Source of the DNA: Clostridia bacterium
GTDB taxonomy: Bacteria; Bacillota; Clostridia; Christensenellales; Aristaeellaceae
NCBI GenBank assembly: GCA_017429695.1
Contig: JAFROK010000033.1
Span: forward strand, 30,223-94,222
Direction of reading: 5' to 3'
Length of the DNA: 64,000 nucleotides
Shown here: piece after piece, positions 1 to 64,000 of the stretch
Numbering within the stretch: position 1 is the stretch's first letter
Layout: every line of letters begins with the position of its first letter
Program-made: the position numbers and the translations under genes
Notes under the pieces: generated by a model
Database searches by the model: none
The model's input: the letters and a program-made list of their open reading frames with translations, nothing else
What the model was told of the DNA's origin: nothing

Positions 1-396
1 GCTCAGGCTGTCCAGGAAGCAAGCCGCCAGCCGTCCGAGGCCGCCATTGCCCAGGCCGGGTTCCGGTTCTTCCTTCAGGATTTCCCTCAGGTCAATGCCC
101 AGTTCCTTCAGGGCCTGTGTATATTCTTTGGTGCTCAGCAGGTTCAGCATATTGCAGTACATGCTGCGGCCCATCAGGTATTCAACGCTCAGGTAATAAA
201 GACGCTTGCTCTTGCTGCGTTTCCGTTCTTCCCGGGAGGTCAGCACCTTCTGCATGATCTGGTCCCGTACGGTGGACGCGAGCGCGCGGTAAATCTGTGC
301 GTTGGACGCTTCCTTGATAGTCAGTCCGTTATACCGCTGTACTTTTCCGACGATTGTATTCTTGATGGATTCCTTGTCAAACTTTGTCGCTGGCAT
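1..396 (-). CDS. glgP: Glycogen/maltodextrin phosphorylase, N-terminal part (cut by window edge)
   Basis: Only the first 132 codons are present; the gene runs off the left edge. The protein begins MPATKFDKESIKNTIVGKVQ and contains the motifs YYLSVEYLMGRS and EPGLGNGGLGRLAACFLDS, both characteristic of the N-terminal part of alpha-glucan phosphorylases (GT35), which release glucose-1-phosphate from glycogen or maltodextrin in the cytoplasm. The start is the ATG at 394-396, preceded by a GGAGGAGGGA ribosome site and a clear promoter. It is transcribed away from the ribF operon end on the same strand. The PLP-binding C-terminal half cannot be seen. Confidence 0.93.
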   Translation of the reverse strand, partial: MPATKFDKESIKNTIVGKVQRYNGLTIKEASNAQIYRALASTVRDQIMQKVLTSREERKRSKSKRLYYLSVEYLMGRSMYCNMLNLLSTKEYTQALKELGIDLREILKEEPEPGLGNGGLGRLAACFLDSLS

Positions 397-442
397 ATTG
401 TCCCTCCTCCATCCAAAAAACCATAAGCCTTTTAACCATATA

Positions 443-471
443 ATTATACCATTCATTCGGCTGCCGGACAA
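443..471 (-). promoter_or_regulatory. Sigma-A promoter of glgP
   Basis: On the minus strand TTGTCC (466-471), a 17-nt spacer and a perfect TATAAT (443-448) lie about 50 nt upstream of the glgP start codon. Confidence 0.75.
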
Positions 472-512
472 GGCAACCAAATGTCCGATTTCTGACCATC
501 TACACCATGTCC

Positions 513-544
513 TGTCATCCTGAACGCAGTGAAGGATCTCCTCC
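513..544. repeat. TCCTTCGC...CTCAGGATGACA dispersed repeat, copy 1
   Basis: In the gene sense this reads GGAGGAGATCCTTCACTGCG followed by TTCAGGATGACA. It begins a few bases after the ribF stop codon. Further copies lie at 2572-2604 and 9298-9328, with a shorter one at 63768-63790. Confidence 0.7.
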
Positions 545-549
545 GTCCG

Positions 550-1470
550 CTATTCACCTGACATAAACCACTTGGCAGCCTTTTCCCGGTCACGCGCAAT
601 CTGGGCCCTCAGTTCATCAGGTGACGCAAACTTCCGCTCAGCCCGGATCATCTTCCCGATCGTCAGCCGTACACGCTTTCCATACAGTTCCGGTTCCCCG
701 TCCAGTACATTGGCTTCCACCGTCACCTGCCCGGAAGGAATTGTCGGCTGCACCCCGATATTGACCACAGCCCGGTACTGTTCCTCCGCCGTTTCCAGGA
801 AGCACGGATATACGCCGAACGCGGGAAGCTGTTTCCGCGGATCGACAGCTACGTTCGCTGTCGGCGCTCCGATGGTATGCCCGATATGCTTTCCGTCCCG
901 TACCCGGCCGCTCAGCTGATACCCGTGTCCCAGCATTGCCTCCGCTTCCGGGATCCGGCCTGCAGCAATCCGTTCCCGCACTGCACTGGAAGAAAGAATC
1001 GTGCCGTCCTGCGCAGTAACCGGGGGCAGAATCACGGTTTCATATCCATGCCGCCGGCCGTCCTCCTGCAGCATTTCTGCGTCTCCCCGGCCTTTCCGGC
1101 CGAATGAATAATTCCATCCCGCAATCACTGCCCGCAGGTCTGTCATTTCCCGCAGCATTTTCAGGAAATCTTCAGGCTCCGTATCAGCCGTTTCTTTCCT
1201 GAATCGAATCAGCTGCATTTCATCCACACCGATTCTGGCCATCAGGGCAGCCTTCTCTGTGATGGTTGTCAGGATTCTCGGAGCAATCTCCGGCCGGATA
1301 ATTTCCAGTGGATGCCGGTCAAAGGTGCATACCCGCAAAGGAACACCGTGCCCCCGTGCACACCGGATTCCGGTTTCCAGCAATTCCCGGTGGCCAAGGT
1401 GCACCCCGTCAAAGGTCCCCAGGGCCACCACCCGGCCCCCATCCGTTTTTCCATTCCAAATTACTTTCAT
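550..1470 (-). CDS. ribF: Bifunctional riboflavin kinase / FAD synthetase
   Basis: A protein of 306 residues that makes FMN and FAD from riboflavin. The N-terminal nucleotidyltransferase half carries VVALGTFDGVHLGHRELL near residue 15, and the C-terminal half carries the flavokinase motif GAPTANVAVD followed by VYPCFLE and a RIRAERKF-like tail. The reading frame is open further upstream (to 1635), but the family starts just before the GTFDGVHLGH motif, so the ATG at 1468-1470 (MKVIWNGKTD) is chosen; its ribosome site (GAAGAG) is weak. It is the last gene of the rimP operon, as in many Firmicutes, where it usually follows truB. A dispersed repeat begins right after its stop. Confidence 0.95.
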   Translation of the reverse strand: MKVIWNGKTDGGRVVALGTFDGVHLGHRELLETGIRCARGHGVPLRVCTFDRHPLEIIRPEIAPRILTTITEKAALMARIGVDEMQLIRFRKETADTEPEDFLKMLREMTDLRAVIAGWNYSFGRKGRGDAEMLQEDGRRHGYETVILPPVTAQDGTILSSSAVRERIAAGRIPEAEAMLGHGYQLSGRVRDGKHIGHTIGAPTANVAVDPRKQLPAFGVYPCFLETAEEQYRAVVNIGVQPTIPSGQVTVEANVLDGEPELYGKRVRLTIGKMIRAERKFASPDELRAQIARDREKAAKWFMSGE

Positions 1471-1506
1471 ATGTCTGTCACTCTTCTGGTATAATCCGTT
1501 CGTATT

Positions 1507-1541
1507 CCAGCCGAAGGTCCAGGGTGATCGGAAAGCCCTGG
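1507..1541. repeat. Double-hairpin repeat, copy 1 (shortened stem)
   Basis: CCGAAGGT followed by CCAGGG-tgatcggaaag-CCCTGG. It lies in the truB-ribF gap. The loop sequence GATCGGAAAG is shared with the copies at 3973 and 59416. The main stem is six base pairs here and nine in the others. Confidence 0.7.
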
Positions 1542-1618
1542 TCCTGTCGTGCGCGGTGCGCGAGCCGGCACACCGGCCGCGGTGCGCGCGCGATTCCTTG
1601 GGCCGCAGCCGCGAAATC

Positions 1619-2512
1619 CTATTCTTCCGGTGCAATCTGCGCCTTCCATATCAGCATACCATCCTGCTTTTGTGCAATCCCCCAAAACGCATCGTTCAGG
1701 TATACCCGCACAATTCCGCCGTCAAGCAGTGCCTCTCCTTCCCATCCGGCAACTGGGATCTTCGCACCGTTCGCAACCATCTTCCGGTATTTTTCCGGCA
1801 CATCTGCACGGGCAATATGTCCCAGCGGTGCGTCCGGCGGAATCATTTTCCCTGCCAGTTCTCCCTGCGCCGCCAGTTCCCGTGCTTCATCCAGCGTGAT
1901 CGCCGTATCGATCGTAAAGGCGCCGCTCTGTGTCCGTACAAGGCTCCGCATATGCGCGGGGCACCCGCACATCCTGCCCAGGTCATCGCAGATTGTCCGG
2001 ATATAGGTTCCCTTTCCACACCGGATCCTCATCCGCACGCCGTGCTCTGGTTCTTCCCCGATGATATCAATGCTGTATATAACAACCGTCCGTTCCGGAA
2101 CTTCCACCGTTTCCCCTTTGCGGGCCCGGGCATACAGTGGTTTCCCGCCGACCTTGATCGCACTGTACATGCTCGGCCGCTGAACAATCTCGCCGGTCAT
2201 CTCCTGCGCTTTTTCACGCACAGTCTCAATATCCGGATAGTTGCTGCCCGTTTCCAGCACGGTGCCGGTCGCATCCTGCGTATCCGTGCTGCTCCCGAAT
2301 GCACATACGGCCTCATATTCCTTTTCCTTGTCCACCAGGTATTCAAAAAGCCGCGCGGCCTTCCCTGTCATCACAGGCAGTACCCCCGCGGCTTCCGGAT
2401 CCAGTGTACCGGCGTGTCCGACACGCTTCTCCCCCGTCAGCCGCCGCATCACCGCCACAACAGCGGCGCTGCTCATGCCCGGAGGCTTCATGATATTAAA
2501 AAACCCGTTCAT
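1619..2512 (-). CDS. truB: tRNA pseudouridine(55) synthase
   Basis: A 297-residue enzyme that converts U55 of the T-loop of tRNAs to pseudouridine. The N terminus MNGFFNIMKPPGMSSAAVV and the catalytic block RVGHAGTLDPEAAGVLPV (catalytic Asp in GTLDP) are typical of TruB, as are the later FEYLVDKEKEYEA and RCGKGTYIRTICDDLG segments. Length is normal for bacterial TruB. It lies between nrnA and ribF on the minus strand; the gap to nrnA is about 90 nt and holds a copy of the TCCTTCGC repeat. It is expected to be transcribed with the whole rimP-ribF operon. Confidence 0.97.
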   Translation of the reverse strand: MNGFFNIMKPPGMSSAAVVAVMRRLTGEKRVGHAGTLDPEAAGVLPVMTGKAARLFEYLVDKEKEYEAVCAFGSSTDTQDATGTVLETGSNYPDIETVREKAQEMTGEIVQRPSMYSAIKVGGKPLYARARKGETVEVPERTVVIYSIDIIGEEPEHGVRMRIRCGKGTYIRTICDDLGRMCGCPAHMRSLVRTQSGAFTIDTAITLDEARELAAQGELAGKMIPPDAPLGHIARADVPEKYRKMVANGAKIPVAGWEGEALLDGGIVRVYLNDAFWGIAQKQDGMLIWKAQIAPEE

Positions 2513-2571
2513 GCAATCATACCCATCGTCCAGTTATCCGCCTGCTTAACCCGTTATCAGTTCCGGTTCCT

Positions 2572-2604
2572 TGTCATCCTGAGCGAATGCGAAGGATCTC
2601 CTCC
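2572..2604. repeat. TCCTTCGC...CTCAGGATGACA dispersed repeat, copy 2
   Basis: In the gene sense GGAGGAGATCCTTCGCATTC then GCTCAGGATGACA starts at the base directly after the nrnA stop codon (TGA at 2605-2607). Confidence 0.75.
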
Positions 2605-3582
2605 TCACACCGTCACCTTTTTGACCATTTCGGCAAGCACAAGCGCCACTGCCTGGTCGAGGGTCCCTTCCATCGTAATTCCCGATGCCTGGGGATGCCC
2701 GCCACCGCCAAAAACCTGCGCTACGTCATCAATCCGCTGCGGCTCTTTGGCCCGGAGGCTGAATTTGATCTTTCCGTCCCCTGCTTCACGCGCCAGCAGT
2801 GCCATTTCAGTTCCGACTGTGTCCAGTCCGTAATTGACCACGGTATCCGCATGCTCGCTCAATGCGCCGCAGTCTTCAAAGTCTTTCCGGGTCAGCTTCA
2901 TCACGGCAATCTTCCCGTTTCCGGCAAACGTCATGCTTTCCAGTGCCTTGCCCAGCAGCTTCATCTGCTCCTTGGGCTTTACGCGGAACAGGATCCTGTT
3001 CAGGTCCGCCAGCGGAAGACCGGCGCCCATCAGTTCACTCATGGCCCGGAAGCATTCTGCATTCGTTGCAGCAAAAGCAAAATTGCCCGTATCGGTACTG
3101 ATCCCGGTATACAGGCATTCCGCAATTTCCTTCGTCAGCGGAACGCCCAGTATTTTCAGTTCCTCCAGTATCATCAGGCAGGCAGCCGGCGCTTCCCCGT
3201 TTACCCAGTTGATTTCCATAAATAGCGGGTTGGTCGGATGATGATCAATCTGGGCTGTCATGCGACTGGCCTTTTTCAGGGCTTCACAACCACCGAGGCG
3301 CTTCACGTCACTCACGTCCACTGAAAGCATCAGGTCGAACGAAGCTTCGTTTTCCTCCGGCCGGCGGAACATATCCGCGCCGGGCAGAAAATGCATAGTA
3401 TCCGGGATTTTTCCGTCACAGAAAAGCGTAACGTCCTTGCCCAGTGCCAGCAGCACGAGCCGCATGGCGGTGGCGCATCCGATGGTATCCCCGTCCGGAT
3501 TCACATGGCTGACCACGGCAATGGTCTGCGCATTCCGGATCGCTTCCGCTACTTGTTCAGGATTCTGCTTCATCCCGTCCAT
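2605..3582 (-). CDS. nrnA: DHH-family phosphoesterase, NrnA-type (oligoribonuclease / pAp phosphatase)
   Basis: A protein of about 325 residues of the DHH/DHHA1 superfamily, expected to degrade nano-RNAs and to hydrolyse 3'-phosphoadenosine 5'-phosphate. Visible motifs are VVSHVNPDGDTIGC (metal ligands), DHHPTN (DHH motif) and the DHHA1 glycine block GGGGHPQASG near the C terminus. The open frame extends upstream, but GGAGG lies nine bases before the ATG at 3582 (MDGMKQNPEQ); an ATG two codons earlier (3588) is the alternative. The start overlaps the rbfA stop by about 26 bases, which implies coupled translation. Position after rbfA is the usual one in Firmicutes. Confidence 0.93.
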   Translation of the reverse strand: MDGMKQNPEQVAEAIRNAQTIAVVSHVNPDGDTIGCATAMRLVLLALGKDVTLFCDGKIPDTMHFLPGADMFRRPEENEASFDLMLSVDVSDVKRLGGCEALKKASRMTAQIDHHPTNPLFMEINWVNGEAPAACLMILEELKILGVPLTKEIAECLYTGISTDTGNFAFAATNAECFRAMSELMGAGLPLADLNRILFRVKPKEQMKLLGKALESMTFAGNGKIAVMKLTRKDFEDCGALSEHADTVVNYGLDTVGTEMALLAREAGDGKIKFSLRAKEPQRIDDVAQVFGGGGHPQASGITMEGTLDQAVALVLAEMVKKVTV

Positions 3583-3937
3583 CTTCATGATCCTCCGACT
3601 GCATGGTATCCGCAAGCACCTTGGCAATATGCACACCGTACGCAATATTCCTGTCGCTGACAAAAATCAGCTCAGGGGTATAGCGGATAATCATCCGTTT
3701 GCCCAGGGCGCGGCGGATAAAGCCTTTGGCGCTCTTCAGCGCTTCCATCAGTTCATCTCTGCGGTCATCCTCCAGCACGCTGACATAGATCTTCGCGTAC
3801 CGCAGATCGCCGGTCACTTCTGCCCGGGTAATGGAAAAGGTGCCCCCGATCCGGGGATCACCCAATTCCTCCCGGATGATGGCGTCCACTTCCCGGCGCA
3901 CCTCTTCCGATATTCTGTCAATTCTCTGATAGCTCAT
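3557..3937 (-). CDS. rbfA: 30S ribosome-binding factor A
   Basis: A 126-residue KH-type protein that binds the 30S subunit during 16S rRNA maturation. The sequence MSYQRIDRISEEVRREVDAI, the segment LGDPRIGGTFSITRAEVTGD and the later YAKIYVSVL and LRRTPELIF-like region (MIIRYTPELIFVSD) match the family and its normal length. The Asp/Glu-rich tail (SEDHEDGRDEAES) is an extension overlapping the nrnA start. It lies downstream of infB with an 80-nt gap that contains a double-hairpin repeat. Confidence 0.96.
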   Translation of the reverse strand: MSYQRIDRISEEVRREVDAIIREELGDPRIGGTFSITRAEVTGDLRYAKIYVSVLEDDRRDELMEALKSAKGFIRRALGKRMIIRYTPELIFVSDRNIAYGVHIAKVLADTMQSEDHEDGRDEAES

Positions 3938-3972
3938 AGTATCGAGGGTTCTCCTCTGTGATAAAAGTATTC

Positions 3973-4012
3973 GACCCGAAGGGGTCCAGGGGGCGATCGG
4001 AAAGCCCTCTGG
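3973..4012. repeat. Double-hairpin repeat, copy 2
   Basis: GACCCGAAGGGGTC (small hairpin) overlaps CCAGGGGGC-gatcggaaa-GCCCTCTGG, a nine-pair stem with one G-T wobble. It starts four bases after the infB stop codon. There is no T-run, so it is not a simple intrinsic terminator. Confidence 0.8.
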
Positions 4013-4016
4013 TTCA

Positions 4017-6902
4017 TTACCGCGGAATTTCCTCCATGATGTAGCATTCTACTACATCGCCCTCTTTAATATCATTATGCCCTTCCAGGCTCATGCCGCA
4101 TTCATACCCGGCCGCCATTTCCTTCACGTCATCCTTCAGATGCCGCAGGCTGCTCAGCTTGCCTTCATGCACAACCACGTTGTCACGCAGCAGGCGCACG
4201 CTGGCATTCCGCTGCACCTTGCCGTCCGTCACATAGCAGCCGGCAATGATGCCCGCGCCGGTAATCTTGAATACATTGCGGACCTCCGCGTGGCCCAGCA
4301 GCACCTCGCGGTACTCCGGCTCCAGCAGGCCCTTCATGGCCATTTCCATATCCTCGATGGCCTTGTAGATAACTGTATACAGCCGTACATCCACCTTGGC
4401 CTTCTCGGCTGCTTCCCGTGCGGAGGCATCCGGCCGGATATTGAATCCGATAATAATCGCGTTGAACGCGGAAGCCAGGTTCACATCGTCCTTGGTGATG
4501 GCGCCGGCTGCGCTGTGCAGCACACGAATCTTTACCTCGTCGCTGGACAGCTTTTCCATGGCCTGCTTGACCGCTTCCACGGAGCCCTGTACGTCTGCCT
4601 TGATGATCAGGTTCAGCGTGGTTACCTTGCCCGCCTCGATGGAAGCAAACAGGTTTTCCATGCTCATCTTCGCCATGGTTGCCTCGCGGCTGGCCTTCAG
4701 TTTTTCACGGCGCTCATCCGCAACCTGACGGCTCAGGTGATCGTCGCCGACGGCAATCATCTCATCACCGGCGCTCGGCACATCGTCAAAGCCCATGATT
4801 TCAACCGGCATGGAGGGACCGGCGGAATCCACCCGTTCTCCCTTGTCGTTGATCAGGGCGCGAACCTTACCGGCCGCCATGCCCGCGATGATGTTGTCGC
4901 CGACATGCAGCGTACCGTTCTGCAGCAGCACGGTGGCCAGCGGGCCCCGGGCTTTGTCCAGCTTCGCTTCAATGATGACGCCACGGCCCAGCCGGTTCGG
5001 GTTGGCCTGCAGCTGCAGTACGTCCGCCTGCAGCAGGATCATCTCCAGCAGTTCGTCCACGCCGTCACCGGTCTTGGCGGAAACCGGCACACAGATCGTT
5101 TCGCCGCCCCAGTCTTCGCATACCAGGCCATACTGGGTCAGGTCCTGCTTGACCTTTTCGGGATTCGCGTCCGGCTTGTCCATCTTGTTAATTGCCACAA
5201 TGATCGGCACTTCAGCCGCCTTGGCATGGTTGATGGATTCAACCGTCTGCGGCATTACGGAGTCATCCGCCGCAACAACCAGTACGGCAATATCCGTTGC
5301 CTGGGTTCCGCGGGCACGCATGGCCGTAAATGCCTCGTGGCCGGGAGTATCGAGGAAAGTAATCTGGCGTCCGTCCACATTCACGGTATACGCGCCGATA
5401 TGCTGGGTGATACCGCCGGCTTCTCCGGCAGTCACGCGGCTCTTCCGGATATAGTCCAGCAGGCTGGTCTTGCCATGGTCGACATGGCCCATAATGGTCA
5501 CAACCGGCGGGCGGGATTCCAGGTTTTCTTCCGCGTCGTCGAAATCTTCCGCAACCAGCGCTGCTTCTGCCGTCTGTTCCTGCTTCCGTTCCAGGGTGAT
5601 TTCGAAATCAGAGCAGACCAGCTGTGCAGTATCAAAGTCAATTTCGCTGTTGATGGTGGCCATGTTGCCCAGCATAAACAGCTTCTTGATAATCTCACCG
5701 GCGGGCTTGCCGATCTTTTCAGTCAGGTCGCGCACCGTGATCGTATCGCCGGCCATGTATGCCGTTTCGATTTTGATCGGCGCCATCATCTGCTGGGCAC
5801 TGGGCTTCTTGGCCCGTGCCCGCTTGCCGCCGCGGATTACTTCATCGTCATATCCGTTGAAGGTATTCTTGCTCGCCTGCTTCCGGTTCCGGCTCACATG
5901 TTCCGGATCGTGCTGGCGGATATAGTTTTTCTTGTTCGGGTCGTAATTGGAAACCCGTTCCTTTTCCATGGGAACAGCAAGCTCCGGGGTCCGACTGACA
6001 CGTGCGCCGCCGCGGCCCTGGCCGCTGAATCCGCCACCCTGTTGCGGCCTTCCGCCGCCCTGGGGGCCGCCTGCAGGACGGCCGTACTGGCCCTGTTGTC
6101 CCGCCGGACGGCCATACGGGCCTTGTTGTCCCGCCGGACGACCATACTGACCCTGCTGTCCTGCCGGACGGCCATACTGACCGGGCTGTCCCGCCGGACG
6201 GCCATACGGACCCTGTTGTCCTGCCGGACGGCCGTATTGGCCGGGCTGTCCCGCCGGACGGCCATACGGGCCCTGCTGCCCTGCCGGGCGGCCGTACGGA
6301 CCCTGCTGTCCTGCCGGACGCGCATTATTCTGCGGCTGGCGTACCATTTCTCCCGGCCGGCTGATAATCTGTCCGATCACCGGTTTCTTCGGTTCTGCCG
6401 GTTTTGCCGGACGTGCGGGTGCAGCAGGCGCGGCCGGAGCGGCCGGTGCAGCAGCAACTGCAGCGGGTGTTTCCGCTGTTTCCTGCGTTTCCTTCTTCGC
6501 AGGCTCTGTTGCCGGTTCTGCCTTCGCTTCAGCGGGTTTCTCCGCTTCCTCTTGCTTTTCCGGCTTGGAGGGCTTGGCCTGTTTCTTCGGCTTTTCTTCC
6601 GCAGTTTCCGGTTGTGCCGGTGCAGCAGTATTCTGCTCCTGCATGGCAGCTTCCATCATCTGCTTCTCGTCCTCGTCCAGCATGGTGAACGCCTTGGTAT
6701 GAGTGGACTGCACCTTCAGCTGCTCCTGCTGCTTCCGGCGATGTTCCTCTTCCTCCCGCTGGCGGTTCATTTCCATGTCGATCTGCCTGAGCGTGTCAAG
6801 CAGGGCATCCGCCTCCCGGCGCATCCCGTTCGCTCTTCCCAGCAGCTCAGCAGCCTCTTCCACAAGTCCTTTGGTCGCGTCTTTCAAGTTTACCTTCGCC
6901 AT
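4017..6902 (-). CDS. infB: Translation initiation factor IF-2
   Basis: A 961-residue GTPase that places initiator fMet-tRNA on the 30S subunit. The N terminus has the short IF2-associated segment (to about 80), then a long Ala/Glu/Pro/Lys-rich stretch and a Gly/Pro-rich region with eight copies of GRPAGQ(Q/P)G(P/Q)Y (about residues 195-275). The IF2_N domain (about 385-440) precedes the G domain, with G1 GHVDHGKTS near 470, G3 DTPGHEAF and G4 NKMD, then the beta-barrel domains and the C-terminal tRNA-binding domain ending in CYIMEEIPR. Start: ATG at 6902. The order ylxQ-infB-rbfA is standard. The decapeptide array is unusual (see findings). Confidence 0.98.
6081..6320 (-). repeat. Eight 30-bp tandem repeats inside infB
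   Basis: Eight consecutive 30-bp units of the form gccrtactgrccctgytgtc + cygccggacg encode the decapeptide GRPAGQ(Q/P)G(P/Q)Y. Units differ at synonymous and a few non-synonymous positions. The array is in frame and so is free to change copy number without breaking the gene. Confidence 0.9.
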
Positions 6903-6963
6903 TCGACGTTTGTCCCCCCGCCGTTCTCCGGCAATTTGTTTTGTCCTGACAATTAATCCTTTA

Positions 6964-7260
6964 TTACTTTAAACACTCAGTAATCTGAGCGTCAAAAGTC
7001 CCTGTCTTCACAGCCATTGCGACTCCCGGCTTCCCGGTTGCCTCAAACAGCAGTCCTGCCGGCAGCTCTGCCATCCTGACATCGGCCGCCTGGCACCAGC
7101 TTTCATACCTTTTCCGGGTATTCATGCTCATGTCCCCGTCTGCCAGCAGAATCCCGCACTCGCCGTTTGCGATTGCCCTTCTGCAGCTGTCCTCTCCGAA
7201 CACTGCCTGTCCGGCCCGCACACACAGGCCCATCAGCCCGCGCAGCCTTTTTTCATCCAA
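6964..7260 (-). CDS. ylxQ: L7Ae/L30e-family ribosomal-type RNA-binding protein YlxQ
   Basis: A small (98-residue) L7Ae-fold protein that binds kink-turn RNA and is part of the nusA-infB operon of Firmicutes. The sequence [20 protein letters not shown] with the following [10 protein letters not shown] and the C-terminal [17 protein letters not shown] match the family. No ATG precedes the conserved start, so a TTG at 7258-7260 is chosen: GGGGAGG stands nine bases upstream and the codon overlaps the ylxR stop, indicating translational coupling. An internal ATG ten codons later would delete the first conserved helix. Confidence 0.85.
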
Positions 7261-7543
7261 TCGCGGTGCCCTCCCCGGTGAGCGTTTCCATCTCCTGCCG
7301 CAGGGCCTCCGCGGTTTCCGGCGACAGTGCCGCATCCAGCTGGCGTTCCAGCTGCCGCTGTTTGATCGCCCGCTTCAGGCATTCAGGATCGCGGCACACA
7401 TAGGCGCCCCTTCCGGACTTCTTGCCCGTGGGATCCAGGGAAACATCGCCTTCCGGGCTTCGAACCACCCGGATCAGCGATTTTTTCTCCTTCATCTCCC
7501 GGCACCCGACGCACATCCGCATCGGAATCTTCTTTGGCTTCAT
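7253..7543 (-). CDS. ylxR: YlxR-family RNA-binding protein
   Basis: A 96-residue protein of the YlxR/DUF448 family, with the hallmark [20 protein letters not shown] followed by [19 protein letters not shown] and a basic C-terminal half ([14 protein letters not shown]). Family members are nucleoid- or RNase P-associated RNA-binding proteins encoded between nusA and ylxQ, exactly the position seen here. The gap to nusA is nine bases and the stop overlaps the TTG start of ylxQ. Confidence 0.93.
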
Positions 7544-7552
7544 CCGTTCTCC

Positions 7553-8740
7553 TTACATAGTATCGTCATCCCCGACGACACTGGAATCAAAGTCCATTGT
7601 AAAACTGTCATATGTCGGAGTTTCCACCTGGATATACTCCGTCACCTGGCCGTTCTCATCCACCATGTCCGTCATCTCGGCCGCCTGGCTCTGGCTCTTG
7701 ATGTCAATCTTCCATCCGGTCAGCTTCGCGGCCAGCCGTGCGTTCTGCCCTTCCTTGCCGATGGCCAGGCTCAGCTGGTTATCCGGAACGATCACGCGGA
7801 ACGCTTTCTCATCCCGTGCCTGGTAAACACTCAGCACATGGGCCGGATTCAGAGCGTTCGCCACGAACTCCGCAGGATTGCTGCTCCACTTGATGATATC
7901 GATCTTCTCGCCCTTCAGCTCGGTTACAACCCGGTCCACCCGGCCGCCCCGCTGTCCGACGCAGGCGCCGACCGGATCGATCAGCACATCTGCGCTGTGA
8001 ACGGCAATCTTCGTCCGGCTGCCAGCTTCACGGGCAATCGCCTTGATCGTCACGATACCGCCGGCAATTTCAGGCACTTCCATTTCAAACAGGCGCTTCA
8101 CCAGGTTCGGATGAATCCGGCTCACATATACCTGGGGGGTATATCCGGCGTTCTGGCTGGTCTTGTGAACCTCCAGGATGTAGACCTTGATATGGTCTCC
8201 GTCATGGAACGTTTCGCCGGGAATCATCTCTTCCTTCTCGAGCACACCCTCGGTCCGGCCAAGGTCAACATAAACAACCTTCGGCTCAATCCGTTCCACA
8301 ATACCGGTCAGAATCTCGCTTTCCTTTTCCACGTACTCGTCGTAAATCTTGCCGCGCTCCGCTTCCCGGATGTGCTGGATAATCACCTGTTTCGCCGTCT
8401 GTGCGGCCACCCGCAGGAATCCGTTCGGCGTCACATTGACTTCCGCGATATCCCCCATCTCATAAGTGGGGTTGATCTTCTGAGCTTCCTTCAGGGAAAT
8501 CTGGTTCGTGGGATCTTCGATTTCCTCATCCTCCAGGATCAGTTTCCGGGCATACACGGAGATGGATCCGTTGTCCCGGTTTACTGTCACGTCCAGGTTA
8601 TTCGGCGCCGTTTCTCCCTTCGGAAGGTTCTTCTTGTAGGCGGCTTTCAGGGCCTCCTCAATGGTATTGAACAGCGATTCCTCGCTGATTTCCTTCTCTT
8701 TTGCCAGCATCCGGATGGCATCAATAACTTCCGATTTCAT
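7553..8740 (-). CDS. nusA: Transcription termination/antitermination factor NusA
   Basis: A 395-residue protein that binds RNA polymerase and nascent RNA. The N-terminal domain begins [20 protein letters not shown]; an S1 domain follows at about 135-200 ([20 protein letters not shown]), then two KH domains with [27 protein letters not shown] and [20 protein letters not shown]. Length is that of Firmicutes NusA lacking the C-terminal acidic repeats of proteobacteria; a short acidic tail ends in [10 protein letters not shown]. It is the second gene of the operon, 64 nt after rimP. Confidence 0.97.
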
Positions 8741-8804
8741 GGTTCCTGCCTCGCTTTCAGTGTTCTTGTCCTTATTCCTGTTGCCGCGTCACAATTCATT
8801 GCCC

Positions 8805-9275
8805 TTAAAGGTCAACTTCTTCAACCCCGCTCATGTCGACGATAGGTTTTACGATCGCCGCCGCTTTCCTGGGAATTCTCTTCTCCCCGTCCGGTGTATC
8901 GATCACGATCTCCCCGTCTTCCAGCCCGGCCAGCGTTCCGGTGATCACCTTAACGCCGTCCATCGCCTTAAACAGTTTGATCTCAATCTCCGACCCGAGG
9001 TTCCGTTCAAAATCCCGGTCCTTCTTCAGCGGCCGGTCAATCCCCGGTGACGATACTTCCATGAAGTCGTAATCCACCTTGTCCGCAAGATCGCGGACCG
9101 CCTTGTGGTACGCTTCACAGTCATCCAGTGAGATGCCTTCCGGCCGGTCAATATAGAACCGCAGGTATTTGCCCGTGGGTTCCTTTTCCAGCGCAATCTC
9201 CACCAGTTCGAACCCCATGTCCGCCGCGATCTTTTCGCAGCGCGGTTCAATCGCCGTTGTTTCCGCTTTCGCCAT
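8805..9275 (-). CDS. rimP: Ribosome maturation factor RimP
   Basis: A 156-residue 30S-assembly factor. The sequences GFELVEIALEKEPTGKYLRF, YIDRPEGISLDDCEAYHKAV and VSSPGIDRPLKKDRDFERNLG are typical of RimP, and the C-terminal SH3-like part contains EIVIDTPDGEKRIP. It is the first gene of the rimP-ribF operon. Upstream lies a 230-nt leader with pseudoknot potential and a promoter at 9514-9542. Confidence 0.96.
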   Translation of the reverse strand: MAKAETTAIEPRCEKIAADMGFELVEIALEKEPTGKYLRFYIDRPEGISLDDCEAYHKAVRDLADKVDYDFMEVSSPGIDRPLKKDRDFERNLGSEIEIKLFKAMDGVKVITGTLAGLEDGEIVIDTPDGEKRIPRKAAAIVKPIVDMSGVEEVDL

Positions 9276-9297
9276 TTACCGTTTCCTTTTCTCGTAC

Positions 9298-9328
9298 GTC
9301 ATTCTGAGCGTAGCGAAGAATCTCCTCC
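9298..9328. repeat. TCCTTCGC...CTCAGGATGACA dispersed repeat, copy 3 (in rimP leader)
   Basis: In the gene sense GGCGGAGGAGATTCTTCGCT followed by ACGCTCAGAATGAC, located in the rimP 5' leader between the pseudoknot candidate and the start codon. Confidence 0.65.
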
Positions 9329-9335
9329 GCCGTAA

Positions 9336-9449
9336 TCTCCGGGCAATCAAAAAGAGCGGAAAACAGACCCTTCTTCAGCCCCCGCTTCTGCCCGGAGAGT
9401 ATATACTCCTGCCGGTACTGCGGAAACCTTCAGGCCTTTTCCACTCTTT
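9336..9449 (-). promoter_or_regulatory. Structured 5' leader of the rimP operon: terminator-like hairpin interlocked with a 10-bp stem
   Basis: Read on the minus strand, arm A AAAGAGTGGAAAA (9449-9437) pairs over 13 positions with TTTTCCGCTCTTT (9363-9351; one G-U), which runs into further T residues, as in an intrinsic terminator. Arm B TCTCCGGGCA (9398-9389), inside the loop, is perfectly complementary to TGCCCGGAGA (9345-9336) downstream of the T-run. The order A-B-A'-B' is a pseudoknot, or two competing folds. This is what a transcription-attenuation leader would look like; the ligand or sensor is unknown. Confidence 0.55.
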
Positions 9450-9513
9450 ACGTTAAACCCTTCTTTCATGGCGCATTGCCGTTCAAGTTCGTATGGAAAC
9501 CCATACGCACGGC

Positions 9514-9542
9514 AGTATATCATATTTCAACCGGTCTGGCAA
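9514..9542 (-). promoter_or_regulatory. Sigma-A promoter of the rimP-nusA-infB operon
   Basis: Minus strand TTGCCA (9537-9542), 17-nt spacer, TATACT (9514-9519). Initiation a few bases beyond would give a leader of about 230 nt before rimP. The rest of the 9276-9621 gap holds the leader structure and a dispersed repeat; no gene is seen. Confidence 0.8.
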
Positions 9543-9621
9543 TCATTTTTTTGCCAAAACGCTTGAAAAATAACGGAATCCGTCCCTTTTCCGCATCATT
9601 TGCCCCTGCAAGGATTCCCCC

Positions 9622-9649
9622 ACGGAAAACGGGAGCCCGAAGGCTCCCG
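9622..9649 (-). terminator. Intrinsic terminator after the LRR/Cna-B giant gene
   Basis: Minus strand GGGAGCC-TTCG-GGCTCCC with a UUCG tetraloop, followed by GTTTTCC; it lies 22 bases after the stop of the giant gene. The T-run is short. Confidence 0.7.
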
Positions 9650-9670
9650 CAATCCTTGTGTTTCCGTTGG

Positions 9671-12600
9671 TTAGTCGAAGCAGTCACCAACATGGTTAAT
9701 CATCACTTCAACACCCAACGCAGTCGGATATTCATCAAATTCCGTCAGCTTCGCTTTCGGTACTTTCGGCGGCTTATGTTCCTGCGGCGTCTCCGGCACC
9801 GGAATCACACGGTTCGTGAATGTCGTCAGGTTGCCTTCAATCGTAACTTCTGTCTGCCGGTATCCGGCTACCCGCGGTTCGCTCCAGGTATACGCCACCG
9901 GTTCCCCGTTCTGATATGCCGGCAGGTCACTGATTGTCGCACTCCAGCCGTTTGCCGCATTCAGTTCAACCCGCAGGCCATTGCTCAGCGTCACGTAAAT
10001 GTGTGCCGGCCTCATGCCCTGTTCATTTCTCCGGTCATCCCATACCTTCCGTACACTGACTTCGGTCGTTTCCGGAATATGGATGTTCGTCAGGATCGTC
10101 AGGCTGCCTTCCAGCGCAACACTCAGGGTATAACCCTCAACCTCTTCCTCTGTCCATTCATAGGCGATGATGCCACCGTCTTCACGTGCAACCGGCAGAT
10201 TGTCAATTGCTACGGCCCAAGCATTTTCTTCGCTCAGCACAACCGTCTGAACCTCGGTTCCGTCCGCCATCAATCTGACGCTGATCGTCTCCGGCCGGAT
10301 GCCGTCCTGATTATCCTGGTCTTCCCAGACCTTCGCCACTTCCAGCGTTTGAACCTCAGGTTCCGGTTCCGAAGTCGGTTCGGGTGTAGGCGTCGGTTCA
10401 GGAGTGGGAGTCGGCGTAGGAGTAGGCGTCGGCCTTACTTCCGGTGTAGGAGTCGGCGTAGGTTCAGGTGTCGGCGTCACTTCCGGCGTGGGTGTCGGAG
10501 TCGGTGCAGGCGTCGGCGTCACTTCCGATGTTGGTGTAGGTGTCGGTGTCGGTGTGGACTCCGGTGTAGGTGTCGGTGTAGGCGTCGGTGTGGGTGTTAG
10601 CGTAGGAGTCGGTGTCGGCGGAGGCATGGGAGGAGATGTCGGCTCAGGCGTATAGGCGTTTACAAATTCCGCCTTGCTCAGCGTTTCAGTAATCGTTCCC
10701 TTTTCACCTGTTGCAGTCGTTTCAAACGGTTCCTCCGGAGTTTCTTCAACCGCATAGACAGCACCTGTCGGCAGGCCATTCGCCGTAGCCTTTTCGCCAT
10801 CCTTCAGCGTAAATTCAGCTGTGCCGCGCACGAATTCCATATCGCCATACGTTCCGTTCACAGTCGTGTCGCTCAGTCTCACCGTGAAGCGGAACGCCCG
10901 TTCATGATGCTCTTTCGTTTCACTCACAACAATCTTGCTGACTTCCAGATCACCGGTCTTGCGCGTGTTCGTAAACTTTGCTTCAGCCTTTGTTTCGGAA
11001 ATCCTTCCGGTCTCTCCGGTAAATGCTGTTGTAAATTTCTCATCGGCGATTTCTTCAACCGTGTATGCAACACCGGCAGGCAGACCGGTCGCAATCTTGG
11101 TTTCACCATCTTTCAATGTAAATGTTGCAATGCCATCCTTAAAGGTAATATCACCAAAGATTCTGCCTTCAGGATGATCACTCGTTGTCCGGCCAATGGT
11201 TAAATCGCTCAGTGTCACGATGAATTCAAAAGTCTTATTGCTGAAATCTTCTGCCGTGCTGCTAACAACCGTCTTGCTGACTTCCAGTTCACCGGTTTCC
11301 TGTTTATTGATCAGTTTTGCGGATGCAATGGATGTTGTTGTAAAGGTTGACTCTTTCTCATCCAGCGTAAAGCGCGCATAACTGTCTTCCGGCAGAACCA
11401 CTTTCACTTCCTGTACAGTATACTCGATCCGTTCATAGTCATCGCCGGTTTTCTTGGTCTGGATCAGTTTTCCTTCCGTGTCTGTCCTGTATACAGGAAG
11501 CTTTGTCCACATCGCTGTCCATGCTTTTGTTTCACCATCTTCATCTGTTGTTCCGTCCAGAACAATGTCAGTCACATCAGTCCCGTCCAGATCCTTGGCG
11601 GTATTGCCGTCCGCCAGCAGATGAAGTGTCACTTTGGTCCCGTCCATGGCACTCTCACTGCCATCATAGTTCAGCCAGGTCTTATCAGCCGAAACAGTTG
11701 TCTCTTTGGAGAAGTTCTTGAAGATTGCTCTGGTTATATCAACCCTGTCACGAATACGGCGGTCATAATCTCCGAAGAAATCTCCGGCATTGAATTGCAG
11801 CTTCCCGTCATCATCAATAAGATATGTGCCTTTTTCTACATATTTTGTCCGGGCCGTATAGCATTCCTTGCCGTCTTTCACAGTCATGCCAATAAGCACA
11901 TCGAAGGCAAAGTAATTCTTTGTATCGGTAATAAGCTGTTCCTGTGATTCGGTAGTTTCGAGTACAAGGTATGTGAACGTTCTGCCCAAATCGTTCCGTG
12001 TCAGGTCATCCATCGTAATGGGAGTAAACTCAACCTTCGAGGGAATACCGTTCTTGGCATCTCTCACAATACCGGAACCGATCTTGGTATCCGTATATGT
12101 ATATTTGTAACACTCGCTTCCGAGAAGATATGTGCCGGTTCCTTCTGCGGTACTGTCTTCACGATAAACATCAAAGGTAAATGTTTCATTCTCGTGCATA
12201 TCGCGATTATAAAGGATCTTGCTTACATCAGGCGTCCAAACAGCACTGCCGTTTTGCGGAACATCACCAATGATAATTGTACCGTTTGAACCAATACCTC
12301 CGCCTCTGGAGTCTGAATGATTACCGGTTATTACCACACTGCCTGTAGTTGGGGCTCCCTCACCGGGATTCGCCTTTAACCGAACATCTCTGTCATTAAT
12401 CAGGGACAGTTCTTCATCGGAAGCAGGGCGTTTTGTTTCCAGGTCAATCCAATTATAAGGTGTTCCATTCCACATGTATGGAGATATTGATACTTTCATC
12501 GTGCCTGGAATTTTACCATAGCCTTCCCAATCCATAGTGCTGTAATACTCACAAGTAATGTCTGCATTATCGCCTGCGCGGTTGTTGTAGATAGCGGAAC

Positions 12601-15600
12601 CATTTTGCAGGTAGATATATGAAGTGGATGTCAGGCAGCCAGAAATACCGCCGCCGGCAATTCCTGCGCTGTTGTCTGTAATCAGGGCTCTGGTCAGATA
12701 CAGTTCGCCGTCCGCATACCCTTTATAGAACCCATGAGTACCATTAACATAGATACCGCCTCCACCATAGTTCGGAGTGTATCTGCCGCCATGGCTTGTG
12801 TTTCCGGTAATACTGCCGCCGGAAACATATCCTTTGCTCTCCATCTGGATATACAGGCCGCCGCCTTCGTACCTGGACTCGTTGTCCGCAATACTGCCGC
12901 CTGTCATATAGAAAGTCGCAATATTACAGTCGTTACCGAAGAAGGTTGAACCGACACAAATACCGCCGCCATTGCCGCCGACCGATTTGTTTCCTCTTAC
13001 AGACCCTGTATCGCTGAGATTCATCACAGCCTTACCGGTCAGCAGCACGCCACCGCCCAGTATGTGTCCTTTATCAGAGTTTCCTTTTTTCGCAGTATTA
13101 TTTGATATGCTTCCGCCGGACATATCAAACCGTCCGCCGTGCATATTGACACCGCCACCACCGACAGCCGTGTTATTTGTAATCAGGCCGCCGTCCATAA
13201 TAACTGTACCGTTCGATCTGATTGCGCCTCCACCGCAATACTGATTGTCTGTCCACTGTTCAACCACATTGATATTGTTGCGCAGTTCAACCCCTTCGTG
13301 TATTTCGATCGTTGATTTCTTATCACCGATAATCAGGGGTTCGCCTGCTTCCGTACTGTTGCCGTCCAGTATCACATCATTCAGGATAAGCTTAGCACCC
13401 TTCAGGTTAACGAACGCACCGGTAAAGTGCTGATCGTTTTCCGTACCGGGGTAGCGAAGCAGGATAATAGTATTGCCATCACCTTTATCCCACGTTTCAT
13501 CTTCTTTAATTGTCAAAGTGCCCACAACATAGAATACAGAGCAATTCCTTTCATCCGAAGGAACCGGGAACCTGATTTCTTTTTCTGTATATTCAATGCC
13601 TGTTTTTTCAAAAGCATCACGAAGAACATTCGCAAGATCGGCATAGAAGTAATCCTTATTCTGCCCGTTACCGCTTCCGTTATTCAGATTAGCGTCTGCA
13701 TATGCCTTTGCTTCGGCAAAAGATCTGAAGCCGTTACTTCTGCTTCCATCCGGGTTGTTGTTCTTATTTGTACCATCAATATACAGGAATTCTTCTTCAT
13801 CCAGGAACCGGAGTACTCCACCGGTTCGTTCAGGTTTTCCTTGATTGGTAAACTCATCCTGTTTATGGGCGACATAAGCAATCGCAGTATCCGGCATACC
13901 TTCGAAAATTTCACCACCAATTCCGCCAGATGTAGCGCTTGAAGTGCCCAGATAAACCCGTTCCAGATCTTCATTTTCGCCGAATACATGTGCTGATGTA
14001 CTGATTGTCTTTGGGTTTGTCAGAGCAATATTCCTGAAGCAGCCAATCTTTGCAGCCAGGGATTCCTCAAATGTTTGAGTAGTATCAACGTAAGTTGTTC
14101 CTCCGGCAAATCCACCTTTTTCAGTGGCGGACAAACCGCCTTGCATCCAGAGAACGCCAACATCAGTCCCTGCAAAAGCATTCTTCTGAATGGTCGGTGC
14201 ATTGCTCCCTTTGATCAGCACCTGGTCAATATTGCATTCAGCAAATGCATCGGTGGCAATCAAAACCTGGCCATTCTTGCCGTCAATCACCAGGGAGGAA
14301 ATATTGGTCTTTTTGAATGCTTCTGCTTCAAGAGATGTTTTCCAACTTGTGCTGATATTCACAGTCCTGGCATTCGCATTGCTGAAAGCATTTGCCTTGA
14401 TCGTTACATTCTTTGCACGCGGAATATCAACCTTATCAAGGTTTGTACAGTTTTCAAAAGCATTGGGGCCAATACTCATGTTTGTTACATTGTCAATCAC
14501 AAGTCCGGGTAACGCGGTACATCCCTTGAATGCAGCATCTCCAACAACAATGCTCGGCGCTTTGTCATAGGCATAATAACCATAGTAGTAACCGATCGTC
14601 AGTTCTCCCAATGACGTGCAGCTTTCAAATGCTGAATCCCCGATCTGGACTTCTCCGTCCATATCATCAATCGTCACCGTCTTCAAATTACGGCAACCCA
14701 AAAATGCCTGGTTATCAATGGATGCTTTGCCATCAACAGCGATTTCCAGGGCACCGATTAATTCATTGCCCTTGAAAGATGCATCAATCTTCTGCGTACC
14801 ACCAACCGCATGCAGCGTAAAGCCATCCATTGTATAGTTGCCTTCAGCAAATGTCAGGCCATTGGCATCCGGATCATAGCCGGCAGCTTTAAAGTACTCT
14901 CTGAAGCGTGCCGCATGATTGTAATCCTTACGGGACGCTTCCAGCGCTTTTGCAAAGCTGTTGAAAGGCGTCCCTTTGCTGCCGGTCTGATCTGCATCCT
15001 CATTAACGCTGGTATCAACGTACAGGTCAGTGGGAGCTGTATCCATAGAGTAGACCAAATCAGCAATGTTCTTTGTATTTTTTCTCAGCCAATAGGTTTC
15101 GCTCGCCTCTTCACGGGGAATCGGCAGATCCAGGTAAATTCTGATTTTCTTTTCTTTCGGGAAAGAATCTTCAAAGATGCCGGGATCATCATGTTTTTCA
15201 GTTCCCCGGATATAAACGTTCAGATAAGGAGCCTGAATACTATCCTCAACAAAGATAGCATCATCCGTTAAACCAGAGCAACTGTTTTTAAACACCAGGA
15301 CCTTCAGCTTTTCGCCGCGAATTTCGTTCTCGTAGAATTGAGGCACAACATATCCGTCAAACACAAGCGTTTCCAGCATGGTGGCATTCGCGCCAAAACC
15401 GCTCAGATAGTAGCTGCCCCTGCTGTCAATATTGCCGTCAATTTCAAGATATTTCAGTTTCGGGCAATATGCCAGCGCCTGTTTGCCGAATTCCATATCT
15501 GAGCCTTTCAGTTTCAGGCTGGTAAATCCGGTATTGTTCAGTGCATTATCACCAAGTCCGCGCAGGTTCCCTGTATAGGACAGTTCTGCCAGATTTACGC

Positions 15601-18600
15601 AATCCTTGAATGCTTCATTTCCGATACTGAAGTCATCCACGCCTTTGTTAACGATAAAACTCACCAGTGACACACAGCCTTCAAAAGCGCTCATGCCAAC
15701 CGCACTGTTGGTGAAATCGCCGCGATCTGCATTTATCCAGCTTGAATCAAACTCTGCAGTGTCTTCAAGGCCGGAAGCGATCGTAACTGCTTTCAGTTTC
15801 TGATCGTTTTTGAATGCTTCTGCAGGGATAAAAATCGGCTTTTCAAGCTTTTCGCCCAGATTCAGGGTATACTGGCCGGAAATACCGCTGAACACATCAC
15901 CAATTTTTCCATCCGATGTCTGTACAGTCAATCCGTAAGGCATTGCCACATCCACAGTTGCCGCACCGCAGCCATTGAAAGCAGACCCGGTCTTGAATTC
16001 CGCTTTGCCCTGTCCGGTAAATTCAACGCGTTCGATTGTTTCAATACCGGCAAATGCTTCGCTGCCAACAATAATCGGATCGTTGTTGCTGAATACAACT
16101 GACGTGATCGTAATGCCTTCAGGAACAGATTTCAGTGCATTGTCAGCGACGCCAACCACCTTATAGGTTTTTCCGTCGATTTCCTCTGTTTCATCAGGAA
16201 TATTCAGTACATTGCCGGTAAAGTCCGGACCATAGCCGGTAATGGAAGCATTGCCATCGCCGTCCACCAGGTAGGTGTATATTCCTGCTACCGTTTTTAC
16301 ATCAGTGGTATATGCTGCTGCATACGGGCTGAAGCCTGTAGCATCAAAAGCAAACGTCATCGTTCCTGTGGCCTGGTTCGCAGTAAAATCATCTGTAACT
16401 TTTACCACATCGTCGGCGATATGGAAGAATGCAAACTCACTCGGTGCAGTCGTATCTACACCGGTATAAGTCACTACCTTCTGTGTTATCTTAACATTTG
16501 CAGGTTTATCTACCTTTGCACCGTTCGGCGCAGTCAGAGAAAGGTCGAAATACTTGATCTTGATATCCTCATAAACGGAACCATCAAATATACCGCTCGC
16601 TTTGGCTTCCCGGATAATCTCCTTATCGAGGCTTCCGTTGGTTTCTTTGATCACTAGCGCTGTTCCGATAGGCGCTTCTGCACCCATCTCAAGCGTAATG
16701 GTACCGGCCTTACTGGAAACGATCTGTTTCGCACTGCAAACAGAATTGACTTTAGTGCCAGCAAAAGCATCTGTGCCAATCGTCACCACCGCATCCGTGT
16801 TTTTCACTTCAACGGTTTCAAGGTTCGGGAATTTCTTCATTGCGCCATCCGGAATATTAATTTCCGTAAGGCCATCTTCAAAAACAATCGCTTTCAGATA
16901 TGGATAATTACTTAAAGCATTGGAGGAATCGGATAGGTTTGCCACATAACTGCCATACATATTGGCCGGGAAATCAACAGACGGATCTTTTGAACCGCTT
17001 CTGCCGGTCTTTCCGGGCAATACATGCAGTGTAAACCCATCAGTGACCGACTTCATTCCGCCATCGAAAATCAGATTATACTCTGATACACCTGCCGCTT
17101 CGCACGCTGTCCGGAATGGTTCAATCTGAAGTGTCGCATTGTACAAGCAACCCATTGCGTATTTAAAACTGGTGAATGGATATCTCAGCGTACCATCATC
17201 ACCATAACCGTCTACACTGATATAAATATCTGATGAATAATATTTGCTTGCATATTTGTAACCTGCTGTGCTCAGCTTGGAAGAGAAACTGCCGCCAAAG
17301 GCGCTCCATAATTCGTTAAACGTCATATTGAACCATACGATTCCTTTGCTGTTGGAACCGAAAGGCTGGCTGGAAAGCTTCGCAGCATGACCGATATAGA
17401 TCATCTGGTTATCCTGGCTGAACGCTTTCTGATTGAAAGCATAGCTGTCCATTGTGCCGATATCATTGAAAATGGCAACGCGCACAACTTCACTTGTAAC
17501 AGCTCTTCCTTCCAATGTCCCTGCTTTACCGAGTACGATAACCGTATCTATCGCGGAGCAATTATCAAATGCATAGCTTTTGATTGTTCCAACATCGCCA
17601 TGAACAATCACAGACTTCAGCATGGTATCCCGATTGAAGCCCTGACCGGCAATTTCACCGATAGTCTCTGCTTCAAATGTCGTCAATTCCTTGTTGTCCA
17701 TGAACGTGTTCAGACCGATTTTCTCAACATGGCCGAGCTTTACGAGAGTAAGGCCGGTACATCCGTTGAATGTCCAGCCCGCTTCAAACGTCACATGGCT
17801 GTTTTCGTTGCCTGTCACGCCTGTCAGTTTCGTGCAGTTATAGAACGCTTTCTCACCGAAGGTAACCATACCGTCCCCGTTCATTGCTACACTGTTAAGA
17901 TTGCTCATGCCTTCAAACGCATTGGCCGGAACTGTAAAACTCTCTTCGTTGTTAAAAACAATCGCAGAAATTTTGGAATTCCCCTTCATTGCATCTGCGC
18001 TGATGGATGTCACAGTAATATCATCACCGTTATCCGGTTTGCTGCTGATCATTGCGATTTGGGCTCTCTTGTTGTACACACCGGTAATCACAGCAGTCTT
18101 TGTTCCATCATTCGCTTCTGTCACATCATAATAGAACATGCTGTCATGATATGTTGTTGCATTGATTTGATAAGCAACCGCATAGAGACCCTGTTCTGCT
18201 GCTGACAGCGTAATCATGTTAATTTTGTTGCTGTCAGTAACTACTTTAATATTCCGGTACGCGTCGTTAACTGTTTCACCAACAATCTGGTAGGTTTTCC
18301 ATTCTGCATTATCCAGCAGATTCTCATAGCCAAAGAACGGGTATTGATATGCATTGATAGTTACGCTGCCATCATCACATTCACTGCCATCCGGAGACAC
18401 AAGGCTGATCCGGATATAGCCGATCTCAACCTCTTCCGGTGCCAGAACACTTTGTGCAGCCTGTTCTGTAACTTCCCTAACAGAATCAGAAACAACTGCA
18501 TCATCAATCATCAGCAAAGCACCCAGCGGAGTCCCCTTTTCTGACGCCGAAATGGTATAATACTGAGTGTAATCTTTCTCATTATAGTAAATTACTTGAG

Positions 18601-21100
18601 GATTCTTGATTGTTGTCTGCAGCTTGCTGCACCCATTAAACGCAAACGGGAAGACTGTAAACGTTGTATCTTCCGGAAGGTCAATCACTACCTGCTCAAG
18701 GCTGGAGCAACCATCAAATGTATAATTGTTTATGGTATCAAGCGGAGCATTGATCGTAACGGTTTTCAAGCCGGAGCATTGCTGGAAAGCCTTGCTGCCG
18801 ATGCTCTTGACCGTACCGTTTACCGTGAAGCTTTCGAGCGCATAATCGTATGAGAAGTTGTATCCTCCGATTGTCAGATTACTGCCTGTAATATTGACCG
18901 TTTTCAGCTTTGGCATCACTTTGAATACTTCCTGTCCAATGGAAGCAATAGGACCATTACCGCCAACATCGGTCAGATTCTGGCACCCATAGAAAGCATA
19001 ATTCTCAATTTTCAGCGGTTCTGTATTGTTAAAAGTAACTGTCTTGATTTTTCCGTTCTTTTCAGGATCGCCATATTCTTTGGATCCGTCAAACGCGCTG
19101 TCGGCAATCCCGACAACCTTATATTCCGCTCCCTCTTTATCTGTATATTTATCCGGAATCACAATATTTCCGTCACCATCATACGCATCACTCAGGCCAA
19201 TAATGGTCGCTTTGTTGTCCTTGATTTCATATTCAAATATACCGTCATTGGGAATTTCCGGCGGTGCCACATTCTGATACAGGGAAATCCATTCTTCTCC
19301 GCTGCTGAATGTCACCCACCCTGTAGTATTATTTTCTGACCATGCAACATAAATCTGCAAACGACCGTATCCCTGGTAAGGGATCTGATCCAGGCAATTA
19401 ACATCGAAGTCATAAAAATATCCCCCGTAATTACCATAATAATACTGATTCTCGCAAAGAATCTGACCGTCTTCATCTGTCAGTTTCCAATAAATGTAAT
19501 ACAGCCCGTAAATCGTTTTACCATATGTCTCAAGAGATTTTTCTTCATCAAAGGCATTGATGATTGTTGAAAGTTTCAGTGATGTCGCTCCGTCAATATT
19601 ATAAACAAACGGACCAGGTGTTACGCTTTGTTTCTTTTCATCTGTTACTGTAATCTCCGGTTCTTCCTGATCATTGAATTCCGTTTCGCTCGTCAGGAGG
19701 AAATCCTTCGCGCCGACTTTTGTCTCACCATTATTATAAGTAAAAGCACCGGCAACCTGCCTGACCGTAATTCCGCGTTCAGCCGGGAAAGAAACGCTCA
19801 CCACATCTGCAACATTCAAAGGTTCAGAGTCGTTCTGCAGATTCAGGAGTGTAATCAGATCTGAAAGCAGCATCTGATACTTTCCGGCCTCAGAATAGTC
19901 TCCGCTGCTCAGATAATTCAGGGTTGTTTTTGATAAACGGGAATCGACGCTGTCCAGTCCTTCAACATTTTCCCATTTCAGACCGAAGTTTACTGTAAGA
20001 TGCTCGCTGTCAGGAAATGCGTCTTCGGCAACTGTCATGGAATGATTATCGTTATCCGCAATGTTAATCTCAACTGTTCCGCCACCGTTCAAATAGCTGA
20101 AGGCATTGGATGCGATAGAGCCAGTGCCGCCTTTAACATTCACAGCAACCGAAGCGCTGCCACTGTTCTTGGAACTCCCGATTTTGGTAATCGTGTCCAC
20201 GAATGTATTGAAGTTGATTGTCAATGATTTCAGGAATTTCCATTGACTCCATGCAACAATTCCCGAATCTGCAATAATGGTCAGATCGGTAGTCTGGTTT
20301 GCCTGGGATAATCCATAATCGTTCCAGGTATAAGTGTCTTTCGATGTTGTGGTGATGCTCGCCAATCCGGAACAATCGATAAATGAATATGCTCCGATAT
20401 TATTGACTCCACCCAGGAATTCAAGGTCTCCGGATGTACTCTGGAATACATTATATTCATCATTGGCCGCCTTCACAGTCTGGCCGGAGCCAACTTTCAG
20501 CGTCAGATGATCGACAAACGCAAACGCCTTTTGCTTCAATGTAAAAGATCCGTTTGAACCGGAGTAGTTGGATTCAACCGTAATGTTGGAAGCACGAAAG
20601 AAGGCACCTTTTCCGATTGCAACATCCTTGCCTGTAAAAACTATATGAGAATTACTGATATCCGAAAACGCACCTGTGTTGGAATCGCTGTTAGCCGAAT
20701 CAGATACCCATACGCCACGCACATCAAGATTGTCTGCTGCAATCGTAATGTTCAGGCCACTTTTCCCTTTAAACGCTTTCTCCTTAATGGCTGTAACGGG
20801 ATAGCTCTTTTTCTGTCCGCTGATAGTCAGCTCAACAGTTGCAGGAATAGAAATACTCTGCGAAGCCGTTTCCCCATCAGCAAATCCAACAACTATAGCA
20901 TTGTCGCTTTCCAGCGCATACTCTATGCCGCCATAGATCATATTATCCGGCTGAAACGCTGAATTGAGTACGGATACAGAGTCAGAAGAATCAACCGTAC
21001 CGCCGCTTGCTCCGGTAGCCAGTGATGTGAACGGTAATGTGTTAACAGCCAGGATGACTGCTGTCAGAACTGCAAACCGTCTGCGAAAACTCTTCTTCAT
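9671..21100 (-). CDS. Giant secreted surface protein: BspA-type LRRs, beta-helix, Cna-B domains, novel C-terminal tag
   Basis: 3,809 residues. Start ATG at 21100 ([19 protein letters not shown], a signal peptide) after GAGGGAAG; upstream in-frame codons are ignored. To about residue 2400 it is mostly BspA/TpLRR-type leucine-rich repeats (motif IGxxAFxxCxxL). They are broken by modules opening (Y/I)VDxxxxxDGxxxxPFxSFxxA near 1290, 2020 and 2430; the last leads into a Gly-rich right-handed beta-helix (about 2620-2940; [15 protein letters not shown]-like rungs). Then come Spy0128/Cna-B-like isopeptide-type domains, a Thr-Pro linker (about 3490-3575), two Cna-B domains ([32 protein letters not shown]), a Pro/Lys linker and the ending [22 protein letters not shown] split across the last 22 residues. 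It has no LPXTG, membrane anchor or dockerin. Likely an adhesin; partner and anchor are unknown. It follows a Glu-rich protein gene after 86 nt. Confidence 0.88.
10374..10640 (-). repeat. Thr-Pro linker-coding low-complexity repeat
   Basis: Degenerate 6-bp units (ggtgta/ggcgtc on the plus strand) encode [13 protein letters not shown]-type sequence. This is a spacer linking the isopeptide-type domains to the last two Cna-B domains, of the kind used to cross the cell wall. Confidence 0.9.
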
Positions 21101-21152
21101 CTTTTCTTCCCTCTTTTTTGTTCCGTATTCACTAACCATTGAAACGTAACCA

Positions 21153-21178
21153 GGGTCAGTCCTGTTTCAGGCTGACCC
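21153..21178 (-). other. Intercistronic stem-loop between the Glu-rich gene and the LRR giant
   Basis: Minus strand GGGTCAGCCTG-AAA-CAGGaCTGACCC forms an 11-bp stem with one bulged A. No T-run follows, so it is probably an mRNA processing or stability element rather than a terminator. It starts nine bases after the stop at 21187. Confidence 0.55.
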
Positions 21179-21186
21179 GGTTGGAA

Positions 21187-23253
21187 TTACATGTTCGTTT
21201 CTGCCCCTACAACGCGTACCTCAACGCGCCAGTAATGTTGGTAGTTGCTCTCGTCCACCACAATATCCATCTGTTCCTCGGTGGCGCCTTCAACCTCAAT
21301 CCAGTTCACGTTGTCAACGCTTTCCATCCATTGCAGAGTGTATTCAAATCCTTCATACCCGCTCAGTTCGGCAGTGAAATGTGCTGTAGATCCGAATCCA
21401 GGATTCTCATCATCCCATGTCAGCACAACGTTAACGGCTCTATCTTCCGGCAGCTCGGGAATGATCTCTTCCTCGACTTCTCCGGCAGTCTCTTCAGTGA
21501 CCTCTTCAACAACCGCTTCCGTTGTCTCTTCGTTGGTCGTTTCTTCAGCAGCCTCTTCAGCCGTTTCTTCCGAATCTGTTGAAACATTCAGTTCAAACGT
21601 TTCAGACACCGTGCCATCCTGCATCACGAAGCGATATGCCCCTTCACCGGCTTCGACCATCACACTGTCGCCATAACCGATCTTTTTCCATTCGCCTTCT
21701 TCATTCAACGCCTGCCAGGTGCATACACCGGTCTGTTCTGGATCCGCGTTGGCGTTCAGCGTTACGATGCCTTCATTCTCTTCGGAAGCCGTCACCCACG
21801 CGAAGGTTGTTGTGGCTTCATCGGCCGCTTCTCCCACAGTTTCTTCGCCGGCGATTTCATCATCAGAAGTCTCTTCAGTGATCTCCTCATCAGCTGCATC
21901 TGTGGCTTCTTCTTTGATTTTTCCAGCCGTTACTTCTTCAGCAACTTCATCATCGTCCGCTTCCTTTTCAGCCGCTTCTTCGGTCGCTTCGTCAGTCACT
22001 TCTTCAGCAACTTCTTCATCGTCTGCTTTCTCTTCAACCGCTTCGTCAGCTGTTTCATCAATCGCTTCGGTTACTTCTTCAACAGTTTCTTCCGCAGCTA
22101 CTTCTTCAGCAGTTTCTTCGTTGTCCACATTTTCTTCGATTACTTCTTCAACTATTTCATCGGTTGCTTCCGCTATTACTTCTTCAGTTGCTTCTTTAAC
22201 TACTTCCTCGTTTTCTTCCACAGCTGCTTCTTCAGCTGCTTCTTCGGTATCCGTTTCTGTTTCAGTCTCTTCCGCCGACCGCTCGGTCCAGTTCATCCGG
22301 TATTCTTCGGAAATGATACCGTCTTCCAGCTGGAAGCGAATCAGGTTGTCAGCATTCTCTTCGGTGATGGTCAGCTCCAGCTTCTTGCCCTTGCCAATCT
22401 CCTGCCAGATGCCTTCTTCCCACTGCTCATCCCGGATTTCCCAGCGAACTTCACCGTTCAGTTCAGATTCAACCTTTGCCGTCAGGATAATCACATCGCC
22501 AATATAGGCTTCTTCTGTTTCTTCCCGAACGATCTTGGCCCGAACTGTTGCTGCTTCTTCAGCTTCTTCGGTTTCCGTGGTCTCTTCAGTGCTTTCGATT
22601 TCTTCAGTCTCTTCGGTTTCCTCAGCGACTTCAGTTTTTACTTTGTCTTCCTCACTGATCCTTTCAGAGGCCTCAATCAGCTCTTCAGTTACCTCAGGAA
22701 TGAAACCGGCCACAACTTCCGGATCAATGTATCCGGCGTCGTCATCCAGTTCCTGATATTCTGCTTCGTCTTCTGGAATCGTGTATCCTTCAAGCTCGTC
22801 GTATTCTTCTTCGGATTCCTCAGTTCCTTCGGTTTCAAGGCTCTCTTCAGATTCAAACGCCTGTGCATCTTCAGTCGTTTCTTCAGTTACTTCTTCAATC
22901 GCTGTTTCTGCCTGTTCTTCGGCGTTCTCATCAACTTTAGCACTGTCGGTATCTTCGGTCCCATCAGTTTCTTCGTTCGTTTCGGTTACTTCAGCAGTTT
23001 CAGTTCTTTCGGCTGTTTCTTCAACGACAACATCATCGCCGGCTGTCTCATTGGCTTCTTCAGCAATTTCGGTAGTCTCAACCGAAACTGTTTCTTCAGC
23101 CAGTTCCGTATTTTCCAAGTTCTCGGTTACGTTTGCTTCCGTATGATCTTCGAAGATTTCTTCCGCCTCTTCCGCAAAGGAAGCAAACGAAACGCAAACC
23201 AGCAGAATGCCGGCCAAGATCAGCGCGGCGATCCTCTTGATTCTCTTCGTCAT
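21187..23253 (-). CDS. Secreted Glu-rich protein with three Ig-like domains (partner of the LRR giant)
   Basis: 688 residues; function not recognised. The start is the ATG at 23253 (MTKRIKRIAALILAGILLVC, a signal peptide ending ...FASFAEE), with GGAGG eight bases upstream. Most of the chain is low-complexity Glu/Thr/Ala/Val sequence (repeated EETAEEVTEE-like), strongly acidic. Three short beta-rich, Ig-like stretches interrupt it: one around 250-330 (GDVIILTAKVESELNGEVRW), one around 480-560 (WVTASEENEGIVTLNANADP) and a C-terminal one ending ...YQHYWRVEVRVVGAETNM. The last has the WxxSxDxxxWxxIxGA pattern of bacterial Ig-like domains. It has no anchor. It sits directly upstream of a giant gene, as does its counterpart at 34973; probably co-transcribed. 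Confidence 0.8.
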   Translation of the reverse strand: MTKRIKRIAALILAGILLVCVSFASFAEEAEEIFEDHTEANVTENLENTELAEETVSVETTEIAEEANETAGDDVVVEETAERTETAEVTETNEETDGTEDTDSAKVDENAEEQAETAIEEVTEETTEDAQAFESEESLETEGTEESEEEYDELEGYTIPEDEAEYQELDDDAGYIDPEVVAGFIPEVTEELIEASERISEEDKVKTEVAEETEETEEIESTEETTETEEAEEAATVRAKIVREETEEAYIGDVIILTAKVESELNGEVRWEIRDEQWEEGIWQEIGKGKKLELTITEENADNLIRFQLEDGIISEEYRMNWTERSAEETETETDTEEAAEEAAVEENEEVVKEATEEVIAEATDEIVEEVIEENVDNEETAEEVAAEETVEEVTEAIDETADEAVEEKADDEEVAEEVTDEATEEAAEKEADDDEVAEEVTAGKIKEEATDAADEEITEETSDDEIAGEETVGEAADEATTTFAWVTASEENEGIVTLNANADPEQTGVCTWQALNEEGEWKKIGYGDSVMVEAGEGAYRFVMQDGTVSETFELNVSTDSEETAEEAAEETTNEETTEAVVEEVTEETAGEVEEEIIPELPEDRAVNVVLTWDDENPGFGSTAHFTAELSGYEGFEYTLQWMESVDNVNWIEVEGATEEQMDIVVDESNYQHYWRVEVRVVGAETNM

Positions 23254-23560
23254 TTCAGGTTCCTCCATCTTTGGTCCGGTTGTTTTTGCTCAATATTCGT
23301 AAAGGATTCTACCTTTACGATAACCATTCTACTCATTCAAGGTGATGTACAAGGTTACATATACATTTATTTCGATATTCTTACATGTTTTTGTTAAAAA
23401 ACTGGTAAAAGCTATATTTTGCACACATTTTCGCTGAATGCTAGTATTTTCCATGCTTTTTGGCACTTCCGCCTTCTTTTGATTATATTGCAAAGTTACA
23501 TTATTTTCTTGTTAGCAAACGTTTTCACGTGCCAGTCCCGTATTTGGTTACATCTCGTCC
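23254..23560 (-). promoter_or_regulatory. AT-rich control region before the second surface-protein pair
   Basis: A 307-nt AT-rich gap without a gene. In the transcript sense a perfect 8-bp hairpin CGTAAAGG-tagaat-CCTTTACG (23319-23298) lies about 45 nt before the start codon at 23253. A TATAAT is present further upstream but has no acceptable -35 at the right spacing; TTGTAC-15-TAGAAT is a weak alternative. The promoter is therefore not assigned with confidence. Confidence 0.35.
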
Positions 23561-23598
23561 AAAAAGCAGCAGGGACCAGCTCATTACAAGCCGGTCCC
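23561..23598 (-). terminator. Intrinsic terminator after the Cna-B giant gene
   Basis: Minus strand GGGACCGGCT-tgtaatg-AGCTGGTCCC (10-bp stem, one G-U) followed by TGCTGCTTTTTGG, 21 bases after the stop at 23619. It separates the two pairs into two transcription units. Confidence 0.8.
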
Positions 23599-23618
23599 CA
23601 AATAATCATAAGTCTTCT

Positions 23619-26600
23619 TTAGTCAAAGCAATCTCCAACATGATTGATATACACTTCAACACCCAGTGCAGTCGGGTATTCATCAAATATCGCATAGCTT
23701 CCGCCAGGCACCTTCGGATACTTATACCCTTCCGGAGGTTTCGGTACGCCTACCAGTTCATTCGTGAATGTGGTTACATTCCCATTCTGCTCTTTCGTTT
23801 TCAGTTTGTAACCGATAATCTCCTGCTCCGTCCAGGTATACTCAATTTCCTGTCCGCCAGCATACTTCGGCAGTCCGGTAACCGTTGCCTGCCATCCGTT
23901 CTGTGCGCTCAGCATCACATTGGTTCCATTGCTCAACGTCATCCGGATGCTGGTCGGCCGGATATTCGCAGCATTATTGTTGTCATCCCATTCCTTCCGA
24001 ACAACAACACTGGTCTCCTCCGGCTTATGAGTGTTCCGGATGGTATAGCCATTCACCTGGCTGGTATATCCGGGTACCGGATCTTCCGTCACGGAGTACC
24101 GGATCCGGTTGCCCCTGAATTCCTTCGGCAGGTCGGCAAACATATGCTGCCATCCGCCGGCTTCATTCAGCTGCACCGTTTCAATCACTTCACCGCCGGC
24201 ACAGAGATGTACGGTAATGCTGCCGGGGCGGATGCCATCCTGGTTATCATTGTCGACCCAGACCTTGCGCACCTGGATCTCAATCAGTTCAGGCTCCGTC
24301 TCCTCTTCGGGTTCCGGCTCATAGATATCGAACTTTTTCTGAATGACCAGTTTGCCACGTTCCAGCGTATTCGTAATCACATATCCGTTTTCTGCATTAC
24401 CCGAGATGGTCGCCTGGTATCCTTCCGGAATAGCAAGCTCTTCCACGGTATATGTGATTGCCTTTGCAGTGCCCGTTGTACCTGCCTTATTGATGTTCTT
24501 GTCCAGGTCTTCCCATACGTACTTCCAGCCGTTCGCCGCGTTCAGTGCAACCGGCTTTCCGACAGCCCGTCCATCGCCGTATAGCTGCACCTTAATTTCA
24601 GCCGGCCGGTCTTTACTGTTCGAATCATCCCAGGCCTTCCGCACGCTGACGCTGGTCTTTTCCGTCTTATGCTCGTTGGTGAATGTTGTCAGCGTGCCCC
24701 GGGTCACTGTTCCACTCAGCGTGTATCCGTTACCTGCCGCAGGCTCTTCCCAGGTATACACAATGTCCTTCAAGTCCTTGTCCACCATCGGCAGACCACG
24801 CAGTACGCACATCCAGCCGTGATCTGCGCTCAGGGTGACCGTTTTAACCTTTTCGCCGTTCGCCAGCAGGTTCATCCGGATACTTAGCGGACGCATGCCG
24901 TCCCGGTTATTGTCGTCCTTCCAGACCTTCTTCACCGCGACGGTTACTGTCTTTACCGCATCCCGCAGCAGAATGGTTCCATCCTCCCGGATGGCAACCG
25001 TAGATGCCGCGGTAATCCTACCTTCTTCATCAATGGAGAAGGTCGTATCCGTCGCAATGTCGTATCCATGCGGCGCTGTCACTTCATGCAGCGTATAGGT
25101 TTCCCCGGGTACCAGTCCTTCCAGTTTGTGCAGTTTGCCGCTTTCGCTGGTCCATTCGTCAAATACATTTCCGTCCTTGTCCAGGATCTGAATCTTGCAT
25201 CCGTTCAGTTCGTCCCCGTTATCAATATCCACCTTCTGCACTTCGACTGAGAATGCATAGTTCGTAAACACCAGTTCTTCCGGTTCCTTATCTGCTTTCG
25301 CAATAATCGTTCCGTCGCCATTGTCCATCAGTGTCACGACAATCGTTTCGATATGTGTATCATAGACTACGGTCTTATCTTCGCCCGTAACTTCAGAGAT
25401 GGTATAGGTGAACGGGCTGTTTGCAAGGTCATCCAGCGTATACGCAATCTCACTGAATACAATCGTGCCGTCTGCTGCGTTCTTCACGGTCTGCAGCGTC
25501 TTACCATCCTCATCCTTCAGTTCGAAGCTGAATTCGTCCGCTGTCAGGTCACGTCCTTCCATAACTTTCACGGCACCAGGCACATAGTGGCCTGCGGCGG
25601 TATAAGTGTTCACGAACTCAACGATCTTTGTCTCCGGTTTCTCGAAGTTACCGGCAATCGTACCGCTCGCATTGGTAGCCTGCGTGGTATATCCGTCGTA
25701 TGCTTCTTCCGTCACGGTATACCCCAGTCCGTTCGGCAGACCCAGAGCAGTCTTCTCTTCGCCGTCCTTCAGGGTAAATTCAGCCACGCCCTTTTCAAAG
25801 GTCATTTCGCCGTATGCGCCGGTGATCGTGTTATCCGCCAACATGACCTTAAACACAAATTCCTTCGCCGGTTCAGCCACACTCTTGGCACTCACCGTCT
25901 TCTTCACGGTCAGGTTGCCGTTGTCATACCTGTTGGTGAACTTCAGCGGTTCATTATTGGTGCTGTTGGTGATCTTCAGCTTACCGGTGCCTTCTTCCGT
26001 TACCCGCACCCGGACAACTTTGTCCGTATCGTTCTGCACATACGGAATGTTCCCGGTCTCCTTAATGGTATACACATATTCTTTTCCGGCATGTGCCAGT
26101 TCATATTGGATCGTTCCGAAGTCCAGATCTACACTGCCACCGGATGTCGGTTTCACAGTGATGGATGTCTTTTCAGGCATCGGTGAATCCGCAGGATCCG
26201 CTGTCACCGTAAAGGTCCATTCGTCCCTTTCCTTAAACTCACGTCCGGCGATTACCTTGGTTCCCTTCAGTGCGGTCTCACCGTCAGCGTTGTAGGTGTT
26301 CGTGAAGACCACAGGCGTTGTCACGCTGCTGTTCTCAATCTTAAGCGTGCCGTCACCATTGTCAGTGATCTTCACCGTTACTGTCTTTGCGACGTCATTC
26401 GTCACACCGTCCACTGTACCGGTTTCGGTAATGGTGTAGGTGTATGTCTTGCTAACATCCTTGTTTGTGAATTCGATCTTTCCGAAGTCAACTTCAATAG
26501 CCTTGCCACTGGCAGGTTCGATCGTCTCTGTCGTCTTCTCAGGCATCGGCGTACCATTGGCAGCTGTCACTGAGAAGGTCCACTTGTCTCCGGCCTTGAA

Positions 26601-29600
26601 ATCACGTCCAGTAATGGTCTTCTGGGCCTTCAGCGGTGTGGAGTCAATCATGTAGTTGTTTGTAAACGCAGCGGTGCCAGCTCCGTCGATCTCACTTTCA
26701 AGCTTCTTGCCTGCAACAACTGTTAAAATACGGCCGTTATTGCCAACAAGTAAATCAGCCGTTTCTTCTTCTACCCAGTATATTCCGGCCTCCAATTCAT
26801 CAGACAGTTCAGTCTTTGCAACATTGTCGCCAGCATTAAAAGCAATGCTAATAGTCTGCAGCGCAGGTTCAACCTTAGCACCGTTCGACATCGCATATAC
26901 CTTGAAAGTATATGTATTATCCACAAGGCTTTCATTTGCAGTGGTCGGGGCAGCACCGTTCACCTGGATGGTCTTGGTAACCTTCAGCTTGCCATAGTCT
27001 GCATATGTGTTCTTTACTGTTACAGTCTGGCTGGTTACGACTGTGTTGTTAACCTTGTTGCCTAACACTGCCGTAGGCACCGTCGTTCCGTACGATCCGT
27101 CTCCCAACTTGTATGTCGCAATAAACCCGGTCCCGCTTGTTTCGCTGACCGTGTAACTGCCCGCGGTCAGTTTGTGTATCGTGACTGTTCCATCGCCGTT
27201 CGCTCCGTTGCTTGCGCTTACCTTGAATTTCACTCCATTAGTAACTGCCTCGAACGTTCCGTCAACTTCTCCATCTACGTCAGCTGCCGTAATGTTCATC
27301 GCCGTCGCAGATGTTACTACGATCTCATACTCTGCACTCGCCGGTGCCATGTCGCCTTCCAGCGTCTTTACAACAACCAGGTCATATTCTTCTTTGTTGT
27401 TTGTGTACGTTGCAGCCGCCGCTCCCGTAGGCGTATTGTTCCCAGCAACAACTGTTAGCGTTACTGTGCGATTGCTGGTATTCGATGTTCCACTCTTTCC
27501 ACCAGCAATATTCGTCAGGACAAATCCTGCAACAGCTTCTTCTGTTACAACATAGTCTCCTGCCTCAAGATTGGAAACAATCGCGTCAGTGCCATTTGTG
27601 TAGCTTTCTATTGCCGCCAGGCCCGCCTTAGTGTCTGCTACTTTGTATCCGCTCGCAGTTCCGTTCGTGACCTTGATCTGCACATATTTCGTTACTTGCG
27701 TTGTTGCTGATGTCGGCCCGACTACACTAAAGATAAACTCTCCATTGACAGAACTCTTGTTCGTATCACTGCCATTCAGCGTTACGGCCTTCGTGATCTT
27801 CAGGCTGCCAGCCTGCTCTGTGTAGTTGTTTGTGAAGTCGACTGTGCCGTTCGGATTCTTACTCGACAGTTGAATTGTTGTGTTCGGTGTATCGCCTGTC
27901 TCAGTCTTTGTTCCCGCAGGTGTTGCCGTGATGGTCGTCGTCCGGGTGTATCCGCCAACGTTCGCATTCGATTCGGTGACCGTATATATCACGCCAGGCT
28001 TTACATTGTTATCTGCCGTCGTCAGAATCCACTTGTCATCCGTCATATCCGCCCAGGTCTTGGTCAGCGTTCCCGTCAAACCAGTTCCACTTACTGCGAA
28101 CGTGATCTTGTTCTTTTCAGTCGCGTCAATCGTAGCACCGGTAAAGCTCTTCGTGATCTCCAGCTGATATTTTTCGTATGTGTTTGTAATCTCGATGGTT
28201 TTCTCTGTACTGGTTGCACTTAGTGTGGCTGTCGCGGAAGTTGCCGTTGTTCCATCCACCTTGATCGAGCTCGTATGCTCATAGTTCCCGATCGTAGTGT
28301 TTGACTCCGTCACAGTGTAATCACCAAGCGGAACATTGTTCAGCGTCAGCGTGTATACGCCGTCCGTTCCCTTCACAAACTTCGGTTCCGTTGTGTCGTT
28401 GAGTGCCTTGTTTGTGATTGTTGTGAAGCCTGTCGGTCCGGTAATCGTGAACGTCACAGCGCCTTTCTGCGCATCCGTCAGATCGCTCGCGGCCGTTCCG
28501 TCGAACGTCTTCGTCACAACCAGCTTGCCCTTCTGCTCGTTCGTAAACTTCGCTTCGGTTTCGCCGTCTGTGTTCGTCGCCGCCGTCTTGTTCACTGCGA
28601 ATCCATTCGTGTCTGTAACCGCAACTGTAAAGTAATGCTTGCTCTGGTCATACTTGATATGGTTCGAAGCGCTTACGCCGTTGCTGTCCAGATCATTCGG
28701 AATATCCGTCTCTTCAATCTTGAAGTAGAACGTCTTGCCGATGTCGTTCTGATCGAAATGGAGCGTGCTGAATGTCACCGACCCGGCTGTTCCGGAACCT
28801 CCGGTCAGTTCCTTTGTTTCAGGCGTAGATAGTCTCACATATCCTGTCGGAATTTCTCCCGTCCCGTCCACAGAACCCACCTGGGTCAGCTTGAATTTGA
28901 GTGTCTTGCCCGTCAGGTCACCGCCCATGAACGTCTTCGATGCGGTAAAATTCACGTCTCCCGCTCCCGCAAACGTATTGTTTACATTCGCCGACGCGGT
29001 CTGCACCGTGCGCACCTGCGTTTCCGAATTCACCTGGTTTGCCGGGATCGTTCCGCCCAGGCCGGATGTCGCGCCCTGCGAATAGCCAGTGGGAATATTC
29101 ACTTCTGTAATTGAATATCCTGTTCCCGCCGGCAGCCCTGTGATCGTCAGCGTCTCATTATGCTTGAGGTCGATTCCGGTTATCTTTGTCGTACCATCTG
29201 TCGTATTCTTTGTATAGGTAAGTGTCTTCGAAGTGGTGCCTACTGCAGCCGGATAACTGTCCGCAAGCGTGACGTTCGCCGGCGGTGTCAGTATGATCTC
29301 AAATTCAAACTCCGTCGTAGTGTCTGTCTGCGGCTTGCCGCTCGCTGTCTTCTTCAGGCTCAGGTTACCTGTATCAATGTTGTTCGTGAACCTTGCTGTC
29401 GGCACAGTAACTGTGTCACCCCTGCTGACTGTCACCGTCGCCACATTGTTTGCTATGGTACCTGTTCCTGTCGTAAATTCAGTCTTCAGCAGCGACGTAC
29501 CGTTCGAACGTCCGGTCTCGGTGATCGTGTAAGTATCGGCTTTCAGGTTTGCAACCGTAACCGTACCGTCATTTGCAATGCTTACATCCGAATCGGTTCC

Positions 29601-32600
29601 GTTCAGGCTTGCTGTTCCTACGTTGTTAAACACAACCTGAATCGTTTTTTCTACCTTGTCAGTCAGTGTTGTGCTCTCAATCTTGAAGGTGTATGTCCCT
29701 GCCACCAATGCCTTTTCAACATTGGTGTTCGGTGTCGTACCGTTCACGGTCACATTCTTCTTGAACTTCAGAGAACCAGTCAATATCGTGTTCGTGATCG
29801 TACCGCCACTTAATGCATACTCTATTGTCTTGCCTTCGCCGTTGTTATATGCAGGCGCTGCGTATCCTTCAACTGCAGTTTCTTCGACTCTGTATTCGTA
29901 TTCAATTCCGTCCGAATTGTACTTTGGCAGATTTGAATAGGTGTACGTATTATCATTCCATGCAAACTGGATCGGAGAAGCTACTCGTACCACTTCCCAA
30001 ACAGAGTCATCTGCCACTGGCTTCGCAGTCCGTTTAAGTGTTAACGTAATCTCCTGTGCATTATTGTGGACTTTATCGCCATCATTCAACCATTGTTTTG
30101 TTCCATCAACCGTCACAGTCTTGCGCTGGTTAACAAACTGAATAGCTTCTGCTGAATTTGTTGATGATATTTCAGATAAATAATTTGGATCAATCCTGTA
30201 TCTATTTACCGTTTTTGTTTTTGGTATATTTGATTCTTCAAATTGTAATTTATTATCACTGTCAAGATCGTATACTGTAGCAACATACTGGGGTGATTCA
30301 GCAATAGATGAAGCATTCAAGCCTTCAGCATTTAGTTTGTAATACGTTTCAGTTTCCGTTGTTTTAGCGGTTGATCCTGTTATATTGACTCCAACAACAG
30401 TTTTTACAATATATTGTGTGGTATCAATGTCATATTCCTCAGTATTTTTGTTTTCACTCCGCCCGGTCTCATAAATGCGATAATAGTGTTCCCCCTCATC
30501 GGCAATTGTATATTGTAATTCAGGGAAAACAATCCTACCTCCGATATTTTCTGCTGTTTTTCGATCGCTTGTTTTCCATCCACCATGTTCATTGTCCCAC
30601 TCTTCCATAACAAAGGTAAACTTCTCTCTTTCAAGTGGGATTGTATTTTCTTCACTGCCAGGCAGATGCATCCGTTTTTTTGCTTCAAAGCCTATTTCTG
30701 CGCCAGTGTATGTCCAGCTTCTGTTCTGATAGTAGAAATGCCATTCTGCTCTGGAAATAAAAGTTCCGCTGGTCAAAATTGTACCTGCGCCGTCTTGTTG
30801 AGTGACTTTACTGGCATTCGGGGCAAGAATCAAGCCCGATGCTGTGACCAAGTCTAGCGTTTGAGCCTGGTATGCATTAAACGTAATGTGACGCATAATG
30901 TCCTGATCCCAAGCTTTTGCGGCATCAGACAAACCGTTGCTGTTTGCAAATTCACTCGTTTGTGTTGATGTTGACCTCAGTTTTGAATTTGTGTTTTGAG
31001 GATCATATATATTGGCTACCATTTTCCCGATTTTTACGTTTGTGCCAGGAACATTAAACACAATGCTTTGGCCAGGCAGCTTATTAATCTCCCACCCTGT
31101 CTCCGTCATTTTATCCGCGATATTCTTGCAATCCACATAAATCGTGATTCCATCCGGAAAATCAGTAACATCCAGAGCAAGATTGCCATTATTCACCTTA
31201 TCAGGTGTGACTGTCTTTTGGGCAGCGTATGCTACGGATTGGCTCTTCCCATACTCAATCAAATCATCTACGTAGTTATTAATTGACGTCTGAGATGCGG
31301 AAACCAGATGGTAGCGGCCAGGAGCGGCATTAATTCTTGACTTCATTTCATTATGAATTTTGTTGTCAATATCTGCCTGCTGCATGAAAATGTACAGGTT
31401 GTTATTTTCCGATTCAATCCACAAAGGAGTTTCCGGATCTACGCTACCAATGAAGAATGGAATATCGCTTCCGCCAGCACCATTCACACTATTGTTAGAA
31501 TTATCGTAAAGTTGCTTAACCGCATAATTAGTTTCTGTATGACCATATTGTTCATAGCGATTTGCTATAACACCATATTCCGCCGCTGTCCCTATTATGT
31601 CATGAGGGCCTACAGCAGTATCATAATGAGCCTCTGTCAATGTTATATAGTGTGTAATTGTTGATATATTGCCACTGACTGCAACATTCTTGTCGAGGAA
31701 AGCACCACCTTCATCAATTAAATCTGTGTCGTAATCTACATCATAGTATTTGCTGCCAATCTTTATCGGATGCCCTTCATTCACTATTCTGCCATTTTGA
31801 GTCAATCTCAAAGTATAAGATTCGTTGCCGGTAATGAGATTTGGATTATTTTCAACAGATGCTTTTTCATTCCAATAGAACACCGGGCTTTCCCCAGTCT
31901 GATCTTCCAGAACGTACGTAATAACTGTATTATCTCCAGTTGTCGTTACATTCGTTGTCCCATTGTTTCCGTAACTCGTTCCTGAAGAATTTGTTGATAA
32001 AACCGCATTGTTCAGTTTATCTGACACGTTACTGGCATGTTTTACTTCTTCATTCAGGTGTATACTCGTATCCTCAATTGCTCCTGCTGAAGTCGGTATA
32101 ATAACTTGCACTCGATATATTTTCTTTGTTGATTTGTATAAGCCAAGTTGTGTCTGGGTTTTAATGATCTTATTTTCATTATCCAGTGTAGCTTGTGCAT
32201 GGTACGTCCCAGCATCGGTACTTCTCCAGTTCTTGTTATACCAGAAATCAAAGCCGGGAATGCTATCTGTTCCGTTATTCTCAGCCTCCTGAATACTCGT
32301 AGGAAATGCTGTCCCCTCTTTCAGTTTGTACATTCGAACAGAACTGGTATACACTGTAGGATCATAATGAAGCGAGCCACCATCAATATCTATTTCATTA
32401 TCATCAACAAGCTGGAAAAGATCTGTTACATTAATTGTTGTAGTGTAACTGCCGTCAGTATTTTGGGTTTCTATATTTGCAGAAACGATCTTGTAACCTA
32501 CTGTTTTCCCGTTATTGATCTTCTTCAGCTTCACAAGATAATAGAGCGTTCCGCTCAGGTTGGATTCAACATGTTGCGGCGGATTTTCGCTGTCTGATAT

Positions 32601-34922
32601 GTCAGTGCGTTCATTGTAGAAGTTCACCGTAATGTCGTGAGGTTTCCCGTCATCCTTTTGTTTGGTAAAAGTGGTTGTTAGGATTGTTTGTCCATCCTCG
32701 CCCGTTGATATTACGGAAGAAGTCGAATACAGATCTTTTGTTAGGTCACAATTCTGGTTCTCTGCTCCTACAGTATTCTCGTTGTAACGAACAACGCCGA
32801 CCACAGGTTGCAATCCAAGCGCCTTTGCAATCGTATCCGCCCCGGTTACCACCTGCGTGGTCAATGTTTCTTCACCGGAATAGTAGTGAGGAACTGAATC
32901 AACAGAACCCGCGCCTCCGTTTTGACCTGGAGTGTACAGATAGAATGATATTGGATCTGAAACAGGAGATGGATTCGAACTATTATCTACATTTTGCAAT
33001 GCATAATATATCTGGCCGTGTGAAACCATCTTGATCAGCAGCTTATAATCGCCAGGTATATTCTCTGAAATACTAATATTCTCTGAACTCTTGAATTCAG
33101 TCTTCAGTTTGAAATCCGGCACAGTAGTTAGCAGCAGCGTTCCCGTTCCGTTTGCTGTGGTACTAGAGAACATGTATTTGTTAATTACTTTTCCACTGCC
33201 ATATCTTGTGCCGTTAATGACACTCTGGTAAGTAACAGCGCCATCACTCGGTAATGTTTTAAGCAGCACAAGTTCGTTTTCAATGGTATCGTTGGACTGA
33301 TATACGGTTGTGTTGGTTTTTGCGGTCTGATTTCTGACTGTTGATGGATCACTAACCAACACACTGTTGTAATCGCTGTAATTGTAGAAAGTTGGAATCT
33401 CCTGATTCGATACATGCGTAATGGTATCTGAATTGTTAGAAAGTTCCTTGACATAATAGTATTTGGTGCCATCCGATTTTGTTAAAGCGGAAAGCAGGTA
33501 CCAGTATCCCTTATACCCTTCCCCTTCTGTATCGAATGTAATATCATCACCGCTGGATGTTGAAAGACTATATTTGTAGGGTACAGACGGCGTCAAAGTA
33601 TATGTGGTTTTGCCCGTAGTTTGTGTTACAGAAACAATATAGTTCTGCAGAACGCCGCCTTCCCCGATGATGGTGCCGCCTGTGATTATTCCTTTATCTA
33701 TGCTATCGGTTCCGTTTTGTTCAACAGTTATATCTTTCCCAAACTTGATTTCAATGGTTTTGTCGCTTGTATATGCCTGCTTATTGGGTGTATCGTTACC
33801 CCGTTCAAATGAAGTGAAGTTGATTGTCTGAGAGGATTTCCCATTCAGATCAACGTCAATCTTTTTATAATACCGAACCGTATTGCCAGCTTGATTTTCT
33901 GCATCTGTTCCAGCATATACAGAGTACCCTGTCTCCAGTCCGGAAACAGCACTCGCATTAGAAGTCTTTATTTCAACTTCATATGTTTGTAGTTTTGTTG
34001 CATTGATGTTGTAATGACCGTCACTGTCAATTTTCCAATTGTATAATCCAAATTCCTGGTCGCTGTTATTCAAGACGACATTCGTCATTTTCGGATCACT
34101 ATACCACTTGTCCTTAATACTCTTCAAATCAAGCTCGTCCGACCCGGTGTATTTTACAATTGTAAATCCATATCCGGTTTCAGTCGGACTTAACTGTACT
34201 GTTTGTTTATCTTCGTTCGTAAAATTACTGATTGTAACAACCGATCGTCCGGGAGTAGGTGTAATCTCAGCCATCAAATCCTTATTATTTCCGTAATTCG
34301 TTGTAACCACAAGATAATGTCGATCGCTTAACGACGGGTTCGTGTCTCCGGTTGTACCGTCTATATCTTTAAAATTGATGGTTACGCTTGGATTTGGCAT
34401 TGTTATTGTAAGTGTATTATCGCTTATCCCAATTAAGTATTTCTGATCAATTAACTGGCCATTATAAAGCTGCTTGTCGTTTTCAAGTGCGGAAATAGTA
34501 TCCCAAGATGGCCTGTTATTTGAATCATTTGTTTTTAAGATAAATATTTTTATACTATCTTTGTCTACAGAGGAATAAGTTGTATTGTTTTGGGTATAAT
34601 TGTCTTGAATTTGAAATTTGTTTAAATTAATTATCCCTTCCCCGCTTCCTTGACAGAGAAAAGCACTATAAACCTCTTGCTTAGCGACTTCACTTGTTTT
34701 CGATCCTATTCCTTTCGCCACAAACCAGTAATGTTCATTGTTTAATGATGTAATGGTTTCCTGAGTAGATTTGAAAAAAAAGCAAGGACAATTATTGTTA
34801 GAATTATTTATAGTTATACTCAGGTGAATCGGATCTGCCAGACCCGGAGCAGGAGTAATCAATGTCATCATTTGAAGAATGATCAGAAATATCGCTGTAA
34901 TCCTTTGCTGATACTGTTTCAT
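23619..34922 (-). CDS. Giant secreted Cna-B/isopeptide-domain surface protein with novel C-terminal tag
   Basis: 3,767 residues. Start ATG at 34922 (MKQYQQRITAIFLIILQMMT, a signal peptide), with GGAGG nine bases upstream; an in-frame ATG at 34976 overlapping the previous stop is less likely because it would bury the signal peptide. Residues 35-1400 match no family I recognise: beta-rich, Thr/Asn/Ser-rich, with AT-rich coding DNA. From about 1410 (KFTFVMEEWDN) follow some 19 Spy0128/Cna-B-type domains, each opening with a (V/L)xKxxxG-like strand (for example LVVTKTFDG, LEITKSFTG, LKAQKTITGRDF) whose Lys suits isopeptide bonds. The last two ([32 protein letters not shown]), the Pro/Lys linker and the ending [22 protein letters not shown] match the other giant. 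No LPXTG. Inferred stalk/adhesin. Confidence 0.87.
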   Translation of the reverse strand: MKQYQQRITAIFLIILQMMTLITPAPGLADPIHLSITINNSNNNCPCFFFKSTQETITSLNNEHYWFVAKGIGSKTSEVAKQEVYSAFLCQGSGEGIINLNKFQIQDNYTQNNTTYSSVDKDSIKIFILKTNDSNNRPSWDTISALENDKQLYNGQLIDQKYLIGISDNTLTITMPNPSVTINFKDIDGTTGDTNPSLSDRHYLVVTTNYGNNKDLMAEITPTPGRSVVTISNFTNEDKQTVQLSPTETGYGFTIVKYTGSDELDLKSIKDKWYSDPKMTNVVLNNSDQEFGLYNWKIDSDGHYNINATKLQTYEVEIKTSNASAVSGLETGYSVYAGTDAENQAGNTVRYYKKIDVDLNGKSSQTINFTSFERGNDTPNKQAYTSDKTIEIKFGKDITVEQNGTDSIDKGIITGGTIIGEGGVLQNYIVSVTQTTGKTTYTLTPSVPYKYSLSTSSGDDITFDTEGEGYKGYWYLLSALTKSDGTKYYYVKELSNNSDTITHVSNQEIPTFYNYSDYNSVLVSDPSTVRNQTAKTNTTVYQSNDTIENELVLLKTLPSDGAVTYQSVINGTRYGSGKVINKYMFSSTTANGTGTLLLTTVPDFKLKTEFKSSENISISENIPGDYKLLIKMVSHGQIYYALQNVDNSSNPSPVSDPISFYLYTPGQNGGAGSVDSVPHYYSGEETLTTQVVTGADTIAKALGLQPVVGVVRYNENTVGAENQNCDLTKDLYSTSSVISTGEDGQTILTTTFTKQKDDGKPHDITVNFYNERTDISDSENPPQHVESNLSGTLYYLVKLKKINNGKTVGYKIVSANIETQNTDGSYTTTINVTDLFQLVDDNEIDIDGGSLHYDPTVYTSSVRMYKLKEGTAFPTSIQEAENNGTDSIPGFDFWYNKNWRSTDAGTYHAQATLDNENKIIKTQTQLGLYKSTKKIYRVQVIIPTSAGAIEDTSIHLNEEVKHASNVSDKLNNAVLSTNSSGTSYGNNGTTNVTTTGDNTVITYVLEDQTGESPVFYWNEKASVENNPNLITGNESYTLRLTQNGRIVNEGHPIKIGSKYYDVDYDTDLIDEGGAFLDKNVAVSGNISTITHYITLTEAHYDTAVGPHDIIGTAAEYGVIANRYEQYGHTETNYAVKQLYDNSNNSVNGAGGSDIPFFIGSVDPETPLWIESENNNLYIFMQQADIDNKIHNEMKSRINAAPGRYHLVSASQTSINNYVDDLIEYGKSQSVAYAAQKTVTPDKVNNGNLALDVTDFPDGITIYVDCKNIADKMTETGWEINKLPGQSIVFNVPGTNVKIGKMVANIYDPQNTNSKLRSTSTQTSEFANSNGLSDAAKAWDQDIMRHITFNAYQAQTLDLVTASGLILAPNASKVTQQDGAGTILTSGTFISRAEWHFYYQNRSWTYTGAEIGFEAKKRMHLPGSEENTIPLEREKFTFVMEEWDNEHGGWKTSDRKTAENIGGRIVFPELQYTIADEGEHYYRIYETGRSENKNTEEYDIDTTQYIVKTVVGVNITGSTAKTTETETYYKLNAEGLNASSIAESPQYVATVYDLDSDNKLQFEESNIPKTKTVNRYRIDPNYLSEISSTNSAEAIQFVNQRKTVTVDGTKQWLNDGDKVHNNAQEITLTLKRTAKPVADDSVWEVVRVASPIQFAWNDNTYTYSNLPKYNSDGIEYEYRVEETAVEGYAAPAYNNGEGKTIEYALSGGTITNTILTGSLKFKKNVTVNGTTPNTNVEKALVAGTYTFKIESTTLTDKVEKTIQVVFNNVGTASLNGTDSDVSIANDGTVTVANLKADTYTITETGRSNGTSLLKTEFTTGTGTIANNVATVTVSRGDTVTVPTARFTNNIDTGNLSLKKTASGKPQTDTTTEFEFEIILTPPANVTLADSYPAAVGTTSKTLTYTKNTTDGTTKITGIDLKHNETLTITGLPAGTGYSITEVNIPTGYSQGATSGLGGTIPANQVNSETQVRTVQTASANVNNTFAGAGDVNFTASKTFMGGDLTGKTLKFKLTQVGSVDGTGEIPTGYVRLSTPETKELTGGSGTAGSVTFSTLHFDQNDIGKTFYFKIEETDIPNDLDSNGVSASNHIKYDQSKHYFTVAVTDTNGFAVNKTAATNTDGETEAKFTNEQKGKLVVTKTFDGTAASDLTDAQKGAVTFTITGPTGFTTITNKALNDTTEPKFVKGTDGVYTLTLNNVPLGDYTVTESNTTIGNYEHTSSIKVDGTTATSATATLSATSTEKTIEITNTYEKYQLEITKSFTGATIDATEKNKITFAVSGTGLTGTLTKTWADMTDDKWILTTADNNVKPGVIYTVTESNANVGGYTRTTTITATPAGTKTETGDTPNTTIQLSSKNPNGTVDFTNNYTEQAGSLKITKAVTLNGSDTNKSSVNGEFIFSVVGPTSATTQVTKYVQIKVTNGTASGYKVADTKAGLAAIESYTNGTDAIVSNLEAGDYVVTEEAVAGFVLTNIAGGKSGTSNTSNRTVTLTVVAGNNTPTGAAAATYTNNKEEYDLVVVKTLEGDMAPASAEYEIVVTSATAMNITAADVDGEVDGTFEAVTNGVKFKVSASNGANGDGTVTIHKLTAGSYTVSETSGTGFIATYKLGDGSYGTTVPTAVLGNKVNNTVVTSQTVTVKNTYADYGKLKVTKTIQVNGAAPTTANESLVDNTYTFKVYAMSNGAKVEPALQTISIAFNAGDNVAKTELSDELEAGIYWVEEETADLLVGNNGRILTVVAGKKLESEIDGAGTAAFTNNYMIDSTPLKAQKTITGRDFKAGDKWTFSVTAANGTPMPEKTTETIEPASGKAIEVDFGKIEFTNKDVSKTYTYTITETGTVDGVTNDVAKTVTVKITDNGDGTLKIENSSVTTPVVFTNTYNADGETALKGTKVIAGREFKERDEWTFTVTADPADSPMPEKTSITVKPTSGGSVDLDFGTIQYELAHAGKEYVYTIKETGNIPYVQNDTDKVVRVRVTEEGTGKLKITNSTNNEPLKFTNRYDNGNLTVKKTVSAKSVAEPAKEFVFKVMLADNTITGAYGEMTFEKGVAEFTLKDGEEKTALGLPNGLGYTVTEEAYDGYTTQATNASGTIAGNFEKPETKIVEFVNTYTAAGHYVPGAVKVMEGRDLTADEFSFELKDEDGKTLQTVKNAADGTIVFSEIAYTLDDLANSPFTYTISEVTGEDKTVVYDTHIETIVVTLMDNGDGTIIAKADKEPEELVFTNYAFSVEVQKVDIDNGDELNGCKIQILDKDGNVFDEWTSESGKLHKLEGLVPGETYTLHEVTAPHGYDIATDTTFSIDEEGRITAASTVAIREDGTILLRDAVKTVTVAVKKVWKDDNNRDGMRPLSIRMNLLANGEKVKTVTLSADHGWMCVLRGLPMVDKDLKDIVYTWEEPAAGNGYTLSGTVTRGTLTTFTNEHKTEKTSVSVRKAWDDSNSKDRPAEIKVQLYGDGRAVGKPVALNAANGWKYVWEDLDKNINKAGTTGTAKAITYTVEELAIPEGYQATISGNAENGYVITNTLERGKLVIQKKFDIYEPEPEEETEPELIEIQVRKVWVDNDNQDGIRPGSITVHLCAGGEVIETVQLNEAGGWQHMFADLPKEFRGNRIRYSVTEDPVPGYTSQVNGYTIRNTHKPEETSVVVRKEWDDNNNAANIRPTSIRMTLSNGTNVMLSAQNGWQATVTGLPKYAGGQEIEYTWTEQEIIGYKLKTKEQNGNVTTFTNELVGVPKPPEGYKYPKVPGGSYAIFDEYPTALGVEVYINHVGDCFD

Positions 34923-34972
34923 CCTATTGTTCCTCCATTCTATGTCATGTGTCTCAAACTCAGAATCAGCTT

Positions 34973-37285
34973 TCATTCTGAATCACTCAATGAAATGATA
35001 AACTTCCATGTGTAGCTAAAATTTTCCTTACTTAACGGATATGTATATGTCAGACCGTCAGCATTCTCAATATCAATAAAGTCAACTCCGTCAATAGAAT
35101 ATTGCCATTTGCATGTATATTCGTCATCTTCTTTGAAATCAACAAGTTCGACTGTAATAGTAATCGGCGTTCCGAAATCGATAAACCCACCCATGGATGT
35201 CAGTGTGGATGAGATCCTCAGACTTCTGGCTAGTGGCTCTTCTGTCTCTTCATCTGCAATTTCTTCAGCAGACTTTTCTTCTGCTTGTTCATTCAGAGCC
35301 TTATCGTTGGAGTTTATATTCTTTTCATATGCATCTTTCTGCTCTTCATCCGTGTCCGAATCCTCATTTTCATCTGCAGATTCTGCTTGTTCTTTCTCTT
35401 TCTGAAGAACAATCAAAAGATCGTTCCATTTTACATATTGATTTGTTTCATTAGTAAAACTATAAGCTTCTGCATACTCTTTTTCTTCTGTCGGTTTTAC
35501 CCAAAGCTCTGTTCCAAATGGTAAATGCTCAGTTTCCTCATATGTTTCAATAGTTGTAATCAGGCTTGTCCCATTTTCCCTTAAGACCTGAACTTTGTAG
35601 TAACCCATTGTCAACATAGTCTGGTCATCTGGAATTTCGACAGGTTTTTCTTTCTCTTCCTGTTTGGTCTTGTAATCTGTTACAGCTTCGTTATCCGTCT
35701 CAGATTTTTCAATTACTGTCTGTTTTTCTTCCTTCAAAGAATCTTCTGCTTTAGTTTTCTTTTCAGGTTCTGTTCCATCAGCAGTCTCTACTTGTGCAGT
35801 GTTATCCGCTGAGATGTCTTTCTTTTCTTCCGCTAGGAATTCTTCAGAAGGTTCTTCATTTGCCGGTTTCTCTTCAGAAACCTCTATAGCAGGTTCTTCC
35901 TCGGTCAAAGCTTCTTCAGTTTGTCCGTTCTCCGGATCTGCTGCTTGTTCAATATCCGCAGGTCCTTTTTCAGAAATCTCTCCCGGTGTCTCATATACTT
36001 CTGTAGATTCTTCTTCTACCGATTCCTCAGCAGGTGCTTCTGTTTCTTCTTTTCCTATTTCTGCTTTGTTGTCTTCGGTTCCTACAGATTGTTCCGTTTC
36101 CTCAATTTCTTTCTTTTCATCCTGTTTCGGTGTTTCTTCCTTGATCAGTTGAACGGCGATTATTGTAAGATCAGCATCAAAGCAGGATGTTATTCTGATA
36201 TCATAATCCTGGTTCTTTTCCGTATATGCTGTGAATGTATAGATCACATCAGTACTTTCCGGATCTTCATTTTCAACCCAAGTCAGTTCCTTCTGACGGT
36301 CGGCGACGAAAATTTTCAGGCCGGTTTCTTTTCCGTCTTTGCTGACAGGAAGCGGAGCATCACCGATATGCTGCTGTTTGAGGATCAGGGTAAAAATGAG
36401 ATTGTAGTTGTATTTGCTGGTATAGGTAATTACGTATTCCTCGCCTGCCTTCAAGGTGCCTTCTATGCCTTTTTTGCCAAGATACAGTTTATTCAGATCA
36501 GAAATCAGTTCTTCAGGCTGATCGGATTCAACCGGTGTTTCCGGCTCTTCTGTTTTTCCCTGTTCTTCCGTTATATCCTGTTCTGCCTGTTCTTCCGGTT
36601 CTTTTGCTTCTGCCGTCTGATCCGTTGTTTCGGGTTCTTCCGGTTCTGCAGTCGATTCAGCCAGCAGCTGCTCTTCTTCCGTGTTATCCTTCCGGGTCTC
36701 TTCCGGAATCTCTTCCCGGGTTGCCTCCGGTTGAGATTCCTTTGGCTGTTCTTCTTCAGACTTCAGTTCATTTTCAATCTGAACTGATTCAGAAGCAAAT
36801 CCATTCCCTTCATTTTCGGGTTTAACATGTTCTTTTTCCGAATCTGAAGGCAGGTCAGAATCCGGAAGCTGGTTTTCTTCGGCTTCCGTAGGTTCAAGTT
36901 CTTCTTCTGTTGCTTTGGGTTCTTCCTCTGCTCCAGAATCTTCCTCTATTCCGGAATCTTCCTTTACTTCTGGCTTGTCCATTTCTTCTGGCACTACCGG
37001 AGTTTCGTTTCCTTCGTCTTCCGGTTCTGCCATCTGCTTGGATTCCTCTGCCGGTTCGGATTCTTCCTTTTGCCCGGGGTCAGCCTCTGCCTGAGGCTCT
37101 TCCTTTACCTCAGGTTCTTCTTCCGTCGTGAATTCTCCCTGCTGCGTTTCGAGCGTGAGCAGTTCAGCCTGCTCTTCCGGCTGCTCCTTCGGAATATCTC
37201 CATCCGCAAAAACTGCTGTAAACGAAGTCAGTAACAGTGCCAGTGTGCACAATGTGACAAGAAGTTTTCTGAATCCGCTTTTCAT
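34973..37285 (-). CDS. Secreted Glu-rich protein with Ig-like C-terminal domain (partner of the Cna-B giant)
   Basis: 770 residues; no family recognised. It begins MKSGFRKLLVTLCTLALLLT (signal peptide, cleavage near AVFADG) with GGAGG eight bases upstream. Long Glu/Pro/Ser/Thr-rich acidic tracts (EEPEVKEEPQAEADPG-like) alternate with three folded-looking stretches: about 255-385 (LYLGKKGIEGTLKAGEEYVI), about 570-645 (MGYYKVQVLRENGTSLITTI) and a C-terminal Ig-like domain (CKWQYSIDGVDFIDIENADG) ending ITSLSDSE-like. Its architecture matches the 688-residue protein at 21187 although the sequences are far diverged. The next gene starts 50 nt later, so the pair is an operon with a promoter at 37379-37407. 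Confidence 0.82.
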   Translation of the reverse strand: MKSGFRKLLVTLCTLALLLTSFTAVFADGDIPKEQPEEQAELLTLETQQGEFTTEEEPEVKEEPQAEADPGQKEESEPAEESKQMAEPEDEGNETPVVPEEMDKPEVKEDSGIEEDSGAEEEPKATEEELEPTEAEENQLPDSDLPSDSEKEHVKPENEGNGFASESVQIENELKSEEEQPKESQPEATREEIPEETRKDNTEEEQLLAESTAEPEEPETTDQTAEAKEPEEQAEQDITEEQGKTEEPETPVESDQPEELISDLNKLYLGKKGIEGTLKAGEEYVITYTSKYNYNLIFTLILKQQHIGDAPLPVSKDGKETGLKIFVADRQKELTWVENEDPESTDVIYTFTAYTEKNQDYDIRITSCFDADLTIIAVQLIKEETPKQDEKKEIEETEQSVGTEDNKAEIGKEETEAPAEESVEEESTEVYETPGEISEKGPADIEQAADPENGQTEEALTEEEPAIEVSEEKPANEEPSEEFLAEEKKDISADNTAQVETADGTEPEKKTKAEDSLKEEKQTVIEKSETDNEAVTDYKTKQEEKEKPVEIPDDQTMLTMGYYKVQVLRENGTSLITTIETYEETEHLPFGTELWVKPTEEKEYAEAYSFTNETNQYVKWNDLLIVLQKEKEQAESADENEDSDTDEEQKDAYEKNINSNDKALNEQAEEKSAEEIADEETEEPLARSLRISSTLTSMGGFIDFGTPITITVELVDFKEDDEYTCKWQYSIDGVDFIDIENADGLTYTYPLSKENFSYTWKFIISLSDSE

Positions 37286-37378
37286 GATGTCTGCCTCCTA
37301 ATATGGTTACGTTAAAACGTTAGTTCTTCTTTAAGAATGTATGTATTAGCTTTATAAAGCTTATATCAAGCCACATTT

Positions 37379-37407
37379 ATTGTATCATGAACTGTAGTTG
37401 TTTTCAA
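37379..37407 (-). promoter_or_regulatory. Sigma-A promoter of the first surface-protein pair
   Basis: Minus strand TTGAAA (37402-37407), exactly 17 nt, TACAAT (37379-37384); leader of about 85 nt containing the palindrome AGCTTTATAAAGCT. Confidence 0.82.
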
Positions 37408-37438
37408 TGAATTGTACAAATACAGCGGTGTTTTGGAA

Positions 37439-37458
37439 TTATGTATCCGTTATGTATC
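37439..37458 (-). promoter_or_regulatory. Two 9-bp direct repeats, 11-bp period, upstream of the surface-pair promoter
   Basis: GATACATAA occurs twice (37458-37450 and 37447-37439), 32 bases upstream of the -35 box. An 11-bp period (one helical turn) is typical of OmpR/PhoB-type regulator sites. The rest of the 37286-37598 gap shows no gene. Confidence 0.4.
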
Positions 37459-37598
37459 AGGTAACAGTCGGATCGTCGGCCTGTTTTTGGCTTAGTCCCT
37501 TGTAATTACTGCATTTTAGCCGTTCAGAGGCAAGTTATGCTGCTGGTTTATTAATTTGTTATGATGTAACCTTCCTGTTGGTTGTATGTAATTTTTGA

Positions 37599-37631
37599 CA
37601 AAAAAAGTGCCCTGCTTTGCTGCAGAGCACT
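37599..37631 (-). terminator. Intrinsic terminator after pilT operon
   Basis: Minus strand AGTGCTCTGC-agcaaa-GCAGGGCACT followed by TTTTTTTGTC, 19 bases after the pilT stop. Strong. Confidence 0.9.
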
Positions 37632-37650
37632 GATTGTTTGGTGTAGGGTT

Positions 37651-38718
37651 TTACCGCATGAATCTTGCCTGGCGCTCCACGGTTTCGGGGTGGATGGCCA
37701 GCAGAGCGGCCTGGTCCTTGTCGATCTTGCCGTCGCGCAGGAGGCGGGCCAGTTCGGTATCCATGGAGAGCATGTCCGCGCCGCCGCCAAAGATAGCGTT
37801 GTCGATCTGGTGGGTCTTGCCCTCGCGGATCAGGTTCTGGATGGCAGGGTTCACGCACATGACTTCGAAGACGGGATGGAGTTTGCCTTCGTTGGTCAGA
37901 ATCAGGCGCTGGGAGACCACAGCGCGAAGTACCATGGACAGCTGGGCGCGTATCTGGTTCTGCTGGTTGGCCGGGAAGGCGTCAATCACACGGTCGATGG
38001 TCTTGGCGGCGCCCAGGGTGTGCAGGGATGAAAGCAGCAGGTGACCGGTTTCAGCCGCGGTGATTGCTGTGGAAATCGTTTCGATGTCACGCATTTCACC
38101 CAGCATGATCACGTCCGGCGCCTGACGCAGGGCTGCGCGCAGGGCGCGGGCGAAGGTGGAGGCATCTCCGGGAACTTCGCGCTGGCTGACCAGGCATTTC
38201 TTGTGGGGATGCAGGTATTCGATCGGGTCTTCGATCGTGATAATATGGCCGCTGCGGGTCCGGTTGATCTTGTCTACCAGGCAGGCCAGGGTGGTACTCT
38301 TACCATTGCCTGCAGGACCAGTCACCAGGATCATGCCGCTGCGGAAATCCGCCAGCTTCATGACCACGTCCGGGATATTGCAGTCTTCCGGATTCGGAAT
38401 ACCGAAAGCAACCACGCGGCAGGTCATAGCCAGGGAGCCACGCTGACGGTAAGTGTTGCAACGGAAACGGGACAGGTCGCGGACGGCGAAGGAGAAGTCG
38501 TCATCGCCCTCCTCCTGCAGGGTTTCGCGGGTTCTCCCGGCCAATTCATAGGCACGGTCTACCAATACCGCGATATCCTTCGGCAGCGCACGGTCTTCCG
38601 TAATCGGGATCATCTGGCCGCTGGCCTTGGTCATGATCTGGGAACCGGGCACCACGAAAATATCCGAGCCTTTATATTGCAGGGCCTTCCTCAGGATCTC
38701 ATCAAGCTGCTCAATCAT
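37651..38718 (-). CDS. pilT: PilT-family type IV pilus retraction-type ATPase
   Basis: 355 residues of the PilT/GspE secretion-ATPase superfamily. Walker A is GPAGNGKSTT, the Asp box IEDPIEYLH, Walker B LGEMRD and the His box GHLLLSSLHT. The C-terminal AIQNLIREGKTHQI matches the signature that distinguishes PilT/PilU from the assembly ATPase PilB. It is expected to work as a cytoplasmic hexamer pulling on the GspF-like platform protein encoded five genes upstream. The start overlaps the preceding gene by eight bases. No PilB-type ATPase is found in this operon, so this protein may be the only motor of the system. Confidence 0.93.
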   Translation of the reverse strand: MIEQLDEILRKALQYKGSDIFVVPGSQIMTKASGQMIPITEDRALPKDIAVLVDRAYELAGRTRETLQEEGDDDFSFAVRDLSRFRCNTYRQRGSLAMTCRVVAFGIPNPEDCNIPDVVMKLADFRSGMILVTGPAGNGKSTTLACLVDKINRTRSGHIITIEDPIEYLHPHKKCLVSQREVPGDASTFARALRAALRQAPDVIMLGEMRDIETISTAITAAETGHLLLSSLHTLGAAKTIDRVIDAFPANQQNQIRAQLSMVLRAVVSQRLILTNEGKLHPVFEVMCVNPAIQNLIREGKTHQIDNAIFGGGADMLSMDTELARLLRDGKIDKDQAALLAIHPETVERQARFMR

Positions 38719-39211
38719 CTGTTATTCCCTCTTCCGAAGTTTGTCTTGACGGTTCTTCAAATGTGTGGCTCATCCAGCGTGTCCGTTCGGCTTCTCCATA
38801 CGGGAGGAGCTTGACCTTACAGGTCAGGACCCGTCTGTCCAGAGGTTCCTGCCAGGAAATCAGGATATCTGATGCAGTCTCTGCGGTATTTTCCGCTTCT
38901 TCCGTAATATCTGAGCCGTCAGCGTATCCGAATCCTTCCGGCAGATTCTCCTTCACCAATTTCCGATAAGAGGCATCGTCCTTGGCGAGCTTCTGGCAAC
39001 GCACGAGGAATGTGTCCAGTTCCGCCAGGCGATTTTCCGAATCGGAAAAGAGTCCGTATACGTTGGTGATCATCTCGGTACCGCGGGTGGCCAGACTGAG
39101 GTCATTCCGGGAACCGATCTGCATCAGCATGGAAAGCATGCAGAGGGAGAGAATAACAACGATCAGGATCAGGGAAGCTGCGCCCGGCCCGAGCGCAATT
39201 TTGCGTTTCAT
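38711..39211 (-). CDS. Small single-TM protein of the pilus-like operon
   Basis: 166 residues, no family recognised with certainty. MKRKIALGPGAASLILIVVI starts an N-terminal hydrophobic helix (about 8-30) followed by an extracellular-type domain of 130 residues with many charged residues. The N-terminal organisation (basic, short, then helix) is that of a pseudopilin or TadE/TadG-like minor pilin, but there is no canonical G^FxxxE prepilin site. It overlaps both neighbours by a few bases. Confidence 0.6.
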   Translation of the reverse strand: MKRKIALGPGAASLILIVVILSLCMLSMLMQIGSRNDLSLATRGTEMITNVYGLFSDSENRLAELDTFLVRCQKLAKDDASYRKLVKENLPEGFGYADGSDITEEAENTAETASDILISWQEPLDRRVLTCKVKLLPYGEAERTRWMSHTFEEPSRQTSEEGITDD

Positions 39212-39633
39212 TTGCTCACCTCCTCTGATTCAATGGGGGTGGGCACATACCGGGTGGAAGGAATCGTGAACAGATCCTTCCCGTCCCCGAATCCGGTAAT
39301 CTGGAATGTCCGGATTTCTCCTGCGTCGGTCGTTTTGAACTCTTCTTGAATATAAAGCTTATAATCGGTGTCCTCGCGTACCCATCTGCCGCTTTCGGCA
39401 TCCCGGGTAAACCCACTCTTTTCCAGGTAGGCTTTCCAGTCATCCTCGGCGTACAGATCCTCAGCGCAGTTCTGGGCTTCCGCAATCGCCGCGGTAGCGG
39501 CACGGGCCTGGATGCTTCTGTGTCTCGCGTCTGCAAACAGCTGAACCAGAATCGCCGCGCTGATCATGAAGAAGAAAATCACCAGCAGCAGTTCAACCAG
39601 CAATGCGTTCGCGCGGCCGCTTTCTCTTTTCAT
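39208..39633 (-). CDS. TadE-like / pseudopilin-like minor protein
   Basis: 141 residues. MKRESGRANALLVELLLVIF with the following FFMISAAILVQLFADARHRS resembles the N-terminal block of TadE-like and pseudopilin proteins: a helix with a Glu (residue 14) five residues into it, followed by an Ala-rich amphipathic stretch. The residue before the putative +1 Ala is Asn rather than Gly, so processing by a standard prepilin peptidase is uncertain. It overlaps both neighbouring genes, indicating coupled translation. Confidence 0.62.
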   Translation of the reverse strand: MKRESGRANALLVELLLVIFFFMISAAILVQLFADARHRSIQARAATAAIAEAQNCAEDLYAEDDWKAYLEKSGFTRDAESGRWVREDTDYKLYIQEEFKTTDAGEIRTFQITGFGDGKDLFTIPSTRYVPTPIESEEVSK

Positions 39634-40418
39634 TATTCAGCACCTCCCGACCGCATCGTCATCCGGACCGTGCTGGTCTGGTGGTCCGTTGTTTCCATTT
39701 CCACAGCCAGCTTCCGTCCGTTCCAGGAGGGCTCAAACCTGATCAGGTCACACAGCGGTTCGCCGTCGCTTCCGGGAACGAATCCCCTGTGCACATAAAC
39801 GTAATCGTCCGGGTCTCCGTCGTCTCCCCCGTCCTTGCTGGCTGTCTTATATGGATATTTGCTGTTGGTATTGTTCGCTGCGTTTTGGCTGTTGATCACT
39901 TTCTCAAACATGCCGTCGGATTCAGCGTCTTCAGCAGACGCAGATTCTTCGGGTGATTCGAGTTCGTCCTCCCAGAACTCATCGTCATCCGCATTTTCTT
40001 CGAGTTCGAGATACTGCTGGCCGGCTTTCAGTTCTTTCCGCTTAATCGTCTTGAAATATTCGGTATAGCCTTCCTGAAGGGATCCGTTATACGCATATAC
40101 TCGTTTGACCCAGACGTCTCCGAAGGAATCGCCGTACTTCCGGATAATCGAAAGGACTTTGACCTTCTCACCGTTCAGTTCAAACTCTTCCACTTCAATT
40201 TCGCCGTCGCCGCCGTCTTCTGCCCAGATGGTGCTGCGAAGAACGGTCGTCACAATCCGGATCGCATTGTTCTTCTCAGAACTTTCCACAGTGTTCCTGT
40301 ACAGCTGCGCTCCGACGGTTACCAGGAAGGTGCTTAGGATCGCGAACAGGGACAGAAGCAGCAGCACGAAAACATTCTGGATCATTTTGGGGGAATGCCC
40401 GATTGCCCGTTTGCTCAC
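39633..40418 (-). CDS. DUF4860-like membrane-anchored protein of the pilus-like operon
   Basis: 261 residues. After MSKRAIGHSPKMIQNVFVLL a single transmembrane helix (about 13-36) is followed by LVTVGAQLYRNTVESSEKNN; this block resembles the DUF4860 family that clostridia encode beside GspF-like and pilin-like genes. The extracellular part has an acidic stretch (ENADDDEFWEDELESPEESA) around 150. No enzymatic motif is visible. The gene overlaps the previous stop by four bases. Confidence 0.7.
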   Translation of the reverse strand: MSKRAIGHSPKMIQNVFVLLLLSLFAILSTFLVTVGAQLYRNTVESSEKNNAIRIVTTVLRSTIWAEDGGDGEIEVEEFELNGEKVKVLSIIRKYGDSFGDVWVKRVYAYNGSLQEGYTEYFKTIKRKELKAGQQYLELEENADDDEFWEDELESPEESASAEDAESDGMFEKVINSQNAANNTNSKYPYKTASKDGGDDGDPDDYVYVHRGFVPGSDGEPLCDLIRFEPSWNGRKLAVEMETTDHQTSTVRMTMRSGGAE

Positions 40419-40735
40419 TTGTTTTCAGCCCCCTTCACTTCAACAATGATATCGGGGAGCACGTTCGAAGCGAACGGTTTTTCTCGGAATGAAACGAAAT
40501 ACTTTTCCTGATTGTATGACAGGTTGTAATTGTCCCTCAGATACTGAACATCTTCCGGATAGGTTCCTTCCACAACGTAGCAGGTCAGCGCCGCATTTTT
40601 GACCGCTTCTTTGATGATCTTGAGCTCGCGCCCGTCGCTTTTATTCGTAATGTTGTTGATCAGGAGCACAAAAGCGACAATCAGAACGACGAAAATGAGA
40701 ACTGCCGCGATGTCTTTTTTACTGATGTTCTTCAT
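40415..40735 (-). CDS. Small single-TM (pseudopilin-like) protein
   Basis: 106 residues: MKNISKKDIAAVLIFVVLIV begins a transmembrane helix to about residue 28, followed by a compact domain with Lys/Tyr/Val-rich strands ending VKGAENK. It lacks a Gly/Glu prepilin signature. Start ATG with GGAGC eight bases upstream; its stop overlaps the next gene. Role assigned only from the operon. Confidence 0.6.
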   Translation of the reverse strand: MKNISKKDIAAVLIFVVLIVAFVLLINNITNKSDGRELKIIKEAVKNAALTCYVVEGTYPEDVQYLRDNYNLSYNQEKYFVSFREKPFASNVLPDIIVEVKGAENK

Positions 40736-40777
40736 CTCGTTCGCTCCTTTCGTAAGATCGAACCATTCAGGAACCCC

Positions 40778-40817
40778 AAAGGGCTTTCCGACCGCCCTTT
40801 GGAATCCTTCGGGTCCG
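40778..40817. repeat. Double-hairpin repeat, copy 3 (inverted, stem with compensatory changes)
   Basis: CCAAAGGGC-tttccgacc-GCCCTTTGG is a perfect 9-bp stem, then AATCCTTCGGGTC. Compared with the copy at 59416, two stem base pairs are exchanged on both arms while the loop is kept. Orientation is opposite to the other copies. It lies 36 bases after the GspF-like stop. Confidence 0.8.
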
Positions 40818-40852
40818 CTGCTAAATAATGTTGAATGCTTTTCCAGGCTGGA

Positions 40853-41923
40853 TTACATTGCACTGAGAACGCCGGCCATCGGCAGCATCACGCTCAGCAG
40901 GATCGCGCCGATAACAATGCTCAGCAGGGCAACCAGGGTAGGTTCGACGATGGAGATCAGATGATCCAGGCCGTCTTCCACCTGTTCCTCGTAGATCTCG
41001 GCGATCTTGTCCATGACCTGCGGTTCGTGACCGGAGGCCGCGCCGACCTTCAGCATGCGGTTATGGAAATCCGCGAACAGGCCGCTCTTGGACAGCGCAT
41101 CTGAGAAGGTTTCGTCCTTCTTCATTTCCTCGCGGATAAAGTTGACCTTGTCAATGGATTCCTGATCCGCCAGGGCGGCAGGCGCCATCTGCAGGGCATT
41201 CTCCATCGGGAAACCGCTGGAGAGCATGAGGCCCAGAATACCGGCCACACGGGAGGCGGAAAGCTTTTCCGTCAGTTTCCGGACCGGCGGGAACAGGTTC
41301 TTCAGGAATTTTAACACCTTGTTCCGGGCTTTGGTCTTCAGCAGGATCGCGATCACAATAGCCAATACCACAATCAGGGCAATCAGGATCAGGACGGCCC
41401 AGCCGACAATCGTGCCGATCCGCATCAGGACGGAACCGCTGCTGGATGCATCCACACCCAGGGATTCCAGAACGCGGGTAAAGATTGGCAGCACGCGCCA
41501 CAGCAGGACGCCGATGATAATCACCAGCATGACGCCCAGCACGAGTGGATAGGTAATCGCGCTGACCGCGGCGGACCGGATACGGCCTTCCCGCTGGTAA
41601 TAGGTGGACAGGCTGTGCATGATGTCTTCGAGGCGGCCGGTCTGTTCACCGATATCCACCATCTCAATCATGTACGACGGCCAGTCTTCCTCATTCTCCT
41701 TCATGGCGACATAAAGGGAGCCGGTTTCATCGACCACTTTGTAAAGATTGGAATACGGATGAACTTTCGGATTTTTCTCCTTCATCTCGTCTTCCGCCAG
41801 CATCTCAATGCCGTCCCGCAGGGTCATACCGGAACTCAGCATCAGTGCGATCTGGTCGCAGAAGCTGCTCAGCTCTTCAGAGGACATAATTCTCTTTTTC
41901 TTTTTTCCTCCGATGATTGCCAT
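40853..41923 (-). CDS. Type II secretion / type IV pilus platform protein, GspF/PilC family
   Basis: 356 residues. Basic N terminus (MAIIGGKKKKRIMSSEELSS), then one T2SSF domain (ALMLSSGMTLRDGIEMLAED) and a second (ASRVAGILGLMLSSGFPMEN), with three membrane segments: after SAAVSAITYPLVLGVMLVII, around VLILIALIVVLAIVIAILL and at the C terminus. Family members form the inner-membrane platform on which the ATPase acts. Two F domains and normal length suggest it is functional. It follows the transglutaminase-like gene by 42 nt with GGAGGGG before its ATG. Confidence 0.9.
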   Translation of the reverse strand: MAIIGGKKKKRIMSSEELSSFCDQIALMLSSGMTLRDGIEMLAEDEMKEKNPKVHPYSNLYKVVDETGSLYVAMKENEEDWPSYMIEMVDIGEQTGRLEDIMHSLSTYYQREGRIRSAAVSAITYPLVLGVMLVIIIGVLLWRVLPIFTRVLESLGVDASSSGSVLMRIGTIVGWAVLILIALIVVLAIVIAILLKTKARNKVLKFLKNLFPPVRKLTEKLSASRVAGILGLMLSSGFPMENALQMAPAALADQESIDKVNFIREEMKKDETFSDALSKSGLFADFHNRMLKVGAASGHEPQVMDKIAEIYEEQVEDGLDHLISIVEPTLVALLSIVIGAILLSVMLPMAGVLSAM

Positions 41924-41965
41924 TCGTCATTCCCCTCCATTTTGCCGCTGTGGGCCAAGTCCGAA

Positions 41966-42817
41966 TTAATACCAGCGCAGCGTGGTATAGGTTTCCGATT
42001 TATTACTGGCGTTCAGTTCCGCCGTCGGATCGAAGAACACGTCTTCCCCATTAACAACTGCCAGCACCCAGGCATGCACCGTGCCGGATCCCAGCTGGCC
42101 GATGATCAGGCGGGCCGGAACGCCCTGGCTGCGAAGCATTGCACAGGTTACAGCCGACAGGTCCTGGCAGATGCCCATTTTCTTTTCCCAGCATTCCTGA
42201 ATATTGGGCAGCATGCCGGAAGATCCGGCTACTGTAACGCTCTTGATGAAGTCATACTGGAAGTTTTTGAGAATGTAGCTCTTTACGGTGTTGAAGATTT
42301 CCTGCTGATCCGTCATGCCGTCGCAGATTTTGATTGCTTCCTTGACGCACGGGGAATCCGCTGTATAGTCGACATACTGGTTGGGATACAGGAAGCACCT
42401 CAGTTCGTCTTCCATATCGGCCGCGACTTTGCCCTGGCCGATCTTACCGTACTTCTTGCCGTCCACCTGTTTCCACAGGGTCAGCGTATAATTGGTCCGT
42501 CCGAGCTGCAGGGGAATCACTTCGTAATGCTGGCTTCCGTCTGCGTTTTTCTGCTTGGTGCCGTCGATATCATACTGGAGTTTGGTGCCGCCGGTTTCCA
42601 CAGTGAATTTCAGCTTGGTCTTCGTCTTCGGCGGTTTGACCATGACATACCCTTCGCTGGCATTACTGACATCCACGTACAGCTTATCTTTTTCAATCTT
42701 TTTCTTTCCGGTCTGCGGCATCAATACTTCTGCAAGAGAAAAAACCACAGAGCAGACGACCAACGCAACCACGGCGGTAACGCCGAGAATACGTTTTCTG
42801 CTCGCACTTGAGAACAT
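41966..42817 (-). CDS. Membrane-anchored transglutaminase-like protein
   Basis: 283 residues with an N-terminal signal anchor (RILGVTAVVALVVCSVVFSL). The C-terminal transglutaminase-like/papain-type domain shows the catalytic Cys in KKMGICQDLSAVTCAML, the His in GTVHAWVLAV and the Asp in VFFDPTAELN. Such domains act as cross-linking enzymes or as proteases/amidases outside the cell. First gene of the pilus-like operon, with a promoter at 42857. A plausible role is processing or cross-linking of the pilin-like products, or of the surface proteins encoded downstream; this is inference from position only. Confidence 0.85.
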   Translation of the reverse strand: MFSSASRKRILGVTAVVALVVCSVVFSLAEVLMPQTGKKKIEKDKLYVDVSNASEGYVMVKPPKTKTKLKFTVETGGTKLQYDIDGTKQKNADGSQHYEVIPLQLGRTNYTLTLWKQVDGKKYGKIGQGKVAADMEDELRCFLYPNQYVDYTADSPCVKEAIKICDGMTDQQEIFNTVKSYILKNFQYDFIKSVTVAGSSGMLPNIQECWEKKMGICQDLSAVTCAMLRSQGVPARLIIGQLGSGTVHAWVLAVVNGEDVFFDPTAELNASNKSETYTTLRWY

Positions 42818-42856
42818 TAGCTTTTCCTCCTTGTTTTACCATTTACAGTTACGGTA

Positions 42857-42885
42857 AGTTTATCATATTCCGACCGGCTTTGCAA
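42857..42885 (-). promoter_or_regulatory. Sigma-A promoter of the transglutaminase-GspF-PilT operon
   Basis: Minus strand TTGCAA (42880-42885), 17-nt spacer, TAAACT (42857-42862), about 40 nt before the first gene. Confidence 0.75.
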
Positions 42886-42982
42886 CTGTTTTTGCGGTTC
42901 TTTGTCCGCTTTTCTGTGGTTCTTTTGTCCGCTTTTCGTCAGGGTTTCCGTCCCGGACAGCCAACATTCCGGAAAAGAAGCG

Positions 42983-43010
42983 GAAAAGGGCACGGGATTT
43001 TCCCGTGCCC
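42983..43010 (-). terminator. Intrinsic terminator after the Cys-rich repeat protein gene
   Basis: Minus strand GGGCACGGGA-aaa-TCCCGTGCCC then TTTTCCG, 31 bases after the stop at 43042. Confidence 0.88.
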
Positions 43011-43041
43011 GGATCATTCTACGGAAATAGACAGGAATTTT

Positions 43042-44541
43042 TTACCAGATTTCACACAGCATCAGAACCTGGTCACAGTACATCCGATTGATAATCTCCT
43101 CTGAAACATCCGGATCGGCCGCAGGCAGGCTGTCCAGCATGACCTTTTCTTTTTCAATCAAATCATTGAAAGCGTTCTGGTACTGGTCAATCGCCAAGCG
43201 GGCGCCATCTCCTGCCGCCCGGTATTTTGCATTCAGTGTCTGTTCAAAGCTCTTCTGCCAATTTTCCTGCTTTGTATGTTCAGCACACAGGGCGATATGA
43301 AGCAGGAGGCTTCCCTCATCTGTCACGGATGCGGTCACCTGGCACTTGTCCGCCGGGGCATCGCCTTCTATCACGGTATAGTCTCCGCTCAGAAGTCCCT
43401 TTTCCGTGTTTGCATGCAGGAAGCACAGCCCGGCACATTGTTTTTCAAGGACAATGCTCAGCCGCTGATTGACCTGGGCGGGATCGTCCGGATAAACCTC
43501 CTGAAGCAGCGCAGTCAGGCTTATCAGATATGTTTCATATGCTGCCTGCTCGTCCAGGATGGCCTGCTGAGCTGTCTCATTTGCAGCGACCAGCTCATCA
43601 TATTCTTTCGCCAGCGCATCCTTCCACAGGTCGGCAGCTTCAGTCCATGCTTTTTCCGCATCTGCGGTATCAGCTGTCAGCGCAGCCACCTGATCTGCAA
43701 CGAGAGAATGGAGCACGCAGTACCGCAGTTCTTCTTCCAGCGTATAATCCCCCATGCCCTTCAGAACCTTGATGCAGCTGTCCGCCGTTGTTTCATCCGG
43801 TGTGGTTTCCGGCACAGGTTCACCGGTATACGGGATTTCTTCTGTATACTGATGGGACGGATCCCGTTTGCAGGTGTAGGTCTTCTCGCCGGGTTTCTCC
43901 GGGGTGGGTTCAATCGTGATCACGCCTTCATCCCATTCATGGCCCAGTGCGGCAAGTGAAGTGCTTTCCGTGTTGCCGCAGCGGTTGCACTTACGGGAGC
44001 GTTTGCCCTTTTCTTCGCAGGTTGGCTCCTGCGTTGTCGTCCATTCGCTCCAACTGTGCCCGAAGGCTGGTATTTCTTCTTTCTTCTGGTCTTCGTCTTG
44101 TTCAGTCGCACCGCATGTGGAGCATACGTAATAATACTCCTTATATCCTGTTGTGGTGCACGTCGCAGCCTTTTCATTCACCTGTTCATGCCAGTAATGG
44201 CCGATTACGGGAATCGTAGCTTCCTCAGTTGCGCCGCAGCGGGTGCAGGTATGAACCTTCCGGCCCTCCTCCGCGCAGGCAGCTTCCTTCAGGATGGTCC
44301 AGTCGCTCCAGGCATGCTCCAGGGCAGGCACGGGTTCAAACCGTTCCGCTCCGCATTTGGTGCAGGTGTAATGCATCGTTCCGGTAACCACGCACTGCGG
44401 CTCTGGATCGTATCTGCCTTCCCAGTTGTGCTGCCCGCCCGACGGGCATTCACCCGTGTCTTCCGCCAGTGCGCTGAAGGGCACCATGCCCAGCAGCATC
44501 ACCAGGGATAACGCCACAGCCAGCCATTTTCTGATGTGCAT
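43042..44541 (-). CDS. Secreted protein with CxxC-containing repeats and LprI-like C-terminal region
   Basis: 499 residues. The ATG at 44541 (MHIRKWLAVALSLVMLLGMV) is chosen because GGAG lies seven bases upstream; the ATG two codons earlier sits on the ribosome site. After the signal peptide come about five repeats (residues 30-235) of the type GHxWxxWxxxxxPTCxxxGxxxxxCxxCGxxxxxxIPA, each with three Cys, one His and aromatic residues, suggesting bound metal or disulfides. A Thr/Pro hinge leads to a helical C-terminal half with scattered Cys ending MYCDQVLMLCEIW, which resembles DUF1311/LprI-type domains only loosely. Function unknown; surface-located. Single-gene unit with its own promoter and terminator. 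Confidence 0.75.
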   Translation of the reverse strand: MHIRKWLAVALSLVMLLGMVPFSALAEDTGECPSGGQHNWEGRYDPEPQCVVTGTMHYTCTKCGAERFEPVPALEHAWSDWTILKEAACAEEGRKVHTCTRCGATEEATIPVIGHYWHEQVNEKAATCTTTGYKEYYYVCSTCGATEQDEDQKKEEIPAFGHSWSEWTTTQEPTCEEKGKRSRKCNRCGNTESTSLAALGHEWDEGVITIEPTPEKPGEKTYTCKRDPSHQYTEEIPYTGEPVPETTPDETTADSCIKVLKGMGDYTLEEELRYCVLHSLVADQVAALTADTADAEKAWTEAADLWKDALAKEYDELVAANETAQQAILDEQAAYETYLISLTALLQEVYPDDPAQVNQRLSIVLEKQCAGLCFLHANTEKGLLSGDYTVIEGDAPADKCQVTASVTDEGSLLLHIALCAEHTKQENWQKSFEQTLNAKYRAAGDGARLAIDQYQNAFNDLIEKEKVMLDSLPAADPDVSEEIINRMYCDQVLMLCEIW

Positions 44542-44607
44542 GTACATTCTCCTCTCGTATTCACATAAACAAGGCTTTTGTGTTATTACTGTTGTCTTTC
44601 GCGCATT

Positions 44608-44636
44608 ATCCTACCACACTTATCCGTCTCAGGCAA
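44608..44636 (-). promoter_or_regulatory. Promoter of the Cys-rich repeat protein gene
   Basis: Minus strand TTGCCT (44631-44636), 17 nt, TAGGAT (44608-44613); it overlaps the tail of the HU terminator. Confidence 0.65.
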
Positions 44637-44674
44637 GAAAAAAAAGAACCCGCGGATCACCATCCACGGATTCT
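44633..44674 (-). terminator. Intrinsic terminator after hup
   Basis: Minus strand AGAATCCGTGGAT-ggtg-ATCCGCGGGTTCT (13 bp with G-U pairs) followed by TTTTTTTTCTTG, 14 bases after the HU stop. Confidence 0.92.
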
Positions 44675-44687
44675 TTTATGAACAGAA

Positions 44688-44963
44688 TTACTTGTTCACG
44701 GCATCCTTCAGGGCTTTGCCGGCCTTGAACGCGGGGGCCTTGCAGGCAGCGATCTTCACGGAGTCGCCGGTGCGGGGGTTGCGAGCCACGCGGGCAGGAC
44801 GGTTCTTGGTTTCGAAAGTGCCAAAGCCAATCAGCTGGACTTTGTCGCCCTTGGCCAGGCTCTCAGCGATCACGTCGAGCACGCCGTTCAGCGCCAGTTC
44901 GGATTCTTTCTTGGACAGTTCGGTCTTCGCCGCCAGAGCAGCAATCAGTTCGCCCTTATTCAT
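44688..44963 (-). CDS. hup: DNA-binding protein HU
   Basis: 91 residues, the standard length. MNKGELIAALAAKTELSKKE, the central GDKVQLIGFGTFETKNRPAR and the beta-arm RNPRTGDSVKIAACKAPAFK are diagnostic of HU; the tail is KAGKALKDAVNK. Histone-like protein that bends and compacts the nucleoid DNA. GGAGGG precedes the ATG and a near-consensus promoter drives it as a single gene. Confidence 0.98.
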   Translation of the reverse strand: MNKGELIAALAAKTELSKKESELALNGVLDVIAESLAKGDKVQLIGFGTFETKNRPARVARNPRTGDSVKIAACKAPAFKAGKALKDAVNK

Positions 44964-44997
44964 TGGGTAACCCTCCTTGCAATAATAATGCGTTACC

Positions 44998-45025
44998 AGT
45001 ATACAGAAACCGCGTTAACTGTCAA
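44998..45025 (-). promoter_or_regulatory. Strong sigma-A promoter of hup
   Basis: Minus strand TTGACA (45020-45025, consensus), 16-nt spacer, TATACT (44998-45003). Confidence 0.88.
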
Positions 45026-45096
45026 GCTTTTTTTCTCAAAATGCTTGATTTTTCGCCATTTCAGGGGCTTTCCGCCCAAAAAAAGCGTGCCTGGAT

Positions 45097-45125
45097 TTGT
45101 GAAAGCGGGCTTCCTGTGGTAAACT
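45097..45125 (+). promoter_or_regulatory. Promoter of miaA
   Basis: TTGTGA, 17-nt spacer, TAAACT, 41 nt before the ATG. It diverges from the hup promoter. Confidence 0.7.
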
Positions 45126-45166
45126 GCTGATAACTGCGGAAGAACAGGACCGGGAGGAAAAATGCC

Positions 45167-46057
45167 ATGCTGCCGAAACTGATCGTGATCGAAGGAACCA
45201 ATGCCTCCGGAAAAAGCGCGCTGGGCGTAAAGCTCGCCGCCCGTTTCAACGGCGAAATCATCTCCGCTGATTCACGCCAGGTATATGAGCGGCTGGATCT
45301 CGGTTCCGGTAAAATTACGCCGGAGGAAATGGACGGTGTTCCCCATCACCTGCTGAATGTTGTCAGGCCCGGGGAATTCTTTTCCATGGCGGATTTCCAG
45401 CGCCTGAGCTACCAGGCGATTGACGGCATTCTGGCCCGCGGCCGCATACCCTTCCTGGTCGGCGGCACCGGGCTGTATGTGGATGCCGTCGCTGACGGAT
45501 ACAACCTGAGTGAAAAAGCAACGGATCTTTCCCTCCGGGCTGAACTGGAAACCTATGACACGCCTGCTCTTTATGAAATGCTGAAAGAAAAAATCCCGGA
45601 TACGGATATCGATCCGAGAAACCGCCACCGGGTCATGCGGATGCTGGAAAAACTGGCTGTCGGCGATGCGCAGCCCACCGGCAAAACGCCCCGCTACACC
45701 CTGCTGAAGCTGGGCGTCACCTGGCCGCGCGAAATCCTGAAGCAGCGGATTGACGAACGTCTGGAGATGAGGCTGAAAGCCGGCATGGTGGACGAGGTGA
45801 AAGCCATGCTGGATGACAGTGTCAGTCCAGAATTCCTTGTGAAGCTGGGTCTGGAATACAAATACCTGACCTGGTACCTGACCGGAAAAATAGGTTATGA
45901 GCAGATGGTTGACGAGCTTGGAAACGCCATCAAGCGCTTTGCCAAACGACAGATGACCTGGTTCCGCCGGGACAGCCGCATCATCTGGCTCGACATGTCC
46001 GCCGACCCCGTCTCCCAGGCCGAAAAGCTCATCCGGGAGTTCCTCGGCGATCAGTGA
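45167..46057 (+). CDS. miaA: tRNA dimethylallyltransferase
   Basis: 296 residues. Adds a dimethylallyl group to A37 of tRNAs reading UNN codons. The P-loop is GTNASGKSALG (commonly GPTASGKT), followed by ISADSRQVYERLDLGSGK, the GVPHHLLNVV motif, the conserved PFLVGGTGLYVDAV, DPRNRHRVMRMLE and a tail KRFAKRQMTWFRRDSRIIWL, all in family order. GGAGG lies nine bases before the ATG. The variant P-loop and slightly short length still fit MiaA. Its 3' end overlaps that of the convergent esterase gene by seven bases; no terminator is visible. Confidence 0.93.
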   Translation: MLPKLIVIEGTNASGKSALGVKLAARFNGEIISADSRQVYERLDLGSGKITPEEMDGVPHHLLNVVRPGEFFSMADFQRLSYQAIDGILARGRIPFLVGGTGLYVDAVADGYNLSEKATDLSLRAELETYDTPALYEMLKEKIPDTDIDPRNRHRVMRMLEKLAVGDAQPTGKTPRYTLLKLGVTWPREILKQRIDERLEMRLKAGMVDEVKAMLDDSVSPEFLVKLGLEYKYLTWYLTGKIGYEQMVDELGNAIKRFAKRQMTWFRRDSRIIWLDMSADPVSQAEKLIREFLGDQ

Positions 46058-47109
46058 TTCCTCAGTTCCCGGATCACCGTTTCCGCCAGTTCCTGCTGCG
46101 TTATCGCACTCGGGTGGTAATTGGCGCCATAACCGTTTTTCAGGCCGTTCTGTTCCTTCAGGGATACGGCCCGGATATGGCGGTCGCCGGTTTCTGCAAT
46201 ATAGTCCCGCACCGCCGCCTGCATATGTTCATTCAATCCTTCTCCCATTGCCCCGAGAATGCACAGCATCCGGGCATGGGGGTTGTTTTTTCTCACGGTT
46301 TTCAGGAATTGGGCATACATCTTCCGGTACTTTTCTTTCCGTTCCGGAAATTCCTGGCACCAGCTCAGGTCGTTGGTCCCCAGGTTGATAATGATATCGT
46401 CCGGCTGCCAGGCGCTGAAATCCCAGTCTATATCAGTCACCGTACGCCCGGAAGGCAGCACAAAGCCGTTCCGTCCGGTTTTTTCATAGTACGGCGGCAC
46501 CAGTTCCGACAGATTCGGCCTTTCCGGATTGTCCGTATATCCGGAAACAATGCCGTGGCCGCTGAAAGACGTCAGCATCCGGTCCAGGCCCAGCTGTTCA
46601 GCCAGGATCCCGGCATAGCTTTTCTCCGCGTTTTCCGTTTTCGTCGTGAACTGATCCTCCGGATTGTCTGTCTCCACGCCGTATCCGCATGTAATCGAAT
46701 CCCCGATGATCTCAATCTTCCCTGCCATATCCGGCAACGGCATCATGATCCCATCCGTTCGGATCTCTTCCAGCGCAAACAGGCTCTGGGTGCACTCGCT
46801 GAGCTTTTTCAGCCGCACTACCGCGCTCCGGGGCGTTTCTTCCCGGAACACTGTCACCGTTTCCTGTTCCTCTTTCATGCAGGCATCCCGGACTTTCTTC
46901 CCGTCCAGGTACACGGCATAGCGCGGGGTAATTCCCTGCCGGGCCGGATCGGTCACCGAATCATCCGCCCGCAGTAAAAAAGCAAGCTCTTTCGCCCCGC
47001 TGACCGTGAATGCGACCTCGCTCAGGGACGATACCATCCACAGCATATCTCCGTCCATCACCGTCCGGCCCATTATCCGGACCTGATTTCCATGAAATTT
47101 CCGAATCAT
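46051..47109 (-). CDS. SGNH/GDSL hydrolase, CE2-type acetyl-esterase-like
   Basis: 352 residues, no signal peptide. An N-terminal beta-sandwich (DGDMLWMVSSLSEVAFTVSG to about 125) precedes an SGNH domain with EIIGDSITCGYG (catalytic Ser), INLGTNDLSW (Asn block) and NYHPSAITQQELAE (catalytic His). This architecture is that of carbohydrate-esterase family 2 and related GDSL esterases, which remove acetyl groups from plant or host polysaccharides. GGAG lies eight bases before the ATG. It follows the HAD gene by 51 nt and probably shares its transcript. Substrate inferred, not shown. Confidence 0.85.
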   Translation of the reverse strand: MIRKFHGNQVRIMGRTVMDGDMLWMVSSLSEVAFTVSGAKELAFLLRADDSVTDPARQGITPRYAVYLDGKKVRDACMKEEQETVTVFREETPRSAVVRLKKLSECTQSLFALEEIRTDGIMMPLPDMAGKIEIIGDSITCGYGVETDNPEDQFTTKTENAEKSYAGILAEQLGLDRMLTSFSGHGIVSGYTDNPERPNLSELVPPYYEKTGRNGFVLPSGRTVTDIDWDFSAWQPDDIIINLGTNDLSWCQEFPERKEKYRKMYAQFLKTVRKNNPHARMLCILGAMGEGLNEHMQAAVRDYIAETGDRHIRAVSLKEQNGLKNGYGANYHPSAITQQELAETVIRELRNH

Positions 47110-47134
47110 TGATCTGTCTCCATTTCCGCAAATC

Positions 47135-47155
47135 CATCTGACAACTGATAACTGA
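47135..47155. repeat. Heptamer repeat array, three units
   Basis: CATCTGA-CAACTGA-TAACTGA, six bases downstream of the HAD gene's stop codon. Same heptamer family as at 56952, 58033 and 60294. Confidence 0.65.
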
Positions 47156-47160
47156 ATCTT

Positions 47161-47835
47161 TTATCCAAACAGATAATTGTACAGTTCCTTCACCGTTTTG
47201 AAATACGACCCGCAGTTTTCCCGCATAAACCGCTCAATCATCTCGATATCATTGGCCCATCCGGCCGCCGCAAACGGCACCCCGGCAGCTTTCGCCATAT
47301 CGTATCCCGGCTTCAGGTCGTCCACCACCAGCATTTCCTCCGGTTTCAGCCCGAGGCTTTTCATAATCTGCTCCAGCGGCCATATCGCAGGTTTCCGCTG
47401 TTCCGGCGCACATTCCCATCCGTAGATCAGGTCCGGCTCCGGCAGGTCGTTCTCCCGGTAATCCCGTAGGATATTTTCCTTGAACGAATGGCTGACCACA
47501 CAGATTTTTCCGCCCTGCTTTTTCTGTTCCAGCAGGATTTCCCGGATTCCCGGATATGCCTTCGGCACATGGTGTTTCACATATTCCTTCCAGTAGGCTT
47601 CCTCATCCAGCATCTGCTCCCAGGTCATCCCACAGATTTTCGTGAACATGTCAATCACGCCGGGATCGAAATTATAGGTAAAGTATTCCTCCAGCGTCAG
47701 ATGAATGTCCGGAAAAAACTTCTCCATATATTCCACAAAGCAGGGATAATGGACAGTCGCGGTGGAATTCACCGTCGTATCGTCATGGTCCATCACCAGG
47801 CATTTGAAACGGAGGGACGGTCTTTTTTGTTCCAT
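47161..47835 (-). CDS. HAD-superfamily hydrolase
   Basis: 224 residues. Motif I is KCLVMDHDDTTVNST (catalytic Asp and the second Asp; the usual Gly before Thr is Asp), motif II ICVVSHS, and motifs III/IV are found at RKPAIWPLEQIMKSLGLKPEEMLVVDDLKPG. An alpha-helical cap lies between motifs I and II. Phosphatase of phosphoglycolate/beta-phosphoglucomutase type; the substrate cannot be told. It starts 19 nt after the CotH-family gene and is probably in the same operon. Confidence 0.88.
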   Translation of the reverse strand: MEQKRPSLRFKCLVMDHDDTTVNSTATVHYPCFVEYMEKFFPDIHLTLEEYFTYNFDPGVIDMFTKICGMTWEQMLDEEAYWKEYVKHHVPKAYPGIREILLEQKKQGGKICVVSHSFKENILRDYRENDLPEPDLIYGWECAPEQRKPAIWPLEQIMKSLGLKPEEMLVVDDLKPGYDMAKAAGVPFAAAGWANDIEMIERFMRENCGSYFKTVKELYNYLFG

Positions 47836-47854
47836 TTTTTGCTCCCTTTGTCCT

Positions 47855-49837
47855 TTATTCAGGCGCCTTGTTCGTTTCTTCCAGCAGCCGCAGCGTCTCG
47901 CCGAAGTATTCCTCCATCTCGCTGTCCGTCAGCTTCATTGCCTTCTTCAGCATCTCCGGAATCTTCTTCGGCCGTACCCGGGCATAATACTTTGTGGCTT
48001 TGATGTTCTTCTGCCAGTTGGACAGTTTCATGTTCTTCCATCGTTCAATATGCCGCGGCAGGATCGGCTCCACCTGGGCAATGATCTCGTCGAACTTTGC
48101 TTCCACATTGTCCCAGCGGAACACGGTTGCCAGCAGTTCGCTCACCCGGTTCAGGAATTTTGCTTTCATCTCCGGCACTTTCAGCAGCGCGTTCAGCGGC
48201 TCATGCCGGAATCCCTGAATCTTCCCGTTCAACGGCTTGATATAGTACTCAATCGGCGTTTTGTCCAGGTTCCGCCAGCTGGCCTCCACGTCAAACAGCA
48301 GATACCGCCATTTCCCGCCCGGCACCCGGTATACCCGGACGTTGGTAAAGTCCACGTTTCCCAGGATAATCTCATAGGCCGCATGGGTAAACATATTGTC
48401 AATATCCAGCCGTTCCGAAACATATGCCAGGTTTTCCGGATCATTCAGGTCCTGCTTTTTGCAGAAATCGCAAAGCGCCAACCAGTCGGTATTATCTCCG
48501 TTCTGCAGGAACTGGTCCGTTCCCGTCCGGGCCAGGATATCGATACTGTCGATATCTTCCTCATCCGTCACCCCTTCATAGGCGGCGATGAAATACTTGT
48601 TGATCTTTTCCCGCAGGTTGTAATGACCCCAGTACCGGCCGTTGATGTAGACCTGGATCACCACATGGTCCTGATACAGAATCCCCTGTCCCTCCGCCAG
48701 CGAACTCGCCACAATATCCCGGATCCGGGTGGCGCTGTAGTCGCTGTTGGTGGAGCGCAGCAGCAGGCTCTTGTATCCTGTGTAGTCTCGTGTCGGAAAA
48801 GGATTGAACGCGAAAGTCGCCGGTCCCCACGCTTTCCGGGCATACAGGGCGATGCTCTTCTGGGCGTTGATCCGCGCGCTGTGGCCGGAAACGGTCATCG
48901 TGCCGTTCTGGCTGATTTCCTGTCCGCCTTCCCCGTTGTAATATTCAATGTGCACCGGATATTCCAGTTCCTTGGCATAGTTCGGATAACTCCCGCTGCC
49001 CTTCACCAGCATACCGGTTTTATTGTTGAACAGGTATTTATCGTCCGATATCAGGCATACCACCGGCGTTAGCTGTTCGTCGTCAATCAGGTAGGTCGCG
49101 CTGACTGTTTCGGAAGTCACTTCCCCGTCCCGGAATGCTTTGATCCGCAGCGGTGTTGTCTTTTTCAGCGTCAGCCCTTCGGCCGGGAAAACCTTGCTCT
49201 TTGCGGTGGGCGTTTCTCCGTCGGTGGTGTATCGCAGTGTTGACCCGTCTGCGCAGGCAGCTGTCACCGTCACGCTGCCGCTGTAAAATCCGCCGGGCGT
49301 AATAATCTCCGGCACCGGTGTCCGGCCGGCATACGCAGTTTTGTCATTTTTCTTTCCCTTGGTCGGATTTTCAAAAAACCCGTAATCCCCGCCGCCGGAT
49401 GGCAGGCCCCAGCTGACGCTGCCGTACTGTGCCGGCATCTTCACCCGGCTCAGTTCATTTCCGTCCCCGTCGGAAAGGATGATCGTCTCCCCGGAGGAAG
49501 AAATCTTGTAATCGGTATAGAAAGTGCTGCCTTTACCCTTGCTCTGCTGTGCTTCGCCGGTGCAGTATACCGTCAGGAATGCGCCGCCTTTCAGTTTCGT
49601 CCCCTCGGGAAAAGACCACTTCAGCGGATCCTTCTTGCTGTCGCTCAGGTACCACCCGCTCAGGTCAACGGCCTTTTTCCCGTTGTTGTACAGTTCAATC
49701 CAGTCGTAAGCCTCTCCGTTTTCATAAAAGCCGTTGCTGGCCATCACCTCGTTGATGACCACGTCAGCTTTTGCAGCACCTGAAAGCAATACAGCTGCCT
49801 GCAGCATCACTAATACCGTGCCGATTCGTCTGATCAT
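47855..49837 (-). CDS. Secreted CotH-kinase family protein with lamin-tail domain
   Basis: 660 residues counted from the ATG at 49837 (MIRRIGTVLVMLQAAVLLSG, a signal peptide); a GTG four codons earlier is possible. An N-terminal lamin-tail (LTD) domain (VVINEVMASNGFYENGEAYDW ... VDLSGWYLSDS) is followed by a chitobiase/FN3-like segment (LRYTTDGETPTAKSKV) and a CotH domain (about 255-600) with SARINAQKSIALYARKAWG, LLLRSTNSDYSATRIRDIVA, YINGRYWGHYNLREKINK and the metal/ATP-binding WRYLLFDVEASW. CotH domains can be protein kinases of spore-coat proteins; secreted LTD-CotH proteins are common in gut clostridia and often bind surfaces. Confidence 0.9.
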   Translation of the reverse strand: MIRRIGTVLVMLQAAVLLSGAAKADVVINEVMASNGFYENGEAYDWIELYNNGKKAVDLSGWYLSDSKKDPLKWSFPEGTKLKGGAFLTVYCTGEAQQSKGKGSTFYTDYKISSSGETIILSDGDGNELSRVKMPAQYGSVSWGLPSGGGDYGFFENPTKGKKNDKTAYAGRTPVPEIITPGGFYSGSVTVTAACADGSTLRYTTDGETPTAKSKVFPAEGLTLKKTTPLRIKAFRDGEVTSETVSATYLIDDEQLTPVVCLISDDKYLFNNKTGMLVKGSGSYPNYAKELEYPVHIEYYNGEGGQEISQNGTMTVSGHSARINAQKSIALYARKAWGPATFAFNPFPTRDYTGYKSLLLRSTNSDYSATRIRDIVASSLAEGQGILYQDHVVIQVYINGRYWGHYNLREKINKYFIAAYEGVTDEEDIDSIDILARTGTDQFLQNGDNTDWLALCDFCKKQDLNDPENLAYVSERLDIDNMFTHAAYEIILGNVDFTNVRVYRVPGGKWRYLLFDVEASWRNLDKTPIEYYIKPLNGKIQGFRHEPLNALLKVPEMKAKFLNRVSELLATVFRWDNVEAKFDEIIAQVEPILPRHIERWKNMKLSNWQKNIKATKYYARVRPKKIPEMLKKAMKLTDSEMEEYFGETLRLLEETNKAPE

Positions 49838-49880
49838 AAAACTTCCCACATGATAAAATAATATTGTACAATCCGCCTGC

Positions 49881-50681
49881 TCATTTCACATAATAATGTC
49901 GTGCAATCCATTTGCTCAGTCCGTCCAGTCCCGGGAAAAACAGCCGTTCTGAAATGTTCAGCTGGTCCAGCATATCCCGGACACGCCATCTCAGCCGCTT
50001 GTCAATCACATACTTCACCGTGTGTTCCGTCCGTTCATCCAGATACTGTTCAATATCCGGGATTCCCATCGGAATCACGGAGAAGAAGGAATACTGCATG
50101 ATGATCCGGCTGTTGGTGCTCGGCGGTTCCAGGATCACCATCGAATGATCACCCATATCCTCGTCATATTGTTCCAGCGAATCCGTAATGGCACTCAGCA
50201 TTTCCACATTAAAAAGCGTAGTCTGCTCTTTCCCGACCGCCATCCGGTATTTCTCCGGCAGGTGGTTGATCTGTTCGTTCATGTCAATCCGCCAGACAGC
50301 ACAGTCATGGTCCGCCATCTCCGCCAGATTTTCCTCGGTCATGGCAAAATGCAGTGCCACCAGCGCACTGTGGCTCCAGTCCAGCAGCCGCGTCGGCAGG
50401 CCGTTATGCTGCCCGGTAATCATCCGGTTCCATACACTCTGGGTCACCGTCAGATCCTCGCGCACCGCATACTTTGCAAAATTATTCAGGATCGCTGGTT
50501 CCAGCGTCTTCTGCAGGTGTTTGCAGCAGCGGCTCAGGCTGGTCTGCATCTTGTAGGCCGAATCTGGCATTCCCCGGTACAGGTATCCGCTCCGGTTCCG
50601 TCCGATCTCGGGCCGGTATTCCTGCTCGCTCAGCAGGGGCATCAGATCCTCAACCGTTTCAATTCTGATTTCCTGAATCAT
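49881..50681 (-). CDS. FRG-domain protein
   Basis: 266 residues, cytoplasmic by appearance. The FRG domain is shown by RSGYLYRGMPDSAYKMQTSL near residue 30 and QHNGLPTRLLDWSHSALVAL near 90. FRG domains are of unknown chemistry; some occur in anti-phage and toxin-like contexts, but nothing around this gene supports that. Flanked by the CotH gene (43-nt gap) and the divergent metallo-beta-lactamase-fold gene. Confidence 0.85.
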   Translation of the reverse strand: MIQEIRIETVEDLMPLLSEQEYRPEIGRNRSGYLYRGMPDSAYKMQTSLSRCCKHLQKTLEPAILNNFAKYAVREDLTVTQSVWNRMITGQHNGLPTRLLDWSHSALVALHFAMTEENLAEMADHDCAVWRIDMNEQINHLPEKYRMAVGKEQTTLFNVEMLSAITDSLEQYDEDMGDHSMVILEPPSTNSRIIMQYSFFSVIPMGIPDIEQYLDERTEHTVKYVIDKRLRWRVRDMLDQLNISERLFFPGLDGLSKWIARHYYVK

Positions 50682-50759
50682 ATCTGCCTCCGGTTTTTGA
50701 TTCCAAATTCCTGGGATATATTACCATAAACGAAGTCAGAAAAAAAGCGCCGGTTGTGT

Positions 50760-50788
50760 TTTACATTTTGACATGATTATGCTACGAT
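50760..50788 (+). promoter_or_regulatory. Promoter of the MBL-fold gene
   Basis: TTTACA, 17-nt spacer, TACGAT with an upstream TGC (extended -10), 32 nt before the ATG. Confidence 0.65.
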
Positions 50789-50820
50789 ACCGGAGATATC
50801 TGATTCCGGAGGATACCGCC

Positions 50821-51687
50821 ATGCGTAAAACCGCTCTGCTGCTTGTCCTGTTGATTCTACTGCCTGTTTTCCTGTGTCCCGCATCAGCCGAATTGTATCT
50901 GGATCAGGAGCCCCCGGCGGAATGGGCGGACAGGACCGATGTCCTGCGCCTGACCACCTTCCCGACGCTTATCAACGACTGTTTCCTGCTGGAAGTCGGC
51001 GGGAAATCCATGCTGATCGACGGCGGTGTCCAGAAATGGGGGTTCAAGCTTTCAGACGCGCTGAATGAACTGGGTTTTCAGCATGTGGACATCATTTTCA
51101 ACACTCATCCCCATAACGATCATCTGGAATGTGTCACCTGGCTCCTCAAAAAAAGGCTGACAGCGGATGAATTCTGGTCCGGACTTCCGGAAACCTTCCG
51201 GGACGATATGCAGCAGGCAGCCGTCAAACAGCTTCAGAAATCCGGCATTCCCTATCATCAGCTGTCCCAGTATGAAACGGTGGATTTCGGCGGTGCGACG
51301 CTGGTGTTCTACTGGTGGGAGGACGCTTTCGATCTGAACGCCCGCAGCGTCCAGCTGCATATCACCTTCGGCGAAAGGACGATGCTCCTGTCGGCCGATA
51401 TCGGCGGCGAAGCGCAGCAGAATCTGCTGAAGCAGGTTCCGCCGGAACTGCTGAAAGCGGATATTCTGAAATATCCGCATCACGCGCTCACGGCAGCCCG
51501 CGGTGATTATATGACAGCAGTCAGCCCGGAATTTGTGTTTGTCACCAATCGGAAGATCAATATCCCCAAAGTCATGGAGCAGCTGGATTACCGCCATATC
51601 CCCGCCCGCTTTACCACCGCCGGCCGCATGGTCATAGCCACTGACGGCAAAGACTGGTATATCGTGCAGTATATAGACAAGTTCTGA
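50821..51687 (+). CDS. Secreted metallo-beta-lactamase-fold hydrolase (ComEC C-terminal-like)
   Basis: 288 residues. The ATG at 50821 (MRKTALLLVLLILLPVFLCP) has GGAGG eight bases upstream and starts a signal peptide ending near PASAE; the in-frame ATG at 50773 lies inside the promoter. The MBL motif is NTHPHNDHLECV; further ligands are in LLSADIGGEA and YPHHAL. This pattern is that of ComEC/Rec2-like MBL-fold proteins that occur as free exported enzymes. The substrate could be a phosphodiester; not determined. Confidence 0.87.
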   Translation: MRKTALLLVLLILLPVFLCPASAELYLDQEPPAEWADRTDVLRLTTFPTLINDCFLLEVGGKSMLIDGGVQKWGFKLSDALNELGFQHVDIIFNTHPHNDHLECVTWLLKKRLTADEFWSGLPETFRDDMQQAAVKQLQKSGIPYHQLSQYETVDFGGATLVFYWWEDAFDLNARSVQLHITFGERTMLLSADIGGEAQQNLLKQVPPELLKADILKYPHHALTAARGDYMTAVSPEFVFVTNRKINIPKVMEQLDYRHIPARFTTAGRMVIATDGKDWYIVQYIDKF

Positions 51688-51713
51688 TCCACCGCATATT
51701 CCGGAGCAGCGTT

Positions 51714-51750
51714 AAAAAGCCGGTACCTCTTTTCAGAGATACCGGCCTTT
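51714..51750. terminator. Bidirectional intrinsic terminator
   Basis: GCCGGTACCTC-ttttca-GAGATACCGGC with A-tract upstream and CTTTGCTTATT downstream. It serves the MBL-fold gene (plus) and hydA (minus, TTTTTAAC). Confidence 0.88.
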
Positions 51751-51762
51751 GCTTATTGGAAC

Positions 51763-53514
51763 TTATTTTTTGTATTTCGGACGCTCCACATATGTGGTGT
51801 GTAGCAGTTCATGCGCCTTGTGGCTGTTGGGCTCGCCCAGGTATCCGCCGTTGTACAGGGCCATGACGGAAGCGTTCTCGTGGCTCTTCCGCTGCGGCTT
51901 GTTCGCGTCTTCCGTGTACAGGGCCTTCGCGCGGAGCTCCTTGGGATTGCATTCCATCCGCTTCTGGGCGGAAACGATCGGCTGTCCACCACCAGTCACG
52001 CAGCCGCCGGGGCAGCCCATGACTTCGATGAAAGTGTATTCCTTCTCACCGCTGCGGACGCTGTCCAGCAGCTTCGCCGCGTTGGCAGTGCCATGGGCGA
52101 CGGCTACCTTTACGTCCAGGTCGCCGACCTTGACAGTGGCTTCCTTGATGCCTTCGATGCCGCGGACAGCTTCAAAGTCGACCTTCTCCAGGGTTTCGCC
52201 GGTCACGACTTCGTACACAGTACGCAGGGCCGCTTCCATTACGCCGCCGGTGGCGCCGAAGATGACGCCCGCGCCGGAGCTTTCGCCCAGCATCGGGTCA
52301 AAGTCTTCGTCCGGCAGGTTTGCGAAATCGATGCCCGCTTCCTTGATCATCTTGGCCAGCTCACGGGTCGTGATGACTTCGTCCACGTCCTGCATGCCGT
52401 CGCGTCCCAGTTCTGGCCGCTTCGCTTCGAACTTCTTCGCGGTGCAGGGCATTACGGATACCACGCGGATATCCTTGGGATCGATGCCTTCCTTCTCCGC
52501 CCAGTAGCTCTTGATCATGGCGCCTTCCATTTCGTGGGGGCTCTTGCAGCTGGACAGGTTCGGGATAAAGTCCGGATAGTAGGTTTCGCAGAACTTGATC
52601 CATCCGGGAGAGCAGCTGGTGATCATCGGCAGCACGCCGCCGTTCTTCAGCCGGCCGATCAGCTCAGTGCCTTCTTCCATGATGGTCAGGTCAGCGGCCC
52701 AGTCGGTGTCGAACACCTTCTCGAAGCCCAGCCGGCGCAGGGCAGCGGCCAGCTTACCGGTCACGGATGTGCCCATCGGCAGGCCGAATTCTTCGCCCAG
52801 TGCGGCACGGACCGCGGGAGCGGGCTGCACAACCACATGCTTGGTTTCGTCGTTCAGCAGATCCCAGACCGCCTTGGTGCTGTCCTTTTCATACAAAGCG
52901 CCGGTCGGGCAGGCTGCGATACACTGGCCGCAGTTGATGCAGGCCACATCGTTCAGCGGCTGTTCCCAGGCGCTGCCGATCTTGGTCTTGAAGCCGCGTC
53001 CCATGGGTCCGATCACGCCGACAGCCTGGGTGTTGTTACAGGCGGCGACGCAGCGGCGGCACAGGATGCACTTGTTGTTGTTGCGGACGATGGAGGGGCT
53101 CAGGTCATCGATGTCATAATCGTTCATCTTGCCCTTGTACTTATCCACATCGTCCACGCCCAGATCCTGGCACATCTGCTGAAGTTCGCACTTCTGGTTG
53201 CGTGCGCAGTCCAGGCACTTTTTGTCATGGTTGCTCAGCAACAGCTCCAGGTTCACCCGGCGGGCTTCCCGGATCTTGGGGGTGTTGGTCTTAACGTTCA
53301 TGCCGTTGGAAACGGGCAGCACGCAGGCCGCGCCGAAAGCGCGGGCGCCGGTGTCCACGATACACATACGGCAGGCGCCGATCTGGTTGATATCCTTCAG
53401 GTAGCACAGCGTGGGGATGTTGATCCCGGCCTTTTTCGCCGCTTCCAGAACCGTCGTACCGGCCGGAACTTCAACACTGACGCCGTCAATCGTAAGCTTA
53501 ACGAGATTTTCCAT
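51763..53514 (-). CDS. hydA: Bifurcating [FeFe] hydrogenase, catalytic subunit (HydA/HndD)
   Basis: 583 residues from the ATG at 53514 (MENLVKLTIDGVSVEVPAGT), with GAGGAGG ten bases upstream. Order: plant-type [2Fe-2S] domain (LCYLKDINQIGACRMCIVDT), His-Cys [4Fe-4S] domain (NHDKKCLDCARNQKCELQ), two [4Fe-4S] motifs (CILCRRCVAAC, CINCGQCIAACP) and the H-cluster domain with TSCSPGW, MPCTAKKFE and MGCPGGCVTGGGQP. It reduces protons with electrons from NADH and reduced ferredoxin in complex with the HydB and HydC subunits encoded upstream; cytoplasmic. It is the last gene of the operon. Confidence 0.97.
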   Translation of the reverse strand: MENLVKLTIDGVSVEVPAGTTVLEAAKKAGINIPTLCYLKDINQIGACRMCIVDTGARAFGAACVLPVSNGMNVKTNTPKIREARRVNLELLLSNHDKKCLDCARNQKCELQQMCQDLGVDDVDKYKGKMNDYDIDDLSPSIVRNNNKCILCRRCVAACNNTQAVGVIGPMGRGFKTKIGSAWEQPLNDVACINCGQCIAACPTGALYEKDSTKAVWDLLNDETKHVVVQPAPAVRAALGEEFGLPMGTSVTGKLAAALRRLGFEKVFDTDWAADLTIMEEGTELIGRLKNGGVLPMITSCSPGWIKFCETYYPDFIPNLSSCKSPHEMEGAMIKSYWAEKEGIDPKDIRVVSVMPCTAKKFEAKRPELGRDGMQDVDEVITTRELAKMIKEAGIDFANLPDEDFDPMLGESSGAGVIFGATGGVMEAALRTVYEVVTGETLEKVDFEAVRGIEGIKEATVKVGDLDVKVAVAHGTANAAKLLDSVRSGEKEYTFIEVMGCPGGCVTGGGQPIVSAQKRMECNPKELRAKALYTEDANKPQRKSHENASVMALYNGGYLGEPNSHKAHELLHTTYVERPKYKK

Positions 53515-53537
53515 TTGTGTTGTTCCTCCTCGCACGA

Positions 53538-55334
53538 TTATTCCTTGATGATAGCGCCGAACTTACAGGTTGCCATGCAGGTTCCGCACTTGATGCACTT
53601 GGTCTGGTCGATCACGTGCTGTTCCTTGACGTTGCCGCTGATGCAGTTCACCGGGCACTTGCGGGCGCAGGCAGTACAGCCGCGGCAGGCATCGGTGATC
53701 TTGTAGTTCAGCAGGGCCTGGCAGTGATGTGCCGGGCAGCGCTTTTCCTTAATGTGCGCTTCATATTCGTCGCGGAAGTATTTGATCGTGGAGAGCACGG
53801 GGTTCGGAGCCGTCTGGCCCAGGCCGCACAGGGCGCTGCTCTTGATGTTCTCCGCCAGAGTCTCCAGCTTCTCAATGTCGCCTTCCTCGCCCTTGCCCTG
53901 GGTGATCCGCTCAAGGATCTCCAGCATGCGGCGGGTACCGACGCGGCAGGGGGTGCACTTGCCGCAGCTTTCGTCAACCGTGAAGTCGAGGAAGAAGCGG
54001 GCGATGTCCACCATACAGTTATCTTCGTCCATGACGATCATACCGCCGGAACCCATCATGGCGCCGATCTTGGTCAGGCTGTCATAGTCCACAGAGATGT
54101 CCAGCAGGCTCGCCGGGATACATCCGCCGGAAGGACCGCCGGTCTGCACGGCCTTGAACTTCTTGCCGTTCGGGCAGCCGCCGCCGATGTCCTCGATGAT
54201 CGTGCGCAGCGGGATACCCATGGGCACTTCCACCAGGCCGGTGTTGTTGATCTTGCCGCCCAGGGCGAAGACCTTGGTACCGGTGGAGGTGGGAATACCG
54301 ATGGACTTGAACCAGTCCGCACCCTTGAGGATGATCTGGGCGATGTTGCCCAGGGTTTCCACGTTATTGATATTGGTGGGGCTCTCAAACAGGCCCTTCA
54401 CCGCCGGGAACGGGGGCTTCGGCCGGGGCTCGCCGCGCTTGCCTTCGATGGAGGCCATCAGGGCGGTTTCCTCGCCGCACACGAACGCGCCGGCGCCCAG
54501 GCGGATGTGAATGTCAAAGTTGAAGTCTGTGCCGAAGATGTTCTTGCCCAGCAGGCCATATTCATGGGCCTGCTCAATGGCCTTCTCCAGCCGCTTCACA
54601 GCGATGGGATACTCAGCACGGACGTAGATCCAGCCTTCTTCAGCGCCGATGGCGTAGCCACCGATGGCCATGGCTTCCAGGATCGCGTGGGGATCGCCTT
54701 CCAGCAGGGAGCGGTCCATGAAGGCGCCGGGGTCGCCTTCGTCAGCGTTGCAGACGAAGTACTTGTGCTCCGCCTGGGAAGCGCGGGCGAACTGCCATTT
54801 CTTGCCGGTGGGGAATCCGGCGCCGCCGCGGCCGCGCAGGCCGGAATCCAGCACTTCCTGGATCACCTGCTCGGGGGTCATCTCGGTCAGTGCCTTGGCC
54901 AGGGCCTGATAACCGTCAAAGGCGATGTATTCGTCGATGTTCTCGGGATCGATCACGCCGCAGTTCCGCAGCGCAACGCGCTCCTGCTGCTTGTAGAAGC
55001 CGATTTCATTCAGGCTCTTCTGAACGCTGGATTCATGGGTCTTGTGGTCTACATAAACCAGGTGCTGAACCTTGCGGCCCTTCAGCAGGTGCTCGGACAC
55101 GATCTCGTCCACGTCTTCCACCTTGACGCGGCTGTAGAACGTTCCTTCGGGATAAACGATAACAACGGGGCCCGCTTCGCAAAGACCGAAGCAGCCCGTG
55201 CGGACTACCTTGACTTCCTTTTCAAGGCCTTTTTCCTTCAGCTGCTCCTCGAAGCGTTCAATCAGCTTCGCGGAACCGGAAGAAGAACAGCCGGTACCGC
55301 CGCAGACCAGCACATGAGAACGATAAAGCTCCAT
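53538..55334 (-). CDS. hydB: Bifurcating hydrogenase flavoprotein subunit, NuoF-like (HydB/HndC)
   Basis: 598 residues. An N-terminal thioredoxin-like [2Fe-2S] domain (HVLVCGGTGCSSSGS, RTGCFGLCEAGP), the NuoF core with the FMN/NADH site (DSGLRGRGGAGFPTGKKW, VCNADEGDPGAFMDR), an SLBB region, the [4Fe-4S] site ESCGKCTPCRVGTRRM and two C-terminal ferredoxin motifs (CRGCTACARKCPVNC, CIKCGTCMATCKFG). This is the bifurcating flavin subunit that oxidises NADH. The gap to hydA is 23 nt. All expected iron-sulfur ligands are present. Confidence 0.96.
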   Translation of the reverse strand: MELYRSHVLVCGGTGCSSSGSAKLIERFEEQLKEKGLEKEVKVVRTGCFGLCEAGPVVIVYPEGTFYSRVKVEDVDEIVSEHLLKGRKVQHLVYVDHKTHESSVQKSLNEIGFYKQQERVALRNCGVIDPENIDEYIAFDGYQALAKALTEMTPEQVIQEVLDSGLRGRGGAGFPTGKKWQFARASQAEHKYFVCNADEGDPGAFMDRSLLEGDPHAILEAMAIGGYAIGAEEGWIYVRAEYPIAVKRLEKAIEQAHEYGLLGKNIFGTDFNFDIHIRLGAGAFVCGEETALMASIEGKRGEPRPKPPFPAVKGLFESPTNINNVETLGNIAQIILKGADWFKSIGIPTSTGTKVFALGGKINNTGLVEVPMGIPLRTIIEDIGGGCPNGKKFKAVQTGGPSGGCIPASLLDISVDYDSLTKIGAMMGSGGMIVMDEDNCMVDIARFFLDFTVDESCGKCTPCRVGTRRMLEILERITQGKGEEGDIEKLETLAENIKSSALCGLGQTAPNPVLSTIKYFRDEYEAHIKEKRCPAHHCQALLNYKITDACRGCTACARKCPVNCISGNVKEQHVIDQTKCIKCGTCMATCKFGAIIKE

Positions 55335-55361
55335 CTGGGTTTTCCTCCTCTTTGTCGTTAA

Positions 55362-55730
55362 TTAGTCTTTCGCGGCGCCGATGGTGTATTCTTCCACAGG
55401 CTGACCGTTAACAATGTGCTCCGCTACGATCCGCGGTACCATTTCGGGTTTCACGTGGATGTAGGTAACTTTTTCCTGACCGGGCAGGATGACGTCCAGC
55501 ATGGGCTCATAACGGCACATGCCGATGCAGCCGGTCTGGCTCACGGTCACGTGCTGCAGGTTCCGCTTCTGGATTTCTTCCATAAAGGCGAGCATCACGG
55601 GACGGGCGCCGGCGGCGATGCCGCAGGTGGCCATGCCGATGACAACGCGGGCAGCATTGTCGTCTTTACGCATGTTGATGTTCTCCAGCGTCTTGGCGCG
55701 GATGGCTTGCAGATCTGCCAAAGATTTCAT
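55362..55730 (-). CDS. [2Fe-2S] thioredoxin-like ferredoxin subunit (HndB-type)
   Basis: 122 residues. The Cys spacing in GMATCGIAAGARPVMLAFME and VSQTGCIGMCRYEPMLDVIL (C-x-C..., then CxxxC) is that of thioredoxin-like [2Fe-2S] ferredoxins. Equivalent small subunits (HndB) accompany trimeric hydrogenases of Firmicutes and Desulfovibrio, probably in electron relay. Start overlaps the ATPase gene upstream. Confidence 0.9.
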   Translation of the reverse strand: MKSLADLQAIRAKTLENINMRKDDNAARVVIGMATCGIAAGARPVMLAFMEEIQKRNLQHVTVSQTGCIGMCRYEPMLDVILPGQEKVTYIHVKPEMVPRIVAEHIVNGQPVEEYTIGAAKD

Positions 55731-56284
55731 ATCAGTATACCTCCAAAGATTGAATTAATTTCCTCGTCCAGCGCTTCCTTCAGCCATGCGGCTACGGAAG
55801 GCTCATTGAAGGGGATGTCGCTCCCCAGGGCTGTCCGGACTTCCCGCGTATCGAAGGTTCCTTCCCCTTTTGGGCTTTTTCCTTCAAACAGGAAGTCGGG
55901 ATGAAGCGGATTGGTCAGCATCAGGCTCAGCATCGTTCCGCTCAGGTCTCCCATGGGCAGGCAGTCGATATTGCCGGTGTCCATGGAAGCGGTCAGCTTT
56001 GTGCCCTTCCCTTCCTCGCTTTCCAGGGTGAAGTTTCCGCCGGCTTTTTCGGCGTTCTCCTTCATCATCGGAATGCCCAGGCCGACCTTGCGGGTGGTCC
56101 GGGTCGTCGCGAAGGGGCTGGTCACGCGGGCCAGCAGCTCGGGGCTCATGCCCTTACCGTCATCTTCCAGCTCCATCGTCAGCATCCCGCTGTCGTCCAG
56201 CGTCATCCGCACCGTCACCAGGTTGGCCCCGGCGGTGATGCTGTTCTGCGCCAGATCCAGCAGGTGCAGGCTCAGGTCACGCAC
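55727..56284 (-). CDS. HATPase_c (histidine-kinase-like ATP-binding) protein in the hydrogenase operon
   Basis: 185 residues. The GHKL ATP-binding motifs are visible: LDLAQNSITAGANLV (N box), LEDDGKGMSPELLARV (G1), KVGLGIPMMKENAEKAGG (G2) and EGKGTKLTASM. No dimerisation or phosphoacceptor domain is present, so it is a stand-alone ATPase. Such genes occur regularly between hydC and the ferredoxin subunit in clostridial hyd operons; the partner is unknown. It overlaps both neighbours by a few bases. Confidence 0.9.
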   Translation of the reverse strand: MRDLSLHLLDLAQNSITAGANLVTVRMTLDDSGMLTMELEDDGKGMSPELLARVTSPFATTRTTRKVGLGIPMMKENAEKAGGNFTLESEEGKGTKLTASMDTGNIDCLPMGDLSGTMLSLMLTNPLHPDFLFEGKSPKGEGTFDTREVRTALGSDIPFNEPSVAAWLKEALDEEINSIFGGILI

Positions 56285-56747
56285 GGAACTTGTCCAGGAT
56301 GCCGGGAACCTGTTCGGGCGTCAGGCGGCCGAATACATCCTCGCCGATCATCATAACAGGGGCCAGGCCGCATGCACCCAGGCAGCGGGTCGCATTCAGC
56401 GTAAACAGGCCGTCGTCCGTCGTGTCACCGGGCTGGATCTTCAGTTCTTCGGAAAGCGTATCCAGAATTTTCTGGCTGCCCTTGACGTAGCAGGCCGTAC
56501 CCAGGCAGACGCCGATCACATGTTTTCCCTTGGGCTTCAGGGAGAACTGGGAATAGAAGGTGGAAACGCCGTAGACTTCGCTCAGGGTAACTCCCAGCCC
56601 GTCTGCGATCATTTCCTGAACGTCCTGCGGCACATAGCCGAAGATGTTCATAGCCTCCTGCAGGCAGGGCATCACAGCGCCGCGTTCACCTTTGCGCGCT
56701 TCGATTACTTCCTGCAGCTTTGCGTACTTTTCCTTGTTGTCAGGCAT
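56277..56747 (-). CDS. hydC: Bifurcating hydrogenase NuoE-like subunit (HydC/HndA)
   Basis: 156 residues. NuoE-type [2Fe-2S] thioredoxin fold: GVSTFYSQFSLKPKGKHVIG, CLGTACYVKGSQ and ATRCLGACGLAPVMMIGEDV give the four cluster Cys in C-x4-C...C-x3-C arrangement. With HydA and HydB it forms the electron-bifurcating complex. First gene of the operon, with a promoter about 90 nt upstream. Confidence 0.95.
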   Translation of the reverse strand: MPDNKEKYAKLQEVIEARKGERGAVMPCLQEAMNIFGYVPQDVQEMIADGLGVTLSEVYGVSTFYSQFSLKPKGKHVIGVCLGTACYVKGSQKILDTLSEELKIQPGDTTDDGLFTLNATRCLGACGLAPVMMIGEDVFGRLTPEQVPGILDKFRA

Positions 56748-56833
56748 ACCGTCCTAGACCTCCTTGTGTATTTAGAATCTCCTTCCGGAGTTCTGTTTGA
56801 TTCAGCGGCCAAAACCGCCGCACCCAATGGTAA

Positions 56834-56861
56834 ATTTTACCATATTTCAAACCCTTTGAAA
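56834..56861 (-). promoter_or_regulatory. Promoter of the hydCBA operon
   Basis: Minus strand TTTCAA (56856-56861), 16-nt spacer, TAAAAT (56834-56839). The -35 is weak, which would suit an activated promoter. Confidence 0.5.
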
Positions 56862-56951
56862 AGTGTTTTTCTTTTGTTTTCCCTGCCATTTCTGTTACAA
56901 TTCTATTAAGCAGTCACCCGTTGCGCTCAACGTTACCCAATTCTTAAAGCA

Positions 56952-57000
56952 AACTGAAAACCGATAGCTAACAACTGACAACTGACCGCTAACCGCTGAC
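56952..57000. repeat. Heptamer repeat array, seven units, spanning the PHP gene stop codon
   Basis: AACTGAA-AACCGAT-AGCTAAC-AACTGAC-AACTGAC-CGCTAAC-CGCTGAC without gaps. The stop codon (56989-56991) and the last coding codons of the PHP gene lie inside the last two units. Confidence 0.85.
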
Positions 57001-57675
57001 ATACTCAAACAGCCCGCCCAGCGAAAACCGCTCCGCCGGCAGGTCAAACACAGCCTCCAGGATATCCCCGAGATGGTGGGCGTCCGATGACTGAAGCCGT
57101 TTTCTGTTCCCGACCAGCTTATCAATCACCGGCAGTTCCTTTCTTACTTCGACTACCGGAAACACCGGATCATCCGGAAACAGGCCCAGGTTCACCAGCA
57201 GCCCGTGACCCCGGTTAATATGCGCCGGCACCGCCGCGCCGCCGCGCTCCCGGATGATCTTTGTGCATTCCGCCAGGTCCAGGTCCGTCGCGCCGATCAG
57301 CAGCCGCTCCTCCACATCCACCACTTCGTCGTCCGTATTCATCACGAACTGGTTGCCAAAAAAGTCCGGCTTGTTTTTCATTTTCGGCAGGTGGGACGAA
57401 AAGAATTCCCCGGCTTCAACCGCTGTCTCCACGTCCCGGAAATACGCCAGCAGGTGCACTTCCTCTTTTGTTGTAATCTCCATTCCGGGCAGCAAAATCA
57501 GCCCGTAGTAATCCGCCGCCTCCTTGACATACGGCAGGTTCCGGGCTGTATTATGGTCCGTCACAGCGATTGCCTGCAGGCCTTTGATATGCGCCATCCC
57601 GCAGATGTTCGCCGGCGTCATGTCGTCGTCCGCGCAGGGGCTCAGGCACGAATGCATATGCAGATCCGCGAACAT
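56989..57675 (-). CDS. PHP-domain phosphoesterase
   Basis: 228 residues. PHP metal ligands: ADLHMHSCLSPCADDD at the N terminus, VTDHNTARN, GMEITTKEEVHLL, PAHINR and SSDAHHLGD near the end. Family members hydrolyse phosphate esters or nucleic-acid 3' ends; in clostridia this gene type accompanies hydrogenase regulatory clusters with DRTGG and [FeFe]-hydrogenase-like proteins. It begins one base after the upstream DRTGG-type gene. Its 3' end runs into a heptamer repeat, so the last residues (VSG) are repeat-encoded. Confidence 0.9.
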   Translation of the reverse strand: MFADLHMHSCLSPCADDDMTPANICGMAHIKGLQAIAVTDHNTARNLPYVKEAADYYGLILLPGMEITTKEEVHLLAYFRDVETAVEAGEFFSSHLPKMKNKPDFFGNQFVMNTDDEVVDVEERLLIGATDLDLAECTKIIRERGGAAVPAHINRGHGLLVNLGLFPDDPVFPVVEVRKELPVIDKLVGNRKRLQSSDAHHLGDILEAVFDLPAERFSLGGLFEYVSG

Positions 57676-57676
57676 C

Positions 57677-58018
57677 TTACTTTCCCTTCAGTCCGGCCGC
57701 CGCCAGGCGCGCGCAGATTTCAAAGGCCGTCAGTTTTGTCTGCAGCACGCAGATGCCTTCGTCCTTTGCCTTTTCCAGGGAGGGTTCTTCCATCTCGATA
57801 CCCTCGGGAATAATCACTGCGGCCATCTCCATCAGGCTGGCCACGGCAATGACGTTCATGTGTGTCTGCACCGTCACCCAGGCCATACCCGCCGCGCCGT
57901 GGGCCATCACCCAGCTCAGCAGGTCACAGGTATATCCGCAGGACACCGCCGCGTTCCCGTCCGCTTCCGGCGTCATGTTTTCCGCCTCAATCAGTTTTGC
58001 CATTTCATTCACTGTCAT
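57677..58018 (-). CDS. DRTGG-type regulatory domain protein
   Basis: 113 residues: MTVNEMAKLIEAENMTPEAD, then SCGYTCDLLSWVMAHGAAGM and TVQTHMNVIAVASLMEMAAV. This pattern matches stand-alone DRTGG domain proteins, putative ligand-binding domains of unknown partner. A second one is at 59888 in the same operon. Its ribosome site lies within a heptamer repeat that overlaps the preceding stop. Confidence 0.8.
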   Translation of the reverse strand: MTVNEMAKLIEAENMTPEADGNAAVSCGYTCDLLSWVMAHGAAGMAWVTVQTHMNVIAVASLMEMAAVIIPEGIEMEEPSLEKAKDEGICVLQTKLTAFEICARLAAAGLKGK

Positions 58019-58032
58019 TGTCTGTTTCTCCT

Positions 58033-58053
58033 CCGCTAACCACTAATCACTCT
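58033..58053. repeat. Heptamer repeat array, three units, spanning a stop codon
   Basis: CCGCTAA-CCACTAA-TCACTCT; the TGA stop of the [FeFe]-hydrogenase-like gene (58047-58049) lies within it, and the array runs up to the ribosome site of the next gene. Confidence 0.6.
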
Positions 58054-59342
58054 CGTGTTGTCTGCGCCAGGTTCACCATTTGCTGCGCCATCACCCTGAG
58101 CTGTTCCTTCATCTTGTGGATACAATCCATCTTGGTGGCGTCACCCTGCACTATATCCTCTGCGAATGTCCGGCAGGTCGGGCTGCCGCAGCTGCCGCAG
58201 TCGAACCCGGGCAGCTCGCTGTAAATTTTCTCAATCCGCTCCATCTTCCGCATGGCTTCCATCAGGTCGTCATCCAGTTTCATCGCGGAGTTCGGCATAA
58301 TCCTTTTACTGTCGTACAGATCATACTTCGTCATCATCCCGTTGTCCACGTTCAGGTCCGGATTCGGATCCCGGCTCGCCAACCGACGGATCCCGGAACG
58401 TGCCACATAGTTGTTTTCAAAGTTCAGCGGCCCGCCGACGCATCCGCCGGTGCATGCCGCGCCTTCAAAGAACTCCAGCCCCTTCAGGCGATTGTCTTCA
58501 ATCTCCTCCAGCACCCGGATACAGTTTTCAATGCCGTCCACCGCCATGGAGTTTTCCGGGCTTACCGCAATACTTTCCCCGCCGCTCCGGGCCCATCCGA
58601 CGCCCAGGTCCGAGGCCTGCTCCAGTGTCAGGTCAATCGGTGCGTTCCGGATCTGGCTCGACAGCAGCCCGTAAATCTCCAGCACAGAGATACCGCCGTC
58701 CACCGCGCTTTCATCGTGGCCGATGGGGTTCCGGATTGCCGTCACCTTCGCCGGGCATGGTGAGATAAAGAAGCACCCAACGTCTTTCGGGTTCACGTCA
58801 TGCGCCCGGGCAAATTCCCGCCGGGCTATCATCGCTGCAACCTCCATCGGCTGGCGCACATCCACAATGTGGTCAATCAGGTCCGGAAAACGCACCTGGA
58901 TCAGCCGCACAATCGCTGGGCACGCAGATGAAATCACCGGCCTGGGCAAGTCCGGATTCTTCAGCCGTTCTCGGATTGCCCGGCTCACCACATCCGCGCC
59001 GCGGGCAACCTCAAACACATCGTCAAAGCCCATCTGCTTCAGGCCGTTGAGCACCTGGGAGATGCTTTTCAGGTCCGCAAACTGGCCGTAAAGGCTCGGC
59101 GCCGGCAACGCGATCTTATACTTGAACCGGCTGATCGCGCTCAGCGGATCTGTCACAGCCACCTTCGCGTGATAGCTGCACACCCGGATGCATTCGCCGC
59201 AGTCAATGCAGCGCTCATCAATAATATGCGCCCGGCCGCCCCGCACCCGGATTGCTTCCGTAGGACAGCGCTTCAGGCAGTTCGTACATCCCCGGCACTT
59301 GTCCCCTTCCAGCCGCACCGAGTGGAATCGTTTCTGTTCCAT
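58047..59342 (-). CDS. Sensory-type [FeFe]-hydrogenase-like iron-sulfur protein
   Basis: 431 residues. Two N-terminal [4Fe-4S] motifs (CRGCTNCLKRCPTEAI, CIDCGECIRVCSYHA), a hydrogenase-like domain with altered H-cluster motifs (L1 SSACPAIV, L2 SPCPAKV, L3 EGAACTGGCVGGP) and a C-terminal Cys motif (LPGFDCGSCGSPTCRTFAED) of RnfB/ArsC-like 4Fe-4S type. The Ala before the L1 Cys replaces the Cys of TSC-x-P enzymes; this loss is known for slow, sensory [FeFe] hydrogenases. It probably senses H2 or redox state and signals through the ATPase and DRTGG proteins beside it. It is 114 nt after the RsbW-like gene. Confidence 0.88.
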   Translation of the reverse strand: MEQKRFHSVRLEGDKCRGCTNCLKRCPTEAIRVRGGRAHIIDERCIDCGECIRVCSYHAKVAVTDPLSAISRFKYKIALPAPSLYGQFADLKSISQVLNGLKQMGFDDVFEVARGADVVSRAIRERLKNPDLPRPVISSACPAIVRLIQVRFPDLIDHIVDVRQPMEVAAMIARREFARAHDVNPKDVGCFFISPCPAKVTAIRNPIGHDESAVDGGISVLEIYGLLSSQIRNAPIDLTLEQASDLGVGWARSGGESIAVSPENSMAVDGIENCIRVLEEIEDNRLKGLEFFEGAACTGGCVGGPLNFENNYVARSGIRRLASRDPNPDLNVDNGMMTKYDLYDSKRIMPNSAMKLDDDLMEAMRKMERIEKIYSELPGFDCGSCGSPTCRTFAEDIVQGDATKMDCIHKMKEQLRVMAQQMVNLAQTTRE

Positions 59343-59415
59343 AAAGGTTATCTTCCTCCGCCTAAGGTTATGTCAGCACAATCGGTATCGTGGTCATTGT
59401 TCATGCTCCTACCTC

Positions 59416-59455
59416 GACCCGAAGGGGTCCAGGGGGCGATCGGAAAGCCCCCTGG
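59416..59455. repeat. Double-hairpin repeat, copy 4 (perfect stem)
   Basis: GACCCGAAGGGGTC overlapping CCAGGGGGC-gatcggaaa-GCCCCCTGG, a perfect 9-bp stem, ending at the base before the stop codon of the RsbW-like gene (59456). Confidence 0.85.
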
Positions 59456-59881
59456 TCATGTCAACGCAAACGACATCGTAATCGTCGTTCCGACCCCGAC
59501 CTCGCTTTGGATGTCGAATTCCGAAGCATTCCGCTTCATGTTCGGCAGGCCCATGCCGGCGCCGAACCCCAGCGTCCGTGCTTCCGCGCTGGCCGTGGAA
59601 AATCCCTCTGTCATCGCCTTCTCAATATCCGGTATTCCCGGTCCGACATCCTTGGAGATCAGCGTCACCTTTCCCGGATCCACCAGCAGCGTCAGCGTTC
59701 CGCCCAGGCTGTGAATCACCAGGTTCAGTTCCACCTCATAGCATGCCACGGAAACCCGCCGCAGCACCTCGGCATTGACGCCCAACTGTTTCAGCGTCCG
59801 TTTGATCGTTGTGGAGGCTTCTCCGGCAGTAGTAAACGCGCCGGCTTCCACCGGGAAATTTTTTTCCAGAATGACCGCCAT
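59456..59881 (-). CDS. RsbW/SpoIIAB-like ATP-binding regulatory protein
   Basis: 141 residues. GHKL ATPase of the anti-sigma-factor type: ACYEVELNLVIHSLGG (N box), ISKDVGPGIPDIEKAM (G1), FGAGMGLPNMKRNASE (G2) and GVGTTITMSF. Stand-alone, without a histidine phosphoacceptor. In clostridial hydrogenase-regulatory clusters this kind of protein lies next to a DRTGG protein, as here (six-base gap). Target unknown; a serine kinase or anti-sigma role is possible. Confidence 0.88.
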   Translation of the reverse strand: MAVILEKNFPVEAGAFTTAGEASTTIKRTLKQLGVNAEVLRRVSVACYEVELNLVIHSLGGTLTLLVDPGKVTLISKDVGPGIPDIEKAMTEGFSTASAEARTLGFGAGMGLPNMKRNASEFDIQSEVGVGTTITMSFALT

Positions 59882-59887
59882 CCGCGT

Positions 59888-60256
59888 TTACACCTCCTCC
59901 GGCTTCTTCTTCGGCTTGGTACCGGGCAGGCCGTGAAGGTACAGCTCCCCGCATGCGGTATAGGTGGTCAGCGGGCTTGAAATCACGGTAATACCGACTT
60001 CCTCCGCCATATCCAGTATTTCCTCGCTCGGCATTTTCCCGCGCGAAAATACGATGCAGGTAATATCCAGCATCTCGGATGTGCGCACCACATGCGGATT
60101 GATCAGCCCGGTAATCAGCACCGCCTTTTCCTTCACAAACGCCAGCACGTCGCTCATCAGATCGGACCCGCAGGCCGTATCCACCGGCTCATCCAGCCGG
60201 TCCTTCCCGACTAATACTTTTCCGTCCAGAATCTGAACCACTTCACGAATGGTCAT
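59888..60256 (-). CDS. DRTGG-domain protein
   Basis: 122 residues from the ATG at 60256 (AGAGG eight bases upstream); a GTG three codons earlier is the alternative. MTIREVVQILDGKVLVGKDR, then ACGSDLMSDVLAFVKEKAVL, ITGLINPHVVRTSEMLDITC and the C-terminal GITVISSPLTTYTACGELYL are typical of DRTGG domains, also found in CBS-DRTGG pyrophosphatases. It ends in a basic tail (PGTKPKKKPEEV). Likely ligand-binding regulator within the hydrogenase-accessory operon. Confidence 0.87.
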   Translation of the reverse strand: MTIREVVQILDGKVLVGKDRLDEPVDTACGSDLMSDVLAFVKEKAVLITGLINPHVVRTSEMLDITCIVFSRGKMPSEEILDMAEEVGITVISSPLTTYTACGELYLHGLPGTKPKKKPEEV

Positions 60257-60293
60257 CTGCAACACCTCTGCCTTCTAAAAAACGTACTCCAGA

Positions 60294-60321
60294 TATCTGA
60301 CACCTGACACCTGAGACCTAT
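60294..60321. repeat. Heptamer repeat array, four units, spanning a stop codon
   Basis: TATCTGA-CACCTGA-CACCTGA-GACCTAT; the TAG stop of the DUF6062-like gene (60318-60320) is formed by the last unit. Confidence 0.75.
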
Positions 60322-61091
60322 TCCACCGGTTCCTTCCCGACGCACCAGCCCCGGAGCTTGTTCACCGTCCGTTCCACCGCGTCCTTGCTGGTTCCCCAGC
60401 TTTCCTTCTCGTACCGGTAGTCAAATTTTTTGACAAACCAGGAGATATCTTCCTGAATCCGGTCCAGGTTCTCCGTCTGCAGCCGGGCCACGGTACTCAC
60501 AAACTCGCCCAGCTCCTTCGCGCCCAGCTCCGCCGGCGCCGCTTCCAGCAGCCGTCCGGTATGCGGCAGGCACAGGCCTTTTCCGCCTGCAAACCGGCTG
60601 CGGAAATCGCTGTCGTTTTGATACAGGTGGAAGAACGTGTGCAGATACCGCATCATGTTCTCCTCAATCGTATCGCACATCAGGCAGCTTCCCGCCATAT
60701 CCAGCAGTTCCGCCGCCTGTTCCCGGATCGTGGCCTCGGCATTTTTGCTTTTTCCGCTGAATTTACCCGCCAGCCCGGAACCTTTCAGCGCGTCCGCGGC
60801 GCCTTCCAGCTTTTTAATCGCTTTTGCGGTCCGCTCCCGGGTCTCAATCATATGGCTTTCCAGCATCAGCGCATGTCCCAGCCGGTTACTCATCCCGTAC
60901 AGCATCCCATGATGCCGCCGGCAAAAGCCCTTCGCGTTCACCTGAACGCGGATATCCGGTTCCATCACGGAAGCACCGAGATACCGTTCCGCCTCGTCCA
61001 GTTCTGTTTTCCGTTCCAGGGCGCAAAGCAGGCATTCCCCGTCCCGCTTCATCGCATCCCATACCGGAATCGTATCAATATGGTATTTCAT
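60318..61091 (-). CDS. DUF6062-like protein with paired CxxC/CxxH motifs
   Basis: 257 residues, cytoplasmic, function unknown. The start MKYHIDTIPVWDAMKRDGEC and pairs of metal-type motifs CLLC (about 20), CRRHH (about 57), CLMC (about 135) and CLPH (about 172) match a clostridial family (DUF6062) with two related zinc- or cluster-binding halves. It overlaps the dCMP deaminase gene by one base and is in the regulatory operon upstream of the DRTGG genes. Confidence 0.78.
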   Translation of the reverse strand: MKYHIDTIPVWDAMKRDGECLLCALERKTELDEAERYLGASVMEPDIRVQVNAKGFCRRHHGMLYGMSNRLGHALMLESHMIETRERTAKAIKKLEGAADALKGSGLAGKFSGKSKNAEATIREQAAELLDMAGSCLMCDTIEENMMRYLHTFFHLYQNDSDFRSRFAGGKGLCLPHTGRLLEAAPAELGAKELGEFVSTVARLQTENLDRIQEDISWFVKKFDYRYEKESWGTSKDAVERTVNKLRGWCVGKEPVE

Positions 61092-61537
61092 TATTCGTAC
61101 CTTTCCAGCTGTACACCGGCTTCCGCAAATAACTCCAGCGTAAACGGATCCGGATACCCTTCCTTATATACCACCCGGCTGATCCCGGAATTGATGATCA
61201 TTTTGCAACACATGGAACACGGCTGATGCGTGCAGTACAGCGTCGCCCCGTCAATGGACACGCCCAGCTTTGCCGCCTGCACAATCGCATTCTGCTCCGC
61301 GTGCACCGCGTAGCACGTTTCCATCCGGGTGCCACTGGCAATCCCCAGCTTGTCCCGCAGGCATTCACCCTTCTCTTTGCAGGTTTTGATGCCCGCCGGC
61401 GCGCCGTTATAGCCGGTTGTCATAATCCGCTTATCCTTGACGATCACGCACCCAATGCTCCGTCCGGCCCGGAAGCAGCTGCTCCATCCGGCAATCGTGT
61501 ATGCCATCTGCATAAACCGGTCGTCCCATTTATTCAT
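61091..61537 (-). CDS. dCMP deaminase, ComEB-type
   Basis: 148 residues. Zinc-dependent deaminase motifs: YAVHAEQNAIVQAAKLG (HAE, catalytic Glu) and CTHQPCSMCCKMI (PCxxC). The insert KTCKEKGECLRDKLGIASGT is typical of ComEB/dCMP deaminases that supply dUMP. First gene of a seven-gene operon that continues through the DUF6062, DRTGG, RsbW-like, [FeFe]-like and PHP genes. Confidence 0.93.
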   Translation of the reverse strand: MNKWDDRFMQMAYTIAGWSSCFRAGRSIGCVIVKDKRIMTTGYNGAPAGIKTCKEKGECLRDKLGIASGTRMETCYAVHAEQNAIVQAAKLGVSIDGATLYCTHQPCSMCCKMIINSGISRVVYKEGYPDPFTLELFAEAGVQLERYE

Positions 61538-61567
61538 CTGAACCCCGCCTTTTTGCGCTTTTAATCA

Positions 61568-61597
61568 ATTATAGATGAAAAACATGTTCTCCGTCAA
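61568..61597 (-). promoter_or_regulatory. Sigma-A promoter of the comEB-PHP operon
   Basis: Minus strand TTGACG (61592-61597), 18-nt spacer, perfect TATAAT (61568-61573), about 30 nt before the ATG. Confidence 0.82.
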
Positions 61598-61607
61598 TCT
61601 TACGCCT

Positions 61608-61646
61608 GAAAAAAGAGACCGGAACAGTTCACTGTCCCGGATCTCT
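61608..61646 (-). terminator. Intrinsic terminator after the small secreted protein gene
   Basis: Minus strand AGAGATCCGGGACAGT-ga-ACTGTTCCGGTCTCT followed by TTTTTTCAGG, 42 bases after the stop at 61689. Strong. Confidence 0.92.
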
Positions 61647-61688
61647 TTCCGTTCTTTTGCCTGAATCCCGTTCTCCGGATACTGCCCG

Positions 61689-62453
61689 TCAGCGAACCAT
61701 GAATTCACGCGTTGCCACATGCTGGCCGTCCCAGTACAAAGACCATTTATACTGTCCAACGGGCACCTCTCCGCGCATGTCATAGATGATATGGAACCAG
61801 TTTTCCAGCGCCTCGTAAGTACAGTCCCACCAGTATCCGCCTGCCGGCATTGTCACAATTTCCGCATGCTCTACCAGCCGTTCCCCGTCCGGAAGCTCCA
61901 GCACGAACTGCCACAAATAGGTTCTGGCATTACGCAGATTCGGCCACGTGACCCGGAACTGAATCCCATAGCTGTTATAATTGCTCCTGTCTTCCAGTTC
62001 GGACGCTGTAAAATAATCCACGTTGGAAACCTTGCCGGATGAATTCCGCATTTTCAGATTGAAAATGGTAAAGGCCGGCGGTCTGCTCCATTCGTTGAAA
62101 TTTGGCGCATAATCGGCATCATAATACCAGGGATCATCAAACTCTTCGGCAGAATTCATCGTAGTAATCCAGTATGACTGGCCGGGCGCCGTCCAGTATA
62201 CCGTCATCCGGCCGTTTCCCTCCAAGTCGATCCAGCGGTAGCCGTAGGTACTTTGATCATAATCAAAATCATCTCCGGTCCTCCGCACCAGGATCAGTTT
62301 GTCGTCATTGTTGCCATCCCAGCGTACTTCCATCGAGCCGTCCCCTAGAAACTTGACGCCCGTTATCTCCGTTGCCATCGCAGATGAAACAGCAAAAGCC
62401 AGACAAAGCGTCAGGACGAACAGGAAAAACAAAACATAAGTTCTTCTGCGCAT
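61689..62453 (-). CDS. Secreted beta-rich protein of unknown function
   Basis: 254 residues; signal peptide MRRRTYVLFFLFVLTLCLAF...AMATE. The mature part is rich in Trp, Tyr and Asp (TYGYRWIDLEGNGRMTVYWT; YWWDCTYEALENWFHIIYDM) and looks like two FN3/Ig-like beta-sandwiches, about 30-120 and 120-254, the second with WSLYWDGQHVATREF at its end. No anchor and no catalytic motif. A monocistronic unit with its own promoter and terminator, so an independently regulated exported protein. No family is recognised. Confidence 0.75.
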   Translation of the reverse strand: MRRRTYVLFFLFVLTLCLAFAVSSAMATEITGVKFLGDGSMEVRWDGNNDDKLILVRRTGDDFDYDQSTYGYRWIDLEGNGRMTVYWTAPGQSYWITTMNSAEEFDDPWYYDADYAPNFNEWSRPPAFTIFNLKMRNSSGKVSNVDYFTASELEDRSNYNSYGIQFRVTWPNLRNARTYLWQFVLELPDGERLVEHAEIVTMPAGGYWWDCTYEALENWFHIIYDMRGEVPVGQYKWSLYWDGQHVATREFMVR

Positions 62454-62482
62454 ATTCAGTTCCCCCTTCGGAGTTTTTTTTC

Positions 62483-62511
62483 ATTGTAGCAAAGAAAAGC
62501 CGGAAATGCAA
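62483..62511 (-). promoter_or_regulatory. Sigma-A promoter of the small secreted protein gene
   Basis: Minus strand TTGCAT (62506-62511), 17-nt spacer, TACAAT (62483-62488) preceded by TGC. Confidence 0.75.
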
Positions 62512-62516
62512 ATATT

Positions 62517-62966
62517 TTATTTCACTGTCTGATGCTGAATAATCCGGTCAATAAAGCTGCCCATGCTCGTGCCCAGTGCGATCATCGCGATGGTAATCAT
62601 CGCCTGGATCCCCAGGTCCACGCCGGCAGTCGTCTGGCCTTCCCCAAGAAACGCCATCATCCGGTACAGTCCGAGGCCCGGCACCACCGGCACAATGGCC
62701 GACATCAGGAAAATCGTACCGATCATCTTCAATTTTCTTGCACAGATCTGCCCGGTCAGGCTGCCGAACAACGATCCGATGAAAATCCCCATCGGATCCG
62801 GCAGTCCGGCCTGGGTCAGCAGCCAGTATACCAGATAGGACAATCCGGCAATAATACCAGACGGCAGCCAGGACCGCTTCGGCACATGCACCAGCATTGC
62901 GAATCCCACCGCGCCGATAAATGCGCCGAAAAAAGCTCGCAGCAGCTCGGAAAGTGTATCACTCAT
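62517..62966 (-). CDS. ThrE-type threonine/serine exporter, small membrane half (DUF3815/ThrE_2)
   Basis: 149 residues with about five membrane helices. The ATG at 62966 (MSDTLSELLRAFFGAFIGAV) has GGGAGG nine bases upstream; frame upstream is open but belongs to the partner gene's shadow. GSLFGSLTGQICARKLKMIG, AIVPVVPGLGLYRMM and the C-terminal helix are typical of the second ThrE domain that in some bacteria is fused to the first. The start codon overlaps the stop of the upstream partner by one base. Confidence 0.88.
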   Translation of the reverse strand: MSDTLSELLRAFFGAFIGAVGFAMLVHVPKRSWLPSGIIAGLSYLVYWLLTQAGLPDPMGIFIGSLFGSLTGQICARKLKMIGTIFLMSAIVPVVPGLGLYRMMAFLGEGQTTAGVDLGIQAMITIAMIALGTSMGSFIDRIIQHQTVK

Positions 62967-63739
62967 CAGAAGCCACCTCCCGTAATCAACCGGATCATAC
63001 CGGAAGACAGCAAGGCCCCGCCTGCGATCAGGCAAGCTGTCAGCAGCGCCTGTACCCCATGGCTCATTCCGGAGACCATATCGCCCCGCATGGCATCCTG
63101 CACCGCATTGGTCATCGCCAGTCCGGGAACCAGGGGCATCACCGCGCCGGCAATCACCACGTCCGCCTGCAGCGCCGGCAGGAGCAGTTTGGCCAGGTGC
63201 GGCAGCAACGCTGTCAGGAATCCGCCCACAATTGCCGTCGCCAGCCATCTCATATGCATTTTTTCTATCATAATGGATACAGCCTGAACAATGGCAGCCG
63301 CCCCTCCGGCAATCAGCATGTCGATCCACATGCCGCCGAAAAGCACAGAGAATCCCACTGCGCACAGGAAAGCCGCCGCAATGTTCCAGAACCGCCCGAA
63401 AGGCCCGGGCATTGTTTCAATCTGCCGCAGTTCCTTCAGCGCTTCATTGCAGTCCATTTTCCTGGCCGATACCATCCGGGAAACCCGGTTTGTCTCATCC
63501 ACCCGGGTCAGGTTCCGGCCCTGGCGGCGTACCCGTTTCACACCGGTTACCAGCACGTCATCCGTTCCACGATAGCTGATAAATATGCCGCTGGGCACAG
63601 CAAAGCTCTCCACCTCGGAAAGTCCGAGGCCCTCGCCCATGCGGCAAATGGTCTCCTCCGCCCGGTAGGTTTCCCCGCCGTTTTCCATAATGATTTTGCC
63701 TGCCAGCTGCAGTGTTTCCATGTAAGGGGTGGTGTTCAT
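62966..63739 (-). CDS. ThrE-type threonine/serine exporter, large half (DUF1212/ThrE_1)
   Basis: 257 residues. The ATG at 63739 (MNTTPYMETLQLAGKIIMEN) has GGAGAGGG six bases upstream. The soluble N-terminal part carries NGGETYRAEETICRMGEGLG (the ENGGxxxRxE motif of the family) and a YRGTDDV segment; membrane helices begin near residue 115 (IAAAFLCAVGFSVLFGGMWI) and AVMPLVPGLAMTNAVQDAMRG is the ThrE_1 signature. With the small partner it forms an exporter for threonine/serine-like amino acids. Confidence 0.9.
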   Translation of the reverse strand: MNTTPYMETLQLAGKIIMENGGETYRAEETICRMGEGLGLSEVESFAVPSGIFISYRGTDDVLVTGVKRVRRQGRNLTRVDETNRVSRMVSARKMDCNEALKELRQIETMPGPFGRFWNIAAAFLCAVGFSVLFGGMWIDMLIAGGAAAIVQAVSIMIEKMHMRWLATAIVGGFLTALLPHLAKLLLPALQADVVIAGAVMPLVPGLAMTNAVQDAMRGDMVSGMSHGVQALLTACLIAGGALLSSGMIRLITGGGF

Positions 63740-63767
63740 CTTCTGCCCTCTCCGTAACAGCAAAATA

Positions 63768-63790
63768 TCATTCAGAGCGAAGGATTTTCT
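63768..63790. repeat. TCCTTCGC...CTCAGGA dispersed repeat, degenerate copy 4
   Basis: Gene sense AGAAAATCCTTCGCTCTGAATGA, between the tRNA terminator and the ThrE_1 gene; the middle is shortened relative to the other copies. Confidence 0.5.
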
Positions 63791-63802
63791 CTTCGTTGGT
63801 CA

Positions 63803-63840
63803 AAAGCAGAAAATGCAGGCCCGGCGGACCTGCATTTTCT
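63803..63840 (-). terminator. Intrinsic terminator after the tRNA pair
   Basis: Minus strand AGAAAATGCAGG-tccgccggg-CCTGCATTTTCT then GCTTTTG, a perfect 12-bp stem five bases after tRNA-Met. Confidence 0.88.
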
Positions 63841-63844
63841 GGTG

Positions 63845-63918
63845 TGGCTCAAATAGGACTCGAACCTATGACACTCCGGGTATGAACCGAATGCTCTAGC
63901 CAACTGAGCTATTGAGCC
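63845..63918 (-). tRNA. tRNA-Met (CAT), elongator
   Basis: 74 nt: acceptor GGCTCAA/TTGAGCC, D-arm GCTC...GAGC, anticodon stem TTCGG/CCGGA with loop TTCATAC (anticodon CAT), T-arm ATAGG-TTCGAGT-CCTAT, discriminator A. The 3' CCA is not encoded. Confidence 0.93.
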
Positions 63919-63921
63919 ATG

Positions 63922-63997
63922 TGGTTGCGGGGGAGGGATTTGAACCCCCGACCTCCGGGTTATGAGCCCGACGAGCTGCCAGCTGCTCCACCCCGCG
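63922..63997 (-). tRNA. tRNA-fMet (CAT), initiator
   Basis: 76 nt with encoded CCA. The unpaired first C, the GGG/CCC pairs of the anticodon stem (CGGG-CTCATAA-CCCG) and anticodon CAT mark an initiator tRNA. T-arm GGGGG-TTCAAAT-CCCTC (pairing with one wobble). It is immediately upstream of the elongator tRNA-Met and probably co-transcribed. Confidence 0.92.
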
Positions 63998-64000
63998 TCA

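Follow-up and report, generated by a model that had tools for sequence, protein, structure and literature searches.

A Predicted Surface-Protein Module of One Gut Clostridia Family, Present in Two Copies at a Single Locus

Introduction

Two adjacent gene pairs in a genome of the Clostridia (GTDB family Aristaeellaceae) follow one design: a gene for an acidic secreted protein precedes, at a short distance, a gene for a giant protein of about 3,800 residues. Both pairs are found in a stretch of 64,000 nt of contig JAFROK010000033.1 (assembly GCA_017429695.1), which is referred to below as the window. This arrangement raises the question of what such a pair is for and, in particular, whether the acidic protein belongs to the giant that is encoded behind it. 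A preliminary description of the locus had favored the idea of a dedicated partner. Comparison with related genomes indicates that the window holds two copies of a conserved, predicted surface-protein module of one gut Clostridia family.

Results

Two Gene Pairs of the Same Design

The four open reading frames (ORFs) of the two pairs lie on the minus strand, at the positions given in the preliminary description, and the pairs share their layout as described there, with gaps of 86 nt between P0002 and P0001 and of 50 nt between P0004 and P0003. These gap lengths apply to the start codons that yield signal peptides, which were chosen by a script heuristic. The features of the locus are listed below.

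34973..37285, minus strand: P0004, acidic secreted protein of 770 aa, net charge -152, with a C-terminal Ig-like domain
34976..35275, minus strand: C-terminal Ig-like domain of P0004, placed by alignment
23619..34922, minus strand: P0003, tagged giant of 3767 aa from the start MKQYQQRI, with a module array behind the head
23622..24275, minus strand: shared C-terminal block of P0003 (two Cna-B domains, linker and tag)
23622..23687, minus strand: C-terminal tag of P0003, 22 residues, of low confidence in the structure model
21187..23253, minus strand: P0002, acidic secreted protein of 688 aa, net charge about -204, with a C-terminal Ig-like domain
21190..21489, minus strand: C-terminal Ig-like domain of P0002, placed by alignment, with weak profile matches to RemA, EndoS and antibody Ig domains
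9671..21100, minus strand: P0001, tagged giant of 3809 aa from the start MKKSFRRR, with a BspA-type LRR_5 head
9674..10342, minus strand: shared C-terminal block of P0001 (two Cna-B domains, linker and tag)
9674..9739, minus strand: C-terminal tag of P0001, 22 residues
37379..37407, minus strand: promoter-like site upstream of the P0004-P0003 pair, consensus match only
37606..37631, minus strand: terminator-like stem with T run between a type IV pilus-like operon and the first pair, consensus match only
23570..23600, minus strand: terminator-like stem of 14 pairs downstream of P0003, between both pairs, consensus match only

Each pair probably forms a separate transcription unit, as the promoter-like site and the terminator-like stems flank the pairs; these are pattern matches only, and terminator-like patterns are no more numerous in this region than in shuffled sequence.

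Giant Proteins With Different Heads and a Common End

Pfam comparison assigned eight LRR_5 stretches, two Cna_B and two DUF7601 domains to P0001. In P0003, at E <= 0.1, five Cna_B, four FctA, four DUF7601 and one SpaA stretches were found, and the earlier count of about 19 Cna-B domains in this protein was therefore loose, the five Cna_B stretches standing among mixed modules. The head of P0003 yielded no Pfam match above the cut-off; among ten giant heads compared with Pfam, three matched, all to stalk-type or MBG modules. The common C-terminus that had been noticed earlier was confirmed at 50% identity across the last 223 residues of P0001, a region that comprises two Cna-B domains and the tag. 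Elsewhere, only weaker matches among other stalk modules connect the two giants, and their likeness is chiefly C-terminal.

The tag sequence common to both window giants spans 17 residues and forms the very end of the protein, with no LPxTG-like motif, hydrophobic segment or basic tail at either C-terminus. A structure model of the P0003 end resolves the Cna-B domain well but not the tag region (pLDDT about 46-54). No membrane segment past the signal peptide was detected in the visible parts of 27 giants; this call, like those of signal peptides, starts and lipoboxes, was made by simple scripts. The giants are net negative, as are the acidic proteins.

Three copies of the tag exist in the window genome, namely those of both window giants and that of a 631-residue protein on contig C40. 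The tag is present in 27 of 200 sampled genomes of the family and, among 398 genomes of the phylum, in the window genome alone. In a collection of one genome each for 84,980 species, the motif INHVGDC[FY] matched 85 stretches, of which 82 encode a relative of the giants' C-terminus, which is more than chance would produce. The 80 matches listed all belong to Clostridia, and their host, where named, is a ruminant. The form INHVGDCFD is identical over many species of the family. For 92 distinct C-termini of the NHVGD type, the information content averages 4.2 bits over the last nine positions, although five of them (positions -8 to -4) are invariant through the search pattern itself; it is 2.9 bits for the thirteen positions before them and 1.3 bits for the preceding linker. 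The Cys is found in 91 of these 92 tags, at a position where the pattern permitted C, S or T. Many variants of the tag occur, including GETIE, GESYE, GETYE, GELAE and NHVGDTFD, which carry Ser, Thr or Leu for Cys while neighbor and position are unchanged.

Two wider contexts were considered for the giants and rejected. The adjacent type IV pilus-like operon has similar counterparts next to the giants of G091 (judged by eye), yet other tagged giants lie elsewhere. As to an outer-membrane system, an Omp85 match is absent from the window genome, which is 88% complete.

An Acidic Protein Family Upstream of the Giants

Both acidic proteins of the window combine a signal peptide, a high Glu content (28% in P0002, 22% in P0004) and a C-terminal Ig-like domain. 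They show no BLAST similarity to each other, and their kinship is visible only in the C-terminal domain of about 95 residues; an old family is therefore indicated, and a recent duplication of the acidic/giant pair is excluded. The Ig-like assignment relies on weak profile matches, and comparison of this domain with Pfam returned seven families, each weakly and in one of 24 members. A profile of the domain matched in 97 of the 200 family genomes, and is thus commoner than the tag (27 of 200). In a sample of the order, it was found in 18 of 297 genomes, 15 of them inside the family.

The position of these genes is conserved. An ORF with a signal peptide starts at most 250 nt downstream in 46 of 52 distinct genes with the acidic C-terminal domain; 38 of these ORFs comprise at least 600 aa and eight are cut by the sequence end. 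The count covers the window, L032-L061 and L068-L178, was deduplicated by the last 60 residues and represents a non-random sample, the loci having been picked by tag or acidic-domain matches. When only genes with at least 20% Asp+Glu are regarded, 41 of 43 precede a signal-peptide ORF (34 of at least 600 aa and seven cut) and two do not. The six exceptions among the 52 are the first genes of L044, L111, L160 and L164, each of which has behind it a second acidic-family gene with a signal-peptide ORF of its own downstream (truncated at the contig end in L160), as well as the genes of L057, where a sortase unit lies next downstream, and of L168. L101 contains an acidic-looking gene that was missed by the profile. 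As a control, 78 of 900 other genes precede a signal-peptide ORF of at least 600 aa. By our own reading, 53 of these 78 are tagged genes, most of them followed by their own OppA-like gene, and four belong to the acidic family; the rest amount to 21 of 843.

The stop codon is visible for thirteen of the giants that follow an acidic gene, and nine of these end in the tag or a variant of it (the two in the window and those of L048, L137, L142, L159, L165, L170 and L173). The four with untagged ends (L088, L153, L171, and L175) look frameshifted, because related coding sequence continues downstream of the stop. The giants of G091 show recurrent apparent frameshifts. In L175, the giant lies in pieces behind the acidic gene, and the last ORF (8144-11794) terminates in an ordinary LPxTG signal; an acidic gene can therefore also precede a giant of the sortase kind, and the tag is not always linked to it.

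The Fullest Unit Comprises Three Genes

In its fullest form, the unit consists of genes for the acidic protein, the tagged giant and an orphan OppA-like binding protein. Such three-gene units are found in L137, L159, L165 and L173 and, over adjoining stretches and with putative frame continuity, in G132 and G032 as well as in G025 and G091, where the giants are in pieces. In the genus of the window, a common order is that of a core tagged protein, an OppA-like gene, one or two other genes, an acidic gene and a giant. Contig C40 of the window genome has this order and includes a third acidic-giant pair, which is truncated where the contig stops. Neither pair of the window is accompanied by the third gene; OppA-like genes are encoded elsewhere in the genome.

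For the Clostridia at large, the preliminary description had proposed a search for an acidic gene upstream of tagged giants. In the loci examined, this arrangement is indeed conserved, but some tagged genes are without it: this applies to the genes of the "core" proteins (about 640 residues), to the giant of G196 and to a tandem of two giants in G026. For many other giants, the contig ends inside them and the upstream gene is not visible.

An Orphan OppA-Like Gene Accompanies the Tag

Among the 81 tagged ORFs counted in L068-L147, 50 are followed by a gene for a secreted OppA-like protein (Pfam SBP_bac_5). Seen from the other side, 78 of 88 distinct genes of this OppA-like subfamily, in loci up to L227, lie directly behind a tag-like C-terminus, defined by a five-residue pattern. 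For 77 of these 78, a downstream permease-like ORF is missing within the flank sequence examined, permeases being called by counting hydrophobic segments there. Of the ten remaining genes, those of L117, L143 and L196 do follow a tag, which the script had missed; that of L149 is cut at the locus edge, those of L202, L203 and L225 are without a tag, and those of L189, L191 and L192 are permease-linked.

The association extends to whole genomes. Among the same 200 family genomes, 27 contain the tag, 26 the OppA-like subfamily (E <= 1e-120) and 24 both, compared to 3.5 expected by chance. The genomes with the tag only are G026, G150 and G196, of which G150 and G196 carry an OppA-like gene adjoining the tagged gene (on the contigs of L147 and L097) and G026 has two tagged giants, zero OppA-like genes at this threshold and only a variant-tag unit. 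G054 and G198 contain the subfamily, and no tag was detected in them. Outside the family, the picture is different: in a class sample in which eight genomes matched, all seven loci lack the tag, have a downstream permease-like gene and encode OppA-like proteins with a cysteine at the signal-peptide end (the latter two features by eye), and two further matches in the order sample are likewise permease-linked, untagged and equipped with this cysteine. In all, nine relatives outside the family adjoin a permease-like gene in the absence of a tag. Both kinds exist in the window genome, where three tag-linked OppA-like genes without a permease lie on contigs C40, C54 and C1, others stand beside permease-like genes (one on C20, two on C52), and one on C28 has neither.

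Paralogous units have their own tag variants, and tag similarity tracks OppA-like similarity (Mantel r 0.70, n 63; r 0.80, n 20 for the variants, one row being spurious). This correlation could result from joint descent of the neighboring genes alone. The OppA-like fold, compared by Foldseek, first matches B. subtilis AppA with a nonapeptide (E 2e-25); among solved structures, its closest neighbors are for the most part binders of peptides or nickel, and by sequence OppA and Lmo0135 are nearest. The script detected no membrane segment other than the signal peptide in 48 OppA-like proteins that adjoin an INHVGDC tag, and a lipobox pattern in none of them, whereas inspection by eye suggests a lipobox in the OppA-like proteins of L057, L217 and L218. 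Many of the OppA-like proteins carry an acidic C-terminal tail. Docking of the tag was modeled once, with the last 30 residues of a tagged protein tethered ahead of its OppA-like neighbor. The OppA-like part folded well (pTM 0.80) and the tag was undefined, with a pLDDT of 25-32 that stays below the 46-54 obtained for the tag region when modeled as part of its giant; as a single chain in which the free C-terminus is lost through the tether, this model is a weak one.

Heads Are Exchanged Beside a Constant Acidic Gene

One orthologous locus, recognized by eye from the same flanking gene, is common to G066, G132, G163, and G185. Here, two stretches of the acidic proteins align between G185 and G066 at 91% and 87% identity, whereas the heads of the giants match over 54 and 30 residues only. 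The G185 head, in turn, is 50-58% identical over about 730 aa to two G091 giants that stand beside another type of acidic gene. The occurrence of near-identical acidic genes beside unlike heads leads to the conclusion that the heads move and the acidic gene stays. Comparison of G163 and G185 at the core locus gave a more differentiated result: the N-terminal parts of the acidic proteins share 83% identity over 626 aa, while identity falls to 39% in the acidic C-terminal domain (54 aa) and to 28% in the giant head (361 aa). This joint divergence of the C-terminal domain and the head would be compatible with a contact between them.

Discussion

A Proposed Surface System

The module may be read as a surface system in which an orphan OppA-like protein docks the tag, the acidic protein serves as a spacer and the heads are exchangeable. 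This reading is plausible, though it falls somewhat short of being probable. In this model, the acidic protein, the giant and the OppA-like protein would all be exported by Sec. The giant's head, of the LRR or another exchangeable type, would face outward on a stalk of Cna-B type modules, and the C-terminal tag would stand in for a sortase signal as the point of docking. The tag would be taken up in the peptide cleft of an orphan OppA-like protein, encoded within the unit itself or elsewhere in the genome, which would thereby keep the giant at the cell wall or pass it on to the wall. The acidic protein would be co-exported as a hydrated, polyanionic spacer whose Ig-like domain binds some constant part of the unit and not one particular head; this role is suggested by composition and position. 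The genetic linkage supports the roles of the tag as docking signal and of the orphan OppA-like protein as its receptor, and the single docking model is negative.

Alternative Explanations for the Tag and the Acidic Protein

Several features recall known surface proteins. Like Cna-B or SpaA-type pilins and MSCRAMM-like adhesins, the giants have a Sec signal and contain Cna_B, FctA and SpaA modules of the prealbumin-like kind, which score above the Pfam cut-off, and some tagged units have pilus-type neighbors; unlike them, the window giants end in a fixed short tag in place of LPxTG, membrane segment and basic tail, and an OppA-like gene often follows. The LRR_5 array of P0001 resembles BspA-type surface proteins, but here LRR is one head among several and the C-terminus is the shared tag. 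The partner has the SBP_bac_5 sequence and fold of OppA/AppA-type binding proteins and differs from these in its position behind a tagged gene, in the usual lack of a lipobox and of a permease-like neighbor (one of 78 has one) and, in many cases, in its acidic tail.

The likeness to class C sortase pilus loci deserves particular attention, as L054-L057, L218 and L227 have sortase homologues next to tagged proteins of small or intermediate size. The tag could accordingly be a worn or altered sortase signal at which a class C sortase acts, at (T/V)PLG, with the tagged proteins being pilus subunits or bases. Such a reading would draw on the intact class C sortases encoded within the tagged units of L057 and L218, the signal peptidases S26 (L055 and L056) and small tagged proteins of pilus-type units, the apparently LPxTG-ended giant of L175 and three sortases in the window genome. 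It is nevertheless quite unlikely, since in the tags observed the motif is followed by neither a hydrophobic stretch nor a basic tail, the protein terminating there, and five of seven sortase homologues compared (L054, L055, L056, the second gene of L218, and L227) have lost the catalytic His and Cys and score below the class C cut-off. Moreover, no cognate sortase is found near the window giants, although some relatives have one beside a tagged gene: the window contig (C30) carries none of the three sortases of this 88% complete genome, and ordinary substrates of the PKTGD type flank two of them. Still more doubtful is a covalent link, disulfide or thioester, formed by the conserved Cys between tagged proteins or to the wall. 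The near-constant Cys of the NHVGD-type tags would favor it, but the related tags with Ser, Thr or Leu, which have the same neighbor and position, rule out a chemistry that depends on Cys only. A similarly slight probability is given to a scheme akin to peptide signaling, with the orphan OppA-like protein as a sensor or scavenger of a peptide cut from the tag: its nearest folds do bind free peptides, yet a downstream permease is almost always missing in the flanks examined, and the uniformity of INHVGDCFD over many species is a poor fit to a species-specific signal.

Returning to the acidic protein, the proposal that it serves its own giant as a dedicated partner, in the manner of a chaperone or a shield, holds as far as a conserved upstream neighbor is concerned, with constant gene order and short gaps in 46 of 52 genes (41 of 43 among those with at least 20% Asp+Glu), and is not borne out as a strict pairing with a particular giant, the heads being exchanged. 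The joint divergence at the G163/G185 core locus speaks in its favor, as does a correlation between acidic C-terminus and giant head (Mantel r 0.41, n 25), which is confounded by shared descent. On the other side, near-identical acidic genes have unrelated heads as neighbors, and a similar head recurs next to an acidic gene of a different type. In L057 and L218, an acidic gene stands at the front of a unit that has no adjoining giant and encodes a class C sortase together with a tagged protein of small or medium size. Electrostatic shielding in particular is unlikely, because the giants are net negative as well. Taken as a whole, a dedicated partnership is improbable. Somewhat less so, if still rather unlikely, is that acidic protein and giant are merely co-expressed and the former is an independent surface polyanion, a cation buffer or hydrated coat, that makes no contact with the latter. 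In agreement with this, 27 acidic proteins have no membrane segment past the signal peptide according to the script (four match a loose lipobox pattern), their length ranges from 314 to 1262 aa, and the heads are exchangeable. The retention of the Ig-like C-terminal domain, but not of the Glu-rich part, rather suggests a binding function.

Implications

In the wider form of the docking model, the module would provide a sortase-independent display, in which the tag is captured by an OppA-like receptor of transporter origin, each paralogous unit has its own tag and receptor, and an Ig-tipped polyanion forms a third subunit. Put in these terms, the proposal is a tentative one. It would account for the free exchange of heads, because only stalk, tag and receptor must fit. 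The preliminary description knew of no system with this layout, and a search of the open-access part of the literature likewise returned no account of the tag, of the acidic/giant/OppA-like module or of combinations of its parts. If the step between tag and receptor holds, a new kind of display system would be at hand. It would represent an alternative to sortases by which Gram-positive bacteria anchor very large surface proteins, with exchangeable heads on a fixed base, and would assign a function to many orphan OppA-like genes and to an unannotated class of giant proteins of gut Clostridia.

Interrupted and Atypical Giants

In genome G091, whose assembly is near-complete, giants carrying the conserved C-terminal tag are interrupted by frameshifts in the assembled sequence (near positions 7011, 8308, 9281, 10578, and 13819 of locus L034). 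The same place is hit in successive repeats, and homopolymer runs are absent at these recurrent sites. Interrupted giants were also found in G132, G163, and G185. Two tagged giants are arranged in tandem in G026 (L051-L052), where an upstream gene for an acidic, Glu-rich protein is absent, and contig C6 of G119 (L004, L059) exhibits an open frame of 10,303 codons that ends in the tag and extends at its other end to the contig start. A fragmented giant was identified downstream of an acidic gene in G094 (L175, 1834-11794), and the C-terminus of its final ORF (8144-11794) is an ordinary LPxTG signal.

Neighboring Genes

Sortase homologues without the catalytic His and Cys adjoin tagged genes in L054, L055, and L056 as well as at the following positions:

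L218, 7687-8646: sortase homologue without catalytic His and Cys
L227, 6807-7778: sortase homologue without catalytic His and Cys

The OppA-like peptide-binding proteins linked to tagged genes frequently carry an acidic C-terminal tail (L042, L056, L148, and others), in which aromatic or hydrophobic residues adjoin Asp or Glu, for example EEFFEE or DEGFFD.

In the window, a tandem repeat with a 30-base unit (6070-6320) is located within an ORF of 961 aa (4017-6902), which presumably encodes a protein resembling translation initiation factor IF-2. The window also contains a type IV pilus-like operon (37651-42817), which additionally encodes four small proteins whose N-termini contain hydrophobic segments:

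37651: PilT-type ATPase (T2SSE)
40853: PilC-type protein (T2SSF)
41966-42817: transglutaminase-core protein

Judged by eye, a comparable gene order lies ahead of acidic-giant pairs in G091 (L155).
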